Shown piece after piece: positions 1 through 54,781 of a DNA stretch of 54,781 nucleotides. The translations under genes were made by a program, and so were the position numbers. This DNA comes from a virus. Each line of letters begins with the position of its first letter. Position 1 is the stretch's first letter. Location of the stretch: the IMG/VR virus record IMGVR_UViG_3300027816_000127, positions 1 to 54,781 of that record; one strand, written 5' to 3'. The notes beneath the pieces are model-generated. The model worked only from the letters and a program-made list of their open reading frames with translations, did not search any database and was not told the DNA's origin.

Positions 1-1
1 T

Positions 2-2398
2 GATTCTACAACCGCTCAAGTGTATTTTTGGAATCCAACTACAGAAACTGAATTTGTAAAAACAGTACCTTTAGCTCAAACACTAAGTTATAAGTTTGTA
101 ATTTCACCTTCCATATTTACATCAAATATACTTCCTTTAGCCATTATCGAAACCGATGCGGCTAATAACGTCTTGTCTGTTGAAGATCGCAGACCTATGT
201 TTTTCAGACTGGGTACTGCAGGCACTAGTACTCCAGACCCTTCTTATGTTTATCCTTGGGATGATGGAAGAGTAGAGAATAACTTTAAGACTACATCTAG
301 CGCATCTTCACCATTTGTTGGTGGAGACAAGCAAATTCGTACCGAAAAAGAATGGAAAGACGCAGTAATGTCTGCCATTAAAGAAATTAAAGGTACGACT
401 TACTGGTATTCAGAAAACGTCTCAGGCTCATTAGTTAAGACTAAGCAAGATATTGCCAGCATGATGATGACGGGTGTTGGAGATATCTCACATAGCGAAG
501 CTATTGCTGGTAAAATTAATTGGTCAGATGATATTCATTTTAACTTTGTAGGTTCGAGACTTACATATACTATTCTCGCAAACCCTGCCACATCTCATAT
601 TATTCTATCCGACGACCAAGCCGCTTACATGAAATTGGTTCGTGGTCAGTCGATCACTCCTCTATTAGTTTTTACTAATGGTTCTAGTATTGTAAGTTCT
701 GTTGGAGCTGTTTCTTGGACCAATGATGTAATGGCTGGAGACTTTGTAAAACAAGCTTCTCAACTAGATACTAAATATTATAAAATATTGTCGGTAAATT
801 CAGCTTCTCAAGTAACTTTATCTACGCCTTTCCTAGAGGCATCTACGGGTATAGGTGGTTCGGCAGCTCAATATGCTTGGGGTAAGTATTTAACTGACGC
901 CGCTCCTTCAACCGACAGACATATTAAAGTAGTTTCTAGAAAAGACGTTCCTTTTGATGAGGATACGTACTGGTTAATGTTACGCCAAGATAACGGCGGC
1001 TCATTAGCTCGTGTTTATATTCGTGGTACGGGATTTGGAGAGTTAGAGCAGGGTGAAAGTGCAGAGATTTCAGATAATACGTCTAAGGATGTTATTGAAT
1101 ATATCGGTTCTCCTTCTGAAAATATTTCAACTCCAGATTATACAGGAGCTATAGTTCCTGCCGTATTTGAACAATTTACTATTACTTTCCCGGCGGCAAA
1201 TGCTACAACTTCAGGTCAATATTTCCTAGCTAACTCCTCAGGAGATGCTAACGAACATTATTTCTGGATTAATAAAGACGGGGCTGGTGGTAATCCTTTA
1301 ATTCCGGGTAAATTTGCTAATGCAATTGCAGTTACTACAGGTCAGCCTAATACAGTAGTTGCAGCAGCGGCTACGATTGTTATTAACGCTATTGGTGATT
1401 TCAACGCAGTAAATAATTTAGACGGTACTGTAACGGTAACTTTATCACAAGCTGGTAACTGTACAGACGCATCGAACGTTGATGTTGCCGGTCTTTCAAT
1501 TGTTACAAACACTCAGGGTGCTGGAGCTACAAATAATTATATTGTAGACGATGAAAATCTTACTAGGTCTATCAAACGCTTAGACCAAGCCTTAGGTGAT
1601 TTTGTAGATTCTATTAGCTTAGAAGGCTATGAAGAAAAAATTGATGTAGTTTCAGGCGCTCCGGCTAATGATAATGAACTTACAGGTCCTGTATCTGTCA
1701 GTACTACATTTTCAGTTCCTCTTAATTCAAGAAATAGCGATGTTCAACAAACCTATGTTGTAGGCTCAGGTACTTTAGCTGTTTATTTAAACGGTATCAG
1801 ATTATTTGCAGGTTCTGACTATACTGAAGTCGGCGCTCCAGCTAGTGATAGTTATCAGATAACTACATTAGTAATACTAGAAGTAGATGACGTTCTAGTA
1901 TTTAAAATTGAAGGCGAAGGCGCAGGTGGCGGTGGCGGCGGTGGTGGTAGCTATACAGGTGCGAACCTAGGTACTGTTTCTTCAGCTAACGTATTTAAAC
2001 AACTTGCTGGTTCTCAATTTCAATTCCGTAGACTTACTGCTGGTTCAAACGTTACTATTACAGAAAACGCTAACGATATTGTAATTTCCTCAAGTTCTGG
2101 AGTAGCTAATAGTTCAACAGCCACAAAGACTTCTAGCTATTCTGTAAACTCTACAGACGATGTAATTTTAGCAGACACAAGCTCTGGAAGTATTATTCTT
2201 ACTTTACCTGACGCAACTTCAGTTGACGGTAAAATATACAATTTTAAAAAAATTGCAGCACTAAACAGTATGTTTGTTAAATCAATTTCATCACAAACTC
2301 TTGACGGAGTAGATATCGATGCAGCTCCTTTAGATGTAGCTATTCAATACGAAAGCTTAACTTTAGTTGCCTCAGGTGGCGCTTGGTATATCCTATAA
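2..2398 (+). CDS. Virion structural / tail fibre-like protein, 5' truncated
   Basis: The frame is open from the window edge, so the true start lies upstream; 798 residues are visible. The middle part (about visible residues 400-510) holds a module with the core YFWINKDGAGG that recurs twice in the nozzle protein at 17310-21953. Near residue 600 is a module with AVYLNGIRL, related to the small protein at 4886-5206. An eight-glycine hinge (about nt 1925-1950) precedes a C-terminal fibre-like region containing FRRLTAGSNVTITENAND, a pattern common in phage fibre proteins. It is probably a tail or fibre structural component. The exact role is not recognised. Confidence 0.75.
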   Translation, partial: DSTTAQVYFWNPTTETEFVKTVPLAQTLSYKFVISPSIFTSNILPLAIIETDAANNVLSVEDRRPMFFRLGTAGTSTPDPSYVYPWDDGRVENNFKTTSSASSPFVGGDKQIRTEKEWKDAVMSAIKEIKGTTYWYSENVSGSLVKTKQDIASMMMTGVGDISHSEAIAGKINWSDDIHFNFVGSRLTYTILANPATSHIILSDDQAAYMKLVRGQSITPLLVFTNGSSIVSSVGAVSWTNDVMAGDFVKQASQLDTKYYKILSVNSASQVTLSTPFLEASTGIGGSAAQYAWGKYLTDAAPSTDRHIKVVSRKDVPFDEDTYWLMLRQDNGGSLARVYIRGTGFGELEQGESAEISDNTSKDVIEYIGSPSENISTPDYTGAIVPAVFEQFTITFPAANATTSGQYFLANSSGDANEHYFWINKDGAGGNPLIPGKFANAIAVTTGQPNTVVAAAATIVINAIGDFNAVNNLDGTVTVTLSQAGNCTDASNVDVAGLSIVTNTQGAGATNNYIVDDENLTRSIKRLDQALGDFVDSISLEGYEEKIDVVSGAPANDNELTGPVSVSTTFSVPLNSRNSDVQQTYVVGSGTLAVYLNGIRLFAGSDYTEVGAPASDSYQITTLVILEVDDVLVFKIEGEGAGGGGGGGGSYTGANLGTVSSANVFKQLAGSQFQFRRLTAGSNVTITENANDIVISSSSGVANSSTATKTSSYSVNSTDDVILADTSSGSIILTLPDATSVDGKIYNFKKIAALNSMFVKSISSQTLDGVDIDAAPLDVAIQYESLTLVASGGAWYIL

Positions 2399-2405
2399 GG
2401 TAAAT

Positions 2406-2840
2406 ATGAGTTTTAGACCATACAGCGCATTAAAAGCAAGCGGGTTAGAAAGTAAGTTCCAGAATGGAGCTGGTGTTATTATTGGAAAAGCAACACCGGT
2501 TAGAAAGACCAGTACAGGAACTATAGACTTTATTGATGTATCTATAGAAAATGAAGTATTGGCTCTTATTGGAGTTACTTCGTCTTCTATTTTGACCGAC
2601 AGTATAGGTCCGGTTATCACTCATGGAAGGATAGAAAACGTAACGATTTCAGCTACTTTTGGCGATGCTATCTATCTTGGAAAAGACGGATTTCTAACAA
2701 ATGTCAAGCCTGACGTAGGCGTAGGCGGATTTGTAGCTGGTGATTTTGTGGTCAGAGTTGCAACAGTAGCTAGAAATGAAAGTAACTTACTCCAAAAGGA
2801 TTTGGTGTTAGAAATTACGCTAGTAGGGCAATTAGGATAA
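2406..2840 (+). CDS. Small virion-associated protein with DUF2190-like barrel
   Basis: This 144-residue protein starts at the ATG at 2406, eight bases after the previous stop, with AAGG just upstream. A longer reading from a TTG at 2367 would overlap the previous gene and is less likely. The C-terminal half (GDAIYLGKDGFLTNVKP, then VRVATVA) follows the pattern of DUF2190-like beta modules found in phage head or fibre proteins. The same pattern ends the fibre gene at 3094-4854. It lies in the structural operon, and its function is inferred only from this. Confidence 0.65.
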   Translation: MSFRPYSALKASGLESKFQNGAGVIIGKATPVRKTSTGTIDFIDVSIENEVLALIGVTSSSILTDSIGPVITHGRIENVTISATFGDAIYLGKDGFLTNVKPDVGVGGFVAGDFVVRVATVARNESNLLQKDLVLEITLVGQLG

Positions 2841-2842
2841 AA

Positions 2843-3046
2843 ATGATTAATAGACCTAGAACAGTGGATTTAACCAAAATCACACCAGAGCAAGAAGAGC
2901 AAATTGGCAAGGTTTTAACAGCTAAGTTATCGGAAATATTAGAAACTGCTGGTAAGCAAGCTAATGCAATTCTTAATACTTACGGTATGGAAGTACAAAT
3001 AGCCTACAAGCTTAAGAAGCAATCCAAAACCAAAAAGAAATCCTAA
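2843..3046 (+). CDS. Small basic hypothetical protein
   Basis: This 67-residue protein has AGGA before the ATG and begins just after the previous stop. It starts with a PEQEEQIGK-type helix, is predicted helical throughout and ends in a lysine-rich tail (KKQSKTKKKS). No family recognised. Its position between structural genes suggests an accessory or assembly role. The 47-base gap after it holds only an AT-rich leader and the AGGA site of the next gene. Confidence 0.6.
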   Translation: MINRPRTVDLTKITPEQEEQIGKVLTAKLSEILETAGKQANAILNTYGMEVQIAYKLKKQSKTKKKS

Positions 3047-3093
3047 TCTTTATAACATATAACAATAATTTACAATAACCGTAGGATAATATT

Positions 3094-4854
3094 ATGGCTG
3101 ATATTTCGATCGTAAGTAGGCTCATTGGAAGTATCCAAAGAAACATTGACCTTCAACAAAATTCATTAGTTGTAGGTTCTTTAAAAGTCGGAACGACTTC
3201 GCCTGTAGAGCTTACTAAGACCATTCTTCAAAATCTAGTCAATCTTCAAAACGGCTCTGATTTTTCTACTGGTACGAACGCTCATACCCATGACGGTCGT
3301 TACTTTACAGAAACTGAGCTAGGCGCTTCAAGCGCCTCTTCAGGCTCTGATCTTATCGGTGACGACAATACTTATACTAACTTTACTCCAAGCGCTGCAA
3401 CTGTAAAAGGTGCTTTAGCTGGAATTGATTCAGCTCTTGCTACCGCAGGTGGTACAGATTTCTTAGATACTCTTTTTAGAATCTCTGACGACGATACACC
3501 TTCTAAAAAAATTGCCTTCCAAGCATCTGCTATTACAGCCTCTACTGTTCGTACAATTTCAATGCCTGACGCTAACGTAAACTTAGCTGATGTTAATCAA
3601 GCTCTTTTACAAAACGGCACTCGTTCTCTTCTAGCTAACCTAGATGCTAACGGAAATAAAGTAACAAACTTAGCTACAGCTACAAACGCTGCTGATGCTG
3701 TTCGTTTCGATCAATTACAAAACGCTCTAGCTGGTCTAGACTTCCAACCTGATATTAATGATGTAGTTCTTGACGGAGCTACTACTTTTCCGGGTACTGG
3801 ACTTCCAGCAGCCGCCCTTGGTCAACGCTACATTATCGTAGATACTTCAGCTCTAGATGTAGCTTGGGGTACAATTACAGGTGTTGGCAATAACGATATC
3901 GTACAATACAACGGCTCTTCTTGGGTAGTTGCTTACGATGTTTCAGTTCAAGGCGAAGGCGCTCTTGCTTGGGATAGAGATTCAAACACTTTCCAGAAAT
4001 GGGACGGTACTGCTTGGGCTGAATTTGGTGGGCTTGCTGGCATAACTGCTGGTAACGGTCTTACTAAATCAGGCAATACATTAGACCTTAACTTTAATGA
4101 AATGTCAGCAGTTTCAATCGCTTCTGGCGATGAGCTTGCTTTTGGTGACGTTTCTGACTCTAACATTGTTAAGAAAATCACTCTTGCTAACTTTAACGCA
4201 GCTCTTGACCACGATACTCTATCTGGTTTTGTAGCTAACGAACATATCGACCACTCGACTGTCTCAATCGCTACTGCGGCTGATTCAGGCTTGAGCGGCG
4301 GTGGAGATATCACAACTACTCGTAACCTTGTAGTTGATATTGCCGGTACTACTGAAGCTACCTCTGTAGCTGGAACTGATGAAGTTCTTGCAAACGTAGG
4401 CGGAAACCGTAGAAAAGTTAAAGTTAAGAACTTACTTAAAAATCAACAGACAATCAAAACCTTCCTTGCTGGTGAAGCAATGGCGGCTGATACAACTTGG
4501 GCTGTAAGGATTGCGGTATCAGGTGAAACCGCTGGTCGTGTTTACAAAGCTGACTACGATGCTACTTCAGCTAATAACTTTTATGTTATCGGTGTAGTTC
4601 AATCTGCTGTAGCGATTACTGCTGGTGATACTGTTGAAGTTATCACCCAAGGTGAAGTTGCTCAAATGGCTAACGATGTAGCTTTTGATTCAACTGAAAT
4701 CGGTCAACCAGTTCATCTTAAAGCCGCTGGAGCTTGGGATGCTAACGGTGCAATTACTTATGTTGCTAACCAAGCCTCTTTTAGATTTGGGTATGTCCAA
4801 ACAACTACCTCAATTTTCTTAGACGGAAGTAAACAGCTTAACGGCGTTGCTTAA
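3094..4854 (+). CDS. Tail fibre protein
   Basis: This 586-residue protein has typical phage fibre patterns. HTHDGRYFTETEL lies near residue 70, ITAGNGLTKSGNTLDLNF near residue 320 and GLSGGGDITTTRNLVV near residue 405. The C-terminus (about residues 450-586) carries a DUF2190-like beta module with GRVYKADYDA, GDTVEVITQGEV and GQPVHLKAAG, as in the 2406-2840 protein. Residues such as NGSSWVVAYDV and WDGTAWAEFGG suggest short beta-strand repeats. It probably trimerises and contributes to host binding. AGGATAATATT precedes the ATG. Its receptor cannot be told from sequence. Confidence 0.8.
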   Translation: MADISIVSRLIGSIQRNIDLQQNSLVVGSLKVGTTSPVELTKTILQNLVNLQNGSDFSTGTNAHTHDGRYFTETELGASSASSGSDLIGDDNTYTNFTPSAATVKGALAGIDSALATAGGTDFLDTLFRISDDDTPSKKIAFQASAITASTVRTISMPDANVNLADVNQALLQNGTRSLLANLDANGNKVTNLATATNAADAVRFDQLQNALAGLDFQPDINDVVLDGATTFPGTGLPAAALGQRYIIVDTSALDVAWGTITGVGNNDIVQYNGSSWVVAYDVSVQGEGALAWDRDSNTFQKWDGTAWAEFGGLAGITAGNGLTKSGNTLDLNFNEMSAVSIASGDELAFGDVSDSNIVKKITLANFNAALDHDTLSGFVANEHIDHSTVSIATAADSGLSGGGDITTTRNLVVDIAGTTEATSVAGTDEVLANVGGNRRKVKVKNLLKNQQTIKTFLAGEAMAADTTWAVRIAVSGETAGRVYKADYDATSANNFYVIGVVQSAVAITAGDTVEVITQGEVAQMANDVAFDSTEIGQPVHLKAAGAWDANGAITYVANQASFRFGYVQTTTSIFLDGSKQLNGVA

Positions 4855-4876
4855 TATGGTATAATACCTAAGGAGG
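4838..4876 (+). promoter_or_regulatory. Extended -10 promoter and strong ribosome site
   Basis: TGGTATAAT (4857-4865) is an extended -10 element. A weak -35 (TTAACG, 4838-4843) lies 16 bases upstream, overlapping the end of the fibre gene. AAGGAGGAG follows and serves the gene at 4886. The same ATGGTATAATA word occurs again at 5212-5222. Confidence 0.55.
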
Positions 4877-4885
4877 AGACATTAC

Positions 4886-5206
4886 ATGGCTAAGTTCCTT
4901 AGGTTGGTTAACGGTATCATGAAGAGTTTTGAAGAATCTGGCTCATCTACTATCTATGACAGATATTTAGAAGTTGTAGCTTCAGGTGCTGGAGCTAATC
5001 AAATTAACGGACCTATTACTGCCGGTACGAACATAACCCTCCCTAGTTCTCAAACATATACAGGTGATGAATTACAAGTTTTCCTGAATGGTTTGAGGCT
5101 CGATAACGTACTTGATTACAATCACGTTTCTTCTACACAAATTAGCTTTTTATTTAATTTAGAAGTTACTGATGTTTTAAGGTTCTACATCGACCGAAAT
5201 TTCTAA
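4886..5206 (+). CDS. Small fibre-associated protein with YLNG-type module
   Basis: This 106-residue protein is preceded by a near-perfect AAGGAGGAG site. The core LQVFLNGLRL, followed by a DY motif and ending LEVTDVLRFYID, matches the order and spacing of AVYLNGIRL, DYTEV and LEVDDVLVFKIE in the first gene of the window. It therefore looks like a free-standing copy of a fibre module, perhaps a capping or adaptor subunit. Function is not known. Its own promoter and strong ribosome site suggest high expression. Confidence 0.65.
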   Translation: MAKFLRLVNGIMKSFEESGSSTIYDRYLEVVASGAGANQINGPITAGTNITLPSSQTYTGDELQVFLNGLRLDNVLDYNHVSSTQISFLFNLEVTDVLRFYIDRNF

Positions 5207-5210
5207 TAAA

Positions 5211-5221
5211 CATGGTATAAT
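5211..5221 (+). promoter_or_regulatory. Extended -10 promoter for the giant adhesin
   Basis: TGGTATAAT at 5213-5221 sits just after the previous stop and 18 bases before the ATG at 5240. There is no clear -35, which fits an extended -10 promoter. It shares ATGGTATAATA with the site at 4856-4866. Confidence 0.5.
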
Positions 5222-5239
5222 AAAATACAGGAATACAAT

Positions 5240-8200
5240 ATGGCTGATACAAAACCAGATTCACGACAGATTAAGAAACGCTCAGCGCTACCTAGATTAG
5301 GTACGGCGGCTAACGCTACCGTTGAAGCTATTCTTGATAAAGTTAACGTTGACGCTAACTACCCATTAAGGCTGGCAGCTTCAGATACTCCTGATGCTAG
5401 ACTTAATTTTTCTTCATCTTCAGTGGTATCTGCTGATTCAGCCAATGAAATCGTATCTCCTGTTAAAAAACAAATTTTCCCTTCCCTATCATCTCCTTGG
5501 ATTAACTTCCAGACTCAAGCCGTATCTAATGCTGCTGATTTTGATATCGTATTTCCTGTAACAAATACAGTAGGTCGTTTTCGTCAAGCTGGGTTCACTT
5601 TAATTAGTTCTGGTAAAATCAAAGTATTGTTTTCTGACGAGGCTTTGACCGAAGGTGCTCTACCGAATGCGGGTGCGCTTTTTGTTAGTGGCGGTCTACC
5701 TATTGGCTATGTTGTACTAGAATGTACAAATACTTCAGGTTATTTTAAAACAGCAGGTTCTGCTTCAAGTATCATTGAAAACGCTAAAATCTTCCGCTTT
5801 GGTTCAGGTGCTGGTGGCGGCTCAGGTACTGGTGATGCAAATACATTTACTGAAAATTTAAAGCACAGACTTACTTCATCTTACTATGAATTCGTAACTC
5901 CTGTTGTTTTTGAATCTGATGAACAGACTCGCACAGCCTCGGCTACAGCTACTTTTGATATCGTAGACGGTGTTTATAGATTCAATAACGCTGCAGAAAA
6001 TTTCGTATCTATTCAAATGTTTGATACTGAGTTTCTTGCTAATGATGACGATAGTCGTCAAGTAGAGCTTCATGCTGAATGGTTTGATAGCGCCTCTAGA
6101 GACGATAGCGCTACCTATCAAGTGGCTCTGGATGGTACAAACTACGAAACAGTAACAATGACTCGCCAAGGGCTTTCTCAAAAGTTTACTGGAAGTAAGC
6201 TATTAGCGGTTCCTTCAAGCGTTGTTGTTCTTAGTCAAGCTTCTACCGATACCAATACAGAACTTGATGCGTCTTCTTTACAAGCATTATCTGCTCCATT
6301 CACTTTATCTGCAAAAAATGCAATCTCACAACTTGCAATTGAAATAGATGAGCTTGGTACTCCAGTTGGTTCTTATATCGTATCTATATGTAAAGATAAT
6401 TCTGGCGTTCCGGGCGATGTAATATTCAGTAAAATAGCGTTAGTATCTACATTAAATTCTGGACTAAATGTAATTACCCTAAATAGTTTCAGAAACGTTC
6501 TTGTTGCCGGAAACTATCATATTAAGATTGAAACAGACGCTACCTATAAAGCAGGATTCAGCGCTGGCGTAAATAGCATTAGATTAAAAACCAACTCTGG
6601 CGGAAATGATTTAGTTTATAATGGTACTACTTGGAGTGCTGGTACTGTTGATTTGAAATACGCACTATCAGGTCATGCTTATGATTTGAGAGTTCAAGTT
6701 GCATCATCAGCCGGTTCAAAAAAGCTAAAAGCTTTCGGTATTTTCTATGATGAGCAAGTTGGTGACGCTATTGACGGTATTGACGCAACTCAAACATTTA
6801 TATTTAGTGGTGACTTAAATACTACCACTTTCCTAGTTACAAACTTCCTTCCTACTCAAGAAAAATTAAAAGTATACGATATCAAAACCGGACAGGTTTA
6901 CAGATATCCAGCATTTCAAATTAACGGTAATACAATAACTTTCGATTCTGGAACATTTCTAGTTCCGGGCGAAACTGTTCAGTTAATTTTCGACCAAAGT
7001 GAAGGCGCTGCAATTGCCTCTTCTGTAGTAGTAACTGGTACTGGCGGTGGAGCTGGTGACTTAGATACCCTACTTTCTCAAACATTTGACTCTTCTGCTT
7101 TGGGTGATTTTACTCAGACTGGTCTTGAGCTTATTACAACAAATCCGTTGAATGGAACTCAGTCAGCTCGTCTTGTTCACCAAGCAGCTTCTAATCGTTC
7201 ATTTAAACAAACAGTTGCTATTGCGCCTAAATTCCGTGGCGTAAACATGACAGCTTCTGTTGCAATTCGTTCATCTGCCTCTCAAGGTAACGTAACGATT
7301 GCATTCCGTGATGAAACCAACGGCGTTGACTATCCAAGTCAGCAGCTCCAGACTAACTCACAAGCCATTGCTTCGCTTGTAACAAACTCAACAATTACAG
7401 TGTCGGGCTTCTCTAACTCAAGCATTAACACGCTAAAAGTGGGCATGACCGTTACTGGTTCTGGTATCCAAACAGGTACAAGAATTGCGACTATCAACAC
7501 TACAGCATTAACCATTACGCTTTCACAAGCCGCTACAGCTTCTGCTACTGTTTCGCTTCGCTTCTCTGATTTGCCACGTACTTTACAACTTGGCTTCAAT
7601 ATTCCAGCAAACTGCTCAAGCTATTCTTATACAATTTCTGCATTGCAAGAATCCGGTTCTCCAGAAACTTACATTGATGATGTTGTACTTAAGAACTACT
7701 GGCTTGGAATGAGTAATCAGGGACAAAGCACCCTTTCTGTTCCAAGCATTACACAGCAATCTCAATACTTAGAACAATCTGGGAGTGTTGGAGTTGCTAC
7801 AGTAACTGGAGCAGCTACTTCAACGGTTGGTACTGATATTTTCAGTTACAACTCTGGAACCGGGCTTTACACCGTACTTAAAGATGCTAACTTTACTTTA
7901 AATCTTTTGATGCGTAGTGCTTCTGCTGTTAAAATTGAACCTATTATTGTTGTAAATGGAGTTGATACAATATATAGCTCAAGTGATACCGCCGCAGGAA
8001 ACTCATTTGCTAACTGCACATATTCTCAAACTCTGCCAGTTGGAGCTACGTTCTCCTTTAGAAACTCAGTTGGAACTACAGATGTTAGACGCATTTCAAT
8101 TAGTGCTGACGCTGTAACAACTTCACAAATTACAACAAACGACCTCGTTCCAGCAAAAGCAGTGCTTGGCAACAGCACAATTGATATTCCTAACATGACA

Positions 8201-11200
8201 GCTTGGCAGGGATATACGCCAGCATTCCAAGGCTTTGGTACGCCAAGTGCTGTGGAGTTTGAGTGGAGACAAGTTGGAGAAAACGTAGAAATTCGTGGTA
8301 AGTTTACTGCTGGAGTAGTAACTACCGCTGAAGCTCGTGTTGGACTCCCTGTTGGATTAACTTCTGCTGGAACAAGTATTATTCCAAGTTTAACTTTGGC
8401 AGGCGATCACGTAAGAAATAACCAAGGCTCAACATACTTTAGAGGTTCAATATTAATAGAACCATCGGTGTCCTATATCACATTCGGCGCTCAAAGCTCA
8501 ACTCAAAACGCTTTGACTAAAGTAATTGGGACAAACCTTGTAAACAATAGTGACACAGTTTCATTAACTGCCTCTATCCCATGCGCAGGATTGTCAGCTA
8601 CTGAGCAAATCGTAGTTTCTGGCACTCAAAGTGCATTGGTGGAAGAGGGTGATAGTAATTTGGAAATGTCGGATAGTTCATCTATTGCTGCAAATGCCAT
8701 TTATACATTTTCTACAGTTACTAGGTCTATAGGCGATGCCATTAGATATGAAAATGCCACAGGTAGATTCTATGCTACAAAAAATGGTACATTCTCAGCT
8801 TCGATGTGGGTTACTCCGGCATCTGTTTCTGGAGTACTACCGCAATTATATAGAGTTGTAAACGGAGCAACTTCTCTAATGTCAAGACAATTAGGAGTAG
8901 CTAGTACAGGTGGGATGACTCACGTATCTAGTTCCTTCTATTTAAATTCTGGGGATTATTTCTATTTTAGCAATGATAACAGTGGAGGGGCTGGTACAGT
9001 TCGTCAAATGGGCGTTACATACCAAGGCTCCCTAAAAGTCCTTAACACCAGCGCTGACCAAAAAATCACTATCCCAACTTCTGAGCTACGCTTTGAAGGT
9101 GCTAGTGCTAGAGGTACTGGAACAGAAACAGCAATTGTTCAATTCACTTCCATGACTAAGATTCGCGGTGATGCTTTCACAGTTGATAACAGTAATGGTA
9201 CTGCTATTACTATGACGAAAGCTGGTAAACTCGATGTGAGTTCTAGTTTAAGGAATAGTAATGGGAGTTGTAGAATATCTAGAAATCAAGCTATTAGAAC
9301 AGCACTACCGACCTCTTCTGAAACTTTAGCCGGTGAATCTGGTGTTGCGCTTGATTCTACGATTGCTTGGTCTGGGTTTGTATCAGCCGGAGATGTAATT
9401 AGAATTTGTGCAGATAACACACCAACGTCTGCTGTAGCAAACAACCTAAACCTAGCTTTCCAAGAGCAAGACATTTCTGTTTCTGTAACCAACACATTGC
9501 CACAATTCTCGGAGTCTGACTCCTCGGTGAGAGTTGATACAGCTAATGGGTATGGATCAACCGCTACTAAGATTCGTAGATTTAGCAATATTAGGGATAA
9601 TGTTGGTACAGATATTGAATACACAGATAGTGCGGCAAATGGTGCTAGTTTTACGGCAATGTCTAGCGGTATTTATATGATTAGTTATTCTGAACAAACA
9701 ACATTAAATACAACACCTAGAATCGGTATCAGTAAAAATGCGTCATCACTTATTAATAATATTGATGATATATCAGCAAATGAAAGGTTAGCTATTTCTT
9801 CTGACGAAGGTGGTTCATCAGCAAGTAAATACATGTCAGTTTCTTGGCAAGGCTACTTGCAATCTGGTGATATAATTAGACCTCATTCTTCTGGACAAAC
9901 AAATACTGTACCGGGAGGGGTAACATTTACAATCTCCAAAGTCGGTAAGCCTAACGTAACTGGCGTAGATGTGACTCCATTTGTGAATGTGTCGCAGCCT
10001 GAACAAGGGGCCACTGTTAGAAATTATACAAGCTTACTGGCATCTAACGTATTTAATTTTAACACGGTTGTTGAGGATAAAAATATTAACAAATTTCTCA
10101 GCTACGATCCTACTACAGGTAAATGGACGGCTCTTAAAAGAGTGACAATTGATGTTTCTTTTTTTGTAATGACTATCAATGGAGTTAGTATATCTATTGA
10201 TAAAAATGATAGCTCTCTAGCTATATCTGATAGTGGAGGGGCTGCTGTAGGAGGATATCACAGAGCAAATGGATCAGCTAAAACGATACTTGAAGCCGGT
10301 GAAACTATTAGATTAAGAGCACTGGCAGCTCCGAGTACAATTTATTCAACCAATTATTTTTCTATAGAGGCTACAGCACTCTCCGACCAAATACTAACAG
10401 CACCTGAAACCTTCAGCACAGACACTGCAGCTTTGCAATATGCAAGCTCTACACAGTACACACTTAGTACTTTGGCGAATGCTCCTGTTGGTACTTTTAT
10501 TACTTTTGTACACAGTGCAAATTCTAATACTAGAACTCAAACAACAGCGAATCCTCCTTCTCAAAGTACTAGCGATATGAATGCAAATGGTATTATTTTG
10601 ACTACAAGAGCGTATAATGCTGGTAGTAGCTCTGCTACTCCTTCTGCGTTTGCAATTCAAATTGGTAAAGGACTTAAGGGATTAAGTTTAAATCTTTACA
10701 AAAGTTCAGCTAAAACTGGCTCTGGTTCTTTAGATGGTATTCAATATGCATCTACTACATTTATAGGTGCTGCAGTTAAAAGTTATAACGAAAATACGGG
10801 AATACTATACATTGATACTGGATATCAAACATCAACTACAACTTCTGCCAACTTTGTATTTGATGATTTGACAACAGCAACTTCAGGCTACCTCGTAATC
10901 AACGCAAGCAAGAATGTTTCGCTCACGGGAATGAATATTGAGCGAGTGGCAGCTAGAGGAATTAACACCGCAGGAACAGTAATGAACGCAACTGGTGTAA
11001 CAATGCCAGTAACTGTTGTATTTGATACTCATGGAGCCTTAAACACTAACGGAACTTTTACTGCTCCAGAAACTGGATATTATCAAATATCTGCTTCTAT
11101 GTATTACTCAAATGCTACCTATGCCGTTGGTCAGGCTGTATATATTCAGGGTTTCAAAAATGGCGTTTTATACAGTACAAGTATGGTCTTCAGGGTTGGT

Positions 11201-11374
11201 GCTGCTACAACTACATTTATGGGAGCAGGACCATATTCTGATCTAGTATTTTTAGGAAGAGGTGAAACTTTTCAAGTTAGGGGTGTAAACGAAAGAGGGG
11301 CTACGGCTCTTGATACTGGAACTACAGTTAACTTTTTTTCAATTGCTAAAGTAAATATCGGTAAACAACAATGA
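5240..11374 (+). CDS. Giant multi-domain tail adhesin with C1q-like repeats
   Basis: This is the largest gene (2,044 residues). An N-terminal part ends in a glycine/serine linker near residue 190. A jelly-roll-like stretch follows, then a beta domain (about 327-480, GVPGDVIFSKIAL) resembling choice-of-anchor or fibre carbohydrate-binding modules. Residues 610-835 resemble a carbohydrate-binding module. A WQGYTPAFQGFGTP module lies at about 987-1130. The rest is made of divergent C1q/TNF-like units of about 130 residues (about 850-965, 1137-1265, 1280-1410, 1425-1570, 1593-1720 and 1905-2040). The last unit is clearest: TFTAPETGYYQISASMYY. It is probably the main receptor-binding protein. It overlaps the next gene by ATGA. 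Confidence 0.8.
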   Translation: MADTKPDSRQIKKRSALPRLGTAANATVEAILDKVNVDANYPLRLAASDTPDARLNFSSSSVVSADSANEIVSPVKKQIFPSLSSPWINFQTQAVSNAADFDIVFPVTNTVGRFRQAGFTLISSGKIKVLFSDEALTEGALPNAGALFVSGGLPIGYVVLECTNTSGYFKTAGSASSIIENAKIFRFGSGAGGGSGTGDANTFTENLKHRLTSSYYEFVTPVVFESDEQTRTASATATFDIVDGVYRFNNAAENFVSIQMFDTEFLANDDDSRQVELHAEWFDSASRDDSATYQVALDGTNYETVTMTRQGLSQKFTGSKLLAVPSSVVVLSQASTDTNTELDASSLQALSAPFTLSAKNAISQLAIEIDELGTPVGSYIVSICKDNSGVPGDVIFSKIALVSTLNSGLNVITLNSFRNVLVAGNYHIKIETDATYKAGFSAGVNSIRLKTNSGGNDLVYNGTTWSAGTVDLKYALSGHAYDLRVQVASSAGSKKLKAFGIFYDEQVGDAIDGIDATQTFIFSGDLNTTTFLVTNFLPTQEKLKVYDIKTGQVYRYPAFQINGNTITFDSGTFLVPGETVQLIFDQSEGAAIASSVVVTGTGGGAGDLDTLLSQTFDSSALGDFTQTGLELITTNPLNGTQSARLVHQAASNRSFKQTVAIAPKFRGVNMTASVAIRSSASQGNVTIAFRDETNGVDYPSQQLQTNSQAIASLVTNSTITVSGFSNSSINTLKVGMTVTGSGIQTGTRIATINTTALTITLSQAATASATVSLRFSDLPRTLQLGFNIPANCSSYSYTISALQESGSPETYIDDVVLKNYWLGMSNQGQSTLSVPSITQQSQYLEQSGSVGVATVTGAATSTVGTDIFSYNSGTGLYTVLKDANFTLNLLMRSASAVKIEPIIVVNGVDTIYSSSDTAAGNSFANCTYSQTLPVGATFSFRNSVGTTDVRRISISADAVTTSQITTNDLVPAKAVLGNSTIDIPNMTAWQGYTPAFQGFGTPSAVEFEWRQVGENVEIRGKFTAGVVTTAEARVGLPVGLTSAGTSIIPSLTLAGDHVRNNQGSTYFRGSILIEPSVSYITFGAQSSTQNALTKVIGTNLVNNSDTVSLTASIPCAGLSATEQIVVSGTQSALVEEGDSNLEMSDSSSIAANAIYTFSTVTRSIGDAIRYENATGRFYATKNGTFSASMWVTPASVSGVLPQLYRVVNGATSLMSRQLGVASTGGMTHVSSSFYLNSGDYFYFSNDNSGGAGTVRQMGVTYQGSLKVLNTSADQKITIPTSELRFEGASARGTGTETAIVQFTSMTKIRGDAFTVDNSNGTAITMTKAGKLDVSSSLRNSNGSCRISRNQAIRTALPTSSETLAGESGVALDSTIAWSGFVSAGDVIRICADNTPTSAVANNLNLAFQEQDISVSVTNTLPQFSESDSSVRVDTANGYGSTATKIRRFSNIRDNVGTDIEYTDSAANGASFTAMSSGIYMISYSEQTTLNTTPRIGISKNASSLINNIDDISANERLAISSDEGGSSASKYMSVSWQGYLQSGDIIRPHSSGQTNTVPGGVTFTISKVGKPNVTGVDVTPFVNVSQPEQGATVRNYTSLLASNVFNFNTVVEDKNINKFLSYDPTTGKWTALKRVTIDVSFFVMTINGVSISIDKNDSSLAISDSGGAAVGGYHRANGSAKTILEAGETIRLRALAAPSTIYSTNYFSIEATALSDQILTAPETFSTDTAALQYASSTQYTLSTLANAPVGTFITFVHSANSNTRTQTTANPPSQSTSDMNANGIILTTRAYNAGSSSATPSAFAIQIGKGLKGLSLNLYKSSAKTGSGSLDGIQYASTTFIGAAVKSYNENTGILYIDTGYQTSTTTSANFVFDDLTTATSGYLVINASKNVSLTGMNIERVAARGINTAGTVMNATGVTMPVTVVFDTHGALNTNGTFTAPETGYYQISASMYYSNATYAVGQAVYIQGFKNGVLYSTSMVFRVGAATTTFMGAGPYSDLVFLGRGETFQVRGVNERGATALDTGTTVNFFSIAKVNIGKQQ

Positions 11375-12096
11375 AATGGCTAGTATATCTACACTATAGA
11401 TTAGACACTGGAGAATGTTTTTACATTGGTAAAGGTACTGAAAAACGTGCCCGAGCTAGGGATTGTCGCAATCCTATTTGGAAACGTATAGAAGCAAAAG
11501 CTGGTAGAAAAGTAGTAATTGTGCAATTTTTTGAAAAAGAGCAAGACGCTTTAGATTTTGAAGTTGACTTAATAGCTCGTTATAAACCTATCGCAAATAT
11601 TTCTGCTGGTGGAGAAGGTGTTTCTGGCTTAAGGCACACAGAAGAAACAAAAGAAAAGTGTAGACAAGCTACTCTGAAACTAAGACAAGATTCAAAATGG
11701 CTTGAAAAAAACCTTAATAATATGAAAGAAGCTGTTTCTAAACCAGAATCAAAATCTAAAGTTTCAAAAGCTAGAAAAGCCTTCTTTAAAAATGAGCAAA
11801 ATAGAAAGCACATGTCCATAAAGCAATCTGAGTTTATCAAAAATAATCCAGAACGTAATGCTAAAAGACAACAACTATCTATAGAAGCTAAACAAACTCC
11901 TGAGTATAGATTGCTATCATCAAGAGTTCAAGGCGGAAGAGATTTTTTAGTATTTAAAAATGGTAAATTAATTACAGAAGCTAGTATTCTTAATCAATTT
12001 GCTAGAGAACATAATTTACATGCTGCTGCAATTCATCGTTGTTTAACTGGCAAACAAAAAGAACATAAAGGTTATACATTTAAATACAAGGACTAA
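11371..12096 (+). CDS. GIY-YIG homing endonuclease
   Basis: This 241-residue protein has a GIY-YIG nuclease domain at about residues 4-80. It shows VYLHY, then CFYIGKG, an arginine helix (RARAR), the catalytic-type glutamate in FEVDLIARY (about 64) and ANISAGGEG. A NUMOD3-like segment (GLRHTEETKEK) follows. A C-terminal NUMOD1-like DNA-binding segment (LITEASILNQFA to KGYTFKYKD) resembles Seg-type free-standing homing enzymes. It sits between the giant adhesin and its likely assembly gene and starts with an ATGA overlap, as expected for an inserted selfish gene that does not interrupt its host gene. Its cut site is probably in the fibre region. Confidence 0.92.
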   Translation: MKWLVYLHYRLDTGECFYIGKGTEKRARARDCRNPIWKRIEAKAGRKVVIVQFFEKEQDALDFEVDLIARYKPIANISAGGEGVSGLRHTEETKEKCRQATLKLRQDSKWLEKNLNNMKEAVSKPESKSKVSKARKAFFKNEQNRKHMSIKQSEFIKNNPERNAKRQQLSIEAKQTPEYRLLSSRVQGGRDFLVFKNGKLITEASILNQFAREHNLHAAAIHRCLTGKQKEHKGYTFKYKD

Positions 12097-12099
12097 TAT

Positions 12100-12588
12100 A
12101 TGATTAAAATATCTATCAAAAAACAAGAACAGATTACTAACCAAGGGCTTTTTCCAACAATGGAAGAAGCTCAAGCTTGGCTTGACAAGCACGAAGGTAT
12201 GGGTACTTTTGGACAGAAAGCTATCTTTCAAGAGCAAGATGTTCTTGTAGCAGAAGAAGTTCGTGGTCCAGTTCAGGAACTTGCAACTCCGGCAGTTTAT
12301 GATAACAATGGAAATGAGCTAGAACCAGCCACATACACTCTAAATCCAGATGGAGTTATATCTCCTGCTATTTACGAGCGTAGAATTGTTATGGTTTCTC
12401 CTGCTCAGTATGAAGTTGTAATTGAGGATATTTCTGCTCAAATTGCACAGGAAGAAGTTAATAAAGAAGCTCTTGAATTTCTTGCTAGTACTGACTGGAT
12501 GATTGTCCGAGAAATGGAAACGGGTGTTGCTTGTCCAGCAGAAATTAAACAACAAAGAGCTGCTGCTAGAGCTAGAATTGTAAGATAA
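12100..12588 (+). CDS. Tail fibre assembly-like protein
   Basis: This 162-residue protein ends with LASTDWMIVREMETG, then CPAEIKQQRAAARARI. The pattern of a TDW...R core followed by an R-rich helix is typical of phage fibre-assembly/chaperone C-termini. The N-terminal half includes an EEAQAWLDKHEG helix. Its position downstream of the giant adhesin, separated only by the homing gene, fits a chaperone for that fibre. It could instead be a minor fibre component. Confidence 0.6.
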   Translation: MIKISIKKQEQITNQGLFPTMEEAQAWLDKHEGMGTFGQKAIFQEQDVLVAEEVRGPVQELATPAVYDNNGNELEPATYTLNPDGVISPAIYERRIVMVSPAQYEVVIEDISAQIAQEEVNKEALEFLASTDWMIVREMETGVACPAEIKQQRAAARARIVR

Positions 12589-12600
12589 TAAGGAATAAAC

Positions 12601-13287
12601 ATGTCTCATCAAGAGCTTGTATATGGCTTAAATAAAACAGTCACTGGACCGGGTTCTCTCGGTATTGGTGATGTTAAAGATGAGTTTAAAGTCCGTTTTG
12701 TGATTTCTAATGCCACTCTAGCTAATGTTGTTAGAGTTCGGGCTAGAATTACTGGACAGGATATTTGGACAACAATTGTCGATTTAAATGGAAATGCAAA
12801 TCAGTTGGTTGATGTATATGGATACGACCAAATTGAAGTAATTGTTCTTGTTTACTCTCCATCTGGTAACTACGTTAGAGTTGTTGCTCAAAGTTACGAT
12901 GGTGCAAATGCTGCTATTAATATCGGTGGCAACCTTGTTGGGATAGCTGGAGAAATTAGCTTTATTTCTAGCGATTCTAGCGTTGAGATTGTTGCTGATC
13001 CTCAACAGGGAACAATTGATTTTAAAGCAATAGGTGCTGCAGGGTCTTCTCCTTTTAAGCAAGAATTCCTTGTAAGTGACTGGGTTTCAGTTGGAAGTTT
13101 TTATGAGCTAACAATTTCTTCTGCAACTCATGGAAAAACTGGTCCATCTGTTGAGATATACGAGTTAACTGGTGGAATTTATGAAGAAGTTGATGCGTCT
13201 ATTACAGTAGATGCTTCAAATAATGTAATTATTAATGTACCACAAACCCCAGACTTGCGCTTTGCTGGAAGGGTTATAATTATCTAA
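12601..13287 (+). CDS. Virion beta-structured protein, probable fibre component
   Basis: This 228-residue protein is preceded by AAGGAATAAAC. The N-terminal half is a beta domain (FKVRFVISNATLAN, VRVRARITGQDIW). A fibre-like segment (IAGEISFISSDSSVEIV, then GTIDFKAIG) and a C-terminal beta domain follow. No catalytic motif is seen. Placement between the assembly-like protein and the next fibre suggests a fibre base or connector. Confidence 0.6.
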   Translation: MSHQELVYGLNKTVTGPGSLGIGDVKDEFKVRFVISNATLANVVRVRARITGQDIWTTIVDLNGNANQLVDVYGYDQIEVIVLVYSPSGNYVRVVAQSYDGANAAINIGGNLVGIAGEISFISSDSSVEIVADPQQGTIDFKAIGAAGSSPFKQEFLVSDWVSVGSFYELTISSATHGKTGPSVEIYELTGGIYEEVDASITVDASNNVIINVPQTPDLRFAGRVIII

Positions 13288-13297
13288 AGGAGATATT

Positions 13298-15241
13298 ATG
13301 TCAGATCAAAAGTTTAAAAGTAAAGTGCGTTTACAAGGAGGAGCCGTCCTTCCTCAATTGAGCACAGAAAAGGCATTGATTATCGATGCTAACGGGGAGA
13401 TTGCTGATAGTTTAACGTCAGTTGCCGAACTCGAAACCCTCTCAGGTGTTACTGGTCCAGTTCAAGATCAGTTAGATGACAAAGCACAGACCGATTTATC
13501 GAATCTTGTCACAGCTACAAGTGATATTATAATTGATAGCAATGCAAACTTAAATCTTTCTGGTGATAAAATTTACATCACTTCAGATAATGCTGATCCA
13601 GAAGGTCCAGAAGTTTGGGTTCAGGGTCGAATTTTAGCATCTAGCGATCTTACATTTACAAAAGCTGGTGCTAGTCCAATCGTAATTAGCGGCTTTGACG
13701 TTTTCGATGCTGCTGGACAGAGTGCTTCTCAAAGCTCTGAGATTTCAATTGCAACTGGTAATATTACAGACGCAACTTTAACTACAGAAGATATCCCGTC
13801 TGGTGATGTATCGATCAAAACTGGTGATGTTTCAGAAGGTGCTGGAATTTCTGGAGATATTAGCCTAGTCACTGGTCAATCAGTAAACGGTCGTGGTAAT
13901 ATCACTCTCGATGCTAACCAAGTTCTTGTAACTACTAGCATAAATATGAGTGCTAACCAGATTAAAGACCTTGCTGACGCGACTGATCCAACAGATGCAG
14001 TAACAAAGCAACAGCTTGATGCACACATCAATGCTGCTTCTGATGCACACGATGCTTCTGCTATCTCTGTATCTCCATCTGGAAACCTAGCTGCCACAGA
14101 CGTTCAAGCTGCTCTTGTTGAGCTTCAGAGTGACGTAGACAGTCGAATTCTTAGCTCAGAGAAGGGTGCTGCTAATGGTGTAGCAACTCTTGATGCTGGC
14201 GGTAAAGTTCCTGTTTCTCAGCTTCCTAACTCTGTAATGGAGTACCAGGGTGCTTGGAATGCTTCTACAAATACTCCATCTCTTTCTGATGGAACTGGTA
14301 ACGCAGGTGACGTTTATCGTGTATCTGTTGCTGGTACGCCAACTGGATTCTCTGATCCAAGTATGTCTACAGCTTTTGCTGTTGGTGACTTTGTAATCTA
14401 CTCTGGTTCTGTATGGCAAAAAGCTCCGGCTTCAGATGCAGTAATTTCTGTATTTGGTCGCCAAGGTGTTGTAACTGCTCAGTCTGGTGATTACTCTGCT
14501 TCTCAAATCACAAATACACCCGCTGGAAACATTTCTGCTACAGATGTTCAAGCTGCAATTAACGAACTCGATTCTGAAAAGTTTGCATCTGCTGACTTCG
14601 ATTCAAGTTTCGATGCTCGTCTTGCAACAAAAACAACTGCCGACTTGACAGAAGGAACTTCTCTCTACTTCACAGAAGAAAGAGCTCAAGATGCAGTTGG
14701 TACAATTCTTGCAGATACCGATACTATCAACCTGACTTATACCGATGGTACTCCAGAAATCAAAGCTGATGTAAAAACTCAACAATCTATTACTTCAGAT
14801 GCTTCTGGTATTAAGCTTGTTGGTGACGCTGCTGCTCCTGGTAACTCAAAATACTACGGTACAGATTCTTCTGGAACTAAAGGATTTCACGATCTTCCAA
14901 CAGGTGGATCAGCTAATGATATCCAAGAAGACTCTTTTGCTATTGCCAACAATCAAGTTTCTGCAGCTAACGTAACTGGTCTTGCTTTTGCAGCCAACGT
15001 TCGTAGCTTCAAAGCTCTTGTCAGCGTTGAAATCGACGCAACTCTTGATCTTTTTGAAACTTTCGAACTTGTTGGTATTAAAAAGGGTGCTGGCTTTGAA
15101 ATGGCTCAAAGTGCAGTTGGTGACGAGTCTGGTATAGTATTTACTATTACATCTGGCGGTCAAGTTCAATATACTTCTTCTAACTACGCTGGATTTGTTT
15201 CTGGAACTATCCGCTTCAGAGCAATAACAACTAGCTTCTAA
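13298..15241 (+). CDS. Tail fibre protein
   Basis: This 647-residue protein has AAAGGAG ahead of the ATG. The N-terminus contains SVAELETLSGVTGPVQDQLD, the classic fibre repeat with a short coiled coil. Later parts show AATDVQAALVELQSDV, VFGRQGVVTAQSGDYSASQI, ATDVQAAINELDSEKF and DLTEGTSLYFTEERAQDAV, all recurrent in phage fibres. The C-terminal domain (about 560-647) is beta-rich. It ends with a TAATG overlap to the next gene. A second, distinct receptor-binding fibre is likely. Confidence 0.85.
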   Translation: MSDQKFKSKVRLQGGAVLPQLSTEKALIIDANGEIADSLTSVAELETLSGVTGPVQDQLDDKAQTDLSNLVTATSDIIIDSNANLNLSGDKIYITSDNADPEGPEVWVQGRILASSDLTFTKAGASPIVISGFDVFDAAGQSASQSSEISIATGNITDATLTTEDIPSGDVSIKTGDVSEGAGISGDISLVTGQSVNGRGNITLDANQVLVTTSINMSANQIKDLADATDPTDAVTKQQLDAHINAASDAHDASAISVSPSGNLAATDVQAALVELQSDVDSRILSSEKGAANGVATLDAGGKVPVSQLPNSVMEYQGAWNASTNTPSLSDGTGNAGDVYRVSVAGTPTGFSDPSMSTAFAVGDFVIYSGSVWQKAPASDAVISVFGRQGVVTAQSGDYSASQITNTPAGNISATDVQAAINELDSEKFASADFDSSFDARLATKTTADLTEGTSLYFTEERAQDAVGTILADTDTINLTYTDGTPEIKADVKTQQSITSDASGIKLVGDAAAPGNSKYYGTDSSGTKGFHDLPTGGSANDIQEDSFAIANNQVSAANVTGLAFAANVRSFKALVSVEIDATLDLFETFELVGIKKGAGFEMAQSAVGDESGIVFTITSGGQVQYTSSNYAGFVSGTIRFRAITTSF

Positions 15242-15423
15242 TGAAGTATTCAAAGCTTAAGAAAACAATTGGGCGTACAGCAGACGGGTCGGTTCCAACC
15301 GATCCTGAGCTGTATGCTCGTGTTAAAGCTGAAGCTAAGAAGAAGTTTGATAGATTTCCTTCGGCATACGCAAGTAGCTGGATTGTAAAGGAATATAAAT
15401 CTCGTGGAGGGAAATACCGATGA
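15241..15423 (+). CDS. Small conserved protein, PSAYAS family (DUF5872-like)
   Basis: This 60-residue protein shares its start with the upstream stop (TAATG). It carries KKKFDRFPSAYASSWIVKEY, a pattern I recognise in small phage proteins related to DUF5872. It is often found beside a second basic protein like the next gene. Function unknown, possibly DNA- or virion-associated. Confidence 0.65.
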   Translation: MKYSKLKKTIGRTADGSVPTDPELYARVKAEAKKKFDRFPSAYASSWIVKEYKSRGGKYR

Positions 15424-15680
15424 AAAAGGGTGGCTTAAAACGCTGGCATGCTGAAAAGTGGACCCTGGCTGATGGGTCAGAATGTGGCTCAAATAAAGAT
15501 AAGAAAAACCCTGGAAAATGTCGTCCTTCTGTCAGAGTAAATGAAGATACTCCTAAGACCTGGGGAGAATTGTCCGAGTCAGAAAAAGCTAAGGCTAAAA
15601 GAGATAAAGCCCAGGCTAACAAGAAAAATCAACAATTTGGAAAGCTTCGTTTTATGCTTAAGCGAAGAAATAAAGATTAA
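15420..15680 (+). CDS. Small basic conserved protein, KRWHAEKW family
   Basis: This 86-residue protein overlaps the previous gene by ATGA. It begins GGLKRWHAEKW, followed by two cysteines (residues 22 and 34 in DGSECGS and GKCRPS), then a lysine-rich helix. The W-EKW / CG / CRPS-R order matches small phage and marine-virus proteins that usually travel with the PSAYAS protein upstream. Function unknown. Confidence 0.65.
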   Translation: MKKGGLKRWHAEKWTLADGSECGSNKDKKNPGKCRPSVRVNEDTPKTWGELSESEKAKAKRDKAQANKKNQQFGKLRFMLKRRNKD

Positions 15681-15699
15681 CAACTTAGGGTAGAAACAT
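15678..15699 (+). promoter_or_regulatory. Intergenic TTAACAACTTA motif, copy 1
   Basis: TTAACAACTTAGGGTAGAAAC spans the stop codon of the previous gene. It closely matches TTAACAACTTATATAGAAAC at 24908-24927; a partial copy (TTAACAACTATTAG) lies at 22371. All three start at or just after a stop codon and precede a structural gene. This could be a phage-specific late promoter or an mRNA processing site. Confidence 0.4.
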
Positions 15700-15730
15700 T
15701 CACTACTCATTGCAATGGGAGATGTAAGTA

Positions 15731-16084
15731 ATGAAAAAGATTAGCGGAAATGCACAGAAGGCAAAACTTACTGCGCTTAGAGAGGCTAACAAGATGGCTC
15801 GCGATATGATGAAAGAAGACCTTTCTGGTCTTAAGAAAGTCACAATCGCTTCTGACTCCAAAGAGGGTCTTAAAGCTGGTCTTGAAAAAGCTGAAGAAAT
15901 GATGGAAGGTGGGGAAGAAGAGGAAAAAGATTGCTCTGAGTGCCCTGGCTGTCCTGAGTGTGAAGGCAAAGAAGAGTCTGAGGATTCTGAAGAAATGGAA
16001 GATGAGTCTGAAATGGACGAATCTGACATCGATGCCCAGATTGCTGAGCTTATGAAAATGAAGGAAAAGCTTAAGAAAGCCTAA
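15731..16084 (+). CDS. Acidic cysteine-bearing structural-arm protein
   Basis: This 117-residue protein has a basic helical N-terminus (about 1-45). A very acidic middle follows, with a cysteine cluster CSECPGCPEC at about residues 68-77, and a final coiled helix (IAELMKMKEKLKKA). Acidic helical proteins beside connector genes are sometimes scaffolds or assembly factors, but nothing specific is recognised. The cysteines could bind metal. Confidence 0.6.
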   Translation: MKKISGNAQKAKLTALREANKMARDMMKEDLSGLKKVTIASDSKEGLKAGLEKAEEMMEGGEEEEKDCSECPGCPECEGKEESEDSEEMEDESEMDESDIDAQIAELMKMKEKLKKA

Positions 16085-16110
16085 CTCCTTCTCTGATACA
16101 GGAGTTGACA

Positions 16111-17310
16111 ATGGCTATTAAGCCCTACTATACTTCAAATACTCTTATTGAAGCCGTCAAAAGAAAGATGGCTTTTCCTATTTCTCAAGTTACTTTTAGT
16201 AATGAGGATATTCTTCGTTTTGCTGATGAAGAGATGATGCTTGCTCAGGTTCCAAGCATTCTTCAATTCCACGAAGAGTATTTTGTACATACTCAAGAGG
16301 TTGCTTTGGTTCCAGGTAAGTCTAGGTATCCCATTCCTAGTCGTGCTATTGGGATGAAATTGCGTGATCTTTTCTTTAAAGATACACAAGGTCAACTTAT
16401 TGAAATGTCTAAGGTTAATCCAGATGATCGTGCTTTATTTCAAGCAGAAAATTCGGTTAATCCAAACCCAGTTTATTACTATGTGGAAAATAATTCAATT
16501 ATCTTGGTTCCAGAGGTTTCTCAAAACCCACAAGGGTCTTTAGTTTTTTCTTATTACCTAAGACCGAACTCTCTTGTAACTGACGATAAAGCGGCGATTT
16601 GTTCTTCATTTTCCAAGACAATCACATTTGATAATTCTAATTTAGTTGCTGGTGATTCTGTTACTGTAGATCAAATTACCGCGATCGCTGGTACTGATTT
16701 TGCAATTGGAACAAACAGTTCAATCACTGCGACAAATTTTACATCTTACTTAAACTCCCTTTCTGATCCAGATTTTACAGCGACAGTTGCTGGTTCAATC
16801 TGCACAATTACATACATTTCAAGATCAGTCAAAGTTTCATCTTCTTCAGCGGGAATGATTGTTCAAAGCTCTCTTACAATTAATTGCCCTTCTGTTCCAT
16901 CTGAAATAACTGGTGGAAAACTTGTTGATTTCTTGCAAGCAGAAGCTGGACATTCAACATACTCCTTTGATGTAAAATTACCTCTAAACGCTGTTTCTGG
17001 AACAACAATAACTCTTTCTGAGTCCTTGATTCCGGCTGACTTTGTTCCTGGTGATTATATTTGTCTTCAGTATGAGTGTATTATTCCACAGGTTCCTACT
17101 GATTTACATAACTTGTTAGCAGAAAGAACTTGTGCTAGAATTCTTGAGGCACTTGGGGATCAGGCTGGTCTTCAAACTGCAAACGCTAAGATTAGAGAGC
17201 TAGAAGGTTCTCAAGCTATGGTTCTAGATAACCGAGTTGAGGGAAGTCCACAAAAAGTTCTTAATCGCCACAGCCTTTTACGATACGGAAAAATTAGACG
17301 AGGTAGATAA
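16111..17310 (+). CDS. Connector / tail tubular A-like virion protein
   Basis: The ATG at 16111 is chosen because GGAG lies seven bases upstream; a TTG at 16105 is less likely. The 399-residue protein begins with helices (NTLIEAVKRKMAFP, NEDILRFADEEMM) that resemble head-to-tail adaptors of short-tailed phages. Residues about 160-285 are an inserted beta module. The C-terminal helix PTDLHNLLAERTCARI returns to the adaptor pattern. It precedes the nozzle gene with a one-base stop/start overlap, the same order as tail tubular A and B in T7-like phages. The assignment rests on order and weak similarity. Confidence 0.55.
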   Translation: MAIKPYYTSNTLIEAVKRKMAFPISQVTFSNEDILRFADEEMMLAQVPSILQFHEEYFVHTQEVALVPGKSRYPIPSRAIGMKLRDLFFKDTQGQLIEMSKVNPDDRALFQAENSVNPNPVYYYVENNSIILVPEVSQNPQGSLVFSYYLRPNSLVTDDKAAICSSFSKTITFDNSNLVAGDSVTVDQITAIAGTDFAIGTNSSITATNFTSYLNSLSDPDFTATVAGSICTITYISRSVKVSSSSAGMIVQSSLTINCPSVPSEITGGKLVDFLQAEAGHSTYSFDVKLPLNAVSGTTITLSESLIPADFVPGDYICLQYECIIPQVPTDLHNLLAERTCARILEALGDQAGLQTANAKIRELEGSQAMVLDNRVEGSPQKVLNRHSLLRYGKIRRGR

Positions 17311-20300
17311 TGGCTAGTACAGTTATGCTCAAAGCTTCGGGACTTCAAACGTCTCCAAATGAGCTTGAGCGTCAAGAAGGTGCATTAATCGAAGCCAAGA
17401 ATGTCATTATTAAAAGAGATGGCATTATTGAGCAGCGTCGTGGATTCAATTTATACGGAACAGCTCTTCCTCAAATTTCTGACAGAGTTAAGCAACTCAC
17501 TACTTACAGAAATCGTATCATTCGTCATTACAATAATAAACTTCAATATGATTCAGATGGTTCTGGTACATTCTTAGAGTTTTCTGGTAATATCATGGAA
17601 ACCCAAGAAGGGCTTAGAATGAAGTTTATCGAATCAAATGGTAACTTCTACTTTACTACTTCAGATGGAATTCAAAAAATTTCAGCAAAAAGTCCAAATG
17701 ATTTCACAAGTGCGGAAGGCTATATTAAGCCAGCCGGAGCTGTAAAGGCTCTAGATTTAACTGGAACCCTACTTTATTCAGCAAACTCACAATCACAGTG
17801 GTTTCCTCAAGATTCTGCTGTAGCTTATCGAGTTCTTTGGGGTTATAAGGATGCTAATAATAATCTTGTTTTAGGTGCTCCATCACAAAGAGAAGTTGTA
17901 AGCAATCCAATGCTTGATCTTTTGTTACAAGATTATATGAGACTTCTCAATGTTTTAGATTCATTCGAGAACTCTCCTTTAACTTCCGCTAGAATTAATG
18001 ATAAGAATTATATCTCAACCTTGGGAGTTAATCTAACATCTACTGCAACTCAATTACAATCGAATCTTGTTGCTTTGACAACAAAAATAGATAACGATAT
18101 TTTATACGCAAACCAGGCTTCCACAGCCCCACTTCAAATGAACTCTGGTGCTGCGGTAATTTCTACTGGAACTTGCACAATAACATTTGCATCTGGTGAT
18201 CCAACTCAGTATTTACAGCCAGGCTCTAAAATTTTCCTGACTGGATTTGCTCCAGCAACTGAGACATTAGATGGCGAACAAACTGTAGTTACTGTAACTT
18301 CTACTACTATCACATTCAATACAACCGCCACTGGTCCAGTTATTCTCTCTTCTGCTACAATTAATTCTGGAGAATATCGAGCTTTAACACAACCGTCTGT
18401 TCCTTCTAGTCCAGCAACAAATGGTCAGCTAGTTGAGATGCAGAATTATATTTCTGAAATTATTTCACTTTTAGCACAAGAGCCAACTACTGTGATTTCT
18501 ACCACAGATCAAGCTCTTATTACTGAACTGGACGTAACAACAACAGCGACCACTCAACTATCTATAACAATTCCACAAGGAATAGACTCAAGTTATTTTT
18601 TCCAGGTTTATAGATCATCAATTGCTCAGGCAACTGGTGCTGCTACTTTTGATGACGTTGTTCCATCCGATGAATTACAGCTTGTTTATGAAGCTTATCC
18701 GACAAATGACGAGATAACCTCTGGAATTGTTGTATTTGAAGATATTACTCCAGATGCTTTTAGAGGGGCAAATCTTTATACAAATGCATCAACTGGTGAA
18801 GGTATTTTACAAGCAAACGATATCCCTCCATTTGCTAAAGATATCAACAGATATCGAAATTCAGTATTTTATGCAAATACTAGAACTAGACATAGATTAG
18901 ATTTAAATCTTCTTGGGGTAACCGAGATGATTAATGATTTTGATAATGGGGATATACCAAAAGTAACAATTGCAAGTTCTAGTGCAAAAAACACCTATGA
19001 ATTTATTTTGGGATTACAGCAAGTTGTAGATGTTACGACTGTTGCCGATGTCGCTAATTCTTTGTCTGGTAAGTATTTTTTAATCAGTTCAACATCTAAA
19101 GATTACTATGTTTGGTTTAATACTGGAGCATCTGGCGATCCAGCTATCGATGAGAGAACTGGGATCGAAGTAAAGATAAGTACAAACGCATCTGCTGTTC
19201 AGGTTGCACAAGCTTTATATAATAAACTATCTACTTACTTATTTGATTTTATTGTAGAAATTGCTTCCAATCTTGTTACGATAAGAAACCTAGAATCTGG
19301 ATATTGCCAAGAGGCTGAACATGGAAATAGTGGATTCATAGTAGATACAATAGTTTCTGGTACTGGAGAAGCAGTTCAGCCAGAAATCACTGAAATTAAG
19401 CCAGTTGCTGGTAATTTGTATGTATCTTCTGGTGCTGCTGACCACTTTTATATTTATTCAGCATTTGACCAAAAAGCATATTATGTTTGGTTTAAAAGAG
19501 CCTCGGCTGTAGACCCTGCTGTACCGGGATTCATTCCAATTGAAATTGAAATAACAGGAACAGAAACTAAAGCAGATGTTGCTACTTTAATTGCTGCTGC
19601 TATGCCAACTGATGTTTTTTCTTGTTCTGTTGATGGAGATAATGTATTTATTACCAATGTTCAATCTGGTAAGTGCCAAGCAGCAAATGAGTTTGTTGCA
19701 AATCATGGATTTAAGGCTATTAGAATACAAGAAGGACTTTTGCAGGTTCTTCTTTCTCCAGTAACGTCTCCAGCACAAGCCGTAGACGAAACTGCTAGAA
19801 GTTTTGTTCGTGTTATAAATAAAAACATGGGCGGAGCTGTCTACGCTTATTACCTTTCTGGTAACTTCGATGTACCAGGAAAAATGAATTTAGAAGCAAG
19901 AGAATTAGATGCTTCTCAACAATTCTACGTTGTTGCGAATAATGATAATACTGGTATTTCATTTAATCCAGACATTGGACCTGAAATTGGTATTTTCAAT
20001 ATTACAGCAGGAGCTTCTCCAGAAATTTCAACAACTGGTGCTCATTTATTAAAAACTGGTGACTTTGTAGTTATGACTGCAACTGATAGTATTCCTTCTG
20101 TTGATGGTCTATATGAGGTTACTGTAACAAGTCCAAGTACCTTTACTATAGAAGGTGTTTATACTATCGTTGGTGGTAGTTCTGGTGCTTTGATTAAAGC
20201 AACAAATGCGGTTTTTTCAGAAAATGAAGAAAAGATAAACAGAGTCTATTATTCAAAATTTAGTCAACCAGATGCTGTTCCTCTTTTGAACTTCTTTGAT

Positions 20301-21953
20301 GTTGGTGCTGCGGATAAAGCTATTCTTAGAATTGTTGCACTTAGAGATTCCCTCTTTGTATTTAAAGAAGACGGGCTATATCGTATTTCTGGTGAGAATG
20401 CTCCTTTTCAGTTAGAGCTATTCGATAACTCTCTAATTGCTATTGCCCCAGATTCTATTGCAGTTTGTAATAACATTATATACGCTTGGACCACACAAGG
20501 AATTCAAAGCCTTTCAGAGGGTGGTTCTAGAATCATTAGTAGAGCAATTGATAATATTATCTTAAGAATTCAGTCATCTAACTTCATTAATTTCAAGACA
20601 GCAACTTGGGGAGTTGGGTACGAATCCGATAATGCTTATATCGTGTTTACTGTAAGTGACGAGGCTGATGAGGATGCAACAATTGCATATCGTTATTCAA
20701 CTCTTACAAATTCATGGACCACCTACGATCTAACAAAGTTGGCTGGTGTTGTAAATCCAGCAGACGATAAGTTATATCTAGCATCTAGCGATGTTCCTTA
20801 TATTGAACAGGAAAGAAAGACTTTTAGTAGGTTGGATTACACAGACCGAGAATTCACAAATGTCATTTCTGCAAATAAGCTTCTCGGAAATACAATAATT
20901 CTACCTTCTGTAACAAATATGTCAGTTGGGGATGTTATTGTTCAAGATCAAACTATTACTATGGAAGAGTTCAACATTCTTCTTAGAAAGCTCGATCTTG
21001 ATACAGGAGTATCTGACTCGGATTATCTGTCCTCCTTGCAATTGGTTGCTGGTGGTAATCCTAGAGTTCAGCTAGAAGCACTTGCAAATAAACTAGATTC
21101 TGATGCCGGAGTTAATTATACTGGATTTTTTAGTGATATTTCTAATAAGTCTGGAGTGATAACTTCTATATCTCAGGCAGATTCAACAGTAATAACATCC
21201 GTAGGTCACGGTCTTTTGACTGGGCGTAAAGTTTTGATTGATAGCTCAGACTCAATTCCTTCAATAAATGGTTCACATATTGTTACAGTAATTGATGCGG
21301 ATACTTTCAGTATTCCAATTCGAGTTACCACAGCAGGAACTACTGGGAACTTTCAAACAGTTAATACAGACTTTGAAGACCTAAAAACTTGTTATAATAA
21401 AATTGTATCAGTTTTAAATACAGATACTGGGGTTTCTTTTAATAACTATAAACAAATCAATAATAATACAATTATGGAAGCTATTATTACTGATATTAAT
21501 AGAATTACAAAGAAAATAACACTGAACTTGTCTTTGCAATTCCTAGTTGGAGAAATTACAGTTCACCAGGCTTTTGAGTCCGCTTTCACTTATAGTCCAT
21601 CAACTTTAGGCGATCCTCTTATGCTTAAGCACATGAGAGAGGCTACTATGATGTTTGAAAGTCGCGCTTTTACTGGCGGAACTCTTTCTTTCTCAACGGA
21701 TTTATTACCAGAATTTCAGCCAGTTCCATTCAAAATGGACGGAAATGGAATCTTTGGACATACTCCTTTTGGTAGTGGGTTCTTTGGTGGAATTGGAAGT
21801 GCAGCACCGATGAGAACTTATATTCCGCGTCAGTGTCAAAGATGTCGATATATGGTCGTCAGATTCAGCCATAAAACAGCCAGGGAAGAATTCCGGGTAA
21901 CTGGGATGTCTCTAACTGGTGAAATAGGTCAGTCAACAAGAGCTTATAGGTAA
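17310..21953 (+). CDS. Tail nozzle (tail tubular B-like) protein
   Basis: This 1,547-residue protein has an N-terminus (ASGLQTSPNELERQEGALIE, NVIIKRDGIIEQRRGF) and C-terminus (RYMVVRFSHKTAREEFRVTG) that fit the nozzle/tail tubular B proteins of podoviruses. It is about twice the T7 gp12 length because of inserted modules. E1-FCCH-like beta units lie near residues 906 and 1289 (HLLKTGDFVVM, HGLLTGRKVLI), with a weaker one near 287. Two YVWF modules near 598 and 722 are related to the first gene of the window. It should form the distal end of the tail tube. Confidence 0.75.
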   Translation: MASTVMLKASGLQTSPNELERQEGALIEAKNVIIKRDGIIEQRRGFNLYGTALPQISDRVKQLTTYRNRIIRHYNNKLQYDSDGSGTFLEFSGNIMETQEGLRMKFIESNGNFYFTTSDGIQKISAKSPNDFTSAEGYIKPAGAVKALDLTGTLLYSANSQSQWFPQDSAVAYRVLWGYKDANNNLVLGAPSQREVVSNPMLDLLLQDYMRLLNVLDSFENSPLTSARINDKNYISTLGVNLTSTATQLQSNLVALTTKIDNDILYANQASTAPLQMNSGAAVISTGTCTITFASGDPTQYLQPGSKIFLTGFAPATETLDGEQTVVTVTSTTITFNTTATGPVILSSATINSGEYRALTQPSVPSSPATNGQLVEMQNYISEIISLLAQEPTTVISTTDQALITELDVTTTATTQLSITIPQGIDSSYFFQVYRSSIAQATGAATFDDVVPSDELQLVYEAYPTNDEITSGIVVFEDITPDAFRGANLYTNASTGEGILQANDIPPFAKDINRYRNSVFYANTRTRHRLDLNLLGVTEMINDFDNGDIPKVTIASSSAKNTYEFILGLQQVVDVTTVADVANSLSGKYFLISSTSKDYYVWFNTGASGDPAIDERTGIEVKISTNASAVQVAQALYNKLSTYLFDFIVEIASNLVTIRNLESGYCQEAEHGNSGFIVDTIVSGTGEAVQPEITEIKPVAGNLYVSSGAADHFYIYSAFDQKAYYVWFKRASAVDPAVPGFIPIEIEITGTETKADVATLIAAAMPTDVFSCSVDGDNVFITNVQSGKCQAANEFVANHGFKAIRIQEGLLQVLLSPVTSPAQAVDETARSFVRVINKNMGGAVYAYYLSGNFDVPGKMNLEARELDASQQFYVVANNDNTGISFNPDIGPEIGIFNITAGASPEISTTGAHLLKTGDFVVMTATDSIPSVDGLYEVTVTSPSTFTIEGVYTIVGGSSGALIKATNAVFSENEEKINRVYYSKFSQPDAVPLLNFFDVGAADKAILRIVALRDSLFVFKEDGLYRISGENAPFQLELFDNSLIAIAPDSIAVCNNIIYAWTTQGIQSLSEGGSRIISRAIDNIILRIQSSNFINFKTATWGVGYESDNAYIVFTVSDEADEDATIAYRYSTLTNSWTTYDLTKLAGVVNPADDKLYLASSDVPYIEQERKTFSRLDYTDREFTNVISANKLLGNTIILPSVTNMSVGDVIVQDQTITMEEFNILLRKLDLDTGVSDSDYLSSLQLVAGGNPRVQLEALANKLDSDAGVNYTGFFSDISNKSGVITSISQADSTVITSVGHGLLTGRKVLIDSSDSIPSINGSHIVTVIDADTFSIPIRVTTAGTTGNFQTVNTDFEDLKTCYNKIVSVLNTDTGVSFNNYKQINNNTIMEAIITDINRITKKITLNLSLQFLVGEITVHQAFESAFTYSPSTLGDPLMLKHMREATMMFESRAFTGGTLSFSTDLLPEFQPVPFKMDGNGIFGHTPFGSGFFGGIGSAAPMRTYIPRQCQRCRYMVVRFSHKTAREEFRVTGMSLTGEIGQSTRAYR

Positions 21954-21956
21954 TAT

Positions 21957-22370
21957 ATGCCACGTCTATCTAGCTATAAACGTATTGTTACAAATGACTA
22001 TAAAGAGGAAGATAGGGAGCTAGTTGACCAGCTTTCTGGCTCGGTCAATGACTCTTTTAATGCTCTTTATTTCGCAGTAAATGGTCGTTTGAGTCTTTCA
22101 GAGAATATATTTTGTACAGTGAAGGATGTGGAAGTTACTGTAAATTCTTCTGGAGTTCCGACTTTTACAACATCTTTTGGGCTAAACAGTAGCTATTTGG
22201 TGATTGGTTGTCAAGTTATAAAGGTTGATAATCTAACAAATTCATCTAGTTATCCAACTGGTCAGCCATTTATAACATTTGTTCAGAATGGAAATAGCGT
22301 AATTATTAATCATATCAGTAACTTACAACCTAATAATAGGTATTTAGTGCGAATTGTCGCATATGGCTAA
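21957..22370 (+). CDS. Small tail-associated hypothetical protein
   Basis: This 137-residue protein lies three bases after the nozzle stop. The N-terminal part is helical (EEDRELVDQLSGSVNDSFNA) and the rest is a single beta domain ending NNRYLVRIVAYG. Position and composition suggest a minor tail protein. No family is recognised. Confidence 0.6.
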   Translation: MPRLSSYKRIVTNDYKEEDRELVDQLSGSVNDSFNALYFAVNGRLSLSENIFCTVKDVEVTVNSSGVPTFTTSFGLNSSYLVIGCQVIKVDNLTNSSSYPTGQPFITFVQNGNSVIINHISNLQPNNRYLVRIVAYG

Positions 22371-22411
22371 TTAACAACTATTAGATGATATTATTATCTT
22401 TTTGAGGATTT
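22371..22411 (+). promoter_or_regulatory. Intergenic region with partial TTAACAACT motif and AT hairpin
   Basis: TTAACAACTATTAG begins just after the stop. AGATGATATTATTATCT (22382-22398) then forms an AT-only imperfect hairpin followed by TTTT. It could be a weak terminator or a processing site. GAGGATTT then serves the ATG at 22412. Confidence 0.3.
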
Positions 22412-24910
22412 ATGGCTTTAATACCCCCACAAGGACAGCAACAAGAGCAGGAAGAAGATCAGAATCAACCGAAGATTCTCAATACTGCCGTTCCTAAAGG
22501 AACAGGCTTCACTAATTTGAATAGAGTCATGCAAGCCAACCGTTCAAATAGACTTGGTTCTACCCTTGCCGGTGGTGTAGCAGGAGCTGCCCAGCAGTTT
22601 AAGGGTGGATTGCAGGGTTCACAACAAAGATTCTTACAAGAGGCAAATAGAGCTAGACTTGATACTCCAGAGGCAGCAGCTAAAAGAGCTGAAGTTTTAG
22701 GTCGTTTTGATGATAGTAATGTTCAAGTCGATGAGTCTAAATTCCAGGTTAGTAGTGGTTTGCAGCAAAAATATGCTTCTCAGCGATCTACCTTAGAAGA
22801 ACAAAGACAGAAAGCACAAGATTTCCTTTCACAAAATAAGGCTCTAATTGAGCAAAGAATTGCACAAGATCAAGCAGCTATCGATGATTTAAGAAAAAAG
22901 TACGAAGCGGCTAAGCAGAATCAGAGAGAAGTTCGTACGCCCGGTACTAACCAGTTACTTAGTATGGTGACTGGTGCTCAGTTTAAAAGAGATTTAAGTG
23001 CAAGAGAAGCGTCTTTGGCTTCCCTCAGAGGAACATTGGGTGCAATTACTGGAACAACCGCAGCACAAGAAAAAGATATTGTTGATAGACTTGCGGCAGT
23101 TGAAAAAGATTATGGAAGAATGACCGAAGCTGAAAAGCAAGCTTTCATTCAATCAGAAAGAGATAGAATTGTTGCCGAAAATCTTCCATCTGCAGAAGAG
23201 ATGGAGAAATTTAGAAGATATCAAACTGGTGCATACACTGGTCCTAAAGAACTCCAAGATTTTCAAGCTTTAATTGGACAAGCTCAAGAAACTGAACAGC
23301 TCGGTCAATTGGCTCGTTCTACTGGCGGAAGAGAGGAACTTCTTAAACGCTTTGTAGGTGGTCGAGAATATACTCAAGGTCAGCGTGGCTTAGATACTGC
23401 AATTCTAGGTCAGGATCGTTCAAATCAATTATCTCAAGCTTCTAAGCAAACTCTCGGTGCTGAACGTCAAACAAATCTAGCTAATAGACTTGCTTCTGCT
23501 CAAGCTCAAGATTTTGTAAATAAAGCTCGTGCTTTTGGTCAGGAAACAACTTCAATGATCGATAAGGCTAAAGAGCCTTTGATGGGTAGAGTTTCTGAGC
23601 AATTGAAATCAATGCAACAAAGTGAAGAACAAAGAGCTAAAGATTTAACTCAGATTCAAGGAATCCTTCGCGGAGAAGGACAATATTCAAATCTTGATTC
23701 AATGTCAAGAACAGGTCTTGCTTTACAGTTAGCAGCAGATGCTGGCTACCTTAGTAATGAAGAAGCTCGCGGATTGCTTTCTCAAGGTGGGATTGTTCGC
23801 CGTGCTCAAAACCTCGGAGCTGATATAAATGCTCTACTTGCTGAAAGATTCCAAAATACTGCCGGTGTTGGATTAAATGAACAAGCTGCTGCGACTTCAG
23901 ATCAAGAAGCTCGTTTAAGAGCTCTCGACAGACTTGCAGGAAGAGTTGGAACAGATGTTGCTTTCTCTGGTCCAGAAACTTATCAAGCTGGAAGACTTGG
24001 ACTCAATTTCGATAGTTTAGCACAAGAAATTGCTAGACAAGAACAAGCAAAAATGCAACAGGATGCTGGGTTTGCACAAAGAATGGAGCAACAGAAATTA
24101 ACTCCGCTTCAGCAGATTCTCGGAGGTGCATTGACTACTGGCAGTGCGATTCAAGGTAGTACTGCTGGTGATGTTTTAACTGGTGCTGCTTTGTATGGTG
24201 GAGCTAGTAGTGCTTTGGGTGGCTTGGGTCTGGGTGCTGGTGGTGGAGCTGGCTTAACTGCTAGTGGAGCAATGGCTGGAGCAGCCCCTTATGCGCTTGC
24301 TGCTATGCTTGCTTCTGATCTTTTAACTGGAGGAGATGCAACGGCACAAGCAGTAGAAGGTGCAACTATGGCTGGAACTGGTGTTGCTAGATTAGGAAAT
24401 GAAGGTCAAATGAAAATCATGGATGAATTGATTAAACTTGGTGGAAGTAATGACGCTACTAAGAATTTGAGAAGATTAAACGAGTTCTATGGTCAATCTA
24501 TTGGTAAAGGGATTGGTGAGGTTTCACAAAATGCAATGACCACTGCTCAAGGTTTGCGTGATCTAACGCAATCTGGTAAAATTGACCAAGCTATCGCAAA
24601 GCTTTCGGGATATGATAACGCAGTTAGAGCTGTCCGGAATGTCGGAAAGTCAGTTTCTACTGCTCTTTTTGGTGGTAAGACTGGTAACTGGGCAACTCGA
24701 GATTACAATACCACAGATGTTGAAACTGGTAAGAGAGTAAAGATTGGTTCTTTTGCTAATAGATCATCCGATGAAATTATGCGCCAAATTCTTGGTAGAC
24801 AGGTTCAAATGTCTGCTGCCAGGGGTAAAGGTGGAAATGAGGGTGCTAAGATGGTGAACGAGCTTCTAAAGTATTATAATGCCGCGTTAAAACGCGAAGG
24901 TAAAGCTTAA
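22412..24910 (+). CDS. Large internal virion / ejection-type protein
   Basis: This 832-residue protein is rich in Gln, Ala and Glu. Long coiled coils lie at about residues 110-270 and 330-420. A Gly/Ala-rich hydrophobic stretch (about 575-650, GGASSALGGLGLGAGGGAG) follows, then a basic C-terminus. Coiled coil plus a membrane-active Gly/Ala region is typical of proteins ejected with podovirus DNA. No lytic transglycosylase motif is visible. It is first of four such genes in a row. Confidence 0.55.
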   Translation: MALIPPQGQQQEQEEDQNQPKILNTAVPKGTGFTNLNRVMQANRSNRLGSTLAGGVAGAAQQFKGGLQGSQQRFLQEANRARLDTPEAAAKRAEVLGRFDDSNVQVDESKFQVSSGLQQKYASQRSTLEEQRQKAQDFLSQNKALIEQRIAQDQAAIDDLRKKYEAAKQNQREVRTPGTNQLLSMVTGAQFKRDLSAREASLASLRGTLGAITGTTAAQEKDIVDRLAAVEKDYGRMTEAEKQAFIQSERDRIVAENLPSAEEMEKFRRYQTGAYTGPKELQDFQALIGQAQETEQLGQLARSTGGREELLKRFVGGREYTQGQRGLDTAILGQDRSNQLSQASKQTLGAERQTNLANRLASAQAQDFVNKARAFGQETTSMIDKAKEPLMGRVSEQLKSMQQSEEQRAKDLTQIQGILRGEGQYSNLDSMSRTGLALQLAADAGYLSNEEARGLLSQGGIVRRAQNLGADINALLAERFQNTAGVGLNEQAAATSDQEARLRALDRLAGRVGTDVAFSGPETYQAGRLGLNFDSLAQEIARQEQAKMQQDAGFAQRMEQQKLTPLQQILGGALTTGSAIQGSTAGDVLTGAALYGGASSALGGLGLGAGGGAGLTASGAMAGAAPYALAAMLASDLLTGGDATAQAVEGATMAGTGVARLGNEGQMKIMDELIKLGGSNDATKNLRRLNEFYGQSIGKGIGEVSQNAMTTAQGLRDLTQSGKIDQAIAKLSGYDNAVRAVRNVGKSVSTALFGGKTGNWATRDYNTTDVETGKRVKIGSFANRSSDEIMRQILGRQVQMSAARGKGGNEGAKMVNELLKYYNAALKREGKA

Positions 24911-24928
24911 CAACTTATATAGAAACGG
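24908..24928 (+). promoter_or_regulatory. Intergenic TTAACAACTTA motif, copy 2
   Basis: TTAACAACTTATATAGAAAC, followed by GGAGATAT (ribosome site), lies before the gene at 24938. It matches the copy at 15678-15699 in 17 of about 20 positions, allowing one gap. Confidence 0.4.
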
Positions 24929-24937
24929 AGATATATA

Positions 24938-25930
24938 ATGGCGTGGGGTATGATCGCAGCTTCAGTAGCTGCACCGATTATTGGAGGGTTAGTAGGCAAT
25001 ATAGCTGCCCAGGGAGATCGCGATAAACAGCGTTCTGCAATGAAGGCTGCTTTAGCCGAGCTTAATCGCCTTGGCACTCCTCCTGATCTATCTAAAGAAA
25101 TTTTATTGCAAGAACTTCAGCGTCAGGGTGTTTATACGCCACAGATGGAAGAAGAGATTGCTGTAGCTGAGTCTGAACTTGCTCAGGTAAAAGAAGACCC
25201 GGCTCTTAGAGAGGCTGGCATATCTGCTCTCCGTATGATGCAACAGCGAGCTAAAACTGGCTTGTCTGCAGAAGATCGTGCTGCTTTAAATCAGGTTCGT
25301 CAAGAAGTTCAAAGAGACGCAGAAGCTAAGCGTCAGCAAATTCTACAACAAATGCAGTCTCGTGGTATGGCTGGTTCTGGTCAAGAGCTCGCCATGCAAT
25401 TACAGGCTGCTCAGGGTACAGCAGATCAGGCTGCAGCTGGATCGGATCAATTAATGGCTCAGGCTCAACAAAGAGCTTTGGCTGCATTAGGTCAGTCTTC
25501 TGATATGGCTGCAAATATGCGCAGACAAGATTTTGACGTTGAGTCGGCTCGAGCTAGAGCATTGGATGAAAGAAATCGTTTTCTGGCTGAAAATTCAACG
25601 TCAAGACAAACTCGAAATGTTACAGCAATGAATCAGGCTCAAAGAGCTAATCTAGAAGAACAACAGAGAATTGCTGATTACAATACTCAGTTAAAGAATC
25701 AGGAAAAGCTTCGTCAAGCACAGGCTCAAAGAGATTTCTTCCAAGATAAGCTTGGTTTGGCTAGAGCTAAATCTGGAGCACTTTCAGGTCAAGCTGATTT
25801 TTACGGACAACAAGCACAACAAACCACTCAGCAATATGCTGGTATGGGTTCTGCGATTGGTGGCGGTATCACTGCTTATGGTCAACAACAACAGAGTAAT
25901 AAACTATTAGACCTTCTCGCTAAGAAGTAA
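24938..25930 (+). CDS. Internal virion-type protein with N-terminal hydrophobic segment
   Basis: This 330-residue protein starts with a hydrophobic segment (MIAASVAAPIIGGLVGNIAA). A long Gln/Ala-rich helical region (about 35-290) and a GlyGln-rich tail follow. It resembles the internal core or ejection proteins of short-tailed phages in composition. No enzyme motif is seen. It lies between two similar genes and is probably translated with them. Confidence 0.55.
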   Translation: MAWGMIAASVAAPIIGGLVGNIAAQGDRDKQRSAMKAALAELNRLGTPPDLSKEILLQELQRQGVYTPQMEEEIAVAESELAQVKEDPALREAGISALRMMQQRAKTGLSAEDRAALNQVRQEVQRDAEAKRQQILQQMQSRGMAGSGQELAMQLQAAQGTADQAAAGSDQLMAQAQQRALAALGQSSDMAANMRRQDFDVESARARALDERNRFLAENSTSRQTRNVTAMNQAQRANLEEQQRIADYNTQLKNQEKLRQAQAQRDFFQDKLGLARAKSGALSGQADFYGQQAQQTTQQYAGMGSAIGGGITAYGQQQQSNKLLDLLAKK

Positions 25931-25938
25931 GGATAAGT

Positions 25939-27492
25939 ATGGATTTTGGTAAATTTCTTCGTCTAATTGGAAAGCAATCAGATGAGCTAGTTCCAGCCGC
26001 AACAAGACAAGTTGACGAGTTAGCAGAGGAAGCATTACCTGCTACTAGAAAGTCAACAATTCCAACAGAGGTTGGACCTGAAGTAATTGGTGAAGGTCAA
26101 AGCCGTGCCACCAAACAAGCGGCTGATGCAATAGATGCTGAGTTTACTGAAATTACACCGACTACTGGGATGGAAGATATGACATTCCTTAATCGTATTG
26201 ATCCTAGATTGGTAAATGCAGCTAAAGCTTTTGGTAAAGGCGGGGCTGTAGGAGCCGGTGCTGGTTATTTAGCCAGTGAAATTTTCCCTCCTGGAGAAGA
26301 AGAACAAGTTCAAATTCCATTTAGACCAGAAGAAAAAAAGATGGAACAGCCAACACAAGCTTCTGTTCCTGAACAAAAGGCAGCTGCTCCTCAGCCTATT
26401 TCACCGACACAAAGAAAAGTTTCTGTAGATGTTGCTGAAAAAGTTCAACAAGCTACTCCTGAACAGGCAGAATCTGATTTTTTAAATGCTTTGATGGCTG
26501 GTCAGAGAGCAACAATCGACAATCAATTTTCCAATGCTCTTCTTAGAGCAGCAACTCAAGCCGGTGCAGCTATCGCTGGTTCTGGTGCTAGAGCTGATTA
26601 CAACGTGGTCGATGCTCTTGATAAAACAGTAAGCCAGCCTGAGCAAATTGCTAAAACTGCAGTTGATGCAAAAAAAGCACAACAATCATTTGATAAGACT
26701 CGTCTTGAGCTACAAGATGAAGCCAAGCTTCGTGATCCAAATTCCAGTGCCTCAAAAATGGCTAAGAGAATCCTTAGTAAGTATGGACTAAATGTAAATA
26801 CAGCAAAAGAAGCTCAGGATGCTGGAATTAATATCCAGAATATCCTTTTACAGGAAATGGCTTCTCAAAGAGCAAAAGAGCTTGCTGAGATTCAATCAGG
26901 AAAGTCTGTCTCTAAAAAAACAACTGACTTTGTAAAGGGTGCTCAAAAGGCTCTTCTTAAGCCATACCAGGAGTTTCAGAAAGTAGATAATGCGTATAAA
27001 TCATTGCAAACATTTGCCGATGATACAAAAATGCAAGCCGGTCCAAAAGATGTAGCAATGCTTTATGATTTCATTAAAACCCTTGACCCTGGTTCTGTAG
27101 TTAGAGAGGGTGAAATTGCATTAACTAGACAAGGTATGTCTCAATTAGAAGCTTTGGGATTAAAAATCAATAGAATCACTAAATCTGATTTGTTGACTCC
27201 TGAATTCCGTCAGGGTATTGCTCAAATTGCAAAAGCTAAGAGAGATCAAGCATTTGAAGCTTATAACCAGATTAGACAGCCTTATATACAAGAGGCGGAA
27301 TCTGTTGGGCTAAAACCAGAAGATTTCGATCGCTTTGATTACGGAGCTGGGGCAAAAACAGAAACTCCAGAGCCAGCTGGAAAAAAGACAGTAAAATTAG
27401 GTTCTTCAAAGAAACCTGGAACTATAGTAACAACTAAGAGTGGTAAATCGTATCGTGTAAACGAAGATGGAATGACCGCCACGGAGTTATAA
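25939..27492 (+). CDS. Internal virion-type protein
   Basis: This 517-residue protein is mostly helical. It has a short Gly/Ala-rich hydrophobic segment (AFGKGGAVGAGAGYLASEIF, about 95-114), long coiled regions and a Lys/Gly-rich C-terminal tail (KSGKSYRVNEDG). It ends in a TAATG overlap with the next gene. Probable ejection or core protein by context and composition. Confidence 0.5.
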   Translation: MDFGKFLRLIGKQSDELVPAATRQVDELAEEALPATRKSTIPTEVGPEVIGEGQSRATKQAADAIDAEFTEITPTTGMEDMTFLNRIDPRLVNAAKAFGKGGAVGAGAGYLASEIFPPGEEEQVQIPFRPEEKKMEQPTQASVPEQKAAAPQPISPTQRKVSVDVAEKVQQATPEQAESDFLNALMAGQRATIDNQFSNALLRAATQAGAAIAGSGARADYNVVDALDKTVSQPEQIAKTAVDAKKAQQSFDKTRLELQDEAKLRDPNSSASKMAKRILSKYGLNVNTAKEAQDAGINIQNILLQEMASQRAKELAEIQSGKSVSKKTTDFVKGAQKALLKPYQEFQKVDNAYKSLQTFADDTKMQAGPKDVAMLYDFIKTLDPGSVVREGEIALTRQGMSQLEALGLKINRITKSDLLTPEFRQGIAQIAKAKRDQAFEAYNQIRQPYIQEAESVGLKPEDFDRFDYGAGAKTETPEPAGKKTVKLGSSKKPGTIVTTKSGKSYRVNEDGMTATEL

Positions 27493-29540
27493 TGGATGAG
27501 CTTAAAGATGAAGACATTGTTAGCGAAAGTGCAGCTGATGTATTATCAGACGATGATATTATTGCTGAATCTGAGCCGTCTTTTTTAGGAAAAGCTAGAG
27601 AAGTTGCACAAGAAGTTGCGGATAGCTCCGCGATTGAAAGTGCTCTTGACTTTTCTCGTGGAGTAGCTGGTGGCTTAACAATGAATGCTCTCGATGAGAT
27701 CGGCGGGGCATTGGGTGCTGGTATTGAAAAGGGTATTGGTGCTCTTGGATTTGGTCCGGCTGCAGTAGATGCTCAGCTCAAAGCTCAAGGATTTACTGGG
27801 GATGTCGATAAATCATTTCTAGATACATATCGCGAATATCAAAAGGGAATCGAATCTGAGATGAAAAAATCAGAGGAGCGATCTCCTTATCTTTCTATGG
27901 CAGGTCAAATTGCTGGTGGTGTAACTTCTGGTGTTGCTGCTGGTCAATTACTTGGTATTGGTGGTCAAGCTCAAAAATTAAAATCAATTTCAGATATTGC
28001 TCGTGATTCTGGTAAAGCTAAAGCCGCTATGGAACTCCTTACTAGGGGAGCTACAACATATGCTAAATCCGCACCTCTTATTGCTGCAGAATCTGCTCTA
28101 ACTTCCGAGGAGGCACTCCTGGGTGAAGGAGCTAGACCTATGGAACTAGCTAAAGATGTTGCTGGTGGTCTGGCATTTGGTTTACCTGCTATTATTGGCG
28201 GTCAGGCTGTTTCTGATGTAATTGCTCCTGCTGCCGGTCAAAAACTTGAAAAAGTTAGTCAAAGAGTTAATGAATTTGTAGAAGAATCTCCGTTGCTCCG
28301 ACAAATGGGAATTGCTTATAAAAAGTATGGTCAGGAGGCTAAGGTCAGTCCTAGATCAGAAAAGGCTATTTTTGAAGGAGTTAAAGAGATTGAACAAGGA
28401 ACTCCTTTTTCGCAAATTAACTTAAAACGAGCCACTGGTATCTCTGATAAAATTTTAAAAGCTGATAAAGAACTTGGTAAGCTTGTTGGGGATAGTTTGG
28501 ACGAAGCATCTGCTGCTGGAATTAGAGTCGATGCTGGAGATATTAGGCTTGGTGTTATAGATGACATTAAGACAGTAATGCAAGATTTGCCGGGAATTTT
28601 AGAAGATAAAAACTTCAATTCGTCAATTGGTAAAATACTTAATAGAAATTTAGACAATGCTAGCCCTAGAGAAATTAAGGCAGCAATCGATGATATTTCT
28701 AATACAATAGACAGAATTTCATCTTATAAATATGCAACCCCAGAAATGGAAGAAGCTCCTAAGATTTTAAGAAAAATGCGAGCAGCTTTAGATCAAAGAC
28801 TTAAGGACAGTGTTCCTTCTTATAAAGATGCTGCTGAAAGATTTTCTCAATTCCGTCGTTCTTATATTGAACAAGCAATTGCCGGTCCAAAAGACCCAGG
28901 GGTTGAAGATATTCTTTATGGTGATCTTAAAAAAGGTCAGTCTAAGCTTATCTCAGCATATGAGGACTTAGTAAGCAAAACTACCGCAGATGCTCAGTCA
29001 AATGAAGCCACCGAGGCTGCTTTTTCTAAATTAAAAGAAGCAACAAAGCAATTTGAACAGTCAGAGCTAGCTAGACTTCAAGCTGGAAAGGCTAAGTCTC
29101 CAGTTATGCCTGGAGCAGACCAGTTCATGAAAGAGATCAGAGATGCCGCAGATGATGCAGCTGTGCGTCGTATGACTCGTAAAACACAGGAATCCCAAGG
29201 TGGATTGAATATTGGTGTTAAAGACGTTGTTGGCGTTGCCCAAACTGGTCGTGGAGCACTTTTAACTGCAGCAAATCTTGCCGGAAGAGCAACCGTAACA
29301 CCAGCTGCTAAAGGTATTGCTAGGAAAACAAGAGCGATCTATAATGCTCCAGTAGAGACTTTACAAGGTCTTGCTGCAAAACTAGAGAAAGTTCCTGGTC
29401 TTAAAATGTACGGTAGGGCTCTTATGGATGGACTCGCTTCTGGTGATACGGCAAAAAGAAATGCTGCTTTATTTACAATTATGCAAAATCCTAACGCACG
29501 AGCATTGGTCGAGGCAGAGGATGAAGAACCTACTGAATAA
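27492..29540 (+). CDS. Internal virion / ejection-type protein
   Basis: This 682-residue protein opens with acidic repeats (LKDEDIVSES, LSDDDIIAES). Hydrophobic Gly/Ala-rich regions follow at about 55-90 and 135-160, then long helices, one with a QFRRSYIEQAI core. The C-terminus again ends in acidic residues. The layout is typical of membrane-active proteins released during DNA entry. Its stop lies 20 bases inside the next gene if that gene starts at 29521. Confidence 0.5.
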   Translation: MDELKDEDIVSESAADVLSDDDIIAESEPSFLGKAREVAQEVADSSAIESALDFSRGVAGGLTMNALDEIGGALGAGIEKGIGALGFGPAAVDAQLKAQGFTGDVDKSFLDTYREYQKGIESEMKKSEERSPYLSMAGQIAGGVTSGVAAGQLLGIGGQAQKLKSISDIARDSGKAKAAMELLTRGATTYAKSAPLIAAESALTSEEALLGEGARPMELAKDVAGGLAFGLPAIIGGQAVSDVIAPAAGQKLEKVSQRVNEFVEESPLLRQMGIAYKKYGQEAKVSPRSEKAIFEGVKEIEQGTPFSQINLKRATGISDKILKADKELGKLVGDSLDEASAAGIRVDAGDIRLGVIDDIKTVMQDLPGILEDKNFNSSIGKILNRNLDNASPREIKAAIDDISNTIDRISSYKYATPEMEEAPKILRKMRAALDQRLKDSVPSYKDAAERFSQFRRSYIEQAIAGPKDPGVEDILYGDLKKGQSKLISAYEDLVSKTTADAQSNEATEAAFSKLKEATKQFEQSELARLQAGKAKSPVMPGADQFMKEIRDAADDAAVRRMTRKTQESQGGLNIGVKDVVGVAQTGRGALLTAANLAGRATVTPAAKGIARKTRAIYNAPVETLQGLAAKLEKVPGLKMYGRALMDGLASGDTAKRNAALFTIMQNPNARALVEAEDEEPTE

Positions 29541-29946
29541 AATTGGGAGCTTAGATGTGAAAGATTTTCTTGTTGGATTTATTGTTTCAACCGCAGCAAT
29601 ATTCGCACCAATCAAAGCTGTACTATTAGTTACGGGTCTCCTTATATTTGCCGATCTAATTACTGGAATTTTGGCAGCAAGAAAGAAAGGTCAAAAGATA
29701 ACATCTGCCGGTCTCCGTCGTACTGTTACAAAAGTATGTGTTTATAATGTCGCAATTATGGTTGGTTTCTTGGCTGAAACATATATGCTAGAAGGCTTCA
29801 TTCCTATTTCAAAAATTGCATCTGGTTTGATAGCGGTTGTTGAACTTGCTAGCCTTTATGAAAATTTAAACGTAATTCACGGTAGTAATATATTCAAAGA
29901 GTTAATTGAAAGACTCGGCTCAGTTAATGATAAACGAGATGAGTAA
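29521..29946 (+). CDS. Holin, phage_holin_4 type
   Basis: About three hydrophobic helices are present (DFLVGFIVSTAAIF, KAVLLVTGLLIFADLITGIL, VYNVAIMVGFLAET). The LITGILAARKKGQKITSAGL pattern is typical of the Phage_holin_4 family, so it should form inner-membrane lesions at lysis. Two starts are possible. The ATG at 29521 has GAGG six bases upstream and gives 141 residues. The GTG at 29557 has GGGAG upstream, lies beyond the previous stop and gives 129 residues. No endolysin gene was recognised nearby. Confidence 0.75.
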   Translation: MKNLLNKIGSLDVKDFLVGFIVSTAAIFAPIKAVLLVTGLLIFADLITGILAARKKGQKITSAGLRRTVTKVCVYNVAIMVGFLAETYMLEGFIPISKIASGLIAVVELASLYENLNVIHGSNIFKELIERLGSVNDKRDE

Positions 29947-30824
29947 TGGAAGATAACAAGAAAAATCTAAAAGATGCTATTTCTAAAATTATCAAGAATG
30001 CTCAGTCCGGTGAATTCGGACTAGAGGGCATTTCTCCTAGAACTGGTAACTTCATAGATGACGCTTATATTGCAAATAATCTTCAAGAAAGAGCTCTAGG
30101 TGAGCTTATGTTGGAACAATACAAAGGTAAAGTTCCAGGAAAGAAAACAAGTCTAAATGAGCTAAGAGATTTTGCTGAAGGGCTAAGAGAGCAATTCTCT
30201 CCAGATGTTAAGTCACTAATCCAAATACAGCCAGAATACGATACAATGGGGTCTTTTACTCCATCTAAAGATTTAATTGAGCTTAAAGCACGACAATCCC
30301 CACAGGATTTTGCCAGTACTTTAGCTCACGAAGCTTTACATAGTCGTGATTTAAGAAATAAAGATTATGGTGACTTAGTTAGTGTTGAGCCGGGACAAAG
30401 AACAAATAAAGCTTTACGTGCTTTGGAAGGTGCTTCTGACCTAGTAGATGAGACTGGTAAGGTTCTTGATCCAAAAAAGATGAGAGAGTTGGTTAGTTCG
30501 GCAGATATCAATGATATTAAAGAAGCTCTACTTAAAGGTCACCACGGATTAAAAAGAGGAGCAACAATTGCTCAAGCTAATCTTCCGCGTATTCTCAAGG
30601 GGTTGCCTCTGAAAAGTATTGTTGGTGTTTTGGGTGGGGCGGCTTCTTTGGCTGCCGAAGCTGCGGATTCTGAAGAAGAAGGTAGTGCTTCAGAACAAGC
30701 TGCATTACTTCGTGAGATTGACGCTCAAAAACAAATGAAGAAAATAGAAGAATCTACTTCTGTACCAAATGAAGTTAAGTTAAAAGCTCTTGAGTTATTC
30801 AAAAAGAACAAGCTTCCATTCTAA
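29946..30824 (+). CDS. Zincin-like metallopeptidase, last gene of the structural arm
   Basis: This 292-residue protein has HEALH at about residues 128-132 inside a helix (DFASTLAHEALHSRD), the zinc-binding HExxH core. Near residues 220-240 is a hydrophobic Gly/Ala segment (SIVGVLGGAASLAAEAAD) followed by acidic and coiled residues. It starts with TAATG overlap to the holin. It may be a virion-associated peptidase. No family-level match is claimed. It ends convergent with the next gene, and the two stop codons share bases. Confidence 0.55.
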   Translation: MEDNKKNLKDAISKIIKNAQSGEFGLEGISPRTGNFIDDAYIANNLQERALGELMLEQYKGKVPGKKTSLNELRDFAEGLREQFSPDVKSLIQIQPEYDTMGSFTPSKDLIELKARQSPQDFASTLAHEALHSRDLRNKDYGDLVSVEPGQRTNKALRALEGASDLVDETGKVLDPKKMRELVSSADINDIKEALLKGHHGLKRGATIAQANLPRILKGLPLKSIVGVLGGAASLAAEAADSEEEGSASEQAALLREIDAQKQMKKIEESTSVPNEVKLKALELFKKNKLPF

Positions 30825-31249
30825 AGTTCTTCGATAACCTCAGAATCATCTTCATCGTCCTCATTGTATTCTCCTGCTCCGTAAATGTATGCTTCTAATT
30901 CAGCATCGCTTCCTGCGTAATTAAGCGCGCCCTCTGCCTTCTCTCTTGTGTATATACAACGATTCCTTGAATTGTTTCTGTCAGTAATGCTTTTCTTTAA
31001 CTCTGGGGTGTTATGCATGTTGTTTTTAAGGTTATTAGCGTCATACTTTGCGTTATTGTATTCATCCATAAACTTAGCAAGCCAGAGCTTTTCTTCGTTT
31101 GTTAGCTTGTGTAAATAACTATTAACATCCTCAATGTCTTCTTGGCGACGAGACATATTCTCAGTAGGTCTGAGTGATGCTAGTGGGTCTCTCCATCCGC
31201 GTTTAGCTTTAGCTTTTTTTCTTGTTCCGCCGCGCTTCAATGATGTCAT
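30821..31249 (-). CDS. Conserved helical phage protein, unknown
   Basis: This 142-residue protein has a basic N-terminus and a helical core. The core contains LTNEEKLWLAKFMDEYNNAK and later ITDRNNSRNRCIYTREKA, a pattern I have seen in uncharacterised phage proteins. The C-terminus is very acidic. The charge layout and position at the arm boundary would suit a DNA-packaging or DNA-binding factor, but this is only a guess. It overlaps the upstream gene by 41 bases, and its stop overlaps that of the + strand gene. Confidence 0.6.
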   Translation of the reverse strand: MTSLKRGGTRKKAKAKRGWRDPLASLRPTENMSRRQEDIEDVNSYLHKLTNEEKLWLAKFMDEYNNAKYDANNLKNNMHNTPELKKSITDRNNSRNRCIYTREKAEGALNYAGSDAELEAYIYGAGEYNEDDEDDSEVIEEL

Positions 31250-31895
31250 TTACTTGTTCCTCAGTAAAGTAGTTCTTTGATTCTTCATTAACCGAAAACC
31301 AAAGAGATCGGTTGCTATTGATTCGTTTATGTTTAAAATTCTCCCTTAGCATTTGTATAAATGACTCGTAGGAGAATGCAGGTCTTTTATGTCTTTCACG
31401 ACAAAAATCCTTATAAATCTCATATATAACAAATCCAGGAACCCAAGCTTTACCTTTTCTAACATTCTTGGTTTCACAAAAAGTCATGAATCTGTTTTGA
31501 TAGGTTTTAGACTTTGTTTTCTGTACTTTATGTTCTGTAAATAATTTAAATATGTGATTTGATAGGGCAAATTGATCTTGGTTTATTTTATAAAAATTAC
31601 CAGAATAGTTTCGGTAATGTCCTAAAAAATTCCCAACAATTCTCTGAAAGGTTAATTCGTTCACTGGATCGTCAACGTGTCTTCTATAAAGCTTATATAG
31701 TAGTTTTTTTGATACAGTAAAATCACCTGGGATTATATTATAGTGCGACAAAAAAGGAACGACATTGTTTTCGTATTCCAGAATCTCTTCTGCTACGGTT
31801 TTTTCATCTACAAGTTCAATCTCTTCGCTTTCCATTGCAGCGACAAGTTCCTCGTAGGACATTTGACTTGGGAGTGTTTTTTTATTCTCAGACAT
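31209..31895 (-). CDS. Tandem winged-helix-like DNA-binding protein
   Basis: The start is the ATG at 31895, in TAATG overlap with the upstream gene. The 228-residue protein contains two related units. One is VSKKLLYKLYRRHVDD with TFQRIVGNFL and then YKINQ. The other is VPGFVIYEIYKDFCRE with SFIQMLREN and then WFSVN. The hydrophobic-xxYxxY...F..hL...aF pattern resembles winged-helix domains found in phage primase and packaging proteins. A role as transcription factor or small terminase is possible. Neither can be shown here. Confidence 0.6.
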   Translation of the reverse strand: MSENKKTLPSQMSYEELVAAMESEEIELVDEKTVAEEILEYENNVVPFLSHYNIIPGDFTVSKKLLYKLYRRHVDDPVNELTFQRIVGNFLGHYRNYSGNFYKINQDQFALSNHIFKLFTEHKVQKTKSKTYQNRFMTFCETKNVRKGKAWVPGFVIYEIYKDFCRERHKRPAFSYESFIQMLRENFKHKRINSNRSLWFSVNEESKNYFTEEQVNDIIEARRNKKKS

Positions 31896-32311
31896 TATCT
31901 TGATAAAGCCCCCGCACCATATACTGCAGCACCTGTAACTATAACTCCTAGACCGAACCAAATATATTGCATTTTATCTGAGTTATTACGAACTTTAACA
32001 AGTCTTTCATTTTGTTGTCTATATAGCTCTAGTTCTTCATCTTTTAGCTTTATCATCGTTTTATGAAGCTTAAGCTGCTCTTCCTTAGAGTCAAGAATAA
32101 TCTTTGTTTTATCTAATTCTAGAAGCTCTACACGAACTTCCCTTGCCTTCTTTTCAGAAAACAAAAGCCCCGTAAATGGAGCTTCTGTTCCTTTCTTAAT
32201 TTCAATAACATCTTGAGCTAAGCTATTTTGGCTTGTTACGACTATCAAAAAAGTCAACAAGGTCAGAATTACTGACTGGCTTAGCTTGTTCTTTTGTGAT
32301 TTCTGCAACAT
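31895..32311 (-). CDS. Exported coiled-coil protein with C-terminal membrane anchor, spanin-like
   Basis: The ATG at 32311 is chosen because AGGA lies 8 bases upstream and it gives a textbook signal peptide (VILTLLTFLIVV, then SQNSLA, cleavage after about residue 32). The mature part has the GTEAPFTGLLFSEKKA motif seen in a proteobacterial/phage family. A coiled coil (about 55-105) and a terminal transmembrane helix (YIWFGLGVIVTGAAVYGAGA) follow. The 138-residue product would span the periplasm. It overlaps the next membrane gene by 89 bases in another frame. Lysis accessory or spanin-like function is inferred. Confidence 0.6.
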   Translation of the reverse strand: MLQKSQKNKLSQSVILTLLTFLIVVTSQNSLAQDVIEIKKGTEAPFTGLLFSEKKAREVRVELLELDKTKIILDSKEEQLKLHKTMIKLKDEELELYRQQNERLVKVRNNSDKMQYIWFGLGVIVTGAAVYGAGALSR

Positions 32312-32489
32312 CTTCTTTTTCCTGTTTAATGACATTATTAATATCTTCTTTAATATTATCAATCTTTGTGTTAATTACAGCACTTTTAATTTCTAGATTC
32401 TTTTGTCCATCATCCGCTTTCTTTTTTAGAAACTTAGAATATATTAAAACACCTAAAACGGCAGATAGACTCGCTATAATAATTTCCAT
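32223..32489 (-). CDS. Small N-anchored coiled-coil membrane protein, i-spanin-like
   Basis: This 88-residue protein starts at 32489 with GAGGAG upstream. It has one N-terminal transmembrane helix (IIIASLSAVLGVLIYSKF). A charged coiled coil (about 25-70) and a conserved-looking tail SDLVDFFDSR follow. The topology matches inner-membrane spanins. It is partly overlapped by the exported protein downstream, an arrangement reminiscent of Rz/Rz1. That partner has no lipobox cysteine, so a classic spanin pair is not shown. Confidence 0.6.
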   Translation of the reverse strand: MEIIIASLSAVLGVLIYSKFLKKKADDGQKNLEIKSAVINTKIDNIKEDINNVIKQEKEDVAEITKEQAKPVSNSDLVDFFDSRNKPK

Positions 32490-32516
32490 TATATTACTCC
32501 TCAGTAGGTTTGTCAA
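32488..32516 (-). promoter_or_regulatory. Consensus sigma70 promoter overlapping a start codon
   Basis: TTGACA (32516-32511) and TATAAT (32493-32488) are separated by exactly 17 bases. The -35 lies in the last codons of the HNH gene. The last AT of the -10 are the first bases of the ATG at 32489. A transcript from here would begin inside the i-spanin-like gene, so it may serve the exported gene downstream. Confidence 0.5.
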
Positions 32517-32913
32517 GTTTTTTCTTGGACTTTTTCTCTTTTTTAAAGTCGTGATATTCTTCTTTTTCTGATTTATAGAATTGACGCATTTCGTCTTCTA
32601 ATCGAGTTTTGGCATCGTGACAAGCTACACAAATTGCAGAAAATCCGTCCACATCACAAAATAGACGTTCAATATAATCATCGAAAGTAGTGAATCCTTT
32701 TTTGGGATCAACCACTGGAATTTTATGATCTAGTTGGATTTCTTTAGGTCCAAAGATTTCTTCACAAATTTCACATTTGTATTTACCACGCTCAACCCTG
32801 GCTCGAACCATTGCTTCGTTTCTAGGTCTCCAACGGAAAGAAGCAGAGCGAAGAACCCCCTTAACCCAAGTATTTCTATTAATCTTCTTTGACTTTTTTG
32901 GCTTATCACTCAT
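32494..32913 (-). CDS. HNH endonuclease
   Basis: The ATG at 32913 has GGAG six bases upstream. The 139-residue protein has a CxxC pair (YKCEICEEIF), then the IQLDHKIPV histidine core and a FSAICVACHDAKT segment, which together form a zinc-supported HNH nuclease fold. N- and C-termini are lysine-rich. It overlaps the upstream membrane gene by 8 bases. It may be a homing enzyme or act with packaging. Confidence 0.85.
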   Translation of the reverse strand: MSDKPKKSKKINRNTWVKGVLRSASFRWRPRNEAMVRARVERGKYKCEICEEIFGPKEIQLDHKIPVVDPKKGFTTFDDYIERLFCDVDGFSAICVACHDAKTRLEDEMRQFYKSEKEEYHDFKKEKKSKKKLDKPTEE

Positions 32914-33115
32914 TGTTAGCTCCATATATTGCAAACGAAACTGCAATACTGAATGATAATATAAGAGGCGATAAATAAACAAGGAACCCAAATGGTGCTG
33001 GTAAATCATAGGAAAGTGGAATGAGTGCTTTCATAGAATATGCGGTGAATGTAATTAAAATTGTAACTACACATACAAAGCCAAAAACCTTTAAGAATGT
33101 TTTTAAATATGTCAC
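32906..33115 (-). CDS. Small two-helix membrane protein
   Basis: This 69-residue protein starts with GTG at 33115, directly after AAGGAG and overlapping the previous stop (GTGA). Two hydrophobic helices (VFGFVCVVTILITFTAYS and FGFLVYLSPLILSFSIAV) are separated by a short loop. It could be a holin-like or antiholin protein given the spanin-like genes just downstream. No family is recognised. Confidence 0.6.
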   Translation of the reverse strand: MTYLKTFLKVFGFVCVVTILITFTAYSMKALIPLSYDLPAPFGFLVYLSPLILSFSIAVSFAIYGANNE

Positions 33116-33384
33116 TTTTTACTCCTTACATTTCTATATCCACAACCCTTAGAACACAAATCTAAAGTTCCGTGTGGTAGTTCTGTTGATTTAACTTCGG
33201 CTCCACAATCAGGACATTCTTTTTTAATTTCAACTTTTTTAACTTTCTTTTCTTGTTGTGGCTCTTTTAGCTTTTCTAATTCTTTTTTAAGTCTTTTTAT
33301 TTCAATTTCGTATGTATTGCATTTATCTTTTAATTCTTGAACCTGTCTTTTTAAAGCATATTCGCGATCGCTTGGTCTAGCCAC
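33112..33384 (-). CDS. Coiled-coil zinc-ribbon protein
   Basis: This 90-residue protein has a coiled coil (about 8-50) and then a zinc ribbon, ECPDCGAEVKS to LCSKGCGYR, with four cysteines. Such small proteins are common in phage early regions and probably bind nucleic acid or a host protein. The partner is unknown. Confidence 0.7.
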   Translation of the reverse strand: MARPSDREYALKRQVQELKDKCNTYEIEIKRLKKELEKLKEPQQEKKVKKVEIKKECPDCGAEVKSTELPHGTLDLCSKGCGYRNVRSKK

Positions 33385-33393
33385 AATGCTCCT

Positions 33394-33819
33394 TTATTTA
33401 CCAGTACTACCAAATCCTTTGTCACCTCTTTCTGTGGTAACTTCAAAATCATTCACTTCTTCAAATGGATATTGCCAAACCTCACAAAATACCCCCTGTG
33501 CAATACGGTCGCCCTTTTTGATATGATACGGGGTATGTCCAATGTTGTCAAGAATAATCTTAACCTCCCCCAAATAATCACAATCAATAGTTCCTGGGGA
33601 ATTAGCCACTCGAATCTTTGTCTTTGCTGACATTCCTGACCTTGGACGAACTTGTAGTTCTAGTCCAGCTGGAATTTGAAAAGCTAGTCCAGTTTCAACA
33701 ATTTCAGTTTCACCTGGCATAACAATTACATCTTTAACTGCATGAAAATCAAAGCCAGCTGCTCCAGATGTTTGATATTTTGGAATAATTGCATTTTCGT
33801 GTAATTTTTTAATTTTCAT
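33394..33819 (-). CDS. dut: dUTP diphosphatase (dUTPase)
   Basis: This 141-residue protein is full length for a trimeric dUTPase, and all five motifs are visible: AAGFDF (20-25), RPRSGMSAK (58-66), SPGTIDCDYLGEVKIIL (74-90), KGDRIAQGVF (102-111) and RGDKGFGSTG (131-140). It hydrolyses dUTP to dUMP and pyrophosphate in the cytoplasm, which keeps uracil out of DNA and feeds dTTP synthesis. It overlaps the 30-residue cysteine-rich ORF by ATGA. Confidence 0.97.
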   Translation of the reverse strand: MKIKKLHENAIIPKYQTSGAAGFDFHAVKDVIVMPGETEIVETGLAFQIPAGLELQVRPRSGMSAKTKIRVANSPGTIDCDYLGEVKIILDNIGHTPYHIKKGDRIAQGVFCEVWQYPFEEVNDFEVTTERGDKGFGSTGK

Positions 33820-33908
33820 TTCTCACCTAGATATTCTTTTCTGTATGGGCACTGTGGGTTATTACAACATTTAAATGGACCACAAAATGGACATTTATTA
33901 ATATTCAT
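33816..33908 (-). CDS. 30-residue cysteine-rich microprotein
   Basis: This short ORF links the dNMP kinase and dUTPase genes: it starts 11 bases inside the former and ends with ATGA into the latter. It contains CPFCGPFKCCNNPQCPYR, five cysteines in a spacing suited to one zinc site. AAGGG lies 11 bases upstream of the ATG. The gap it fills is otherwise empty in a genome without gaps, which supports its being real. Confidence 0.55.
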   Translation of the reverse strand: MNINKCPFCGPFKCCNNPQCPYRKEYLGEK

Positions 33909-34578
33909 ATTTGAATTTACCCTTACCAGTTAAATCATTTTCTCTTGATTTATACCACAAAGTAACTTCATTTTGGAATACATGTAAAGCTTCTGTATTA
34001 TGAAAAATTACGTCATATTCGTCGTCCTCTCCTGTATTCTCAGAAGAATGGTCTTCTTCTTTATCTACACTTGGACGCTTAATAAGACACATAATTGCAC
34101 CGGCTTTAGAAAACACATCTCTTTCATTTTGGAATCGAACATCAGTAATAACAACATTACATTTTAGCTCAGCAATTTTATTCATAGCTAACGCAATCCA
34201 AATATCTTCTCTTACATTTTCCCTTAAGAGTTCTGTTCCAACAAGCTTTAGAATATCTCTAGGTGTTTCAAATTCTTCTCCAAAGTATTCTTCCATTCTT
34301 TCTCTGGCAGGATAGCTGATTTCAAATCCCCATTCTTGTTCGACAATTTCTCTAATTTTATCAACATGATGAAAGTCTAGGGTAATATTGTAATCGAGTT
34401 CTTTATCTTTTTTTGATTGATCCAGAAAGTCATTGTATGGAATTTTAAAAACGCGACTACACAAATCTCTTAGAGGATCAGCTAAAGCGATTCGAACGAA
34501 TCCATGATTTTTAACTAGAACGTTTCCTGCAGTGTCTTTACCACTACCAGCTTTACCAGAAAAACAGACAACATTCAT
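33898..34578 (-). CDS. Deoxynucleoside monophosphate kinase
   Basis: This 226-residue protein has a P-loop GKAGSGKDT at about residues 8-16. The following pattern of phage dNMP kinases (T4 gp1-like) includes FVRIALADPLRDLC, RDILKLVGTELLRE and WIALAMNKI, with an NVVITDVRFQNERD strand. It phosphorylates dNMPs for DNA synthesis and works with the adjacent dUTPase. An AAGGGGGAG ribosome site and a consensus promoter (34618-34646) lie directly upstream. Confidence 0.9.
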   Translation of the reverse strand: MNVVCFSGKAGSGKDTAGNVLVKNHGFVRIALADPLRDLCSRVFKIPYNDFLDQSKKDKELDYNITLDFHHVDKIREIVEQEWGFEISYPARERMEEYFGEEFETPRDILKLVGTELLRENVREDIWIALAMNKIAELKCNVVITDVRFQNERDVFSKAGAIMCLIKRPSVDKEEDHSSENTGEDDEYDVIFHNTEALHVFQNEVTLWYKSRENDLTGKGKFKYEY

Positions 34579-34730
34579 TACTCCCCCTTTGAATCAGCTT
34601 TGACAAGATACACGATCATTATACAGAATAGTAGTGTGGTTGTCAATCCAAATCCAAAAAGAATGTCATGCTTTTCGTATTCTTGTTTTTGTAATTCTGT
34701 TGTTTCTTTTATTAAAGTCATTCTAGTCAT
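34578..34730 (-). CDS. Small single-pass membrane protein
   Basis: This 50-residue ORF overlaps the upstream gene by 8 bases and the dNMP kinase by TAATG. A charged N-terminal half (KETTELQKQEYEKHD) is followed by a transmembrane helix (LTTTLLFCIMIVYLV). The coding sequence of that helix also contains the TTGACA-17-TATAAT promoter for the kinase, so the hydrophobic part could be a by-product of the promoter. Confidence 0.5.
   Translation of the reverse strand: MTRMTLIKETTELQKQEYEKHDILFGFGLTTTLLFCIMIVYLVKADSKGE
34618..34646 (-). promoter_or_regulatory. Consensus sigma70 promoter
   Basis: TTGACA (34646-34641), a 17-base spacer and TATAAT (34623-34618) are perfect matches. The expected transcript starts near 34611, about 33 bases before the dNMP kinase start. 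Confidence 0.6.
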
Positions 34731-35058
34731 TTGAAAAAAACTTCTCCGCTATTTGGTCTGACCACAAAACAATCTCTGGGGTGTGATATCCGATGATACT
34801 ACAAAGAGTTTCCTCTACTTGATCTGGAGTTAAATCACTACTTGCAGTCAATGACATATGGTATAAAACATGTCCTAGTTCGTGTCTAATGTCAATAATT
34901 GACCAATCTGACTTACGAAAATGACATTCGTATGAATAAGGGATTGTGATTGCTGGTCTGTCTGATCCGTCAGAGTTATGCAATCTATTAAATTTTCGAT
35001 CAGTCATTAGAATAAACTTCCAATTCCTTCCTTTAATAGGCACTACGATTTCTTTCAT
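34723..35058 (-). CDS. Minimal HExxH metallopeptidase-like protein
   Basis: This 111-residue protein has IRHELGHVLYHM (about 58-69), an HExxH zinc motif in a helix. A downstream VEETLCSIIG helix could give the third ligand, as in gluzincins. Short single-domain zincins of this kind occur in phage early regions; the substrate is unknown. AAGGTG precedes the ATG. Confidence 0.65.
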   Translation of the reverse strand: MKEIVVPIKGRNWKFILMTDRKFNRLHNSDGSDRPAITIPYSYECHFRKSDWSIIDIRHELGHVLYHMSLTASSDLTPDQVEETLCSIIGYHTPEIVLWSDQIAEKFFSND

Positions 35059-35061
35059 ATG

Positions 35062-36018
35062 TTACACCTTCATTGACTTTCTTTTTTCTTTAGTCAACAG
35101 ATTTTCAGTGTCACGATGTTCTTTTCCGCAAATTACACACACATGTTTTTTATATTTAGCTCGGTTTGTATAATGGAAGCCAGCTTCTTTAAACTCGCTA
35201 GAACCGCAGCTACATCGAGAAATAAAGTCATTATTATACACATTAAAGTTAATTGTCTTGTCCCAAGGAGCGAGCTTTGTGTATAATTCTTCGAGACTAA
35301 GAACATCGTATTTATTATATTCTTCCATTTCTTTCCATGCTTCTAAATTTCCAACCATACACTCTTTCCACAGGCTGAATCCTTCAAACTTTTTATGCTT
35401 GGACTTTTTGTATTTAACACAAAGTTTATCAGTCATATACTCTAGCTTATTGCTTGTAAACCCGAATCGAGCTCTAGCAATTCTGGCTGTGTCAATGTGA
35501 CGAAAGCTACTTGGAGGTGGGAATCCGTGCTGAATAAAACGAGCATTTAGCTTTGGGATATCAAATTTAATGCCGTTTTGTGTAAGAACGATATCTGCTT
35601 CATCTAGTAAGTCCCAGATAACTCTTAAGATTTTAGAGTCATCTTCGATATTTTTTTCGTTACGCTGGTCCATATACATAACTTGATCTTCTGGGGAGCC
35701 AAGCCATTTTGCTGACCAGCTAAGGATATACCAATCGCTGTGTAATTGATTTAAAGCTACGTTATTCTCCCAAAGTGACCAGACATAGCCGAGCATTGGT
35801 GCTGTTTCAATGTCTAGTAGTAGAATCTTAGGACCAGTTACTGCGTTTGTTTCGCCTTCTTCTTTACGAGATTCCCGATAATACGCTTTTCTAAGGGCAT
35901 TTGCTGTCATTCCCTTGAAATTCTTGGCGATTTCATTCCAGGTATGACCTTCTAGCCTAAGTGCGAACAAAAGCTCTAACTGTTCTTTTGTTAGCTTATT
36001 TTTCTTAGTTTTTATCAT
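35062..36018 (-). CDS. DEDD-family 3'-5' exonuclease with HTH and zinc ribbon
   Basis: This 318-residue protein has three parts. The N-terminal 10-50 is an HTH-like segment (RLEGHTWNEIAKNFKG). The centre is an RNase H-like exonuclease: LLDIETA (D69, E71), NGIKFDIPKL (D153) and EYNKYDVLSLEEL (Y234, D238, DEDDy type). The C-terminus has a four-cysteine ribbon (SRCSCGS and HVCVICG). It should trim DNA or RNA 3' ends in phage replication or repair. It sits apart from the polymerase, which has its own exonuclease. Confidence 0.8.
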   Translation of the reverse strand: MIKTKKNKLTKEQLELLFALRLEGHTWNEIAKNFKGMTANALRKAYYRESRKEEGETNAVTGPKILLLDIETAPMLGYVWSLWENNVALNQLHSDWYILSWSAKWLGSPEDQVMYMDQRNEKNIEDDSKILRVIWDLLDEADIVLTQNGIKFDIPKLNARFIQHGFPPPSSFRHIDTARIARARFGFTSNKLEYMTDKLCVKYKKSKHKKFEGFSLWKECMVGNLEAWKEMEEYNKYDVLSLEELYTKLAPWDKTINFNVYNNDFISRCSCGSSEFKEAGFHYTNRAKYKKHVCVICGKEHRDTENLLTKEKRKSMKV

Positions 36019-36276
36019 TTAAGAATTCCTTATATTAAGCGTTACTAAAATTTCTTCTTTCTTTGCAATAACTTGTTGCACATCTTTAAACTCAGTGTAA
36101 AGTTCAGAGATGCGTCTTTTAACACTACTATACTTTTGGAACTTTGTCAAGTTATTTATTGCAGTTTTTAAACATTTCTCTAATTCTTTTAATGTTTTTA
36201 TTTCTTTAGAGAGTTCCTCTATTTTCTTTTTTGCGTTTCTTTCTTCTCTTTTTTGAGCAAGATCGATTACATTCAT
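36019..36276 (-). CDS. Coiled-coil hypothetical protein
   Basis: The start is set at 36276 because it overlaps the upstream stop by ATGA. The 85-residue protein is almost entirely a heptad-like charged coil (KKIEELSKEIKTLKELEKCL). Nothing else is recognised. The exonuclease follows with an AAGGA site in its last codons. Confidence 0.55.
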   Translation of the reverse strand: MNVIDLAQKREERNAKKKIEELSKEIKTLKELEKCLKTAINNLTKFQKYSSVKRRISELYTEFKDVQQVIAKKEEILVTLNIRNS

Positions 36277-36497
36277 TCTTTGTCCCACCCATCTTCAATG
36301 ATAATTGCACTGTCTGCTTGATTAACTACAAATCCATTCTGAAGAACAAATGTAGGAACAACGCTAATTTTCTTTGATGGTGGCTTAAATCCAGCGGACT
36401 CGATTGCATTTAGGATTAACTCTGGAAGTTGATCTCTTTCAAAGTCGGGATTATCTGTGATATTTTTAATGATTTGAATTGCTTCGCTTTTTTTCAT
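36273..36497 (-). CDS. MKxS...PP family microprotein, divergent member
   Basis: This 74-residue protein starts MKKSEAIQIIKNI and has ILNAIESAGFKPP near residues 28-40. This matches the family seen at 37529, 42721 and 42923 (MKRS... and GMLPP). The tail is different from the others. It is a common type of small phage early protein of unknown function. Both ends overlap neighbours by ATGA. Confidence 0.65.
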   Translation of the reverse strand: MKKSEAIQIIKNITDNPDFERDQLPELILNAIESAGFKPPSKKISVVPTFVLQNGFVVNQADSAIIIEDGWDKE

Positions 36498-36709
36498 TCT
36501 TTAACCCTTGTAACTTCAATTGCATTATATAGAACCTTTTCTTTGTTACCATATAGTACATGCTCACAATCTAAGCCAACGGCTTGATATGGTCCATTTA
36601 CAAAGTTATCGCAGTAGTAAGTTCCTTGTACTGTACGAACCAAATAATCCGATTTAACTTCTGGAGTTGTTGCACAGGAAATTAAAGATAATAAAATTAA
36701 ATACTTCAT
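36494..36709 (-). CDS. Small predicted lipoprotein
   Basis: The start at 36709 follows GGTGG. The 71-residue protein begins MKYLILLSLISC, a short signal with a lipobox-like LISC. Cleavage before the cysteine would leave an outer- or inner-membrane-attached mature protein with two more cysteines (YYCDNF and LDCEH). A role in surface exclusion or lysis is possible but not shown. Confidence 0.6.
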   Translation of the reverse strand: MKYLILLSLISCATTPEVKSDYLVRTVQGTYYCDNFVNGPYQAVGLDCEHVLYGNKEKVLYNAIEVTRVKE

Positions 36710-36710
36710 A

Positions 36711-36857
36711 TCACCACCCAAAATAAACTTTGGCTACATGTCCTAGTATTACAATCATAAAAGGAGCACCCATTGTAGCAACGAATCTTAGAAAGTCAAC
36801 TCTAAGCTTCCATTTTTCATAGGGTGTCATTTGTTCGAAATCTTGTTTGATACACAT
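36711..36857 (-). CDS. 48-residue membrane protein
   Basis: This ORF is found only when short frames are considered. It has a charged N-terminus (MCIKQDFEQMTPYEKWKL) and one hydrophobic helix (FVATMGAPFMIVILGHVAKV). It is the first coding sequence after the promoter/hairpin leader at 36897-36963 and ends just before the lipoprotein gene. GAGG lies 11 bases upstream. Confidence 0.5.
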   Translation of the reverse strand: MCIKQDFEQMTPYEKWKLRVDFLRFVATMGAPFMIVILGHVAKVYFGW

Positions 36858-36896
36858 AAAACATTTAGCCTCGATATCGGTTCAATAAATATTTAC

Positions 36897-36928
36897 ATAT
36901 CTCAAAGTCAATTGGTTTTTTGAGATAT
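36897..36928 (-). repeat. Perfect 10-bp inverted repeat at predicted mRNA 5' end
   Basis: ATATCTCAAA and TTTGAGATAT form a perfect 10-bp stem with a 12-base loop. The 5' arm begins where the transcript from the promoter at 36935-36963 should start. Similar promoter-hairpin pairs lie at 42.0 and 52.1 kb with different arm sequences. Confidence 0.6.
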
Positions 36929-36934
36929 ACACAT

Positions 36935-36963
36935 TCTTTAACATAATTTCGAAAGGATGTCAA
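36935..36963 (-). promoter_or_regulatory. Sigma70-type promoter with weak -10
   Basis: TTGACA (36963-36958) with a 17-base spacer leads to TAAAGA (36940-36935), a poor -10. Location between genes and the downstream hairpin support it. Confidence 0.4.
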
Positions 36964-36970
36964 GTATATA

Positions 36971-37168
36971 TTATTCATAAATCCCAATATTGTTTAAACT
37001 TCCATCTTCATTGAAGTAAAATTCAGCAACAAATCCGATATATCCACTGACTTTCCCATTATTATCACTTATTGTAATAATTTTTCTATCACCTTCTTCG
37101 GTGATTTTAGGTATATATCCTATTGAAACAAGCATTTCTGTTAAATTATCAAGATGTGTTTTATTCAT
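36971..37168 (-). CDS. Small conserved phage protein (GYIGF / GIYE type)
   Basis: This 65-residue protein has AGGAAG ahead of the ATG. It ends VSGYIGFVAEFYFNEDGSL and then NIGIYE, a pattern I know from many small early phage proteins. The N-terminal LTEMLVSIGYIPK is loosely like the GMLPP family ending. Function unknown. Confidence 0.65.
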   Translation of the reverse strand: MNKTHLDNLTEMLVSIGYIPKITEEGDRKIITISDNNGKVSGYIGFVAEFYFNEDGSLNNIGIYE

Positions 37169-37179
37169 ATTTTTTCTTC

Positions 37180-37528
37180 CTAAGTAAAAAGCGAGCCGCT
37201 ACCTCACAACTTCTACAGCTAACCCCCTACGTCGTCATGCAACTTCAAGGTCTATAAGGTATGTGACACACTTTGTAAGTTTAAGGTTATTCGCTGCGGT
37301 TACAAACTAACAAACTCCCGCCCCGCTATCCTACCTTGAGTCGGCGTAGGACACCCAACAGCAATAGCATATAGCTACCACCAAGTAAGAAGTCTCTCCT
37401 TCCTGTCACCAACTTGAGCTGATCAGTCTCTAAGGCTATTGGTCGCCCCATCCCTACTCGATCTTCACTTGCTAAACGTAAAGCCGAAGCCATACTAACT
37501 ACACAAGGAGTGGACCCTCGGGCTAGTC
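37180..37528 (-). ncRNA. Candidate structured RNA, about 350 nt
   Basis: This is the largest gap in the early arm, clearly richer in G+C than its surroundings, with no supported gene. Read on the - strand it contains several stems: TCCTAC/GTAGGA with an 11-base loop, TTTGTAA/TTACAAA, CAAGT/ACTTG enclosing AGGAAG/CTTCTT, and TAGC/GCTA. The AGGAAG/CTTCTT stem has one G-U pair that would be an A-C mismatch on the + strand, favouring a - strand RNA. It ends in AGCGGCTCGCTTTTT. A 55-residue frame crosses it without a ribosome site. No tRNA or known RNA class is recognised. Confidence 0.4.
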
Positions 37529-37729
37529 TTATTTTGATTTCTTCTCTTTACTCCAGCTAAGGTTATCCTTAGCTTTTCCACATTCCCAACAAAACTCACC
37601 TTTCTTTTGCGGAGGCAACATGCCAAGCTTTTCAAAAACTTCAAGCATTCTCTCAACTTGCTCCACGTTAACGCAAACTGTGTTTAAGTCGTGGTTTAAA
37701 GCTTTTTTAATCATAGTGCTACGTTTCAT
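37529..37729 (-). CDS. GMLPP family microprotein with CxxC tail
   Basis: This 66-residue protein starts MKRSTMIKKALNH and has MLEVFEKLGMLPP near residues 28-40. A FCWECGKAKDN tail with a CxxC pair may bind metal. It belongs to the paralogous family seen at 36273, 42721 and 42923. GGAAGAG precedes the ATG. Confidence 0.65.
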   Translation of the reverse strand: MKRSTMIKKALNHDLNTVCVNVEQVERMLEVFEKLGMLPPQKKGEFCWECGKAKDNLSWSKEKKSK

Positions 37730-37730
37730 A

Positions 37731-37916
37731 CTACTCTTCCAATTCTGGTAAATCTTTTGCTAATTCTTGCATATAACCAAACTCAATAAATCCTACCACA
37801 AATGTTCCGTTAATTATAAAAGCTGCTACATTTTCTGCAGGTACTTTTGATTTAATTTCTCTTCTACCGATATGTCTACCAGTTTCAGCATCTTTTATTA
37901 TAATATATTCTTTCAT
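37731..37916 (-). CDS. Small hypothetical protein
   Basis: This 61-residue protein has AAAGGATTAGT before the ATG and ATGA overlap with the upstream gene. It is a compact alpha/beta sequence (EYIIIKDAETGRHIGRREI) with a final acidic helix. No family recognised. Confidence 0.6.
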   Translation of the reverse strand: MKEYIIIKDAETGRHIGRREIKSKVPAENVAAFIINGTFVVGFIEFGYMQELAKDLPELEE

Positions 37917-38200
37917 ACTAATCCTTTTGTTCTAAGATATTTAAAATGCTCATTTCTAAATGCCTCCTGTTCTTCCGAAGAAAGAAATCCTACACAATAA
38001 ATTAAAGTAGGATACAGATATGGGGGTATTTCTTGAGGAGGTCTTTTACATTGAACAATCTCATACTCAGGAGTAAATCCCCCTCTATAATAATATTCCC
38101 CCTTAGCCACAACCATAGCGATATTATGAGTAGCATACGATCCTAAATCGTACCAATCCTTATCGATGATTCTTTTTTTGAAAAGAACCTTATGACTCAT
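37913..38200 (-). CDS. Hypothetical protein
   Basis: This 95-residue protein has AAGGAG before the ATG. It has a basic N-terminus (SHKVLFKKRIIDKDWYDLG), then an YYYRGGFTPEYEIVQC core and a helical end. It is probably cytoplasmic. No family recognised. Confidence 0.6.
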   Translation of the reverse strand: MSHKVLFKKRIIDKDWYDLGSYATHNIAMVVAKGEYYYRGGFTPEYEIVQCKRPPQEIPPYLYPTLIYCVGFLSSEEQEAFRNEHFKYLRTKGLV

Positions 38201-38340
38201 TCTTCTTCACTCCTTGCCATAGCTCCAGATACAAACCAACACACAGCAAGGAGAGGAATTGTATACCAACCAAAACATAAGGTGAGTGCTGCAATTGCTC
38301 CAATAAATAATGGAAGTGTCATAATAAACTCTTCGCTCAT
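38197..38340 (-). CDS. 47-residue two-helix membrane protein
   Basis: AGGAGG lies just before the ATG and the stop overlaps the next start by ATGA. Two hydrophobic stretches (IMTLPLFIGAIAALTLCF and YTIPLLAVCWFVSGAM) and a charged C-terminus (ARSEEE) make a small hairpin membrane protein. Function unknown. Confidence 0.6.
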   Translation of the reverse strand: MSEEFIMTLPLFIGAIAALTLCFGWYTIPLLAVCWFVSGAMARSEEE

Positions 38341-38347
38341 AACCCTC

Positions 38348-38473
38348 CTAATTATCCAGAACAATGCCAGTTACTGGTCCAATTATAACTATTCCAATAA
38401 CCGCTGCGGGAGAAAATATACAGGCAACTCCCCAAGAAATCCACATTACACTTACCGCCGTGTATTTATTCAT
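38348..38473 (-). CDS. 41-residue membrane protein
   Basis: The start overlaps the upstream stop by ATGA. The protein is hydrophobic nearly throughout (VSVMWISWGVACIF and AAVIGIVIIGPVTGIVL). It and the following gene (38197-38340) form a pair of tiny membrane proteins. Confidence 0.55.
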   Translation of the reverse strand: MNKYTAVSVMWISWGVACIFSPAAVIGIVIIGPVTGIVLDN

Positions 38474-38634
38474 AACCATCCTATGTGTACAAGTTCACTA
38501 GCCGCCATAACTCTCATTCGCTTACGCCTAGTCTGCAAGTATAATATCATGGTTTTTGCCTGCATGTCAAGCTCGTAGCATCCAGTGAATAGAAGTAGCT
38601 CGTTGTTCTTTGGGCAGTAGAGTATTTCGGTCAT
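38470..38634 (-). CDS. 54-residue hypothetical protein
   Basis: The start overlaps the upstream gene by ATGA and the stop overlaps the next by ATGA. The sequence reads MTEILYCPKNNELLLFTG near the N-terminus and ends in a basic helix and ASELVHIGWL. Its middle encodes a TTGACA-18-TATTAT promoter. Confidence 0.55.
   Translation of the reverse strand: MTEILYCPKNNELLLFTGCYELDMQAKTMILYLQTRRKRMRVMAASELVHIGWL
38541..38570 (-). promoter_or_regulatory. Sigma70-type promoter with extended -10
   Basis: TTGACA (38570-38565), 18-base spacer, then TGATATTAT with TATTAT at 38546-38541 and a TG extension. It lies inside a small gene and would drive the membrane-protein cluster downstream. Confidence 0.5.
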
Positions 38635-38849
38635 TTTTTAAGAACCTTTAAAAACTCTTTAGCTTGCTGTTTAACCGTTCCCTCAACTAATTTAGGAGGA
38701 TTGTTTTGTGTAAAAAATTCAAGAAACGCAATCGTCTCATCAAGGCTAGTGTCACATTCTTGAATTAGAATGGAAACTTCTTTATGATCCATAAGTTCTG
38801 GATTAAAAAGACCTCCAGCTTGTAAATAATTTTTTATCTTACTCTTCAT
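38631..38849 (-). CDS. Small conserved phage protein (FNPELM type)
   Basis: This 72-residue protein contains AGGLFNPELMDHKEVSILI, a pattern shared by many small phage proteins of unknown function. A helical C-terminus (QQAKEFLKVLKK) follows. AGGAGTGAGAA precedes the ATG. Confidence 0.65.
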   Translation of the reverse strand: MKSKIKNYLQAGGLFNPELMDHKEVSILIQECDTSLDETIAFLEFFTQNNPPKLVEGTVKQQAKEFLKVLKK

Positions 38850-38856
38850 TTCTCAC

Positions 38857-38994
38857 TCCTATTAAAAAGGATTTAAAGGCTGGTCTATGCTCGCTCTCAA
38901 CCATTTACCCAAGCCTCTGTTAGCCGCTTGGCACCTACCGTTTATCTAGAATTAGCTCGCAACCAAAAGGCTGCAAGCCAAACGGCTCCTAGAA
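38857..38994 (-). ncRNA. Candidate structured RNA between polymerase and early small genes
   Basis: This 138-base stretch has no clear gene. On the - strand GGCTTGCAGCC and GGTTGCGAGCT pair over 11 positions with a TTTT loop (38954-38979). Three of the pairs are G-U, which exist only in a - strand RNA. An outer stem (GCCGTTT/AAACGGT) encloses it. CCAAGC/GCTTGG with an 11-base loop follows. An 18-residue hydrophobic frame (MILGAVWLAAFWLRANSR) that overlaps the polymerase stop by ATGA is the main competing reading. Confidence 0.4.
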
Positions 38995-41178
38995 TCATCC
39001 TACATTATACTGAGACATATTGTCAAGCGAATTTTTAAGAATAGCGTATTTTTTCTTTAGGCTATAGTTAGTGAAAAGATCATCAACTGGTAGGATTGTT
39101 TCAAAGGTTTGACTGGTCATATACAGTTTTTTAAGCAGAGTTGCTTTATCGTGGTCATTATTGTAATTTTCGACTAGGGAAAGCGATCCATCTTCTTTGT
39201 AATATAGATAGATTTTATCTCCCTCAACATAGTTAGAACCAGCTAGAGCATCTCTGACTTTAGCTTCGTTAGTTCTTTCGTTCTTAAGAATCTTGTCTGT
39301 AATTGTCTTCTTATGTGACCATCGAATAATGTCCTTGACATTCATAATTTCAAGAATATACTCATTGTAAAGATCGATGCATTTATCATGGATTACAGAG
39401 GTTTCTTTGTTATTCAAGATAATGTCAATTACACGCTGAATGAACTCCTTAAGAGCTGGTTCTTTTTGGGTAGCTTTAATTGCAGACCCCTTATACTTAA
39501 GTTTTTTACCATCCCAAAGGATATAGTTTTTAGCTTTAACTACGATAAAAGTAGGATAAAATCCATCATCTTCCCAAGAAATTTTGTCAGGAGTTAAGGC
39601 ATTAATTCCATCAATAATGAAGTTCTTTTCATCTTCTGACATATCTTCTTGATCCGCCCGACATACAGAAACAGAGTCAGTATCACAGTTAACTAATGTA
39701 TAATTATTTTCTGCAGACCACTCAATCGCTCCAGTTAAAATTTCACGACCTTTCGCAGTAATAAATGCTGCTTTAGATGGAGAGTTAAATAGAAGTCCGG
39801 CAGTTCCTAGAAATCCATAGCAAGAGTTAATGAAGATTTTTTCAGCTGCTTGCATATCGTCGTAATATTTGTCTGTCTTTGCTAGCTTTTTGTGCTCCAA
39901 ACGACGGGCAGTAAAAGTCGAAACGAGGGTTTTAAAGTATTCTCTTGGGTCTTTATCTTTGTCAAAGACTTCATACTGAATCATGATAGAAGGGTAAAGA
40001 GATGCAACGTCGAGCTTGAAAACGTTACGGTAGATTCCCGGATTTCCAATAGAGATAGCACCCTCGTATTCTTCAGCTTCGCTTGCTTTTGGTAGGCTGT
40101 GTCTATCCTGTAAATAAGCTCGCATCATGATGGTATTGATCTGACCACCAGTGGCAGATTCAAACATCATCTGGAAGGGTTTAGCAACGCTCTGAGTCAT
40201 ATAAAAGAATGGTGCGATCATTAGGTCATAAAGAGCCAGCGCATCGTCGGCATCGTCTTTACAATATTCTTTAATTACTTCCCAATGATCTGCTTTTTCG
40301 TAATTGAAGCGGATTTGACTTGCATCATAGAAAACTCGTCCTGGCTTTTCTAGTCCCTCTTGTGCGATGATTTTCTTAAGTCCGTATGATTCATACTTAC
40401 GACCAACATCATATCGGTAAGAAAGAAACATTGTGTCAATGATTTCTCTTCCCCAAATATGACATTTATGGTAATGAAGGTCTTTTGTCCCGTCTACTCT
40501 AAATTTTGACTCGTATTCTTCAATTTCAATTGGGTTGTCGTTTCTCCCCAATGTAAGATTCCTTCCATACAATGTAGCGCAGTGGTTAAGGTAAGGTATG
40601 TCAAACCCAAAGATATTGTGACCGATAATAATAGAAGGATCGACTTCTTGAACCCACTTACACCATGCTTCAATCATATCTCCATTGTTTTCATATTCGT
40701 CGTATGCGAATAGCTTTTTCTGAACCCCATCTACTGAACGAAATGTGTTTGAAATTAAAAGAACTTTTGACTCACTGTCATGAGAAAGCCCGACAGTTTC
40801 AATATCAAAAGAAAGAACAGAAACTTCATTGGCTTTTAATCCTTTGAAGTATGTATAGCCATCTTTTACCATCAATGCTTCTTTTGCATTTTTGATTGAA
40901 AAGATATCTCTTGCGTAGTTTTTCTTTCTGTAATCTAGGAATTCATCTCGATTAGTGAATTGCTTGCCCCACTTGTAATAAAGATCGCCATCTAATCTAT
41001 TAAAAGATTTGTCGAGATTATACGGTGCAAGAACCCAAAACTTATTTGGGACAATCTTTACATCTTTTAATCCATCTGGGAATTCACGAAATAGATAAGC
41101 TTTTTCATTTTCAACCTCAATTGATACAATGTATTCAACATCTGATTTTCCATAAATCAATCGAGCCTCTTTATTCAT
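38995..41178 (-). CDS. DNA polymerase, family B
   Basis: This 727-residue protein has all main motifs. Exonuclease: FDIET (D125, E127), GHNIFGFDIPYL (N188, D193) and EYCKDD (Y305, D309). Polymerase: KLDVASLYPS (D390, motif A), KIFINSCYG (447-455, motif B) and NCDTDS (499-502, motif C). It is the phage replicative polymerase with proofreading. The ATG has GGAGATAGT upstream and overlaps the stop of an HNH gene by ATGA. Length is short for T4-type enzymes but complete. Family B in a podovirus-like genome is less common than family A. Confidence 0.95.
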   Translation of the reverse strand: MNKEARLIYGKSDVEYIVSIEVENEKAYLFREFPDGLKDVKIVPNKFWVLAPYNLDKSFNRLDGDLYYKWGKQFTNRDEFLDYRKKNYARDIFSIKNAKEALMVKDGYTYFKGLKANEVSVLSFDIETVGLSHDSESKVLLISNTFRSVDGVQKKLFAYDEYENNGDMIEAWCKWVQEVDPSIIIGHNIFGFDIPYLNHCATLYGRNLTLGRNDNPIEIEEYESKFRVDGTKDLHYHKCHIWGREIIDTMFLSYRYDVGRKYESYGLKKIIAQEGLEKPGRVFYDASQIRFNYEKADHWEVIKEYCKDDADDALALYDLMIAPFFYMTQSVAKPFQMMFESATGGQINTIMMRAYLQDRHSLPKASEAEEYEGAISIGNPGIYRNVFKLDVASLYPSIMIQYEVFDKDKDPREYFKTLVSTFTARRLEHKKLAKTDKYYDDMQAAEKIFINSCYGFLGTAGLLFNSPSKAAFITAKGREILTGAIEWSAENNYTLVNCDTDSVSVCRADQEDMSEDEKNFIIDGINALTPDKISWEDDGFYPTFIVVKAKNYILWDGKKLKYKGSAIKATQKEPALKEFIQRVIDIILNNKETSVIHDKCIDLYNEYILEIMNVKDIIRWSHKKTITDKILKNERTNEAKVRDALAGSNYVEGDKIYLYYKEDGSLSLVENYNNDHDKATLLKKLYMTSQTFETILPVDDLFTNYSLKKKYAILKNSLDNMSQYNVG

Positions 41179-41759
41179 ACTATCTCCAAAATTAAATTAT
41201 TACTTTTTTTTAAATTTTCATTTTCTGTAATAATTCTAAGGTTCCAGGGAACATGCAATCCACATACATTTTTTCCTTGTAGTGGTATTATATGATCAAC
41301 ATTATGTCTTGTTCCGGTGGATATTGTCAAGTGTTTACTTTCTTTATATAAAAGTTCAATTTCTTTAAGTTGTTCTAATGAAAGCCATTTAGGAGTTGCG
41401 TTTAATTTTATTCCTCTTCTCTTATTGACTTTTGCTGTCAATTTCCACGGATATTTTTTAGCATAATTTTTGTTATTATTTTTAACCTTTTCTGGATATT
41501 TTTTAGCCCATTTTTCAAAAACATACTTAGATTTTTCTGGATTTCTTTTTCTCCATTTCCTAGAATATTCAGCATACTTTTCTTTATTTTTAATCTTGTA
41601 TTCTTTTTGTTTGTTTTTTATTTTATCCTTATTTTCATCCCTGTACTTTTTTTTGCATTTTTTACAATCACAAGCATAACCGGATTTTTGGTTTTTATCT
41701 TTATGAAAAAAAGTAATGTCTAATAATAACTTACACTTACTACAATATTTTTGGTTCAT
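41175..41759 (-). CDS. HNH homing endonuclease
   Basis: This 194-residue protein starts with a zinc-type segment (KYCSKCKLLL and CDCKKCKKKYRD). A long run of Lys/Asn-rich repeats (YRKWRKRNPEKSK-like) follows. It ends in an HNH core: HNVDHIIPLQGKNVCGLHVP and NLRIITENENLKKSN. Base composition is even more AT-rich than its neighbours, as often seen in recent insertions. It lies between a small early gene and the polymerase gene, and its target may be the polymerase region. Confidence 0.9.
   Translation of the reverse strand: MNQKYCSKCKLLLDITFFHKDKNQKSGYACDCKKCKKKYRDENKDKIKNKQKEYKIKNKEKYAEYSRKWRKRNPEKSKYVFEKWAKKYPEKVKNNNKNYAKKYPWKLTAKVNKRRGIKLNATPKWLSLEQLKEIELLYKESKHLTISTGTRHNVDHIIPLQGKNVCGLHVPWNLRIITENENLKKSNNLILEIV
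41301..41330 (-). promoter_or_regulatory. Possible promoter for the polymerase gene
   Basis: TTGACA (41330-41325), 18-base spacer and CATAAT (41306-41301) lie inside the HNH gene, about 120 bases upstream of the polymerase start. One -10 mismatch. Confidence 0.4.
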
Positions 41760-41780
41760 AAATTAGCTTATCATACTTCA

Positions 41781-41969
41781 TTAATGTTTCCCCTCAATTT
41801 CAGCTTGTAGAGCTTGCATTGCTAGACCAAACCAATTGTCATCACCATCATTGATAGTAATTTCAAAGTCGCCATTGATCTGAAACTTTTCCTGCATTTC
41901 TTGTGGTGTGTAGAATTCGCCTTTATACTCAATAAGGCGATTCATGTCTTTAAATTTAATAACTTTCAT
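41781..41969 (-). CDS. Small hypothetical protein
   Basis: This 62-residue protein (GEFYTPQEMQEKFQINGDFE core, acidic) is the first gene after the promoter/hairpin at 41979-42045. AAGGA lies directly after the hairpin. No family recognised. Confidence 0.6.
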   Translation of the reverse strand: MKVIKFKDMNRLIEYKGEFYTPQEMQEKFQINGDFEITINDGDDNWFGLAMQALQAEIEGKH

Positions 41970-41978
41970 AATATCCTT

Positions 41979-42013
41979 TTATTGGACTGGATTAAACGTT
42001 CAGCGTCCAATAA
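41979..42013 (-). repeat. Perfect 9-bp inverted repeat at predicted mRNA 5' end
   Basis: TTATTGGAC (42013-42005) and GTCCAATAA (41987-41979) form a 9-bp stem with a 17-base loop. The 5' arm starts 4 bases after the -10 box, and AAGGA of the gene at 41969 follows the 3' arm directly. Confidence 0.65.
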
Positions 42014-42016
42014 GAA

Positions 42017-42045
42017 ATAGTAGCATGTATTTTGGAGTTTGTCAA
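42017..42045 (-). promoter_or_regulatory. Sigma70-type promoter
   Basis: TTGACA (42045-42040), 17-base spacer and TACTAT (42022-42017). It lies in a gene-free gap and reads into the 9-bp hairpin and the gene at 41781-41969. Confidence 0.65.
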
Positions 42046-42093
42046 GATTAAATAATATATCAAAAGTGATATTCTACTTTTGTATAGAGTATA

Positions 42094-42240
42094 TTATTTA
42101 TCTTTATATTTAGGTTTTTTGCTGCCGTGCTTTTTATATTTCTTATTACATCCCTTATGTGGAGGACATATTGCGCAATGAATTCCGCTTTTTAGCTTAT
42201 GTTTGATTTTTAGGACTCGGCTATTTGTTTCTTCTTTCAT
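42094..42240 (-). CDS. 48-residue CPPH zinc-type microprotein
   Basis: This ORF fills part of a gap. It has CAICPPHKGCNKKYKKHG and then KKPKYKDK. The CxxCPPHxGxN...KPxyKd pattern is one I recognise in many small phage proteins. Two or three cysteines plus histidine could bind zinc. There is no good ribosome site close to the ATG, which lowers confidence. Confidence 0.55.
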   Translation of the reverse strand: MKEETNSRVLKIKHKLKSGIHCAICPPHKGCNKKYKKHGSKKPKYKDK

Positions 42241-42292
42241 AGAAAATGACTAGCAGCCACCTCACAACTGGGTATGTGACACCTCGGGGGGA
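42241..42292 (-). repeat. Shortened relative of the 37.2-37.5 kb non-coding element
   Basis: On the - strand this gap reads CCCGAGGTGTCACATACC, then AGTTGTGAGGTGGCTGC. The 37 kb element begins AGCCCGAGGGTCCAC and ends GTGTCACATACC ... AAGTTGTGAGGTAGCGGCT. The gap looks like the two ends of that element joined with the middle missing. TCACA/TGTGA can form a small hairpin here. Confidence 0.45.
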
Positions 42293-42484
42293 TTAGAAAA
42301 CGCGGAGACTGACTCCGTAGCGAGAAGCTACATTCTTAACTGTTTTGACAGGACGATGAATAATTGCAGCAATACTTTTTGCTGTTAGCGTTCCAGCATT
42401 AAATAGAATAAAATTTACAGTTCCTGGTGTTAGTTTTTTACCAAGTTTGGTTGCTTTACCATTTACATTAGAAAAACGACGCAT
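42293..42484 (-). CDS. Small HTH DNA-binding protein
   Basis: The ATG at 42484 follows AAAGGAG. The 63-residue protein has LTAKSIAAIIHRPVKTVKNV and then ASRYGVSLRV, a clear helix-turn-helix pattern with a basic N-terminus. It is likely a phage regulator or small accessory DNA-binding protein; its target sites are unknown. Confidence 0.65.
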   Translation of the reverse strand: MRRFSNVNGKATKLGKKLTPGTVNFILFNAGTLTAKSIAAIIHRPVKTVKNVASRYGVSLRVF

Positions 42485-42517
42485 AGATACTCCTTTGTTT
42501 GGTTTACTAATCATATA

Positions 42518-42724
42518 TTACTTCTTCTTAGTTGTCAACTTCTTTTTTGGTTTTTTGAATTCAAGCAAGTTCTTAGCTGGATTTTCAGATGCAAGAACCC
42601 AATCTTCAGCCATTACATCAGCTTGGCTATATCCAATTCCTCCCACCATGGGTACAATATATACGAAATTGTCATGTTTTCGCTTATGTGGCTTTCCTGT
42701 TTTAATCGCCTCTATTAATGTCAT
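42518..42724 (-). CDS. DUF2829-like small protein
   Basis: The start at 42724 overlaps the upstream stop by ATGA and follows GGGAGG. The 68-residue protein begins MTLIEAIKTGKPHKRK and contains ADVMAEDWVLA, matching the two ends of the DUF2829 domain (start motif TFxEAL..GK and A-D-W). It ends in a lysine tail. DUF2829 proteins are common in phages; function unknown. Confidence 0.65.
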   Translation of the reverse strand: MTLIEAIKTGKPHKRKHDNFVYIVPMVGGIGYSQADVMAEDWVLASENPAKNLLEFKKPKKKLTTKKK

Positions 42725-42936
42725 TCGTCCTCCCAATAGTGATCTTCGCCTGTAAGTATGTTCATGGGTGCTTTTGGTGGCAACATACCAAATTCTTCTA
42801 TAAACTCTAAAATTTGCGAAGCGTCGCTATATTGTGCTGTTTCAAATTCAGAAATAGCAGTAGCTCCATTATCTTTACCTAAATCTAAGTGTATTAATTT
42901 TGATAGAATTAATTCAACAGCTTCACTTCTCTTCAT
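42721..42936 (-). CDS. GMLPP family microprotein
   Basis: The ATG at 42936 has GGAG seven bases upstream. The 71-residue protein starts MKRSEAVELILSKL and has ILEFIEEFGMLPP near residues 41-53. It is adjacent to another family member (42923-43120), which suggests tandem duplication. Confidence 0.7.
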   Translation of the reverse strand: MKRSEAVELILSKLIHLDLGKDNGATAISEFETAQYSDASQILEFIEEFGMLPPKAPMNILTGEDHYWEDE

Positions 42937-43120
42937 CTTCAGGCTCCCATTTATGTGCATATCTAACGTGCTCTAAATCAAAAATGAAATTTGGATCATG
43001 CTCTGGAGGAAGCATTCCTATATTTTCTAATGTTCTTAAAACATCTTCACAAGTTTCGTAAGAAACTCCAATCGGTCCTAATCTTTTAAATATAAACTCC
43101 ACAGCTAAACTACGTTTCAT
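42923..43120 (-). CDS. GMLPP family microprotein
   Basis: This 65-residue protein starts MKRSLAVEFIFKRL and has VLRTLENIGMLPP near residues 27-39, then a charged tail. It lies directly upstream of its paralogue at 42721-42936, with a 14-base overlap. The start overlaps the previous gene by 11 bases. Confidence 0.7.
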   Translation of the reverse strand: MKRSLAVEFIFKRLGPIGVSYETCEDVLRTLENIGMLPPEHDPNFIFDLEHVRYAHKWEPEDEEK

Positions 43121-43322
43121 TTTTTCTCTTTAATTTTCTTTTTCTGTGTTTTTGTGATTTTCTTTTTTTCTTATTTTTAAATAACTTAGAAACCTCTTCG
43201 CAGTCATCTAAAAATTGAGTCCCACTATTAATCTTTCCACTTTTTCTATCTTTTTCAAATTCATCCAAAATCCTCTTACTGTGTAAAGCTAAAATTTTGT
43301 GCATATCTTCAATATCGGACAT
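43110..43322 (-). CDS. Small basic hypothetical protein
   Basis: The start at 43322 is in TAATG overlap with the primase-helicase gene. The 70-residue protein has a helical N-terminus (SDIEDMHKILALHSKRILDE) and a strongly basic tail (KKRKSQKHRKRKLKRK) that could bind DNA. No family recognised. Confidence 0.6.
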   Translation of the reverse strand: MSDIEDMHKILALHSKRILDEFEKDRKSGKINSGTQFLDDCEEVSKLFKNKKKRKSQKHRKRKLKRKNET

Positions 43323-45250
43323 TATTCCCACCCGTCCTTCGATCCTTCTTTTGTTGCATCTTTTAATTTCATAAGCTGTTTAAGCTCATCTTTCTCATGA
43401 TCTTCCAAAGTGAAGATTTCGCCAGTCTTACCATGCCATCCCATTTCGAAGCGATCTAGTTCACCCAAGTCATTTTTAAGAATATTAATTACCATGTATT
43501 TATCAAGCTCTTTCGTAGCTGGTGTGTAAAATGGACGACTGAGACTAATAATTCCTCGGAATGATTGATACAAGAAAGAACTTCCTTTAATAGAAGTATA
43601 TGATTTGATCTCTGTATCTGGTCCCCCACCTAGAGCAAACTTGTTCGGCTGACATAGAGTGATTGCTGCAACGTCTAGGTCATTAACCATATCCTGAATT
43701 TGGCTTGCAACTTTCTTACTTGCTGCAGTATCTTCTGATACATCACACTGAATACGCTCGAAATAGTCGAACATAACCATCTTTACTTTCTGACCAGTCT
43801 TAGCTTCTACCGAAAGAACGTAGTTTTTAATATCTTCAACTGTGGCAGAGCTACGATCATAGAACCAAACATTACCATAATGCTTTCTAACAAGGTCAGT
43901 GATCTTCTTTCCTCGTCCTTCTTTAAATTCCTTATATACATCTTCTCTTGAAAGACCTGTGACGTTATATACAACCTTCTCAAAAAGACGATTACGGTGC
44001 ATATCCAAGCTTGCAAACACTGTTGGAATACCTTGCTCTGAGTTATAACGTAAGATTTTAAGAGCCAATGCCGTTTTACCTGCACCGGCAGCAGCAACCA
44101 CCCCAATATTACTACCTACAGTAATTGGAATTGTCTTGTCTAGCTCAGGAATACCTGTTTTAATTGTATTCTTTTCAATATGCTTCAAGTAGTGGGTGAA
44201 GCCAGCTTCAATTCCATCTAAAGTTGCTGGACCTTCTTCTTCGTGAGTAGTAATACCCATCTTTTTAGCGTACTGAGCTAGCCAGTTATTTGGATCGCGA
44301 GTTGTAAATTGACCGCCCTTCCAGTTAGGACCATATACTTGATTGATAATTAGATCAATTTCGCGCTCAGGAAATACATCTTCTCCAGTTCTTTGTGATT
44401 GAAGCTCTGCTGCGCCAGAAAGCATACCCTTTGTCACTTCGTATGGGTAATTTAGATTGTGTAGGGTTGATGCTAGGCATAGCATCGAGTGATTTCTCTC
44501 CCCACTACGGAAAAATCCATTCATCAAAAGCCAGCGAACTTCATCAATTCCTTTAGGACGAGCCTTCATATCGATTGTTGAAATATCGAATGTTAGTTCC
44601 TGCGCAATTGTCTCAATTGTCTTTTCTGCCATTGGCTTTAGGTCTTTCAAATCATTTGGAAGCTGGGCAATCTTAATCATTCGTTCAACTTTCCTTGGTG
44701 TTTTAGCCATTAGCTTAATATCATCTAGTGTTGTGTTAGCAAGTTCCTCTGGAGTCAAAGGAATTTTGTAAAGCCCCGACTTTTGGTGTTTTGTGTTTGC
44801 AATTCTTACAATACGGTTAGGGTCATTCACCACAGTATCGAATGTTTTTAGGTCTCCCGCAATCTCAAACACAATTGACTTGAACTTGTCTGGTGTGATA
44901 TTCTCATCTAGCTCAAGTTCCAAGCTAAATCCCTTATTGCCAGTGAAATAGCAGGAAATTTGATCCTCCTCAAAGCCTCTTGTAAGGAGTCGGTTGGCTG
45001 TTTCCAGAGCATCTTGACGAGCTAGCTCAATATCATCCTTGCTGTCAAAATCAAAGTAAAGTGTGTTTGTTAGAGTGTCGCGGATACCGCTGACAGTTCC
45101 AGTTTCTTCAATTTGTTTCTTTTGATTCTCATTGTACTTATACAAACTACGATACCAGTCTGAGCTTTTTGTAATTAGCTTAGAAAGGTCTGAGTTTTCT
45201 GGTACAAGTTTTGGTTTTGATCCGAGTCCGTTGCGAATGTTTAAATACAT
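43322..45250 (-). CDS. AEP primase - RecA/DnaB-like helicase fusion
   Basis: The start at 45250 gives the best spacing to AGAGG (the ATG three bases earlier is possible). The 642-residue protein has an N-terminal archaeo-eukaryotic primase-like part: YFDFDSKDD (about 66-73), TGNKGFSLEL (about 103-112, with Ser where many family members have His) and RIVRIANTKHQKSGLYKIPL (146-165). The C-terminal helicase has AAAGAGKTALA (386-396, Walker A) and MVMFDYFERI (D495, Walker B), with an AITLCQPN sensor strand. It should unwind and prime phage DNA. A strong promoter lies just upstream. Confidence 0.85.
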   Translation of the reverse strand: MYLNIRNGLGSKPKLVPENSDLSKLITKSSDWYRSLYKYNENQKKQIEETGTVSGIRDTLTNTLYFDFDSKDDIELARQDALETANRLLTRGFEEDQISCYFTGNKGFSLELELDENITPDKFKSIVFEIAGDLKTFDTVVNDPNRIVRIANTKHQKSGLYKIPLTPEELANTTLDDIKLMAKTPRKVERMIKIAQLPNDLKDLKPMAEKTIETIAQELTFDISTIDMKARPKGIDEVRWLLMNGFFRSGERNHSMLCLASTLHNLNYPYEVTKGMLSGAAELQSQRTGEDVFPEREIDLIINQVYGPNWKGGQFTTRDPNNWLAQYAKKMGITTHEEEGPATLDGIEAGFTHYLKHIEKNTIKTGIPELDKTIPITVGSNIGVVAAAGAGKTALALKILRYNSEQGIPTVFASLDMHRNRLFEKVVYNVTGLSREDVYKEFKEGRGKKITDLVRKHYGNVWFYDRSSATVEDIKNYVLSVEAKTGQKVKMVMFDYFERIQCDVSEDTAASKKVASQIQDMVNDLDVAAITLCQPNKFALGGGPDTEIKSYTSIKGSSFLYQSFRGIISLSRPFYTPATKELDKYMVINILKNDLGELDRFEMGWHGKTGEIFTLEDHEKDELKQLMKLKDATKEGSKDGWE

Positions 45251-45286
45251 CATATCCCCTCTTATGAAAGCTAAGGTCACTTTGGA

Positions 45287-45315
45287 ATATTATAATATAA
45301 TCTTATTTTTGTCAA
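45287..45315 (-). promoter_or_regulatory. Promoter for primase-helicase
   Basis: TTGACA (45315-45310) with TATAAT at 45294-45289 (spacer 15) or TAATAT at 45292-45287 (spacer 17). The -35 includes the TGA stop of the upstream gene. It drives the gene starting at 45250. Confidence 0.6.
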
Positions 45316-45917
45316 GCGTTAAATTTATTCATTATGAAATTAAAAATAATCGCAGTATTTAGTGCATCGCTTTCTGCCCAATGTGATCCATACTGCTTTC
45401 CATTGTATTTAGTTGGCTGAAACTCAAGTCCAAGTTTTCTAAGGCTTTTCCCAAGTCCTCCCTGTGCTTTCAATCCAGCCTTGACTGCGTACAATTGGAA
45501 TAGAACTTTAGCGTTGATCGTTGATCTAGCAAGTCCCGTTGCAATTCTAAACTCATCTTCAGACAAGCTAAGTTCATTTCTAAGACAATTGATATCACCA
45601 GAACCCCACTCCACAATCTGTCTGCTAGTATTGTAGAATTCTCTCAGCCATTTAATGCTAGATACAACATCTACTAGAGTATTACTTGAATCATTAACTT
45701 GAAAGTCTTGAATTCCAGTTAGTGTTTTAATGAAGTTACTTAGTGGATATTCATATGAAACAAAGATCGTTCTCGATTCTAGAACTGTAATTTCAGTTCC
45801 AAGCTCAAATACAACAAGTCCAACTTGAATAATTCTTTCTTGTTCTACAGCGGAATCTGGAGTTTGTGGGTTTGTTTTTGGTTGTTCTAGTTCTAGATCG
45901 ATTGCGATAAATCTCAT
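45312..45917 (-). CDS. DnaQ-like (DEDDh) exonuclease
   Basis: This 201-residue protein has IAIDLELEQ (D7, E9), EWGSGDINCLRNE (D108) and GSHWAESDALNTA (H179, D184), the DEDDh set of DnaQ/RNase T-type exonucleases. It could proofread, trim RNA or degrade host nucleic acid. Its promoter would start the mRNA at or next to the ATG, giving a leaderless message. It ends inside the promoter of the primase gene. Confidence 0.85.
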   Translation of the reverse strand: MRFIAIDLELEQPKTNPQTPDSAVEQERIIQVGLVVFELGTEITVLESRTIFVSYEYPLSNFIKTLTGIQDFQVNDSSNTLVDVVSSIKWLREFYNTSRQIVEWGSGDINCLRNELSLSEDEFRIATGLARSTINAKVLFQLYAVKAGLKAQGGLGKSLRKLGLEFQPTKYNGKQYGSHWAESDALNTAIIFNFIMNKFNA

Positions 45918-45923
45918 GCTGAC

Positions 45924-45952
45924 ATAATAGCGTATAAATTGGATGTTGTCAA
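45924..45952 (-). promoter_or_regulatory. Promoter predicted to give a leaderless mRNA
   Basis: TTGACA (45952-45947), 17-base spacer and TATTAT (45929-45924). Seven bases further is the A of the ATG at 45917. No ribosome site is visible before that ATG. Confidence 0.6.
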
Positions 45953-45954
45953 GA

Positions 45955-45985
45955 AAATAAAAAAGCCGGTTTTACCCGGCTCTTC
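45955..45985 (-). terminator. Rho-independent terminator
   Basis: On the - strand AGCCGG and CCGGCT form a GC-rich stem with a 6-base loop, followed by TTTTTTATTTT. It lies just after the stop of the gene at 45987 and before the next promoter, isolating the recombination operon from the exonuclease gene. Confidence 0.8.
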
Positions 45986-45986
45986 T

Positions 45987-46271
45987 TTAGTTGTCTGTTA
46001 CTTTGATTGCCTCGAAGGCTACAAACCCAGGCATGTTCTCGATACGCTCGATCGCTCGTTTGTATGTCTCTTCTGACATCTTCTCTCTATTAGCTTCCAA
46101 GCTAGCTTTTTTTAGCTGTTTGTTTTCAAGCCAGAGACGATCTCCTTTTTTAAAAGTAACATCTTCGCTGAACTTAATATAGAACTCGCGAATCAAATTA
46201 CCCTTCTCATCTCGGTACTTAAGTTTGTCTTCGTCTTTTTTAATCACAGTCGCAACTTGTCGTCTAGCCAT
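45987..46271 (-). CDS. Hypothetical protein, recombination operon
   Basis: This 94-residue protein has CGGAGG before the ATG. It has a basic N-terminus, a beta stretch (LIREFYIKFSEDVTFKKGDR) and a helical end. It is the last gene before the terminator and is co-transcribed with ERF. No family recognised; it could be a small accessory of the annealing system. Confidence 0.6.
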   Translation of the reverse strand: MARRQVATVIKKDEDKLKYRDEKGNLIREFYIKFSEDVTFKKGDRLWLENKQLKKASLEANREKMSEETYKRAIERIENMPGFVAFEAIKVTDN

Positions 46272-46716
46272 TGTTTTCCTCCGTTGTTTTCAATAGTTCC
46301 TGCTCTTGTTCTTCTGTAAGCTTGGCTTCAGCCGCAGCTACAATCTGTTCAAGATTATCCTTATAAACACTCATTTGCATAATGAACTTAGCTTCAATTA
46401 GAAAGTTAGCCAGTTGCATTACTGAATGCTCTGCTTCATTTGCAGCCTTAACGCTATCCTTTTCAAGCGGATAGAAAATAAGGTAATCTAGGATACGACG
46501 AAGACTGCGCTTTGATAGCTTTGGTACAGCCATTTTGTAGTATGGTCCGTACATCGCATAAGCGGTAGCCGCCATCTCTGCTGGATCGTCTGCTCGCTCT
46601 TGAGCAGCCTTCACCATGAAGTCTTCTACTTCTTTACCTGTTAAGCCTAAATCGGCTAGATCGACCGGCTTTTCTTCTACTTCTTCAACACTTTCCACAT
46701 TTGTTTCTTCTGACAT
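46264..46716 (-). CDS. Helical hypothetical protein next to ERF
   Basis: The ATG at 46716 follows GGAGC. The 150-residue protein has an acidic N-terminus and a helical core (SKRSLRRILDYLIFYPL, with a stretch of Met/Ala-rich helix). Conserved position after ERF suggests a recombination or replication accessory, but no domain is recognised. Confidence 0.6.
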   Translation of the reverse strand: MSEETNVESVEEVEEKPVDLADLGLTGKEVEDFMVKAAQERADDPAEMAATAYAMYGPYYKMAVPKLSKRSLRRILDYLIFYPLEKDSVKAANEAEHSVMQLANFLIEAKFIMQMSVYKDNLEQIVAAAEAKLTEEQEQELLKTTEENNG

Positions 46717-46718
46717 TT

Positions 46719-47267
46719 TTAGCTCCAAGAGTCTTCTGACCCAGTTGTTTCGACCTTATTTACATTAACTACTTCTTTTTTATTTGCTGCAACTCCGAAA
46801 CCCTTTTTAGGTGCTTCGACTTTAGGTTGCTCAACTACCACAGGCTTGTTATTATTGACATTGTTGTTTTTAAATCCGTCGCTGGATGCGTCATTGTCTT
46901 CAGTTGGAAGACCAGTCAATGCCTGTAGCTGATATCTCTTCAAGTATGATTGGGCTGCTCCTGCTCGTTGTGCTTCATTACAACCTCGCATCTCAGGAAT
47001 TCCTGTAGAGCCAGTTGAACCAATATACTGACCAGATGAATGAATAAGTAGAGTTGTAACCTTTACTGTATTAGCATCCGAATCTTCAATCAGTTGAGTG
47101 AAGCTAATTCCATGCTTGTTAAGTGCTGGCTTTACAGCTTCAATAACTGCACCTAGATCAGCGTACTTGTAAGCGTGTGCTTTGCTATCTTTAATAGCAG
47201 AAGTCATTTCTGTTTGTGCCTTAACCAAGGCTGTTGCTAGTTCATTAATGTTTTCTGATTTAATCAT
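46719..47267 (-). CDS. ERF-family single-strand annealing protein
   Basis: This 182-residue protein has the ERF core: HAYKYADLGAVIEAVKPAL (about 31-49), HGISFTQ, then GIPEMRG and QRAGAAQSYLKRYQLQALTG (100-119). A flexible Asn/Lys-rich tail follows. ERF proteins pair complementary single strands in phage recombination. AGGGAGG precedes the ATG. With the Cas4/RecB-like nuclease at 47850 it forms a plausible resection-annealing pair. Confidence 0.92.
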   Translation of the reverse strand: MIKSENINELATALVKAQTEMTSAIKDSKAHAYKYADLGAVIEAVKPALNKHGISFTQLIEDSDANTVKVTTLLIHSSGQYIGSTGSTGIPEMRGCNEAQRAGAAQSYLKRYQLQALTGLPTEDNDASSDGFKNNNVNNNKPVVVEQPKVEAPKKGFGVAANKKEVVNVNKVETTGSEDSWS

Positions 47268-47284
47268 ATATTTCCCTCCCTATA

Positions 47285-47476
47285 TTAATAAATAGCTCGC
47301 TTTACTAGACGACCATCGGCTTGTGGTGCTGGTTCAGTTTCTCTAATTGGTCGAAGACGTAGCATCAAATAAGTCGAATTATTAGCTGTGAACTGATAAT
47401 CGAATACATAACCATTGCTCAACAATTCGTTAACCTCTGTCAATGTTTCATCGGACAGCTTTACGATTTTTGTCAT
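47285..47476 (-). CDS. Small hypothetical protein with structured leader
   Basis: This 63-residue protein (ETLTEVNELLSNGYVFDYQF core) is the first gene after the promoter at 47555-47584 and precedes ERF. AAAGGATGTTAA serves the ATG. No family recognised. Confidence 0.6.
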   Translation of the reverse strand: MTKIVKLSDETLTEVNELLSNGYVFDYQFTANNSTYLMLRLRPIRETEPAPQADGRLVKRAIY

Positions 47477-47508
47477 TTAACATCCTTTGTGATAAAATAT
47501 AAATTCGG

Positions 47509-47524
47509 ATTCTCATGCGAGAAT
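47509..47524 (-). repeat. Leader hairpin
   Basis: ATTCTC/GAGAAT with a 4-base GCAT loop lies in the predicted leader of the gene at 47285. A second small stem (TTTGA/TCAAA) lies at about 47531-47543. Confidence 0.4.
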
Positions 47525-47543
47525 TGAAATCTTTGAAAATCAA

Positions 47544-47571
47544 ATCTCCTGTGCATAATACATCAGGAGAT
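47544..47571. promoter_or_regulatory. Palindrome around the -10 box, operator-like
   Basis: ATCTCCTG and CAGGAGAT are perfect 8-bp arms 12 bases apart and enclose the TATTAT -10 box. The placement is typical of a repressor site. The same palindrome is not seen at the other promoters here. Confidence 0.45.
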
Positions 47572-47584
47572 GGTATGTTGTCAA
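47555..47584 (-). promoter_or_regulatory. Promoter of the recombination operon
   Basis: TTGACA (47584-47579), 18-base spacer and TATTAT (47560-47555). Predicted start near 47548 gives a leader of about 70 bases before the ATG at 47476. It would drive the genes down to the terminator at 45955. Confidence 0.6.
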
Positions 47585-47595
47585 CAATTTTATTT

Positions 47596-47853
47596 TCATT
47601 CTGTTGCATATACGCCTTTTTTCACTAGGTTAAGTTCTAATTCGTATTTGGCATCCCATAGGTTTTCACCTTCGTAAATAACTTTTGGTGCTCCAGTTGC
47701 TAAGGTTTTGCTATTAACTGGGATTTCTACAACCTTTCGACGCTTTCCTTCTCCCTTTACAATAGTTAAAGCGATTGTATCGAAGCTTTGTTCGTTTTCA
47801 ACTGCCCCACCAAAATCATCCACTTCCTCTTTTTTATTCTTTGCTTTACTCAT
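47596..47853 (-). CDS. Hypothetical protein after Cas4-like nuclease
   Basis: The ATG at 47853 follows AAAGGAGC and overlaps the upstream stop by ATGA. The 85-residue protein has an acidic/basic N-terminus, then a beta core (TIALTIVKGEGKRRKVVEIP) and an ELELNLVKKGVY end. It may bind nucleic acid given the basic core; no family recognised. Confidence 0.6.
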   Translation of the reverse strand: MSKAKNKKEEVDDFGGAVENEQSFDTIALTIVKGEGKRRKVVEIPVNSKTLATGAPKVIYEGENLWDAKYELELNLVKKGVYATE

Positions 47854-48938
47854 TTTTGCTCCTTTTTTGTACAAACAAGCCCAGTCATATCTTTATTATT
47901 ATGACAGTAGTTATAATATGGACATTTTACTTTTCCGTTATATCTAATACAAGATTCCCTGTTTTCCTCGAACTCTCCTGCCGTAATTCTAGCATTTACT
48001 ATATTAAACTTTTCTAAAACTTCCTGCATCTTTTCTTCTGGTATTTCATCTACAATATACTGAATAACTGCTTCTGGATAAATTTTGTAATTAAATGCAC
48101 CATTACATCTTTTGTTATTGATTTTATTTGTGCAGGTTTTTACATTTGTACCAGAGTCGTCGTGACCACAAACTGAACATATCTTTTCTCTATTCTTTTT
48201 AATTCCCTTATGGAGCACAACATAGCCAGCTTTTTTCATGTCTGGATACTTGCTTCTAAGAAAAAACTTATATAAAGCTAATTGATCTGACTCTACGACG
48301 GAATTCTTATCGTAGTATTTTGTTGTGGTTTTTAGGTCAATTACAACCGCCCCGTTGATTCCTTTAAGGCGCAAGACGAAATCGGCTTTACCATTTACCT
48401 TATTACCGTCACCATCTTCTAGCTCAATGACTTCTTGACAAGATAGAACCTCCTCGACATTAGAATCAACCCACTCAATGAATTTATTAACAAGGAATGT
48501 CCCTTTGCGATAAAGAGAAATCCAGTTACAATAAGCTAGTCTTGTTGCGTCTTCTTCTGATTTTTCTTCTTTTTTGGAAAGAGATTCAAAGAGAGACCGT
48601 ACACTTTCAAATGGTGTATCTTTAAGAATAAATTCGTTATCGGATTGAACGAGAAGCTCATAATCAAAGTCAGTAGGTAGATACTTAACCTCTGTACTAA
48701 GTTGAAGGTCGATGGTTTGTCCATTATGTTCTACCTCTTTCCACTTTTGCTTAAAGATTTCTTTTGCTCTAAGTGGATTTCTTTCTTTAATATAATCTTC
48801 ACAAGCGGCATCTATTGCCGATCCATAGATAAGTTGACTTGATAATTCAACTGGTCGAATCTTTTCGATGTAGTATAATTGATACTCTTTTCCGCAGGTT
48901 AGATATCTATTTACTGACGAGTGTGATAGTGAATTCAT
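47850..48938 (-). CDS. Cas4/RecB-like PD-(D/E)XK nuclease
   Basis: The start at 48938 overlaps the upstream stop by ATGA. The 362-residue protein begins SLSHSSVNRYLTCGKEYQLY (C15). It has the nuclease core GKADFVLRL (D186) and VVIDLKTTT (D201, K203), then SDQLALYK (Q219). A four-cysteine insert lies at about residues 255-280 (CSVCGHDD to CTNK to RCNGA). C-terminal cysteines CIRYNGKVKCPYYNYC with C15 could hold an iron-sulphur cluster as in Cas4/AddB. It is likely the 5' resection partner of ERF. Confidence 0.85.
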   Translation of the reverse strand: MNSLSHSSVNRYLTCGKEYQLYYIEKIRPVELSSQLIYGSAIDAACEDYIKERNPLRAKEIFKQKWKEVEHNGQTIDLQLSTEVKYLPTDFDYELLVQSDNEFILKDTPFESVRSLFESLSKKEEKSEEDATRLAYCNWISLYRKGTFLVNKFIEWVDSNVEEVLSCQEVIELEDGDGNKVNGKADFVLRLKGINGAVVIDLKTTTKYYDKNSVVESDQLALYKFFLRSKYPDMKKAGYVVLHKGIKKNREKICSVCGHDDSGTNVKTCTNKINNKRCNGAFNYKIYPEAVIQYIVDEIPEEKMQEVLEKFNIVNARITAGEFEENRESCIRYNGKVKCPYYNYCHNNKDMTGLVCTKKEQK

Positions 48939-49417
48939 TTGTATCTCTCTTCGTCCCAATGTAGTTTTATACAGTCACCAGTCTTGCAACCAAAATACTC
49001 ATTAACATATTTTTGGTAATTAATGACATAGCTTATACCTAAAAACTTAGCAGCTTGCATTATGCTTGGAGGTGCGTCGTGTTCATAGTTTAGTACACAA
49101 TGACCAAGTTCGTGCATAATTAATTCGTCTTTATGATAGAGCTTTGCTTTTTCCCAGAATCTTCTATCTATCTCTACTCTGTTAATTAAGTAGTAACAAA
49201 CTCCAGCTGTTCCTTCATCTAAGTCCGCGAATTGAATTTCTGTTTCTCTGACCTTACCAATATACCTATCTAATCCAAACCTGTGTAAATTTTGAATATA
49301 TTCTTCGACAAAAGGAGAAAAGCTAGATTGCTTCAGCCCGTTCGTCGAGGGTTTTGTTTCCATTAATAAGCTTAATACTGCGGAAAATATTAAAATGTGC
49401 AGAACCCTTGATATCAT
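48935..49417 (-). CDS. Zincin with HELGH, probably exported
   Basis: The core DELIMHELGHCVLNYEHD, followed by a PSIM Met-turn-like segment, is a clear zinc peptidase signature; two cysteines lie near the end (FGCKTGDC). Two starts exist. The ATG at 49417 has AAGG upstream and gives a signal-like N-terminus (HILIFSAVLSLL), but its first 95 bases overlap the HNH gene. The ATG at 49363 gives a cytoplasmic form with no good ribosome site. The first is preferred (160 residues). Confidence 0.65.
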   Translation of the reverse strand: MISRVLHILIFSAVLSLLMETKPSTNGLKQSSFSPFVEEYIQNLHRFGLDRYIGKVRETEIQFADLDEGTAGVCYYLINRVEIDRRFWEKAKLYHKDELIMHELGHCVLNYEHDAPPSIMQAAKFLGISYVINYQKYVNEYFGCKTGDCIKLHWDEERYK

Positions 49418-49643
49418 TGCAGCCCTTACATACAAGTCTCAGATTAGCTTGAGCATGAGTTCCACCCTTTGAGATTGGGATAAAGTGGTCAATCGTTGCT
49501 AGGTCTGGACAGTTTTTATTTTCAGTGTGAAGATTTCTTTTTCCACAATACTCACAAACATAAACTCCATTATTTTTTTCAAGATTGCGGAGTCTAATTA
49601 CTTTTTTATTCTTATGAAAATTACCGCTATATCCCTTAGCCAT
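49323..49643 (-). CDS. HNH endonuclease
   Basis: This 106-residue protein has YVCEYCGKRN, then ATIDHFIPISKGGTHAQ and LRLVCKGCNDIKGS, a typical HNH with two CxxC pairs. AAAGGG precedes the ATG. Its last 32 codons may be overlapped by the start of the zincin gene in another frame. It may be a homing enzyme. Confidence 0.88.
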   Translation of the reverse strand: MAKGYSGNFHKNKKVIRLRNLEKNNGVYVCEYCGKRNLHTENKNCPDLATIDHFIPISKGGTHAQANLRLVCKGCNDIKGSAHFNIFRSIKLINGNKTLDERAEAI

Positions 49644-49770
49644 AGTCTTTCCCTTTGTGTTTAGATTTTCTAGTGTAATCCTTCTTAGATTTCATTACAC
49701 TATTAGGTTTTTTTGCAACCGGCTTCCTAGTCTTTGGAATCGGTATAGTCAGTTTAAATGATTTCTTCAT
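49636..49770 (-). CDS. 44-residue basic protein (RKPVAKKP family)
   Basis: This ORF fills the gap before the HNH gene and overlaps it by 8 bases. It contains KTRKPVAKKPNSVMKSKKDY, then RKSKHKG, a pattern I recognise in many tiny phage proteins. It is strongly basic and may bind nucleic acid. Function unknown. Confidence 0.6.
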   Translation of the reverse strand: MKKSFKLTIPIPKTRKPVAKKPNSVMKSKKDYTRKSKHKGKDYG

Positions 49771-49775
49771 GGTTG

Positions 49776-50069
49776 TCAAGTCCTAAAAGCATTTATAAAT
49801 GCTTTTTTATTTACAGCAACTGAACAAAAAGCCGAATTAGTACATCCTGTTATTCTTTTTACAATGAAAGTATCATCATAGAATTCGATAAATAGACCGT
49901 TACTAAATTTCCTAATTCTATCTTGACTATTATAGTATGAAATAAAGCCCTCATTACCTCCATATTCTTTCCATACTCTAACCCTAGATAGATCCCATTT
50001 ATCTGGATAATACAGTCTCCAGTCGCAACCTGAGAAAAAGCAAAGTAATTTAATTAGAAATAATTTCAT
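49776..50069 (-). CDS. Predicted lipoprotein
   Basis: The ATG at 50069 gives MKLFLIKLLCFFSGC, a short signal with a lipobox-like FSGC; a TTG at 50078 is an alternative. The 97-residue product has a beta-rich core and two more cysteines (TGCTNSAFC). It may sit on the outer membrane and act in exclusion or lysis. No ribosome site is obvious. Confidence 0.55.
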   Translation of the reverse strand: MKLFLIKLLCFFSGCDWRLYYPDKWDLSRVRVWKEYGGNEGFISYYNSQDRIRKFSNGLFIEFYDDTFIVKRITGCTNSAFCSVAVNKKAFINAFRT

Positions 50070-50472
50070 GGTTGTCAAGCTTTATGTTTTTTAAAATAAC
50101 TTCATATATAGGTTTGTTTAGTTTTAACATTTCTTTTTTCATATTTGCCGATCCCTTTGAATCTCCATCCCATATTAAAAGTAAAGCATCTGCATATTCT
50201 GCCATTTCTTTGTTCCTTATAGGACCAGCTGCTTTACCGTGTTTGTCCCATTCTGCAGGAAATTCTTTATATCTTCCAAAAAAATGTTTATCGTATACAG
50301 TTGGTCCTGTGCTTTCACATAGTCTCTTTGCTGCAAAATCTATTCCAGATGCCCCACCAGAAACAACTTCTGAAATTTCACAAACTCGTCCAGCTAAATA
50401 AAAATTTAAAACGTTATGTAGGAATGTATGATGAATCTTAAAATTCCTACTTCCAGCAATAATTAATTTCAT
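50050..50472 (-). CDS. SLOG-family protein (DUF2493/YspA type)
   Basis: This 140-residue protein has KLIIAGSRNF at the N-terminus, VVSGGASGIDFAAKRL, then FPAEWDKHGKAAGPIRNKEM and ADALLLIWDGDSKGSANM. This is the full Rossmann-like pattern of DUF2493. SLOG proteins bind nucleotides or nucleotide-derived ligands. In phages the role is unknown but could include nucleotide metabolism or defence evasion. AGGAAATAATTT precedes the ATG. Confidence 0.88.
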   Translation of the reverse strand: MKLIIAGSRNFKIHHTFLHNVLNFYLAGRVCEISEVVSGGASGIDFAAKRLCESTGPTVYDKHFFGRYKEFPAEWDKHGKAAGPIRNKEMAEYADALLLIWDGDSKGSANMKKEMLKLNKPIYEVILKNIKLDNHEIISN

Positions 50473-50482
50473 AAATTATTTC

Positions 50483-50566
50483 CTATATAATATAGAAAAT
50501 TACTAATATAATTATACAAATAACGAGTTCACCAAGGAACCATTTATCTGAAAAGGATAATTTCAT
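50483..50566 (-). CDS. 27-residue membrane peptide
   Basis: The start overlaps the upstream stop by ATGA, and the next ribosome site lies at its end. A single hydrophobic helix (LGELVICIIILVIFYII) follows a short charged head. The coupling supports it, but tiny hydrophobic frames can arise by chance. Confidence 0.45.
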   Translation of the reverse strand: MKLSFSDKWFLGELVICIIILVIFYII

Positions 50567-50757
50567 TTCTTCTCCAAGATACATCTCTCAAGAGCTTTGT
50601 GTTTTACTAAATTAGTTTTATTATTTACACAATGGATATATGATTGTTGGCATGATAACTGTTTTCTAGCTACATCATTAATATAAGAATATCTTGCGTT
50701 CTCATCGTTTGTTGCTGTTACTTGGCATAACATAGCAATTGCAATAAAAAAATCCAT
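50563..50757 (-). CDS. Small exported-type cysteine protein
   Basis: GGAGAAACTATA precedes the ATG. The 64-residue protein starts with a short hydrophobic signal (FFIAIAMLCQVTATN). Three more cysteines follow at SCQQ, HCVN and RCIL. Spacing suggests one or two disulphides in the periplasm. Family unknown. Confidence 0.55.
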   Translation of the reverse strand: MDFFIAIAMLCQVTATNDENARYSYINDVARKQLSCQQSYIHCVNNKTNLVKHKALERCILEKK

Positions 50758-51470
50758 TATAGTTTCTCCTTAATCGGATGATCATCTGGAAAATAAAGAT
50801 TACATTGATTGTCAAAATCTCCAAATTTATTCATTAGAAAATTGACAATTCTATCTGCTAACTTTGGACTTCTCATGAGTTTCTTAAGTTTGAATCCCAA
50901 CATTACTGTTGTTTTCTCTTTTCGAAATATAGTAAATAAGCTAGCGATGATAAAATACAAAGTCCTAATAAGCCCAGGTGACCGATTAGCACATCTGTAA
51001 TAGAAGTATTGTTGTTCAGGGCGATGCCAAAAAGCAAGGCTCCAGATAGCTGGATACTTAACGACAGCGGTTCTAGGATTTTCTTCATTTGCTAAACCCT
51101 CATATGCTTCGATTACATCGTTGATTACAAGCTTGCGAAATGGAGCAGGCGTGAATCCTTCTATATCACAATACTGGAAGTAATTCTTTTCACCGAACTC
51201 AACAATATCAGCAGCGTATGTTACATCTAGTCCAGCAAGTCCAACATACTCATCGTGGCTGATTGGAATATGATATCCACCAGGATGACGAGAAATAGCT
51301 TTTTCATCTAAGCTATTGACTTCATTACTAATAACTGAGTCAAATTCAACTGGCAGTCCAACCATTGATGCATAGAAGCTATAGATGTATGCATTGTTTG
51401 TTGGATATGGATTAGTTTCTGTTACTGGTTTGATATGCCATCTTCCATGTTTGTCAATGTAATTACTCAT
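50757..51470 (-). CDS. Conserved phage protein, unknown
   Basis: This 237-residue protein follows AGGAGAAAAAT directly after a promoter (51488-51516). The N-terminus contains the KPVTETNPYPTNNAYIYSF pattern. The middle has HPGGYHIPISHDEYVGLAGL and a SLAFWHRPEQQYFYYRC stretch. A C-terminal helical region follows. I recall similar large hypothetical proteins in tailed phages. Hydrophobic helix LYFIIASLFTIF suggests membrane contact. A separate membrane ORF is nested in another frame (50903-51088). Confidence 0.65.
   Translation of the reverse strand: MSNYIDKHGRWHIKPVTETNPYPTNNAYIYSFYASMVGLPVEFDSVISNEVNSLDEKAISRHPGGYHIPISHDEYVGLAGLDVTYAADIVEFGEKNYFQYCDIEGFTPAPFRKLVINDVIEAYEGLANEENPRTAVVKYPAIWSLAFWHRPEQQYFYYRCANRSPGLIRTLYFIIASLFTIFRKEKTTVMLGFKLKKLMRSPKLADRIVNFLMNKFGDFDNQCNLYFPDDHPIKEKL
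50903..51088 (-). CDS. Nested small membrane protein (tentative)
   Basis: This 61-residue ORF lies wholly inside the previous gene in another frame. GAGGG lies 8-9 bases upstream of its ATG. It has two hydrophobic helices (LSIQLSGALLFGIAL and VLIGHLGLLGLCILSSLAYLLYF) and a basic end (EKRKQQ), a holin-like layout. It could also be chance, as alternative frames of AT-rich genes often look hydrophobic. Confidence 0.35.
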   Translation of the reverse strand: MKKILEPLSLSIQLSGALLFGIALNNNTSITDVLIGHLGLLGLCILSSLAYLLYFEKRKQQ

Positions 51471-51487
51471 ATTTTTCTCCTAATTGA

Positions 51488-51516
51488 AAGATAACACAAA
51501 GAAAAAGATTTGTCAA
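51488..51516 (-). promoter_or_regulatory. Sigma70-type promoter, very short leader
   Basis: TTGACA (51516-51511) holds the TGA stop of the upstream gene; spacer 17; TATCTT (51493-51488). The start would fall near 51481, right at AGGAG and 11 bases before the ATG at 51470. Confidence 0.55.
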
Positions 51517-51830
51517 TTAGAATTTTTCTTTATTAAAATCAGATTATTATGGAAAGCACCGGCTTTTTCATTTTTATCTTTTCTTGCTTTTTGAATATCT
51601 TTTTTTGTGAAGTCCATAACTTCTATGTACTTATCTAGAATTTCGTAAAGGTCAGCGAGCTCTTCTAATAATTCTTCTCTTGTCTTTGAGTTAATAACTT
51701 CGTTAAGTTCTTCTTGTACTTTCTCTATGGCATACATAGGGACACTGTATTTATCCGCAATTTCAATTTCCAAGGTTCTACCCTGTTCTTTTGCAATATC
51801 TGGAATTTTATCTCTAATTAGTTTTTTCAT
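51513..51830 (-). CDS. MazG-like NTP pyrophosphohydrolase
   Basis: This 105-residue protein has KKLIRDKIPDI at the N-terminus, then VQEELNEVI, LLEELADLYEILDKYI and a final GAFHNN. These match the all-alpha NTP-PPase (MazG-like) pattern with its acidic metal-binding helices (EELADLYE). It would hydrolyse unusual or excess nucleotides. Confidence 0.85.
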   Translation of the reverse strand: MKKLIRDKIPDIAKEQGRTLEIEIADKYSVPMYAIEKVQEELNEVINSKTREELLEELADLYEILDKYIEVMDFTKKDIQKARKDKNEKAGAFHNNLILIKKNSN

Positions 51831-51913
51831 ATTACTTTTTTACCTAAAAGCATTTTCCACAAAAGCCTACCAATTACAAATCCAATAGCATACACGAATA
51901 TTTCGTAGTTCAC
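51827..51913 (-). CDS. 28-residue membrane peptide
   Basis: This GTG start lies after AAGGAATTAAA and overlaps the upstream stop (GTGA). The peptide has one hydrophobic helix (IFVYAIGFVIGRLLWKML) and a basic end. It ends in ATGA overlap with the MazG gene. The good ribosome site makes it likely real. Confidence 0.55.
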   Translation of the reverse strand: MNYEIFVYAIGFVIGRLLWKMLLGKKVI

Positions 51914-52098
51914 TTTAATTCCTTTACCTTAGATGCATCAATCATAAGCTTCAATGAATTATTAATTACTTCACCATTAGCTAAAGCTAGAACATCTTCA
52001 ATTGCTTGACAATATCCTTCGTTATAAATTTCTTCTACGTCTTTCTTTGTGTATGGGAGAGAATACTGATATTGTTTGAGAACTTGATCTAAAGTCAT
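51910..52098 (-). CDS. Small hypothetical protein
   Basis: This 62-residue protein (SLPYTKKDVEEIYNEGYCQA core) is the first gene after the promoter and hairpin at 52104-52163. Its AAGGAG site lies in the 3' arm of the hairpin, so translation may depend on opening it. No family recognised. Confidence 0.6.
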   Translation of the reverse strand: MTLDQVLKQYQYSLPYTKKDVEEIYNEGYCQAIEDVLALANGEVINNSLKLMIDASKVKELK

Positions 52099-52103
52099 AT
52101 ATG

Positions 52104-52133
52104 CTCCTTAGCCTCTTCATTGAAGCTAAGGAG
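52104..52133 (-). repeat. Perfect 9-bp inverted repeat holding the ribosome site
   Basis: CTCCTTAGC (52133-52125) and GCTAAGGAG (52112-52104) with a 12-base loop. AAGGAG, the ribosome site of the gene at 52098, is in the 3' arm. The 5' arm begins two bases after the -10 box. Confidence 0.65.
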
Positions 52134-52134
52134 A

Positions 52135-52163
52135 AAGATACATTATAATTATTCGTTTGTCAA
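52135..52163 (-). promoter_or_regulatory. Sigma70-type promoter
   Basis: TTGACA (52163-52158), 17-base spacer and TATCTT (52140-52135), at the end of the thioredoxin gene. The predicted start falls inside or next to the hairpin arm. Confidence 0.55.
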
Positions 52164-52484
52164 GGAGAATGTTTCATTGATGTGTTTAATTAGCTCTTCT
52201 TCTGTCTTTACTCCAACAATTCGACTTACCTCGTGTCCGTCTTTCTGAAATACAAGAGTTGGAATACCTCTGATATTATGTCTACTTGGAGCGTCTTTAT
52301 CTTTATCAATGTCAATATCCTGTAACTCGACTCCAGTCTTTTCTGCTGCAGCTTTTACAATCGGAGCCATTTGCTGACAAGGTGGACACCATCTAGCTGA
52401 AAACTTTAGAATGACATTCTTTGCATTTGCTGACATAGGTAAAACTCCTAGAAATAAAATTAATGCTAACTTCCTACTGTCCAT
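52149..52484 (-). CDS. Thioredoxin-like protein with two possible starts
   Basis: From the ATG at 52484 (GAGG upstream) the 111-residue product has a signal-like N-terminus (LALILFLGVLP to SANA) and would be exported. From the internal ATG at 52436, 8 bases after a stronger AGGAG, a 95-residue cytoplasmic thioredoxin results. The active site is RWCPPC (C33, C36) and GIPT holds the cis-proline (P75). A cytoplasmic form could reduce the class II ribonucleotide reductase encoded nearby. CPPC differs from the usual CGPC. Confidence 0.85.
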   Translation of the reverse strand: MDSRKLALILFLGVLPMSANAKNVILKFSARWCPPCQQMAPIVKAAAEKTGVELQDIDIDKDKDAPSRHNIRGIPTLVFQKDGHEVSRIVGVKTEEELIKHINETFSLTNE

Positions 52485-53020
52485 ATAACCTCGTTGTAAT
52501 CGTATGGCGGTAGCTTTTCTTTCCCATCCACACACATTGCTTTATCAAGAAATCTAAGCCTGTACTGAGGTGCTATATGGAAATTGCCTTCTTCGCTTTT
52601 AATACAGTGATACATCTTCCAGTGAATAGGGTGTCTAGATAGATCGTACTTACCAACACAATCTATAGTAAATAGATACTCTCCTTTGATTATCTCTCCA
52701 CTGAATAGCTTAAGAGACACTGGCATATATAGTAACAAGTCGTATTGTATTACATCGATTTCGCTAGATATTGAATCCCACATCTGACAATCGTTTAAAT
52801 CTCTTTTAACAGCGTTGTCTTTAAATGATATAGCATGGGCAGGGAGTCCAGTAAAAAGCGCACCATCACCCAATAGAACCTGAAATTGAAAGGCTTGGTT
52901 CTGTATGCTTCTCACACCTACTAAATGTCCGACAGTAAACTCCCCATGTCCTGTCTTCTGACCAAACAAGAATTCATTCCTTACATATACTTGAATAGGA
53001 GGTAGATTTTTATTTGTCAT
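52466..53020 (-). CDS. Conserved hypothetical protein
   Basis: This 184-residue protein shows an N-terminal beta domain (VGHLVGVRSIQNQAFQFQVL), a DCQMWDSISSEIDVIQYDLL core and a C-terminal domain. It is probably cytoplasmic. No motif for catalysis is clear. TAGGAGGTAG, overlapping the upstream gene end, helps set the start. Confidence 0.6.
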   Translation of the reverse strand: MTNKNLPPIQVYVRNEFLFGQKTGHGEFTVGHLVGVRSIQNQAFQFQVLLGDGALFTGLPAHAISFKDNAVKRDLNDCQMWDSISSEIDVIQYDLLLYMPVSLKLFSGEIIKGEYLFTIDCVGKYDLSRHPIHWKMYHCIKSEEGNFHIAPQYRLRFLDKAMCVDGKEKLPPYDYNEVIWTVGS

Positions 53021-53174
53021 TTTTAATTAATAAAGCTCTTATGAACATATAAGCAGAAGCAAATCCAAGACCCAATCCAAAAAGATTAAATCTAGTATCT
53101 AGAAGTAGAATATTCCCAATGCAAAGAATATATCCGCAGGTTGTGTAATACATTTTCTCTTGTAGTTTTGTCAT
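53010..53174 (-). CDS. 54-residue membrane protein
   Basis: The start overlaps the upstream stop by ATGA and the end overlaps the next gene by 11 bases. Two hydrophobic stretches (YYTTCGYILCIGNILLL and FNLFGLGLGFASAYMFIRALL) are seen. Function unknown. Confidence 0.6.
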   Translation of the reverse strand: MTKLQEKMYYTTCGYILCIGNILLLDTRFNLFGLGLGFASAYMFIRALLIKNDK

Positions 53175-53536
53175 TGGTAATCCATAAAGTAAACTCGTTT
53201 TGCTCCAGCTAAAAGCTTAAGCACATACTGACAACCATCTTTAAGCAAGACAACTTCTTTTTCTTCTCCTTGCTCATAAATTGCAGCAACATCAAAAATC
53301 TCATCTTTCATCCTCCCAACTGCAATCTTTCTTCCGATTGATTTGTTGTAGTTATCCTTAACAGAACAAGCAGCTTTTCCGATCTTAGCTTCTAGCTGGT
53401 CCCCAAGCTGGAGTTCTTTAAACATATCTACTGGAATTTCTTCCATGGCAATAGTTTCTCCACCTCTAGCGGAGAGTTCAATTTCTCCATCTTTTCTAAA
53501 TCGAGCAAACCTAGCATGAAAAAATTGTATATTCAT
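53171..53536 (-). CDS. Hypothetical beta-rich protein
   Basis: The ATG at 53536 lies just after AAAGGAAAGAA and the promoter at 53554-53582. The 121-residue protein has FFHARFARFRKDGEIELSAR, then a beta core with GDQLEAKIGKAACSVK. It may bind nucleic acid or a protein partner. No family recognised. Confidence 0.6.
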   Translation of the reverse strand: MNIQFFHARFARFRKDGEIELSARGGETIAMEEIPVDMFKELQLGDQLEAKIGKAACSVKDNYNKSIGRKIAVGRMKDEIFDVAAIYEQGEEKEVVLLKDGCQYVLKLLAGAKRVYFMDYQ

Positions 53537-53553
53537 TTCTTTCCTTTTTAGCA

Positions 53554-53582
53554 ATCATATTATAGATTTAATTATTTGTCAA
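53554..53582 (-). promoter_or_regulatory. Sigma70-type promoter, very short leader
   Basis: TTGACA (53582-53577), 17-base spacer and TATGAT (53559-53554). The predicted start near 53547 gives a leader of about 10 bases that begins with AAAGGA, before the ATG at 53536. Confidence 0.6.
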
Positions 53583-53759
53583 GTATTTTTTCCAATATTT
53601 AATTGTTTCATCTTTTATCTTGACATTTTTTTCTACAGCAATTAGTGTGTCAGATGCTTTTGAAAAATAACTGACTGTGTATTTGCCGTAGTCTTTGCCC
53701 TTATATCGAAGGTTTAATCTTACATAAAAACTATTAATGTCAATGTGATACGTATTCAT
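53568..53759 (-). CDS. Small hypothetical protein
   Basis: This 63-residue protein (DINSFYVRLNLRYKGKDY start) is TAATG-coupled to the gene upstream. Its last codons contain the TTGACA of the next promoter. No family recognised. Confidence 0.6.
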   Translation of the reverse strand: MNTYHIDINSFYVRLNLRYKGKDYGKYTVSYFSKASDTLIAVEKNVKIKDETIKYWKKYLTNN

Positions 53760-53908
53760 TAAAAATCCTGCATATCTTGAATCCGTTTATCAATAAAAAA
53801 GATTTGGTTTTTAAAACTGATTCTTTGATCTTCGGTTAGATTATCGAATGTATAATAAAACAAAGTATCTAGTTCTTGTCTAAGGGTTCTCAGTTCGCTC
53901 AGTGTCAT
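53759..53908 (-). CDS. 49-residue helical protein
   Basis: This ORF starts 29 bases inside the previous gene and ends in TAATG overlap. The sequence is helical and charged (SELRTLRQELDTLFYYTF). No family recognised. The coupling suggests it is real. Confidence 0.55.
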   Translation of the reverse strand: MTLSELRTLRQELDTLFYYTFDNLTEDQRISFKNQIFFIDKRIQDMQDF

Positions 53909-54146
53909 CTTCAATCCTTTTGATCGATGGTTCCTTGTGCCAAGCTGATGCTCGACCGTCTATATTAAATACCACAAGACTGTCGAAGTTGTCAAACTTT
54001 ACTGATAAAAATAATCCATTTGCTGAAATAGAATGAACCTTTCCTTCATTACCAAATAAGGCAATTACTCTGTCTCCCGGCTGAAAGGGCTGCTCTTTCT
54101 CTTGGTGTTTGTCTGATATTAAATCCACTAAGGTAGATTGTTCCAT
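53880..54146 (-). CDS. Small SH3-like hypothetical protein
   Basis: The start at 54146 follows AAGGA by eight bases. The 88-residue protein has FQPGDRVIALFGNEGKVHSI, then VKFDNFDSLVVFNIDG and EPSIKRIEDD, a beta-barrel pattern seen in small phage proteins. It overlaps the gene upstream by 98 bases in another frame. Confidence 0.6.
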   Translation of the reverse strand: MEQSTLVDLISDKHQEKEQPFQPGDRVIALFGNEGKVHSISANGLFLSVKFDNFDSLVVFNIDGRASAWHKEPSIKRIEDDTERTENP

Positions 54147-54402
54147 ACATTGATCCTTCTGTGATAATCCGTGTGCTGTACATGGAGGAATCGTCAAAGT
54201 GATGACTTCTTTCATAGGGAATTGTATATGATATCGATGTAAGTGATTCTGATCCTAATGGTTCGATGCGAAGTTGTCGATTAGAAGCTCGTCGAATCAT
54301 TTCTTCTCGGTCTCTTCTTGACTGTTCTAACCTTCTTTCTTCTGCTTCTCTTTCTTGTCTTCGATTGCGGAACATATTTCGAATTGCATTTACAAAAGGC
54401 AT
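54049..54402 (-). CDS. Hypothetical protein with long overlap
   Basis: The ATG at 54402 follows GGAGC. The 117-residue protein has an arginine/glutamate-rich helix (MFRNRRQEREAEERRLEQSR), then a Ser/Tyr-rich part. Its last 32 codons overlap the next gene. Either the C-terminus is an extension of an older gene or a frameshift has changed it. Confidence 0.5.
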   Translation of the reverse strand: MPFVNAIRNMFRNRRQEREAEERRLEQSRRDREEMIRRASNRQLRIEPLGSESLTSISYTIPYERSHHFDDSSMYSTRIITEGSMYGTIYLSGFNIRQTPRERAALSAGRQSNCLIW

Positions 54403-54403
54403 T

Positions 54404-54466
54404 TTAAGCTCCAATATATCTTAATACCATAATAAAGAAAACCAATACGATGATGTTTTTAATCAT
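54404..54466 (-). CDS. 20-residue membrane peptide (tentative)
   Basis: The ORF MIKNIIVLVFFIMVLRYIGA begins with ATGA overlap to the lipoprotein gene and ends two bases before the next start. No ribosome site is evident, but coupling is possible. Confidence 0.35.
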   Translation of the reverse strand: MIKNIIVLVFFIMVLRYIGA

Positions 54467-54585
54467 CGAGTTTGGTCAGAACGAACTGCTTCAATCCATT
54501 CTTTTTCTTCTTTGGTTAACTGCTCTGTTGTACTACAAGATGTAGTGATAAGAAATGTTACTGCTAAAAAAATTGGAATAATCAT
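54463..54585 (-). CDS. 40-residue predicted lipoprotein
   Basis: AAGGAG lies six bases from the ATG. The sequence begins MIIPIFLAVTFLITTSC, a signal with a TTSC lipobox-like site, then a short charged tail (TKEEKEWIEAVRSDQ). Small lipoproteins of this size serve as outer-membrane spanins or exclusion proteins in other phages; which applies is unknown. Confidence 0.6.
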   Translation of the reverse strand: MIIPIFLAVTFLITTSCSTTEQLTKEEKEWIEAVRSDQTR

Positions 54586-54593
54586 AAAACTCC

Positions 54594-54781
54594 TTAAACG
54601 ATTTCGCAAATTCCGCCAGCCGAACAAGCCAATTGTTCTGCGCGATTAGTATTATCTTCGAACTCCATTACCTTTGTCAAGTCAATTTCGTTAACCATCT
54701 TATTATATTTTTCAAAAGTAGCTTTGTCAGTGTCCTCGAAAGGTGCCTGTTGATAAACAGCATCAGAGAAAGGTAGGAGAC
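54594..54781 (-). CDS. nrdJ: Class II ribonucleotide reductase, C-terminal end
   Basis: The frame runs off the window; 62 residues are visible. It reads LPFSDAVYQQAPFEDTD and ends NRAEQLACSAGGICEIV. This is the expected tail of adenosylcobalamin-dependent ribonucleoside-triphosphate reductases, with the two cysteines (CSAGGIC) that shuttle electrons from thioredoxin to the active site. It makes dNTPs for phage replication. The thioredoxin gene at 52149 may be its reductant. Confidence 0.7.
   Translation of the reverse strand, partial: LLPFSDAVYQQAPFEDTDKATFEKYNKMVNEIDLTKVMEFEDNTNRAEQLACSAGGICEIV

Follow-up and report, generated by a model that had tools for sequence, protein, structure and literature searches.

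Why should a phage promoter lead almost directly into a perfect inverted repeat, and does such a repeat act in RNA or in DNA? In the window (the whole stretch of 54,781 nucleotides that we analysed, IMG/VR virus record IMGVR_UViG_3300027816_000127), inverted repeats lie behind TTGACA promoters on the minus strand at 36.9, 42.0 and 52.1 kb, and a recheck of the letters confirmed that all three are perfect, with arms of 10, 9 and 9 bp. At 36.9 kb, the promoter candidate TTGACA-17-TAAAGA (36935..36963, TTGACA at 36963) has a weak -10 element that matches TATAAT at three of six positions; it is followed by ATATCTCAAA / TTTGAGATAT (36897..36928; 10-bp arms, 12-nt loop), which begins at the predicted +1, and by a 48-aa ORF (36711..36857) that reads like a membrane protein and has no Pfam match. 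The 42.0 kb promoter, TTGACA-17-TACTAT (42017..42045, TTGACA at 42045; four of six -10 matches), precedes TTATTGGAC / GTCCAATAA (41979..42013; 9-bp arms, 17-nt loop), whose stem end abuts the Shine-Dalgarno (SD) sequence AAGGAT (41973-41978) of a 62-aa ORF with no assigned function (41781..41969), behind which come an endonuclease VII-like gene and a family B DNA polymerase. At 52.1 kb, TTGACA-17-TATCTT (52135..52163, TTGACA at 52163; four of six -10 matches), a promoter by consensus match only, leads into the 5' arm CTCCTTAGC (52125..52133), and the 3' arm GCTAAGGAG (52104..52112) contains the SD AAGGAG (52104-52109) of another 62-aa ORF (51910..52098). The claim of an earlier note that the hairpin ends at or contains the ribosome site at the latter two positions is borne out. 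Its description of promoters opening straight into perfect repeats, conserved in position and changing in sequence, is right about the repeats, their locations and the differing arms, but the distances from the -10 element, given there as 2-7 nt, come to 6, 3 and 1 nt, a loose position, and the -10 element at 36.9 kb is poor. None of the three repeats is among the terminator-like sites called (G+C-rich stem plus T run), and Rfam covariance models gave no match at gathering score anywhere in the window. A possible fourth case lies on the plus strand in a late-arm gene (4857..4904, ATG at 4886), where TGG-TATAAT with only TTAACG as -35 element is followed at once by ACCTAAGGA...TCCTTAGGT; this repeat surrounds both SD and ATG, with the SD in its 5' arm.

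For the 52.1 kb repeat, we see about an even chance that it is a translation switch of the T4 gene e type built on a sigma70-like promoter, a reading in which we infer the transcript starts, the read-through and the effect on translation. The first six bases of the 5' arm, CTCCTT, would serve as an anti-SD strand occupying the promoter discriminator, between the -10 element and the predicted start at A 52127. Messages reading through from the codirectional thioredoxin-like gene upstream (52149..52535), the proposed source, would carry this strand and form a 12-bp stem that masks the SD of the 62-aa ORF, the proposed controlled gene, while messages from the local promoter would start within the strand, lack it and leave the ORF translatable; translation would then depend on the origin of the transcript. 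Transcription usually begins 7-9 nt after the -10 element, which here falls inside the 5' arm; the local mRNA would then start without the anti-SD strand, and only read-through mRNA could form the full hairpin. The earlier note had instead assigned the hairpin to mRNA that starts at the promoter itself, which would not suit this site; its wider idea of RNA structure acting on translation is still the best reading at 52.1 kb and also fits 42.0 kb. An unusual start at 52133-52134 would yield the arrangement that the note had described.

Folding predictions are consistent with this switch. The stem is predicted at -19.3 kcal/mol (z -5.4) with 12 pairs including one U-G, and the predicted probability that the SD is unpaired is 0.00 in read-through RNA against 0.34-0.48 in a local transcript that begins 7-9 nt past the -10 element, which suggests that the SD would be freed only partially. 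Among 180 gene starts its accessibility ranks second lowest, and four of these starts have values that round to 0.00. Two other hidden-SD starts, at 38200 and 50472, with fold z -0.2 and -1.1, were discarded. No terminator-like site was called on the minus strand from 53582 to 52163.

The closest known counterpart is T4 gene e (lysozyme). According to PMC3014915, read-through RNA of this gene folds a hairpin over the SD, and the gene's promoter lies within the DNA of the hairpin's 5' strand, so that its own RNA escapes; this source and PMC2988022 place soc, 49, I-TevI, segB and Aeh1 mobE in the same hairpin class. Treated in the same way as the 52.1 kb site, gene e gave SD unpaired probabilities of 0.00 for read-through against 0.58 for its own transcript, and CCTTC stands directly after its late -10 element TATAAATA. 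The 52.1 kb site is alike in that its SD is predicted to be paired in upstream-started RNA (0.00) and in that anti-SD bases directly follow the -10 element, ahead of the inferred start. T4, however, uses late promoters of the TATAAATA kind and separates early from late expression, and no phage late promoter that could provide such a switch was found at 52.1 kb; the site works like gene e but stands outside the T4 late-gene class because its promoter is TTGACA-17-TATCTT. With host-type promoters both upstream and locally, an early/late switch at this position would not be obvious.

Other known systems share single features with these sites. According to PMC2988022, seg43 of Aeromonas phage 25 has a hairpin directly upstream of a ribosome-binding site that is not hidden. 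The 42.0 kb hairpin likewise lies beside an SD that is predicted to be exposed, although seg43 is a homing endonuclease gene and the 42.0 kb site precedes a 62-aa ORF ahead of the endonuclease VII-like and polymerase genes. In IS10 and IS50, read-through mRNA hides the transposase ribosome-binding site and the element's own mRNA lacks the pairing strand; this protection from outside transcription resembles what we propose at 52.1 kb, but it operates at transposon ends rather than at a phage gene. Taken as a whole, the 52.1 kb repeat is probably a variation on the switch known from T4 lysozyme and not a general message-protecting device.

The same layout was sought in other environmental phages. 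A scan of IMG/VR for the anti-SD hexamer after a -10 element gave 32 stretches, which merged at 75% identity into 20 distinct ones, 17 with SD and start; a non-complementary control hexamer of the same composition gave 7 stretches, all 7 distinct and 6 with SD and start. With the anti-SD hexamer shifted to 5-25 nt beyond the -10 element, 36 stretches (20 distinct, 7 with a start) were found over 21 positions. The exact complement is in modest excess (20 against 7 distinct, P 0.01), and since the controls also lie 0-1 nt after the -10 element in 7 of 7 cases, part of the position effect reflects pyrimidine-rich discriminators. A scan with eight hexamers yielded at least 119 stretches; counts were taken from 108 loci (66 distinct; L017-L038, L049-L052, L093-L177), and among the matches listed the exact complement occurred at least 12 times against at least 4-5, the G-U hexamer CTCTTT at least 13 times, and TTCCTT at least 6 times against at least 11 for TTCTTC. 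Pairing beyond the hexamer was assessed at 121 loci (73 distinct, gap of 0-1 only). Outward, none of 500 shuffled partners paired as well (n=17), compared with 420 of 500 for the controls (n=25); inward, the figures were 1 of 500 (n=7), 4 of 500 for the G-U-capable hexamers (n=16) and 273 of 500 for the controls (n=14). Outward pairing of the G-U hexamers was not significant (75/500 and 141/1000 shuffles as good), and freeing of the SD in the own transcript was also seen in 21 of 25 controls. Mechanically called ORFs end on the same strand at the promoter in 27 of 32 stretches and in 2 of 7 controls. In a homologous pair outside the window (L030 and L040, 50% identical) the stem is kept through a compensatory change from G-C to C-G that involves the -10 arm, and a further locus outside the window (L137) shows a C-G to U-G change within its stem. 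No such leader was seen by eye in two Roseobacter phages that carry distant homologues (26-28%).

The main rival to the read-through switch at 52.1 kb is that the dyads are DNA operators, each bound by a repressor dimer after the -10 element and over the start site, with the overlap with the SD incidental; we regard this as rather unlikely. The 52.1 kb half-sites are 21 bp apart centre to centre, two helical turns, yet the stem continues across a U-G step. The CIRCE/HrcA operator, with consensus TTAGCACTC-N9-GAGTGCTAA, is likewise a dyad that can lie just after a -10 element and overlap the SD (as at L183), but the arms at our three sites are not CIRCE. In bacterial genome contigs the pattern occurred in 77 stretches (65 distinct), whose strong extra symmetry was equalled by 0 of 500 shuffles, and half of the ten downstream proteins scanned there are repressors (HrcA, RHH, TetR twice and a metal-sensing protein), these ten of 25 having been hand-picked for Pfam scanning because of their strong stems. 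Among eight viral downstream proteins scanned against Pfam, one (behind L121) is an HTH_3 protein. No repressor gene was found behind the three sites in the window; the 62-aa protein at 52.1 kb matches no Pfam or PHROG family, and its single-sequence model of three helices (8, 20 and 19 residues) returned no fold match with E <= 0.001. Further against operators, inward extension is seen with G-U-capable hexamers and not with C-A ones, and the stems of L040, L030 and L039 form only with a one-base bulge, unlike a dimer site. The earlier note had set a shared operator aside because the arms differ. They do differ, and three unrelated arm sequences would require three proteins, but operators remain compatible with this, as each might bind a protein of its own.

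A still less probable reading makes all three repeats 5'-terminal hairpins of their own mRNAs, for protection from decay or tuning of translation. Stabilising stem-loops of the ompA type occupy the extreme 5' end of their mRNAs, a placement predicted for the 36.9 and 42.0 kb stems, where a stabilising role would be putative. For 42.0 kb taken by itself, this belongs to our preferred account, and a 5'-terminal hairpin of the local message beside a free SD is the most likely reading: with the predicted start at A 42011, seven of nine pairs remain and the SD is free (0.76). The 36.9 kb repeat fits the same description if its weak promoter works, its arm opening on precisely the seventh base past the -10 element and so at the 5' end for the predicted start. 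Protective 5'-terminal stem-loops are known, as titles cited in PMC3997798 show. At 52.1 kb, however, the likely start comes only after six of the nine arm bases, and a message that included the entire repeat would be the only one and would have its SD hidden (0.01 predicted). Nor is the device systematic, as the earlier note had suggested: by our judgement the repeat follows 3 of about 10 plausible promoters and about 7 of 10 lack it. A candidate at 47584 was dropped as a promoter, lying by eye inside a 53-codon ORF. The GC-richer stretch at 37.2-37.4 kb had no Rfam match at gathering score and a fold z of 0.06; a snoRNA match nearby had an E value of 1.5.

That unrelated repeats fell behind promoters by coincidence is the least probable explanation, given the placement frequencies and the fold z values of the three leaders (-5.4, -2.0 and -3.0). 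Repeats as such are not in excess, with 9 perfect ones in the window (arms >=9 bp, loops 3-22) against 3-9 in ten Markov sequences; their placement after promoters is. With a promoter-like site defined as TTGACA, a spacer of 16-18 and a -10 element matching at three or more of six positions, and the repeat 0-8 nt beyond it, arms of at least 9 bp followed 3 of 40 sites compared with 6 of 3,735 permuted -35 hexamer decoys, and, when only the early arm's minus strand is counted, 3 of 26 compared with 2 of 833 (Poisson P ~4e-5), a value that is optimistic because the criterion was picked after the same data had been seen. Behind the remaining 37 TTGACA sites, arms never reach 7 bp.

Relatives in which the arms might covary were sought among viral contigs, bacterial genome contigs and INPHARED, and the only close relative found there is an identical record. 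Viral contigs searched with the DNA polymerase, a 237-aa protein and the 42.0 kb 62-aa protein returned this record (IMGVR_UViG_3300042691_027063), together with five records whose polymerases are 42-44% identical (L003-L007) and three weak polymerase records at 22-25% (L013-L015); in blastn of the window against L002-L008 only the identical record aligned, compared over 28998-54781. The stretches of L003-L007 examined held no exact TTGACA promoter followed by an arm of 8 bp or more. Bacterial genome contigs contained no polymerase relative, and INPHARED held no near DNA match for 36-46 kb, only distant polymerases, and no match for the 52.1 kb 62-aa protein.

How single genes are expressed separately within long codirectional runs is a real question in phage biology. 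Tentatively, and with some doubt, we suggest that many phages with ordinary host-type promoters encode an anti-SD strand in the discriminator and so silence the gene on every read-through message; about six bases between the -10 element and +1, untranscribed from that promoter, might then be at once promoter part and translational insulator. Titles and the opening lines of abstracts, in a search that most subscription papers fell outside, yielded no report of anti-SD discriminators. The bacterial dyads at repressor genes, which include the SD, raise the further question of whether such operators work through RNA too. If discriminators do serve as anti-SD strands as well, the genes shielded from read-through could be predicted from sequence alone, every gene in a long codirectional cluster would be translated only from its own start site, and the special case of T4 would become a general rule.

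The virus record of 54.8 kb is, judged by its gene content, that of an uncultured tailed phage. Its ORFs are mainly plus-strand up to ~30.8 kb and minus-strand after that, with a family B DNA polymerase, a primase-helicase and exonucleases among the minus-strand genes. Across window 28998-54781, the part compared, the sequence is identical to that of another IMG/VR record (95.6 kb), which extends past the window end. Searches of the window yielded neither tRNAs nor, at gathering score, any Rfam match.

The earlier note had described perfect inverted repeats after three promoters, and we find them as reported: at 36.9, 42.0 and 52.1 kb (TTGACA at 36963, 42045 and 52163, all minus strand), perfect arms of 10, 9 and 9 bp begin 6, 3 and 1 nt after the -10, respectively. 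The repeats as such are unremarkable, because the window holds nine with perfect arms of at least 9 bp compared with 3-9 in ten Markov sequences; what is remarkable is their placement after promoters. When TTGACA sites are counted only if the -10 matches at least 3/6, a repeat lies within 8 nt of the -10 at 3 of 40 such sites versus 6 of 3,735 permuted-hexamer sites, and none of the remaining 37 has an arm reaching 7 bp. The proposal that the feature is systematic does not hold, since we judge ten promoters plausible by position (53582, 52163, 51516, 45952, 45315, 42538, 42045, 38570, 36963 and 34646) and only three of these roughly ten carry it. Nor do the three sites represent one single kind of element. 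Bacterial RNA polymerase usually starts 7-9 nt after the -10, preferably at a purine. The predicted start at 52.1 kb (A 52127) is past six of the nine arm bases and leaves only AGC of the arm in the site's own mRNA, the likely start at 42.0 kb (A 42011) retains 7 of 9 pairs, and the first base of the 36.9 kb arm is precisely the seventh after the -10; the sites therefore differ in where transcription would start relative to the arms.

At 42.0 kb the stem end abuts the first base of the Shine-Dalgarno sequence (SD), which is predicted to be mostly free (0.76 unpaired for a start at A 42011). Aeromonas phage 25 seg43 is reported to have the same arrangement, with the SD left free beside the stem (PMC2988022). 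At 36.9 kb the hairpin would form a clean stem at the 5' end of its message, but the -10 there, TAAAGA, is poor, and the 48-aa ORF that follows has a doubtful SD. Both stems may serve message protection or the tuning of initiation. The plus strand may hold a fourth case at 4857-4904: an extended -10, TGG-TATAAT, is immediately followed by a 9-bp repeat around the start codon (4886) and SD of a gene.

Other minus-strand signals were also seen. Leaders would be very short for the promoters at 51488-51516 and 53554-53582, whose predicted starts coincide with the SD or immediately precede it. At 45917-45952 (TTGACA-17-TATTAT-GTCAGC-ATG) the start codon coincides with the predicted +1, so the 201-aa exonuclease-like protein encoded there (phrog_192, E 0.002; Pfam RNase_T, below cut-off) may be made from a leaderless mRNA. 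A two-part repeat, GTGTCACATACC ... GTTGTGAGGT(A/G)GC(G/T)GCT, has two exact window copies (37194-37269 and 42252-42282, minus), both of which immediately precede a small ORF; the former falls in a 360-bp gap where no minus-strand ORF of 60 aa is listed.

At 52.1 kb, where the SD AAGGAG sits in the 3' arm, the leader folds into a 12-bp stem including one U-G pair (-19.3 kcal/mol; z -5.4, with 0 of 200 shuffles equally good). The predicted probability that the SD is unpaired is 0.00 in read-through RNA and 0.34-0.48 for transcripts beginning 7-9 nt after the -10; by SD accessibility the site ranks second among 180 gene starts in the window and its extension, four of which round to 0.00. We found no terminator-like site on the minus strand from the 53582 promoter to 52163. 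T4 gene e, given the same treatment, shows values of 0.00 (read-through) and 0.58 (own); there, CCTTC sits directly after the late -10, TATAAATA. In the T4 mechanism as reported, the SD is hidden in read-through RNA, whereas RNA from the local promoter lacks the 5' strand and is translated (PMC3014915; PMC2988022). The RNA-structure interpretation in the earlier note is partly supported: RNA-level control is likely at this one site of the three, but with the opposite logic, as the site's own mRNA would lack most of the 5' arm. Just upstream lies a thioredoxin-like gene (52149-52535, minus) adjoined by a ferredoxin-type match, phrog_3704 (52466-53020, minus; moron/auxiliary category).

The layout at 52.1 kb, a -10 followed directly by an anti-SD hexamer and then the SD, recurs in other phages: an IMG/VR pattern scan returned 32 stretches (20 distinct) versus 7 (7 distinct) for a non-complementary control hexamer of the same composition, and 17 versus 6 when a start codon had to follow the SD (P 0.017). 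Shifting the anti-SD to 5-25 nt after the -10 gave 36 stretches (20 distinct, 7 with a start) across 21 positions; part of the position effect is composition, because all 7 controls likewise lie 0-1 nt after the -10. In 27 of 32 layout matches, compared with 2 of 7 controls, the stop of a same-strand ORF falls between 100 nt upstream of the promoter and 30 nt inside it, although in 7 of those 27 the TGA inside TTGACA is the only such stop, so some of these ends are mechanical. Among the matches listed in an eight-hexamer scan, the exact complement gave at least 12 distinct stretches versus at least 4, 5 and 2 for hexamers ending in C, whose C content equals or exceeds its own; the G-U variants CTCTTT (at least 13), TTCTTT (at least 13) and TTCCTT (at least 6) showed no clear excess over TTCTTC (at least 11).

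A stronger test than hexamer counts is pairing at bases that the pattern leaves free. Although the numbers are small, outward pairing into the -10 in the complementary set was equalled by 0 of 500 shuffled partners (n=17), whereas among the matches listed neither the G-U variants (75/500, n=31) nor the controls (420/500, n=25) beat shuffles. Inward pairing was equalled by 1 of 500 in the complementary set (n=7) and, among the matches listed, the G-U variants (4/500, n=16) beat shuffles and the controls (273/500, n=14) did not. When the test was repeated with 1000 shuffles, the counts for the complementary, G-U and control sets were 1, 141 and 856 for outward pairing, and for inward pairing 3, 19 and 527; in the complementary set the outward value was 10/1000 without L040, and the inward value 16/1000 (n=6) without L030 and the window's own site.

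L030 and L040 are phage stretches encoding homologues with 50% identity (the L030 product matches DUF7173), and in their leaders the -10 and anti-SD pair with the SD and bases beyond, with a one-base bulge. A G-C pair of the L030 stem corresponds to C-G in L040, and in L137 U-G replaces C-G. As read from these leaders, the L030/L040 change is the kind of covariation sought in the earlier note, in one family of few sequences outside the window. The leaders of L030, L040, L043 and L137 belong to homologous phage genes, and in all four the -10 itself is paired to nucleotides downstream of the SD. Other viral genes behind the layout match a Sak annealing protein, a NUMOD4/HNH endonuclease and HTH_3; of eight viral proteins scanned, three matched nothing and another gave just a NinG match below the cut-off.

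It is possible that the phage dyad is instead bound as DNA, as a protein operator. The same pattern in genome_contigs gave 77 bacterial stretches (65 distinct) with strong extra pairing (0/500 shuffles equal, outer and inner), and 5 of 10 proteins scanned behind strong bacterial stems are repressors, one of them HrcA, whose dyad reads as CIRCE. SD-containing dyads right after the -10 precede genes for HrcA (L183), RHH (L184), TetR (L189 and L228) and metal-sensing (L214) repressors. These bacterial dyads are probably DNA operators that include the SD, so symmetry alone is no proof of RNA; they may also act as RNA hairpins. At the phage 52.1 kb site, however, we lean towards RNA over an operator, because the stem contains a U-G step, inward pairing extends in G-U-capable hexamers, viral examples carry a bulge in the stem, and no regulator signature was found in the gene behind the site. 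The 52.1 kb site is best read as one that would function like T4 gene e, but with a host-type promoter in place of the late promoter of T4.
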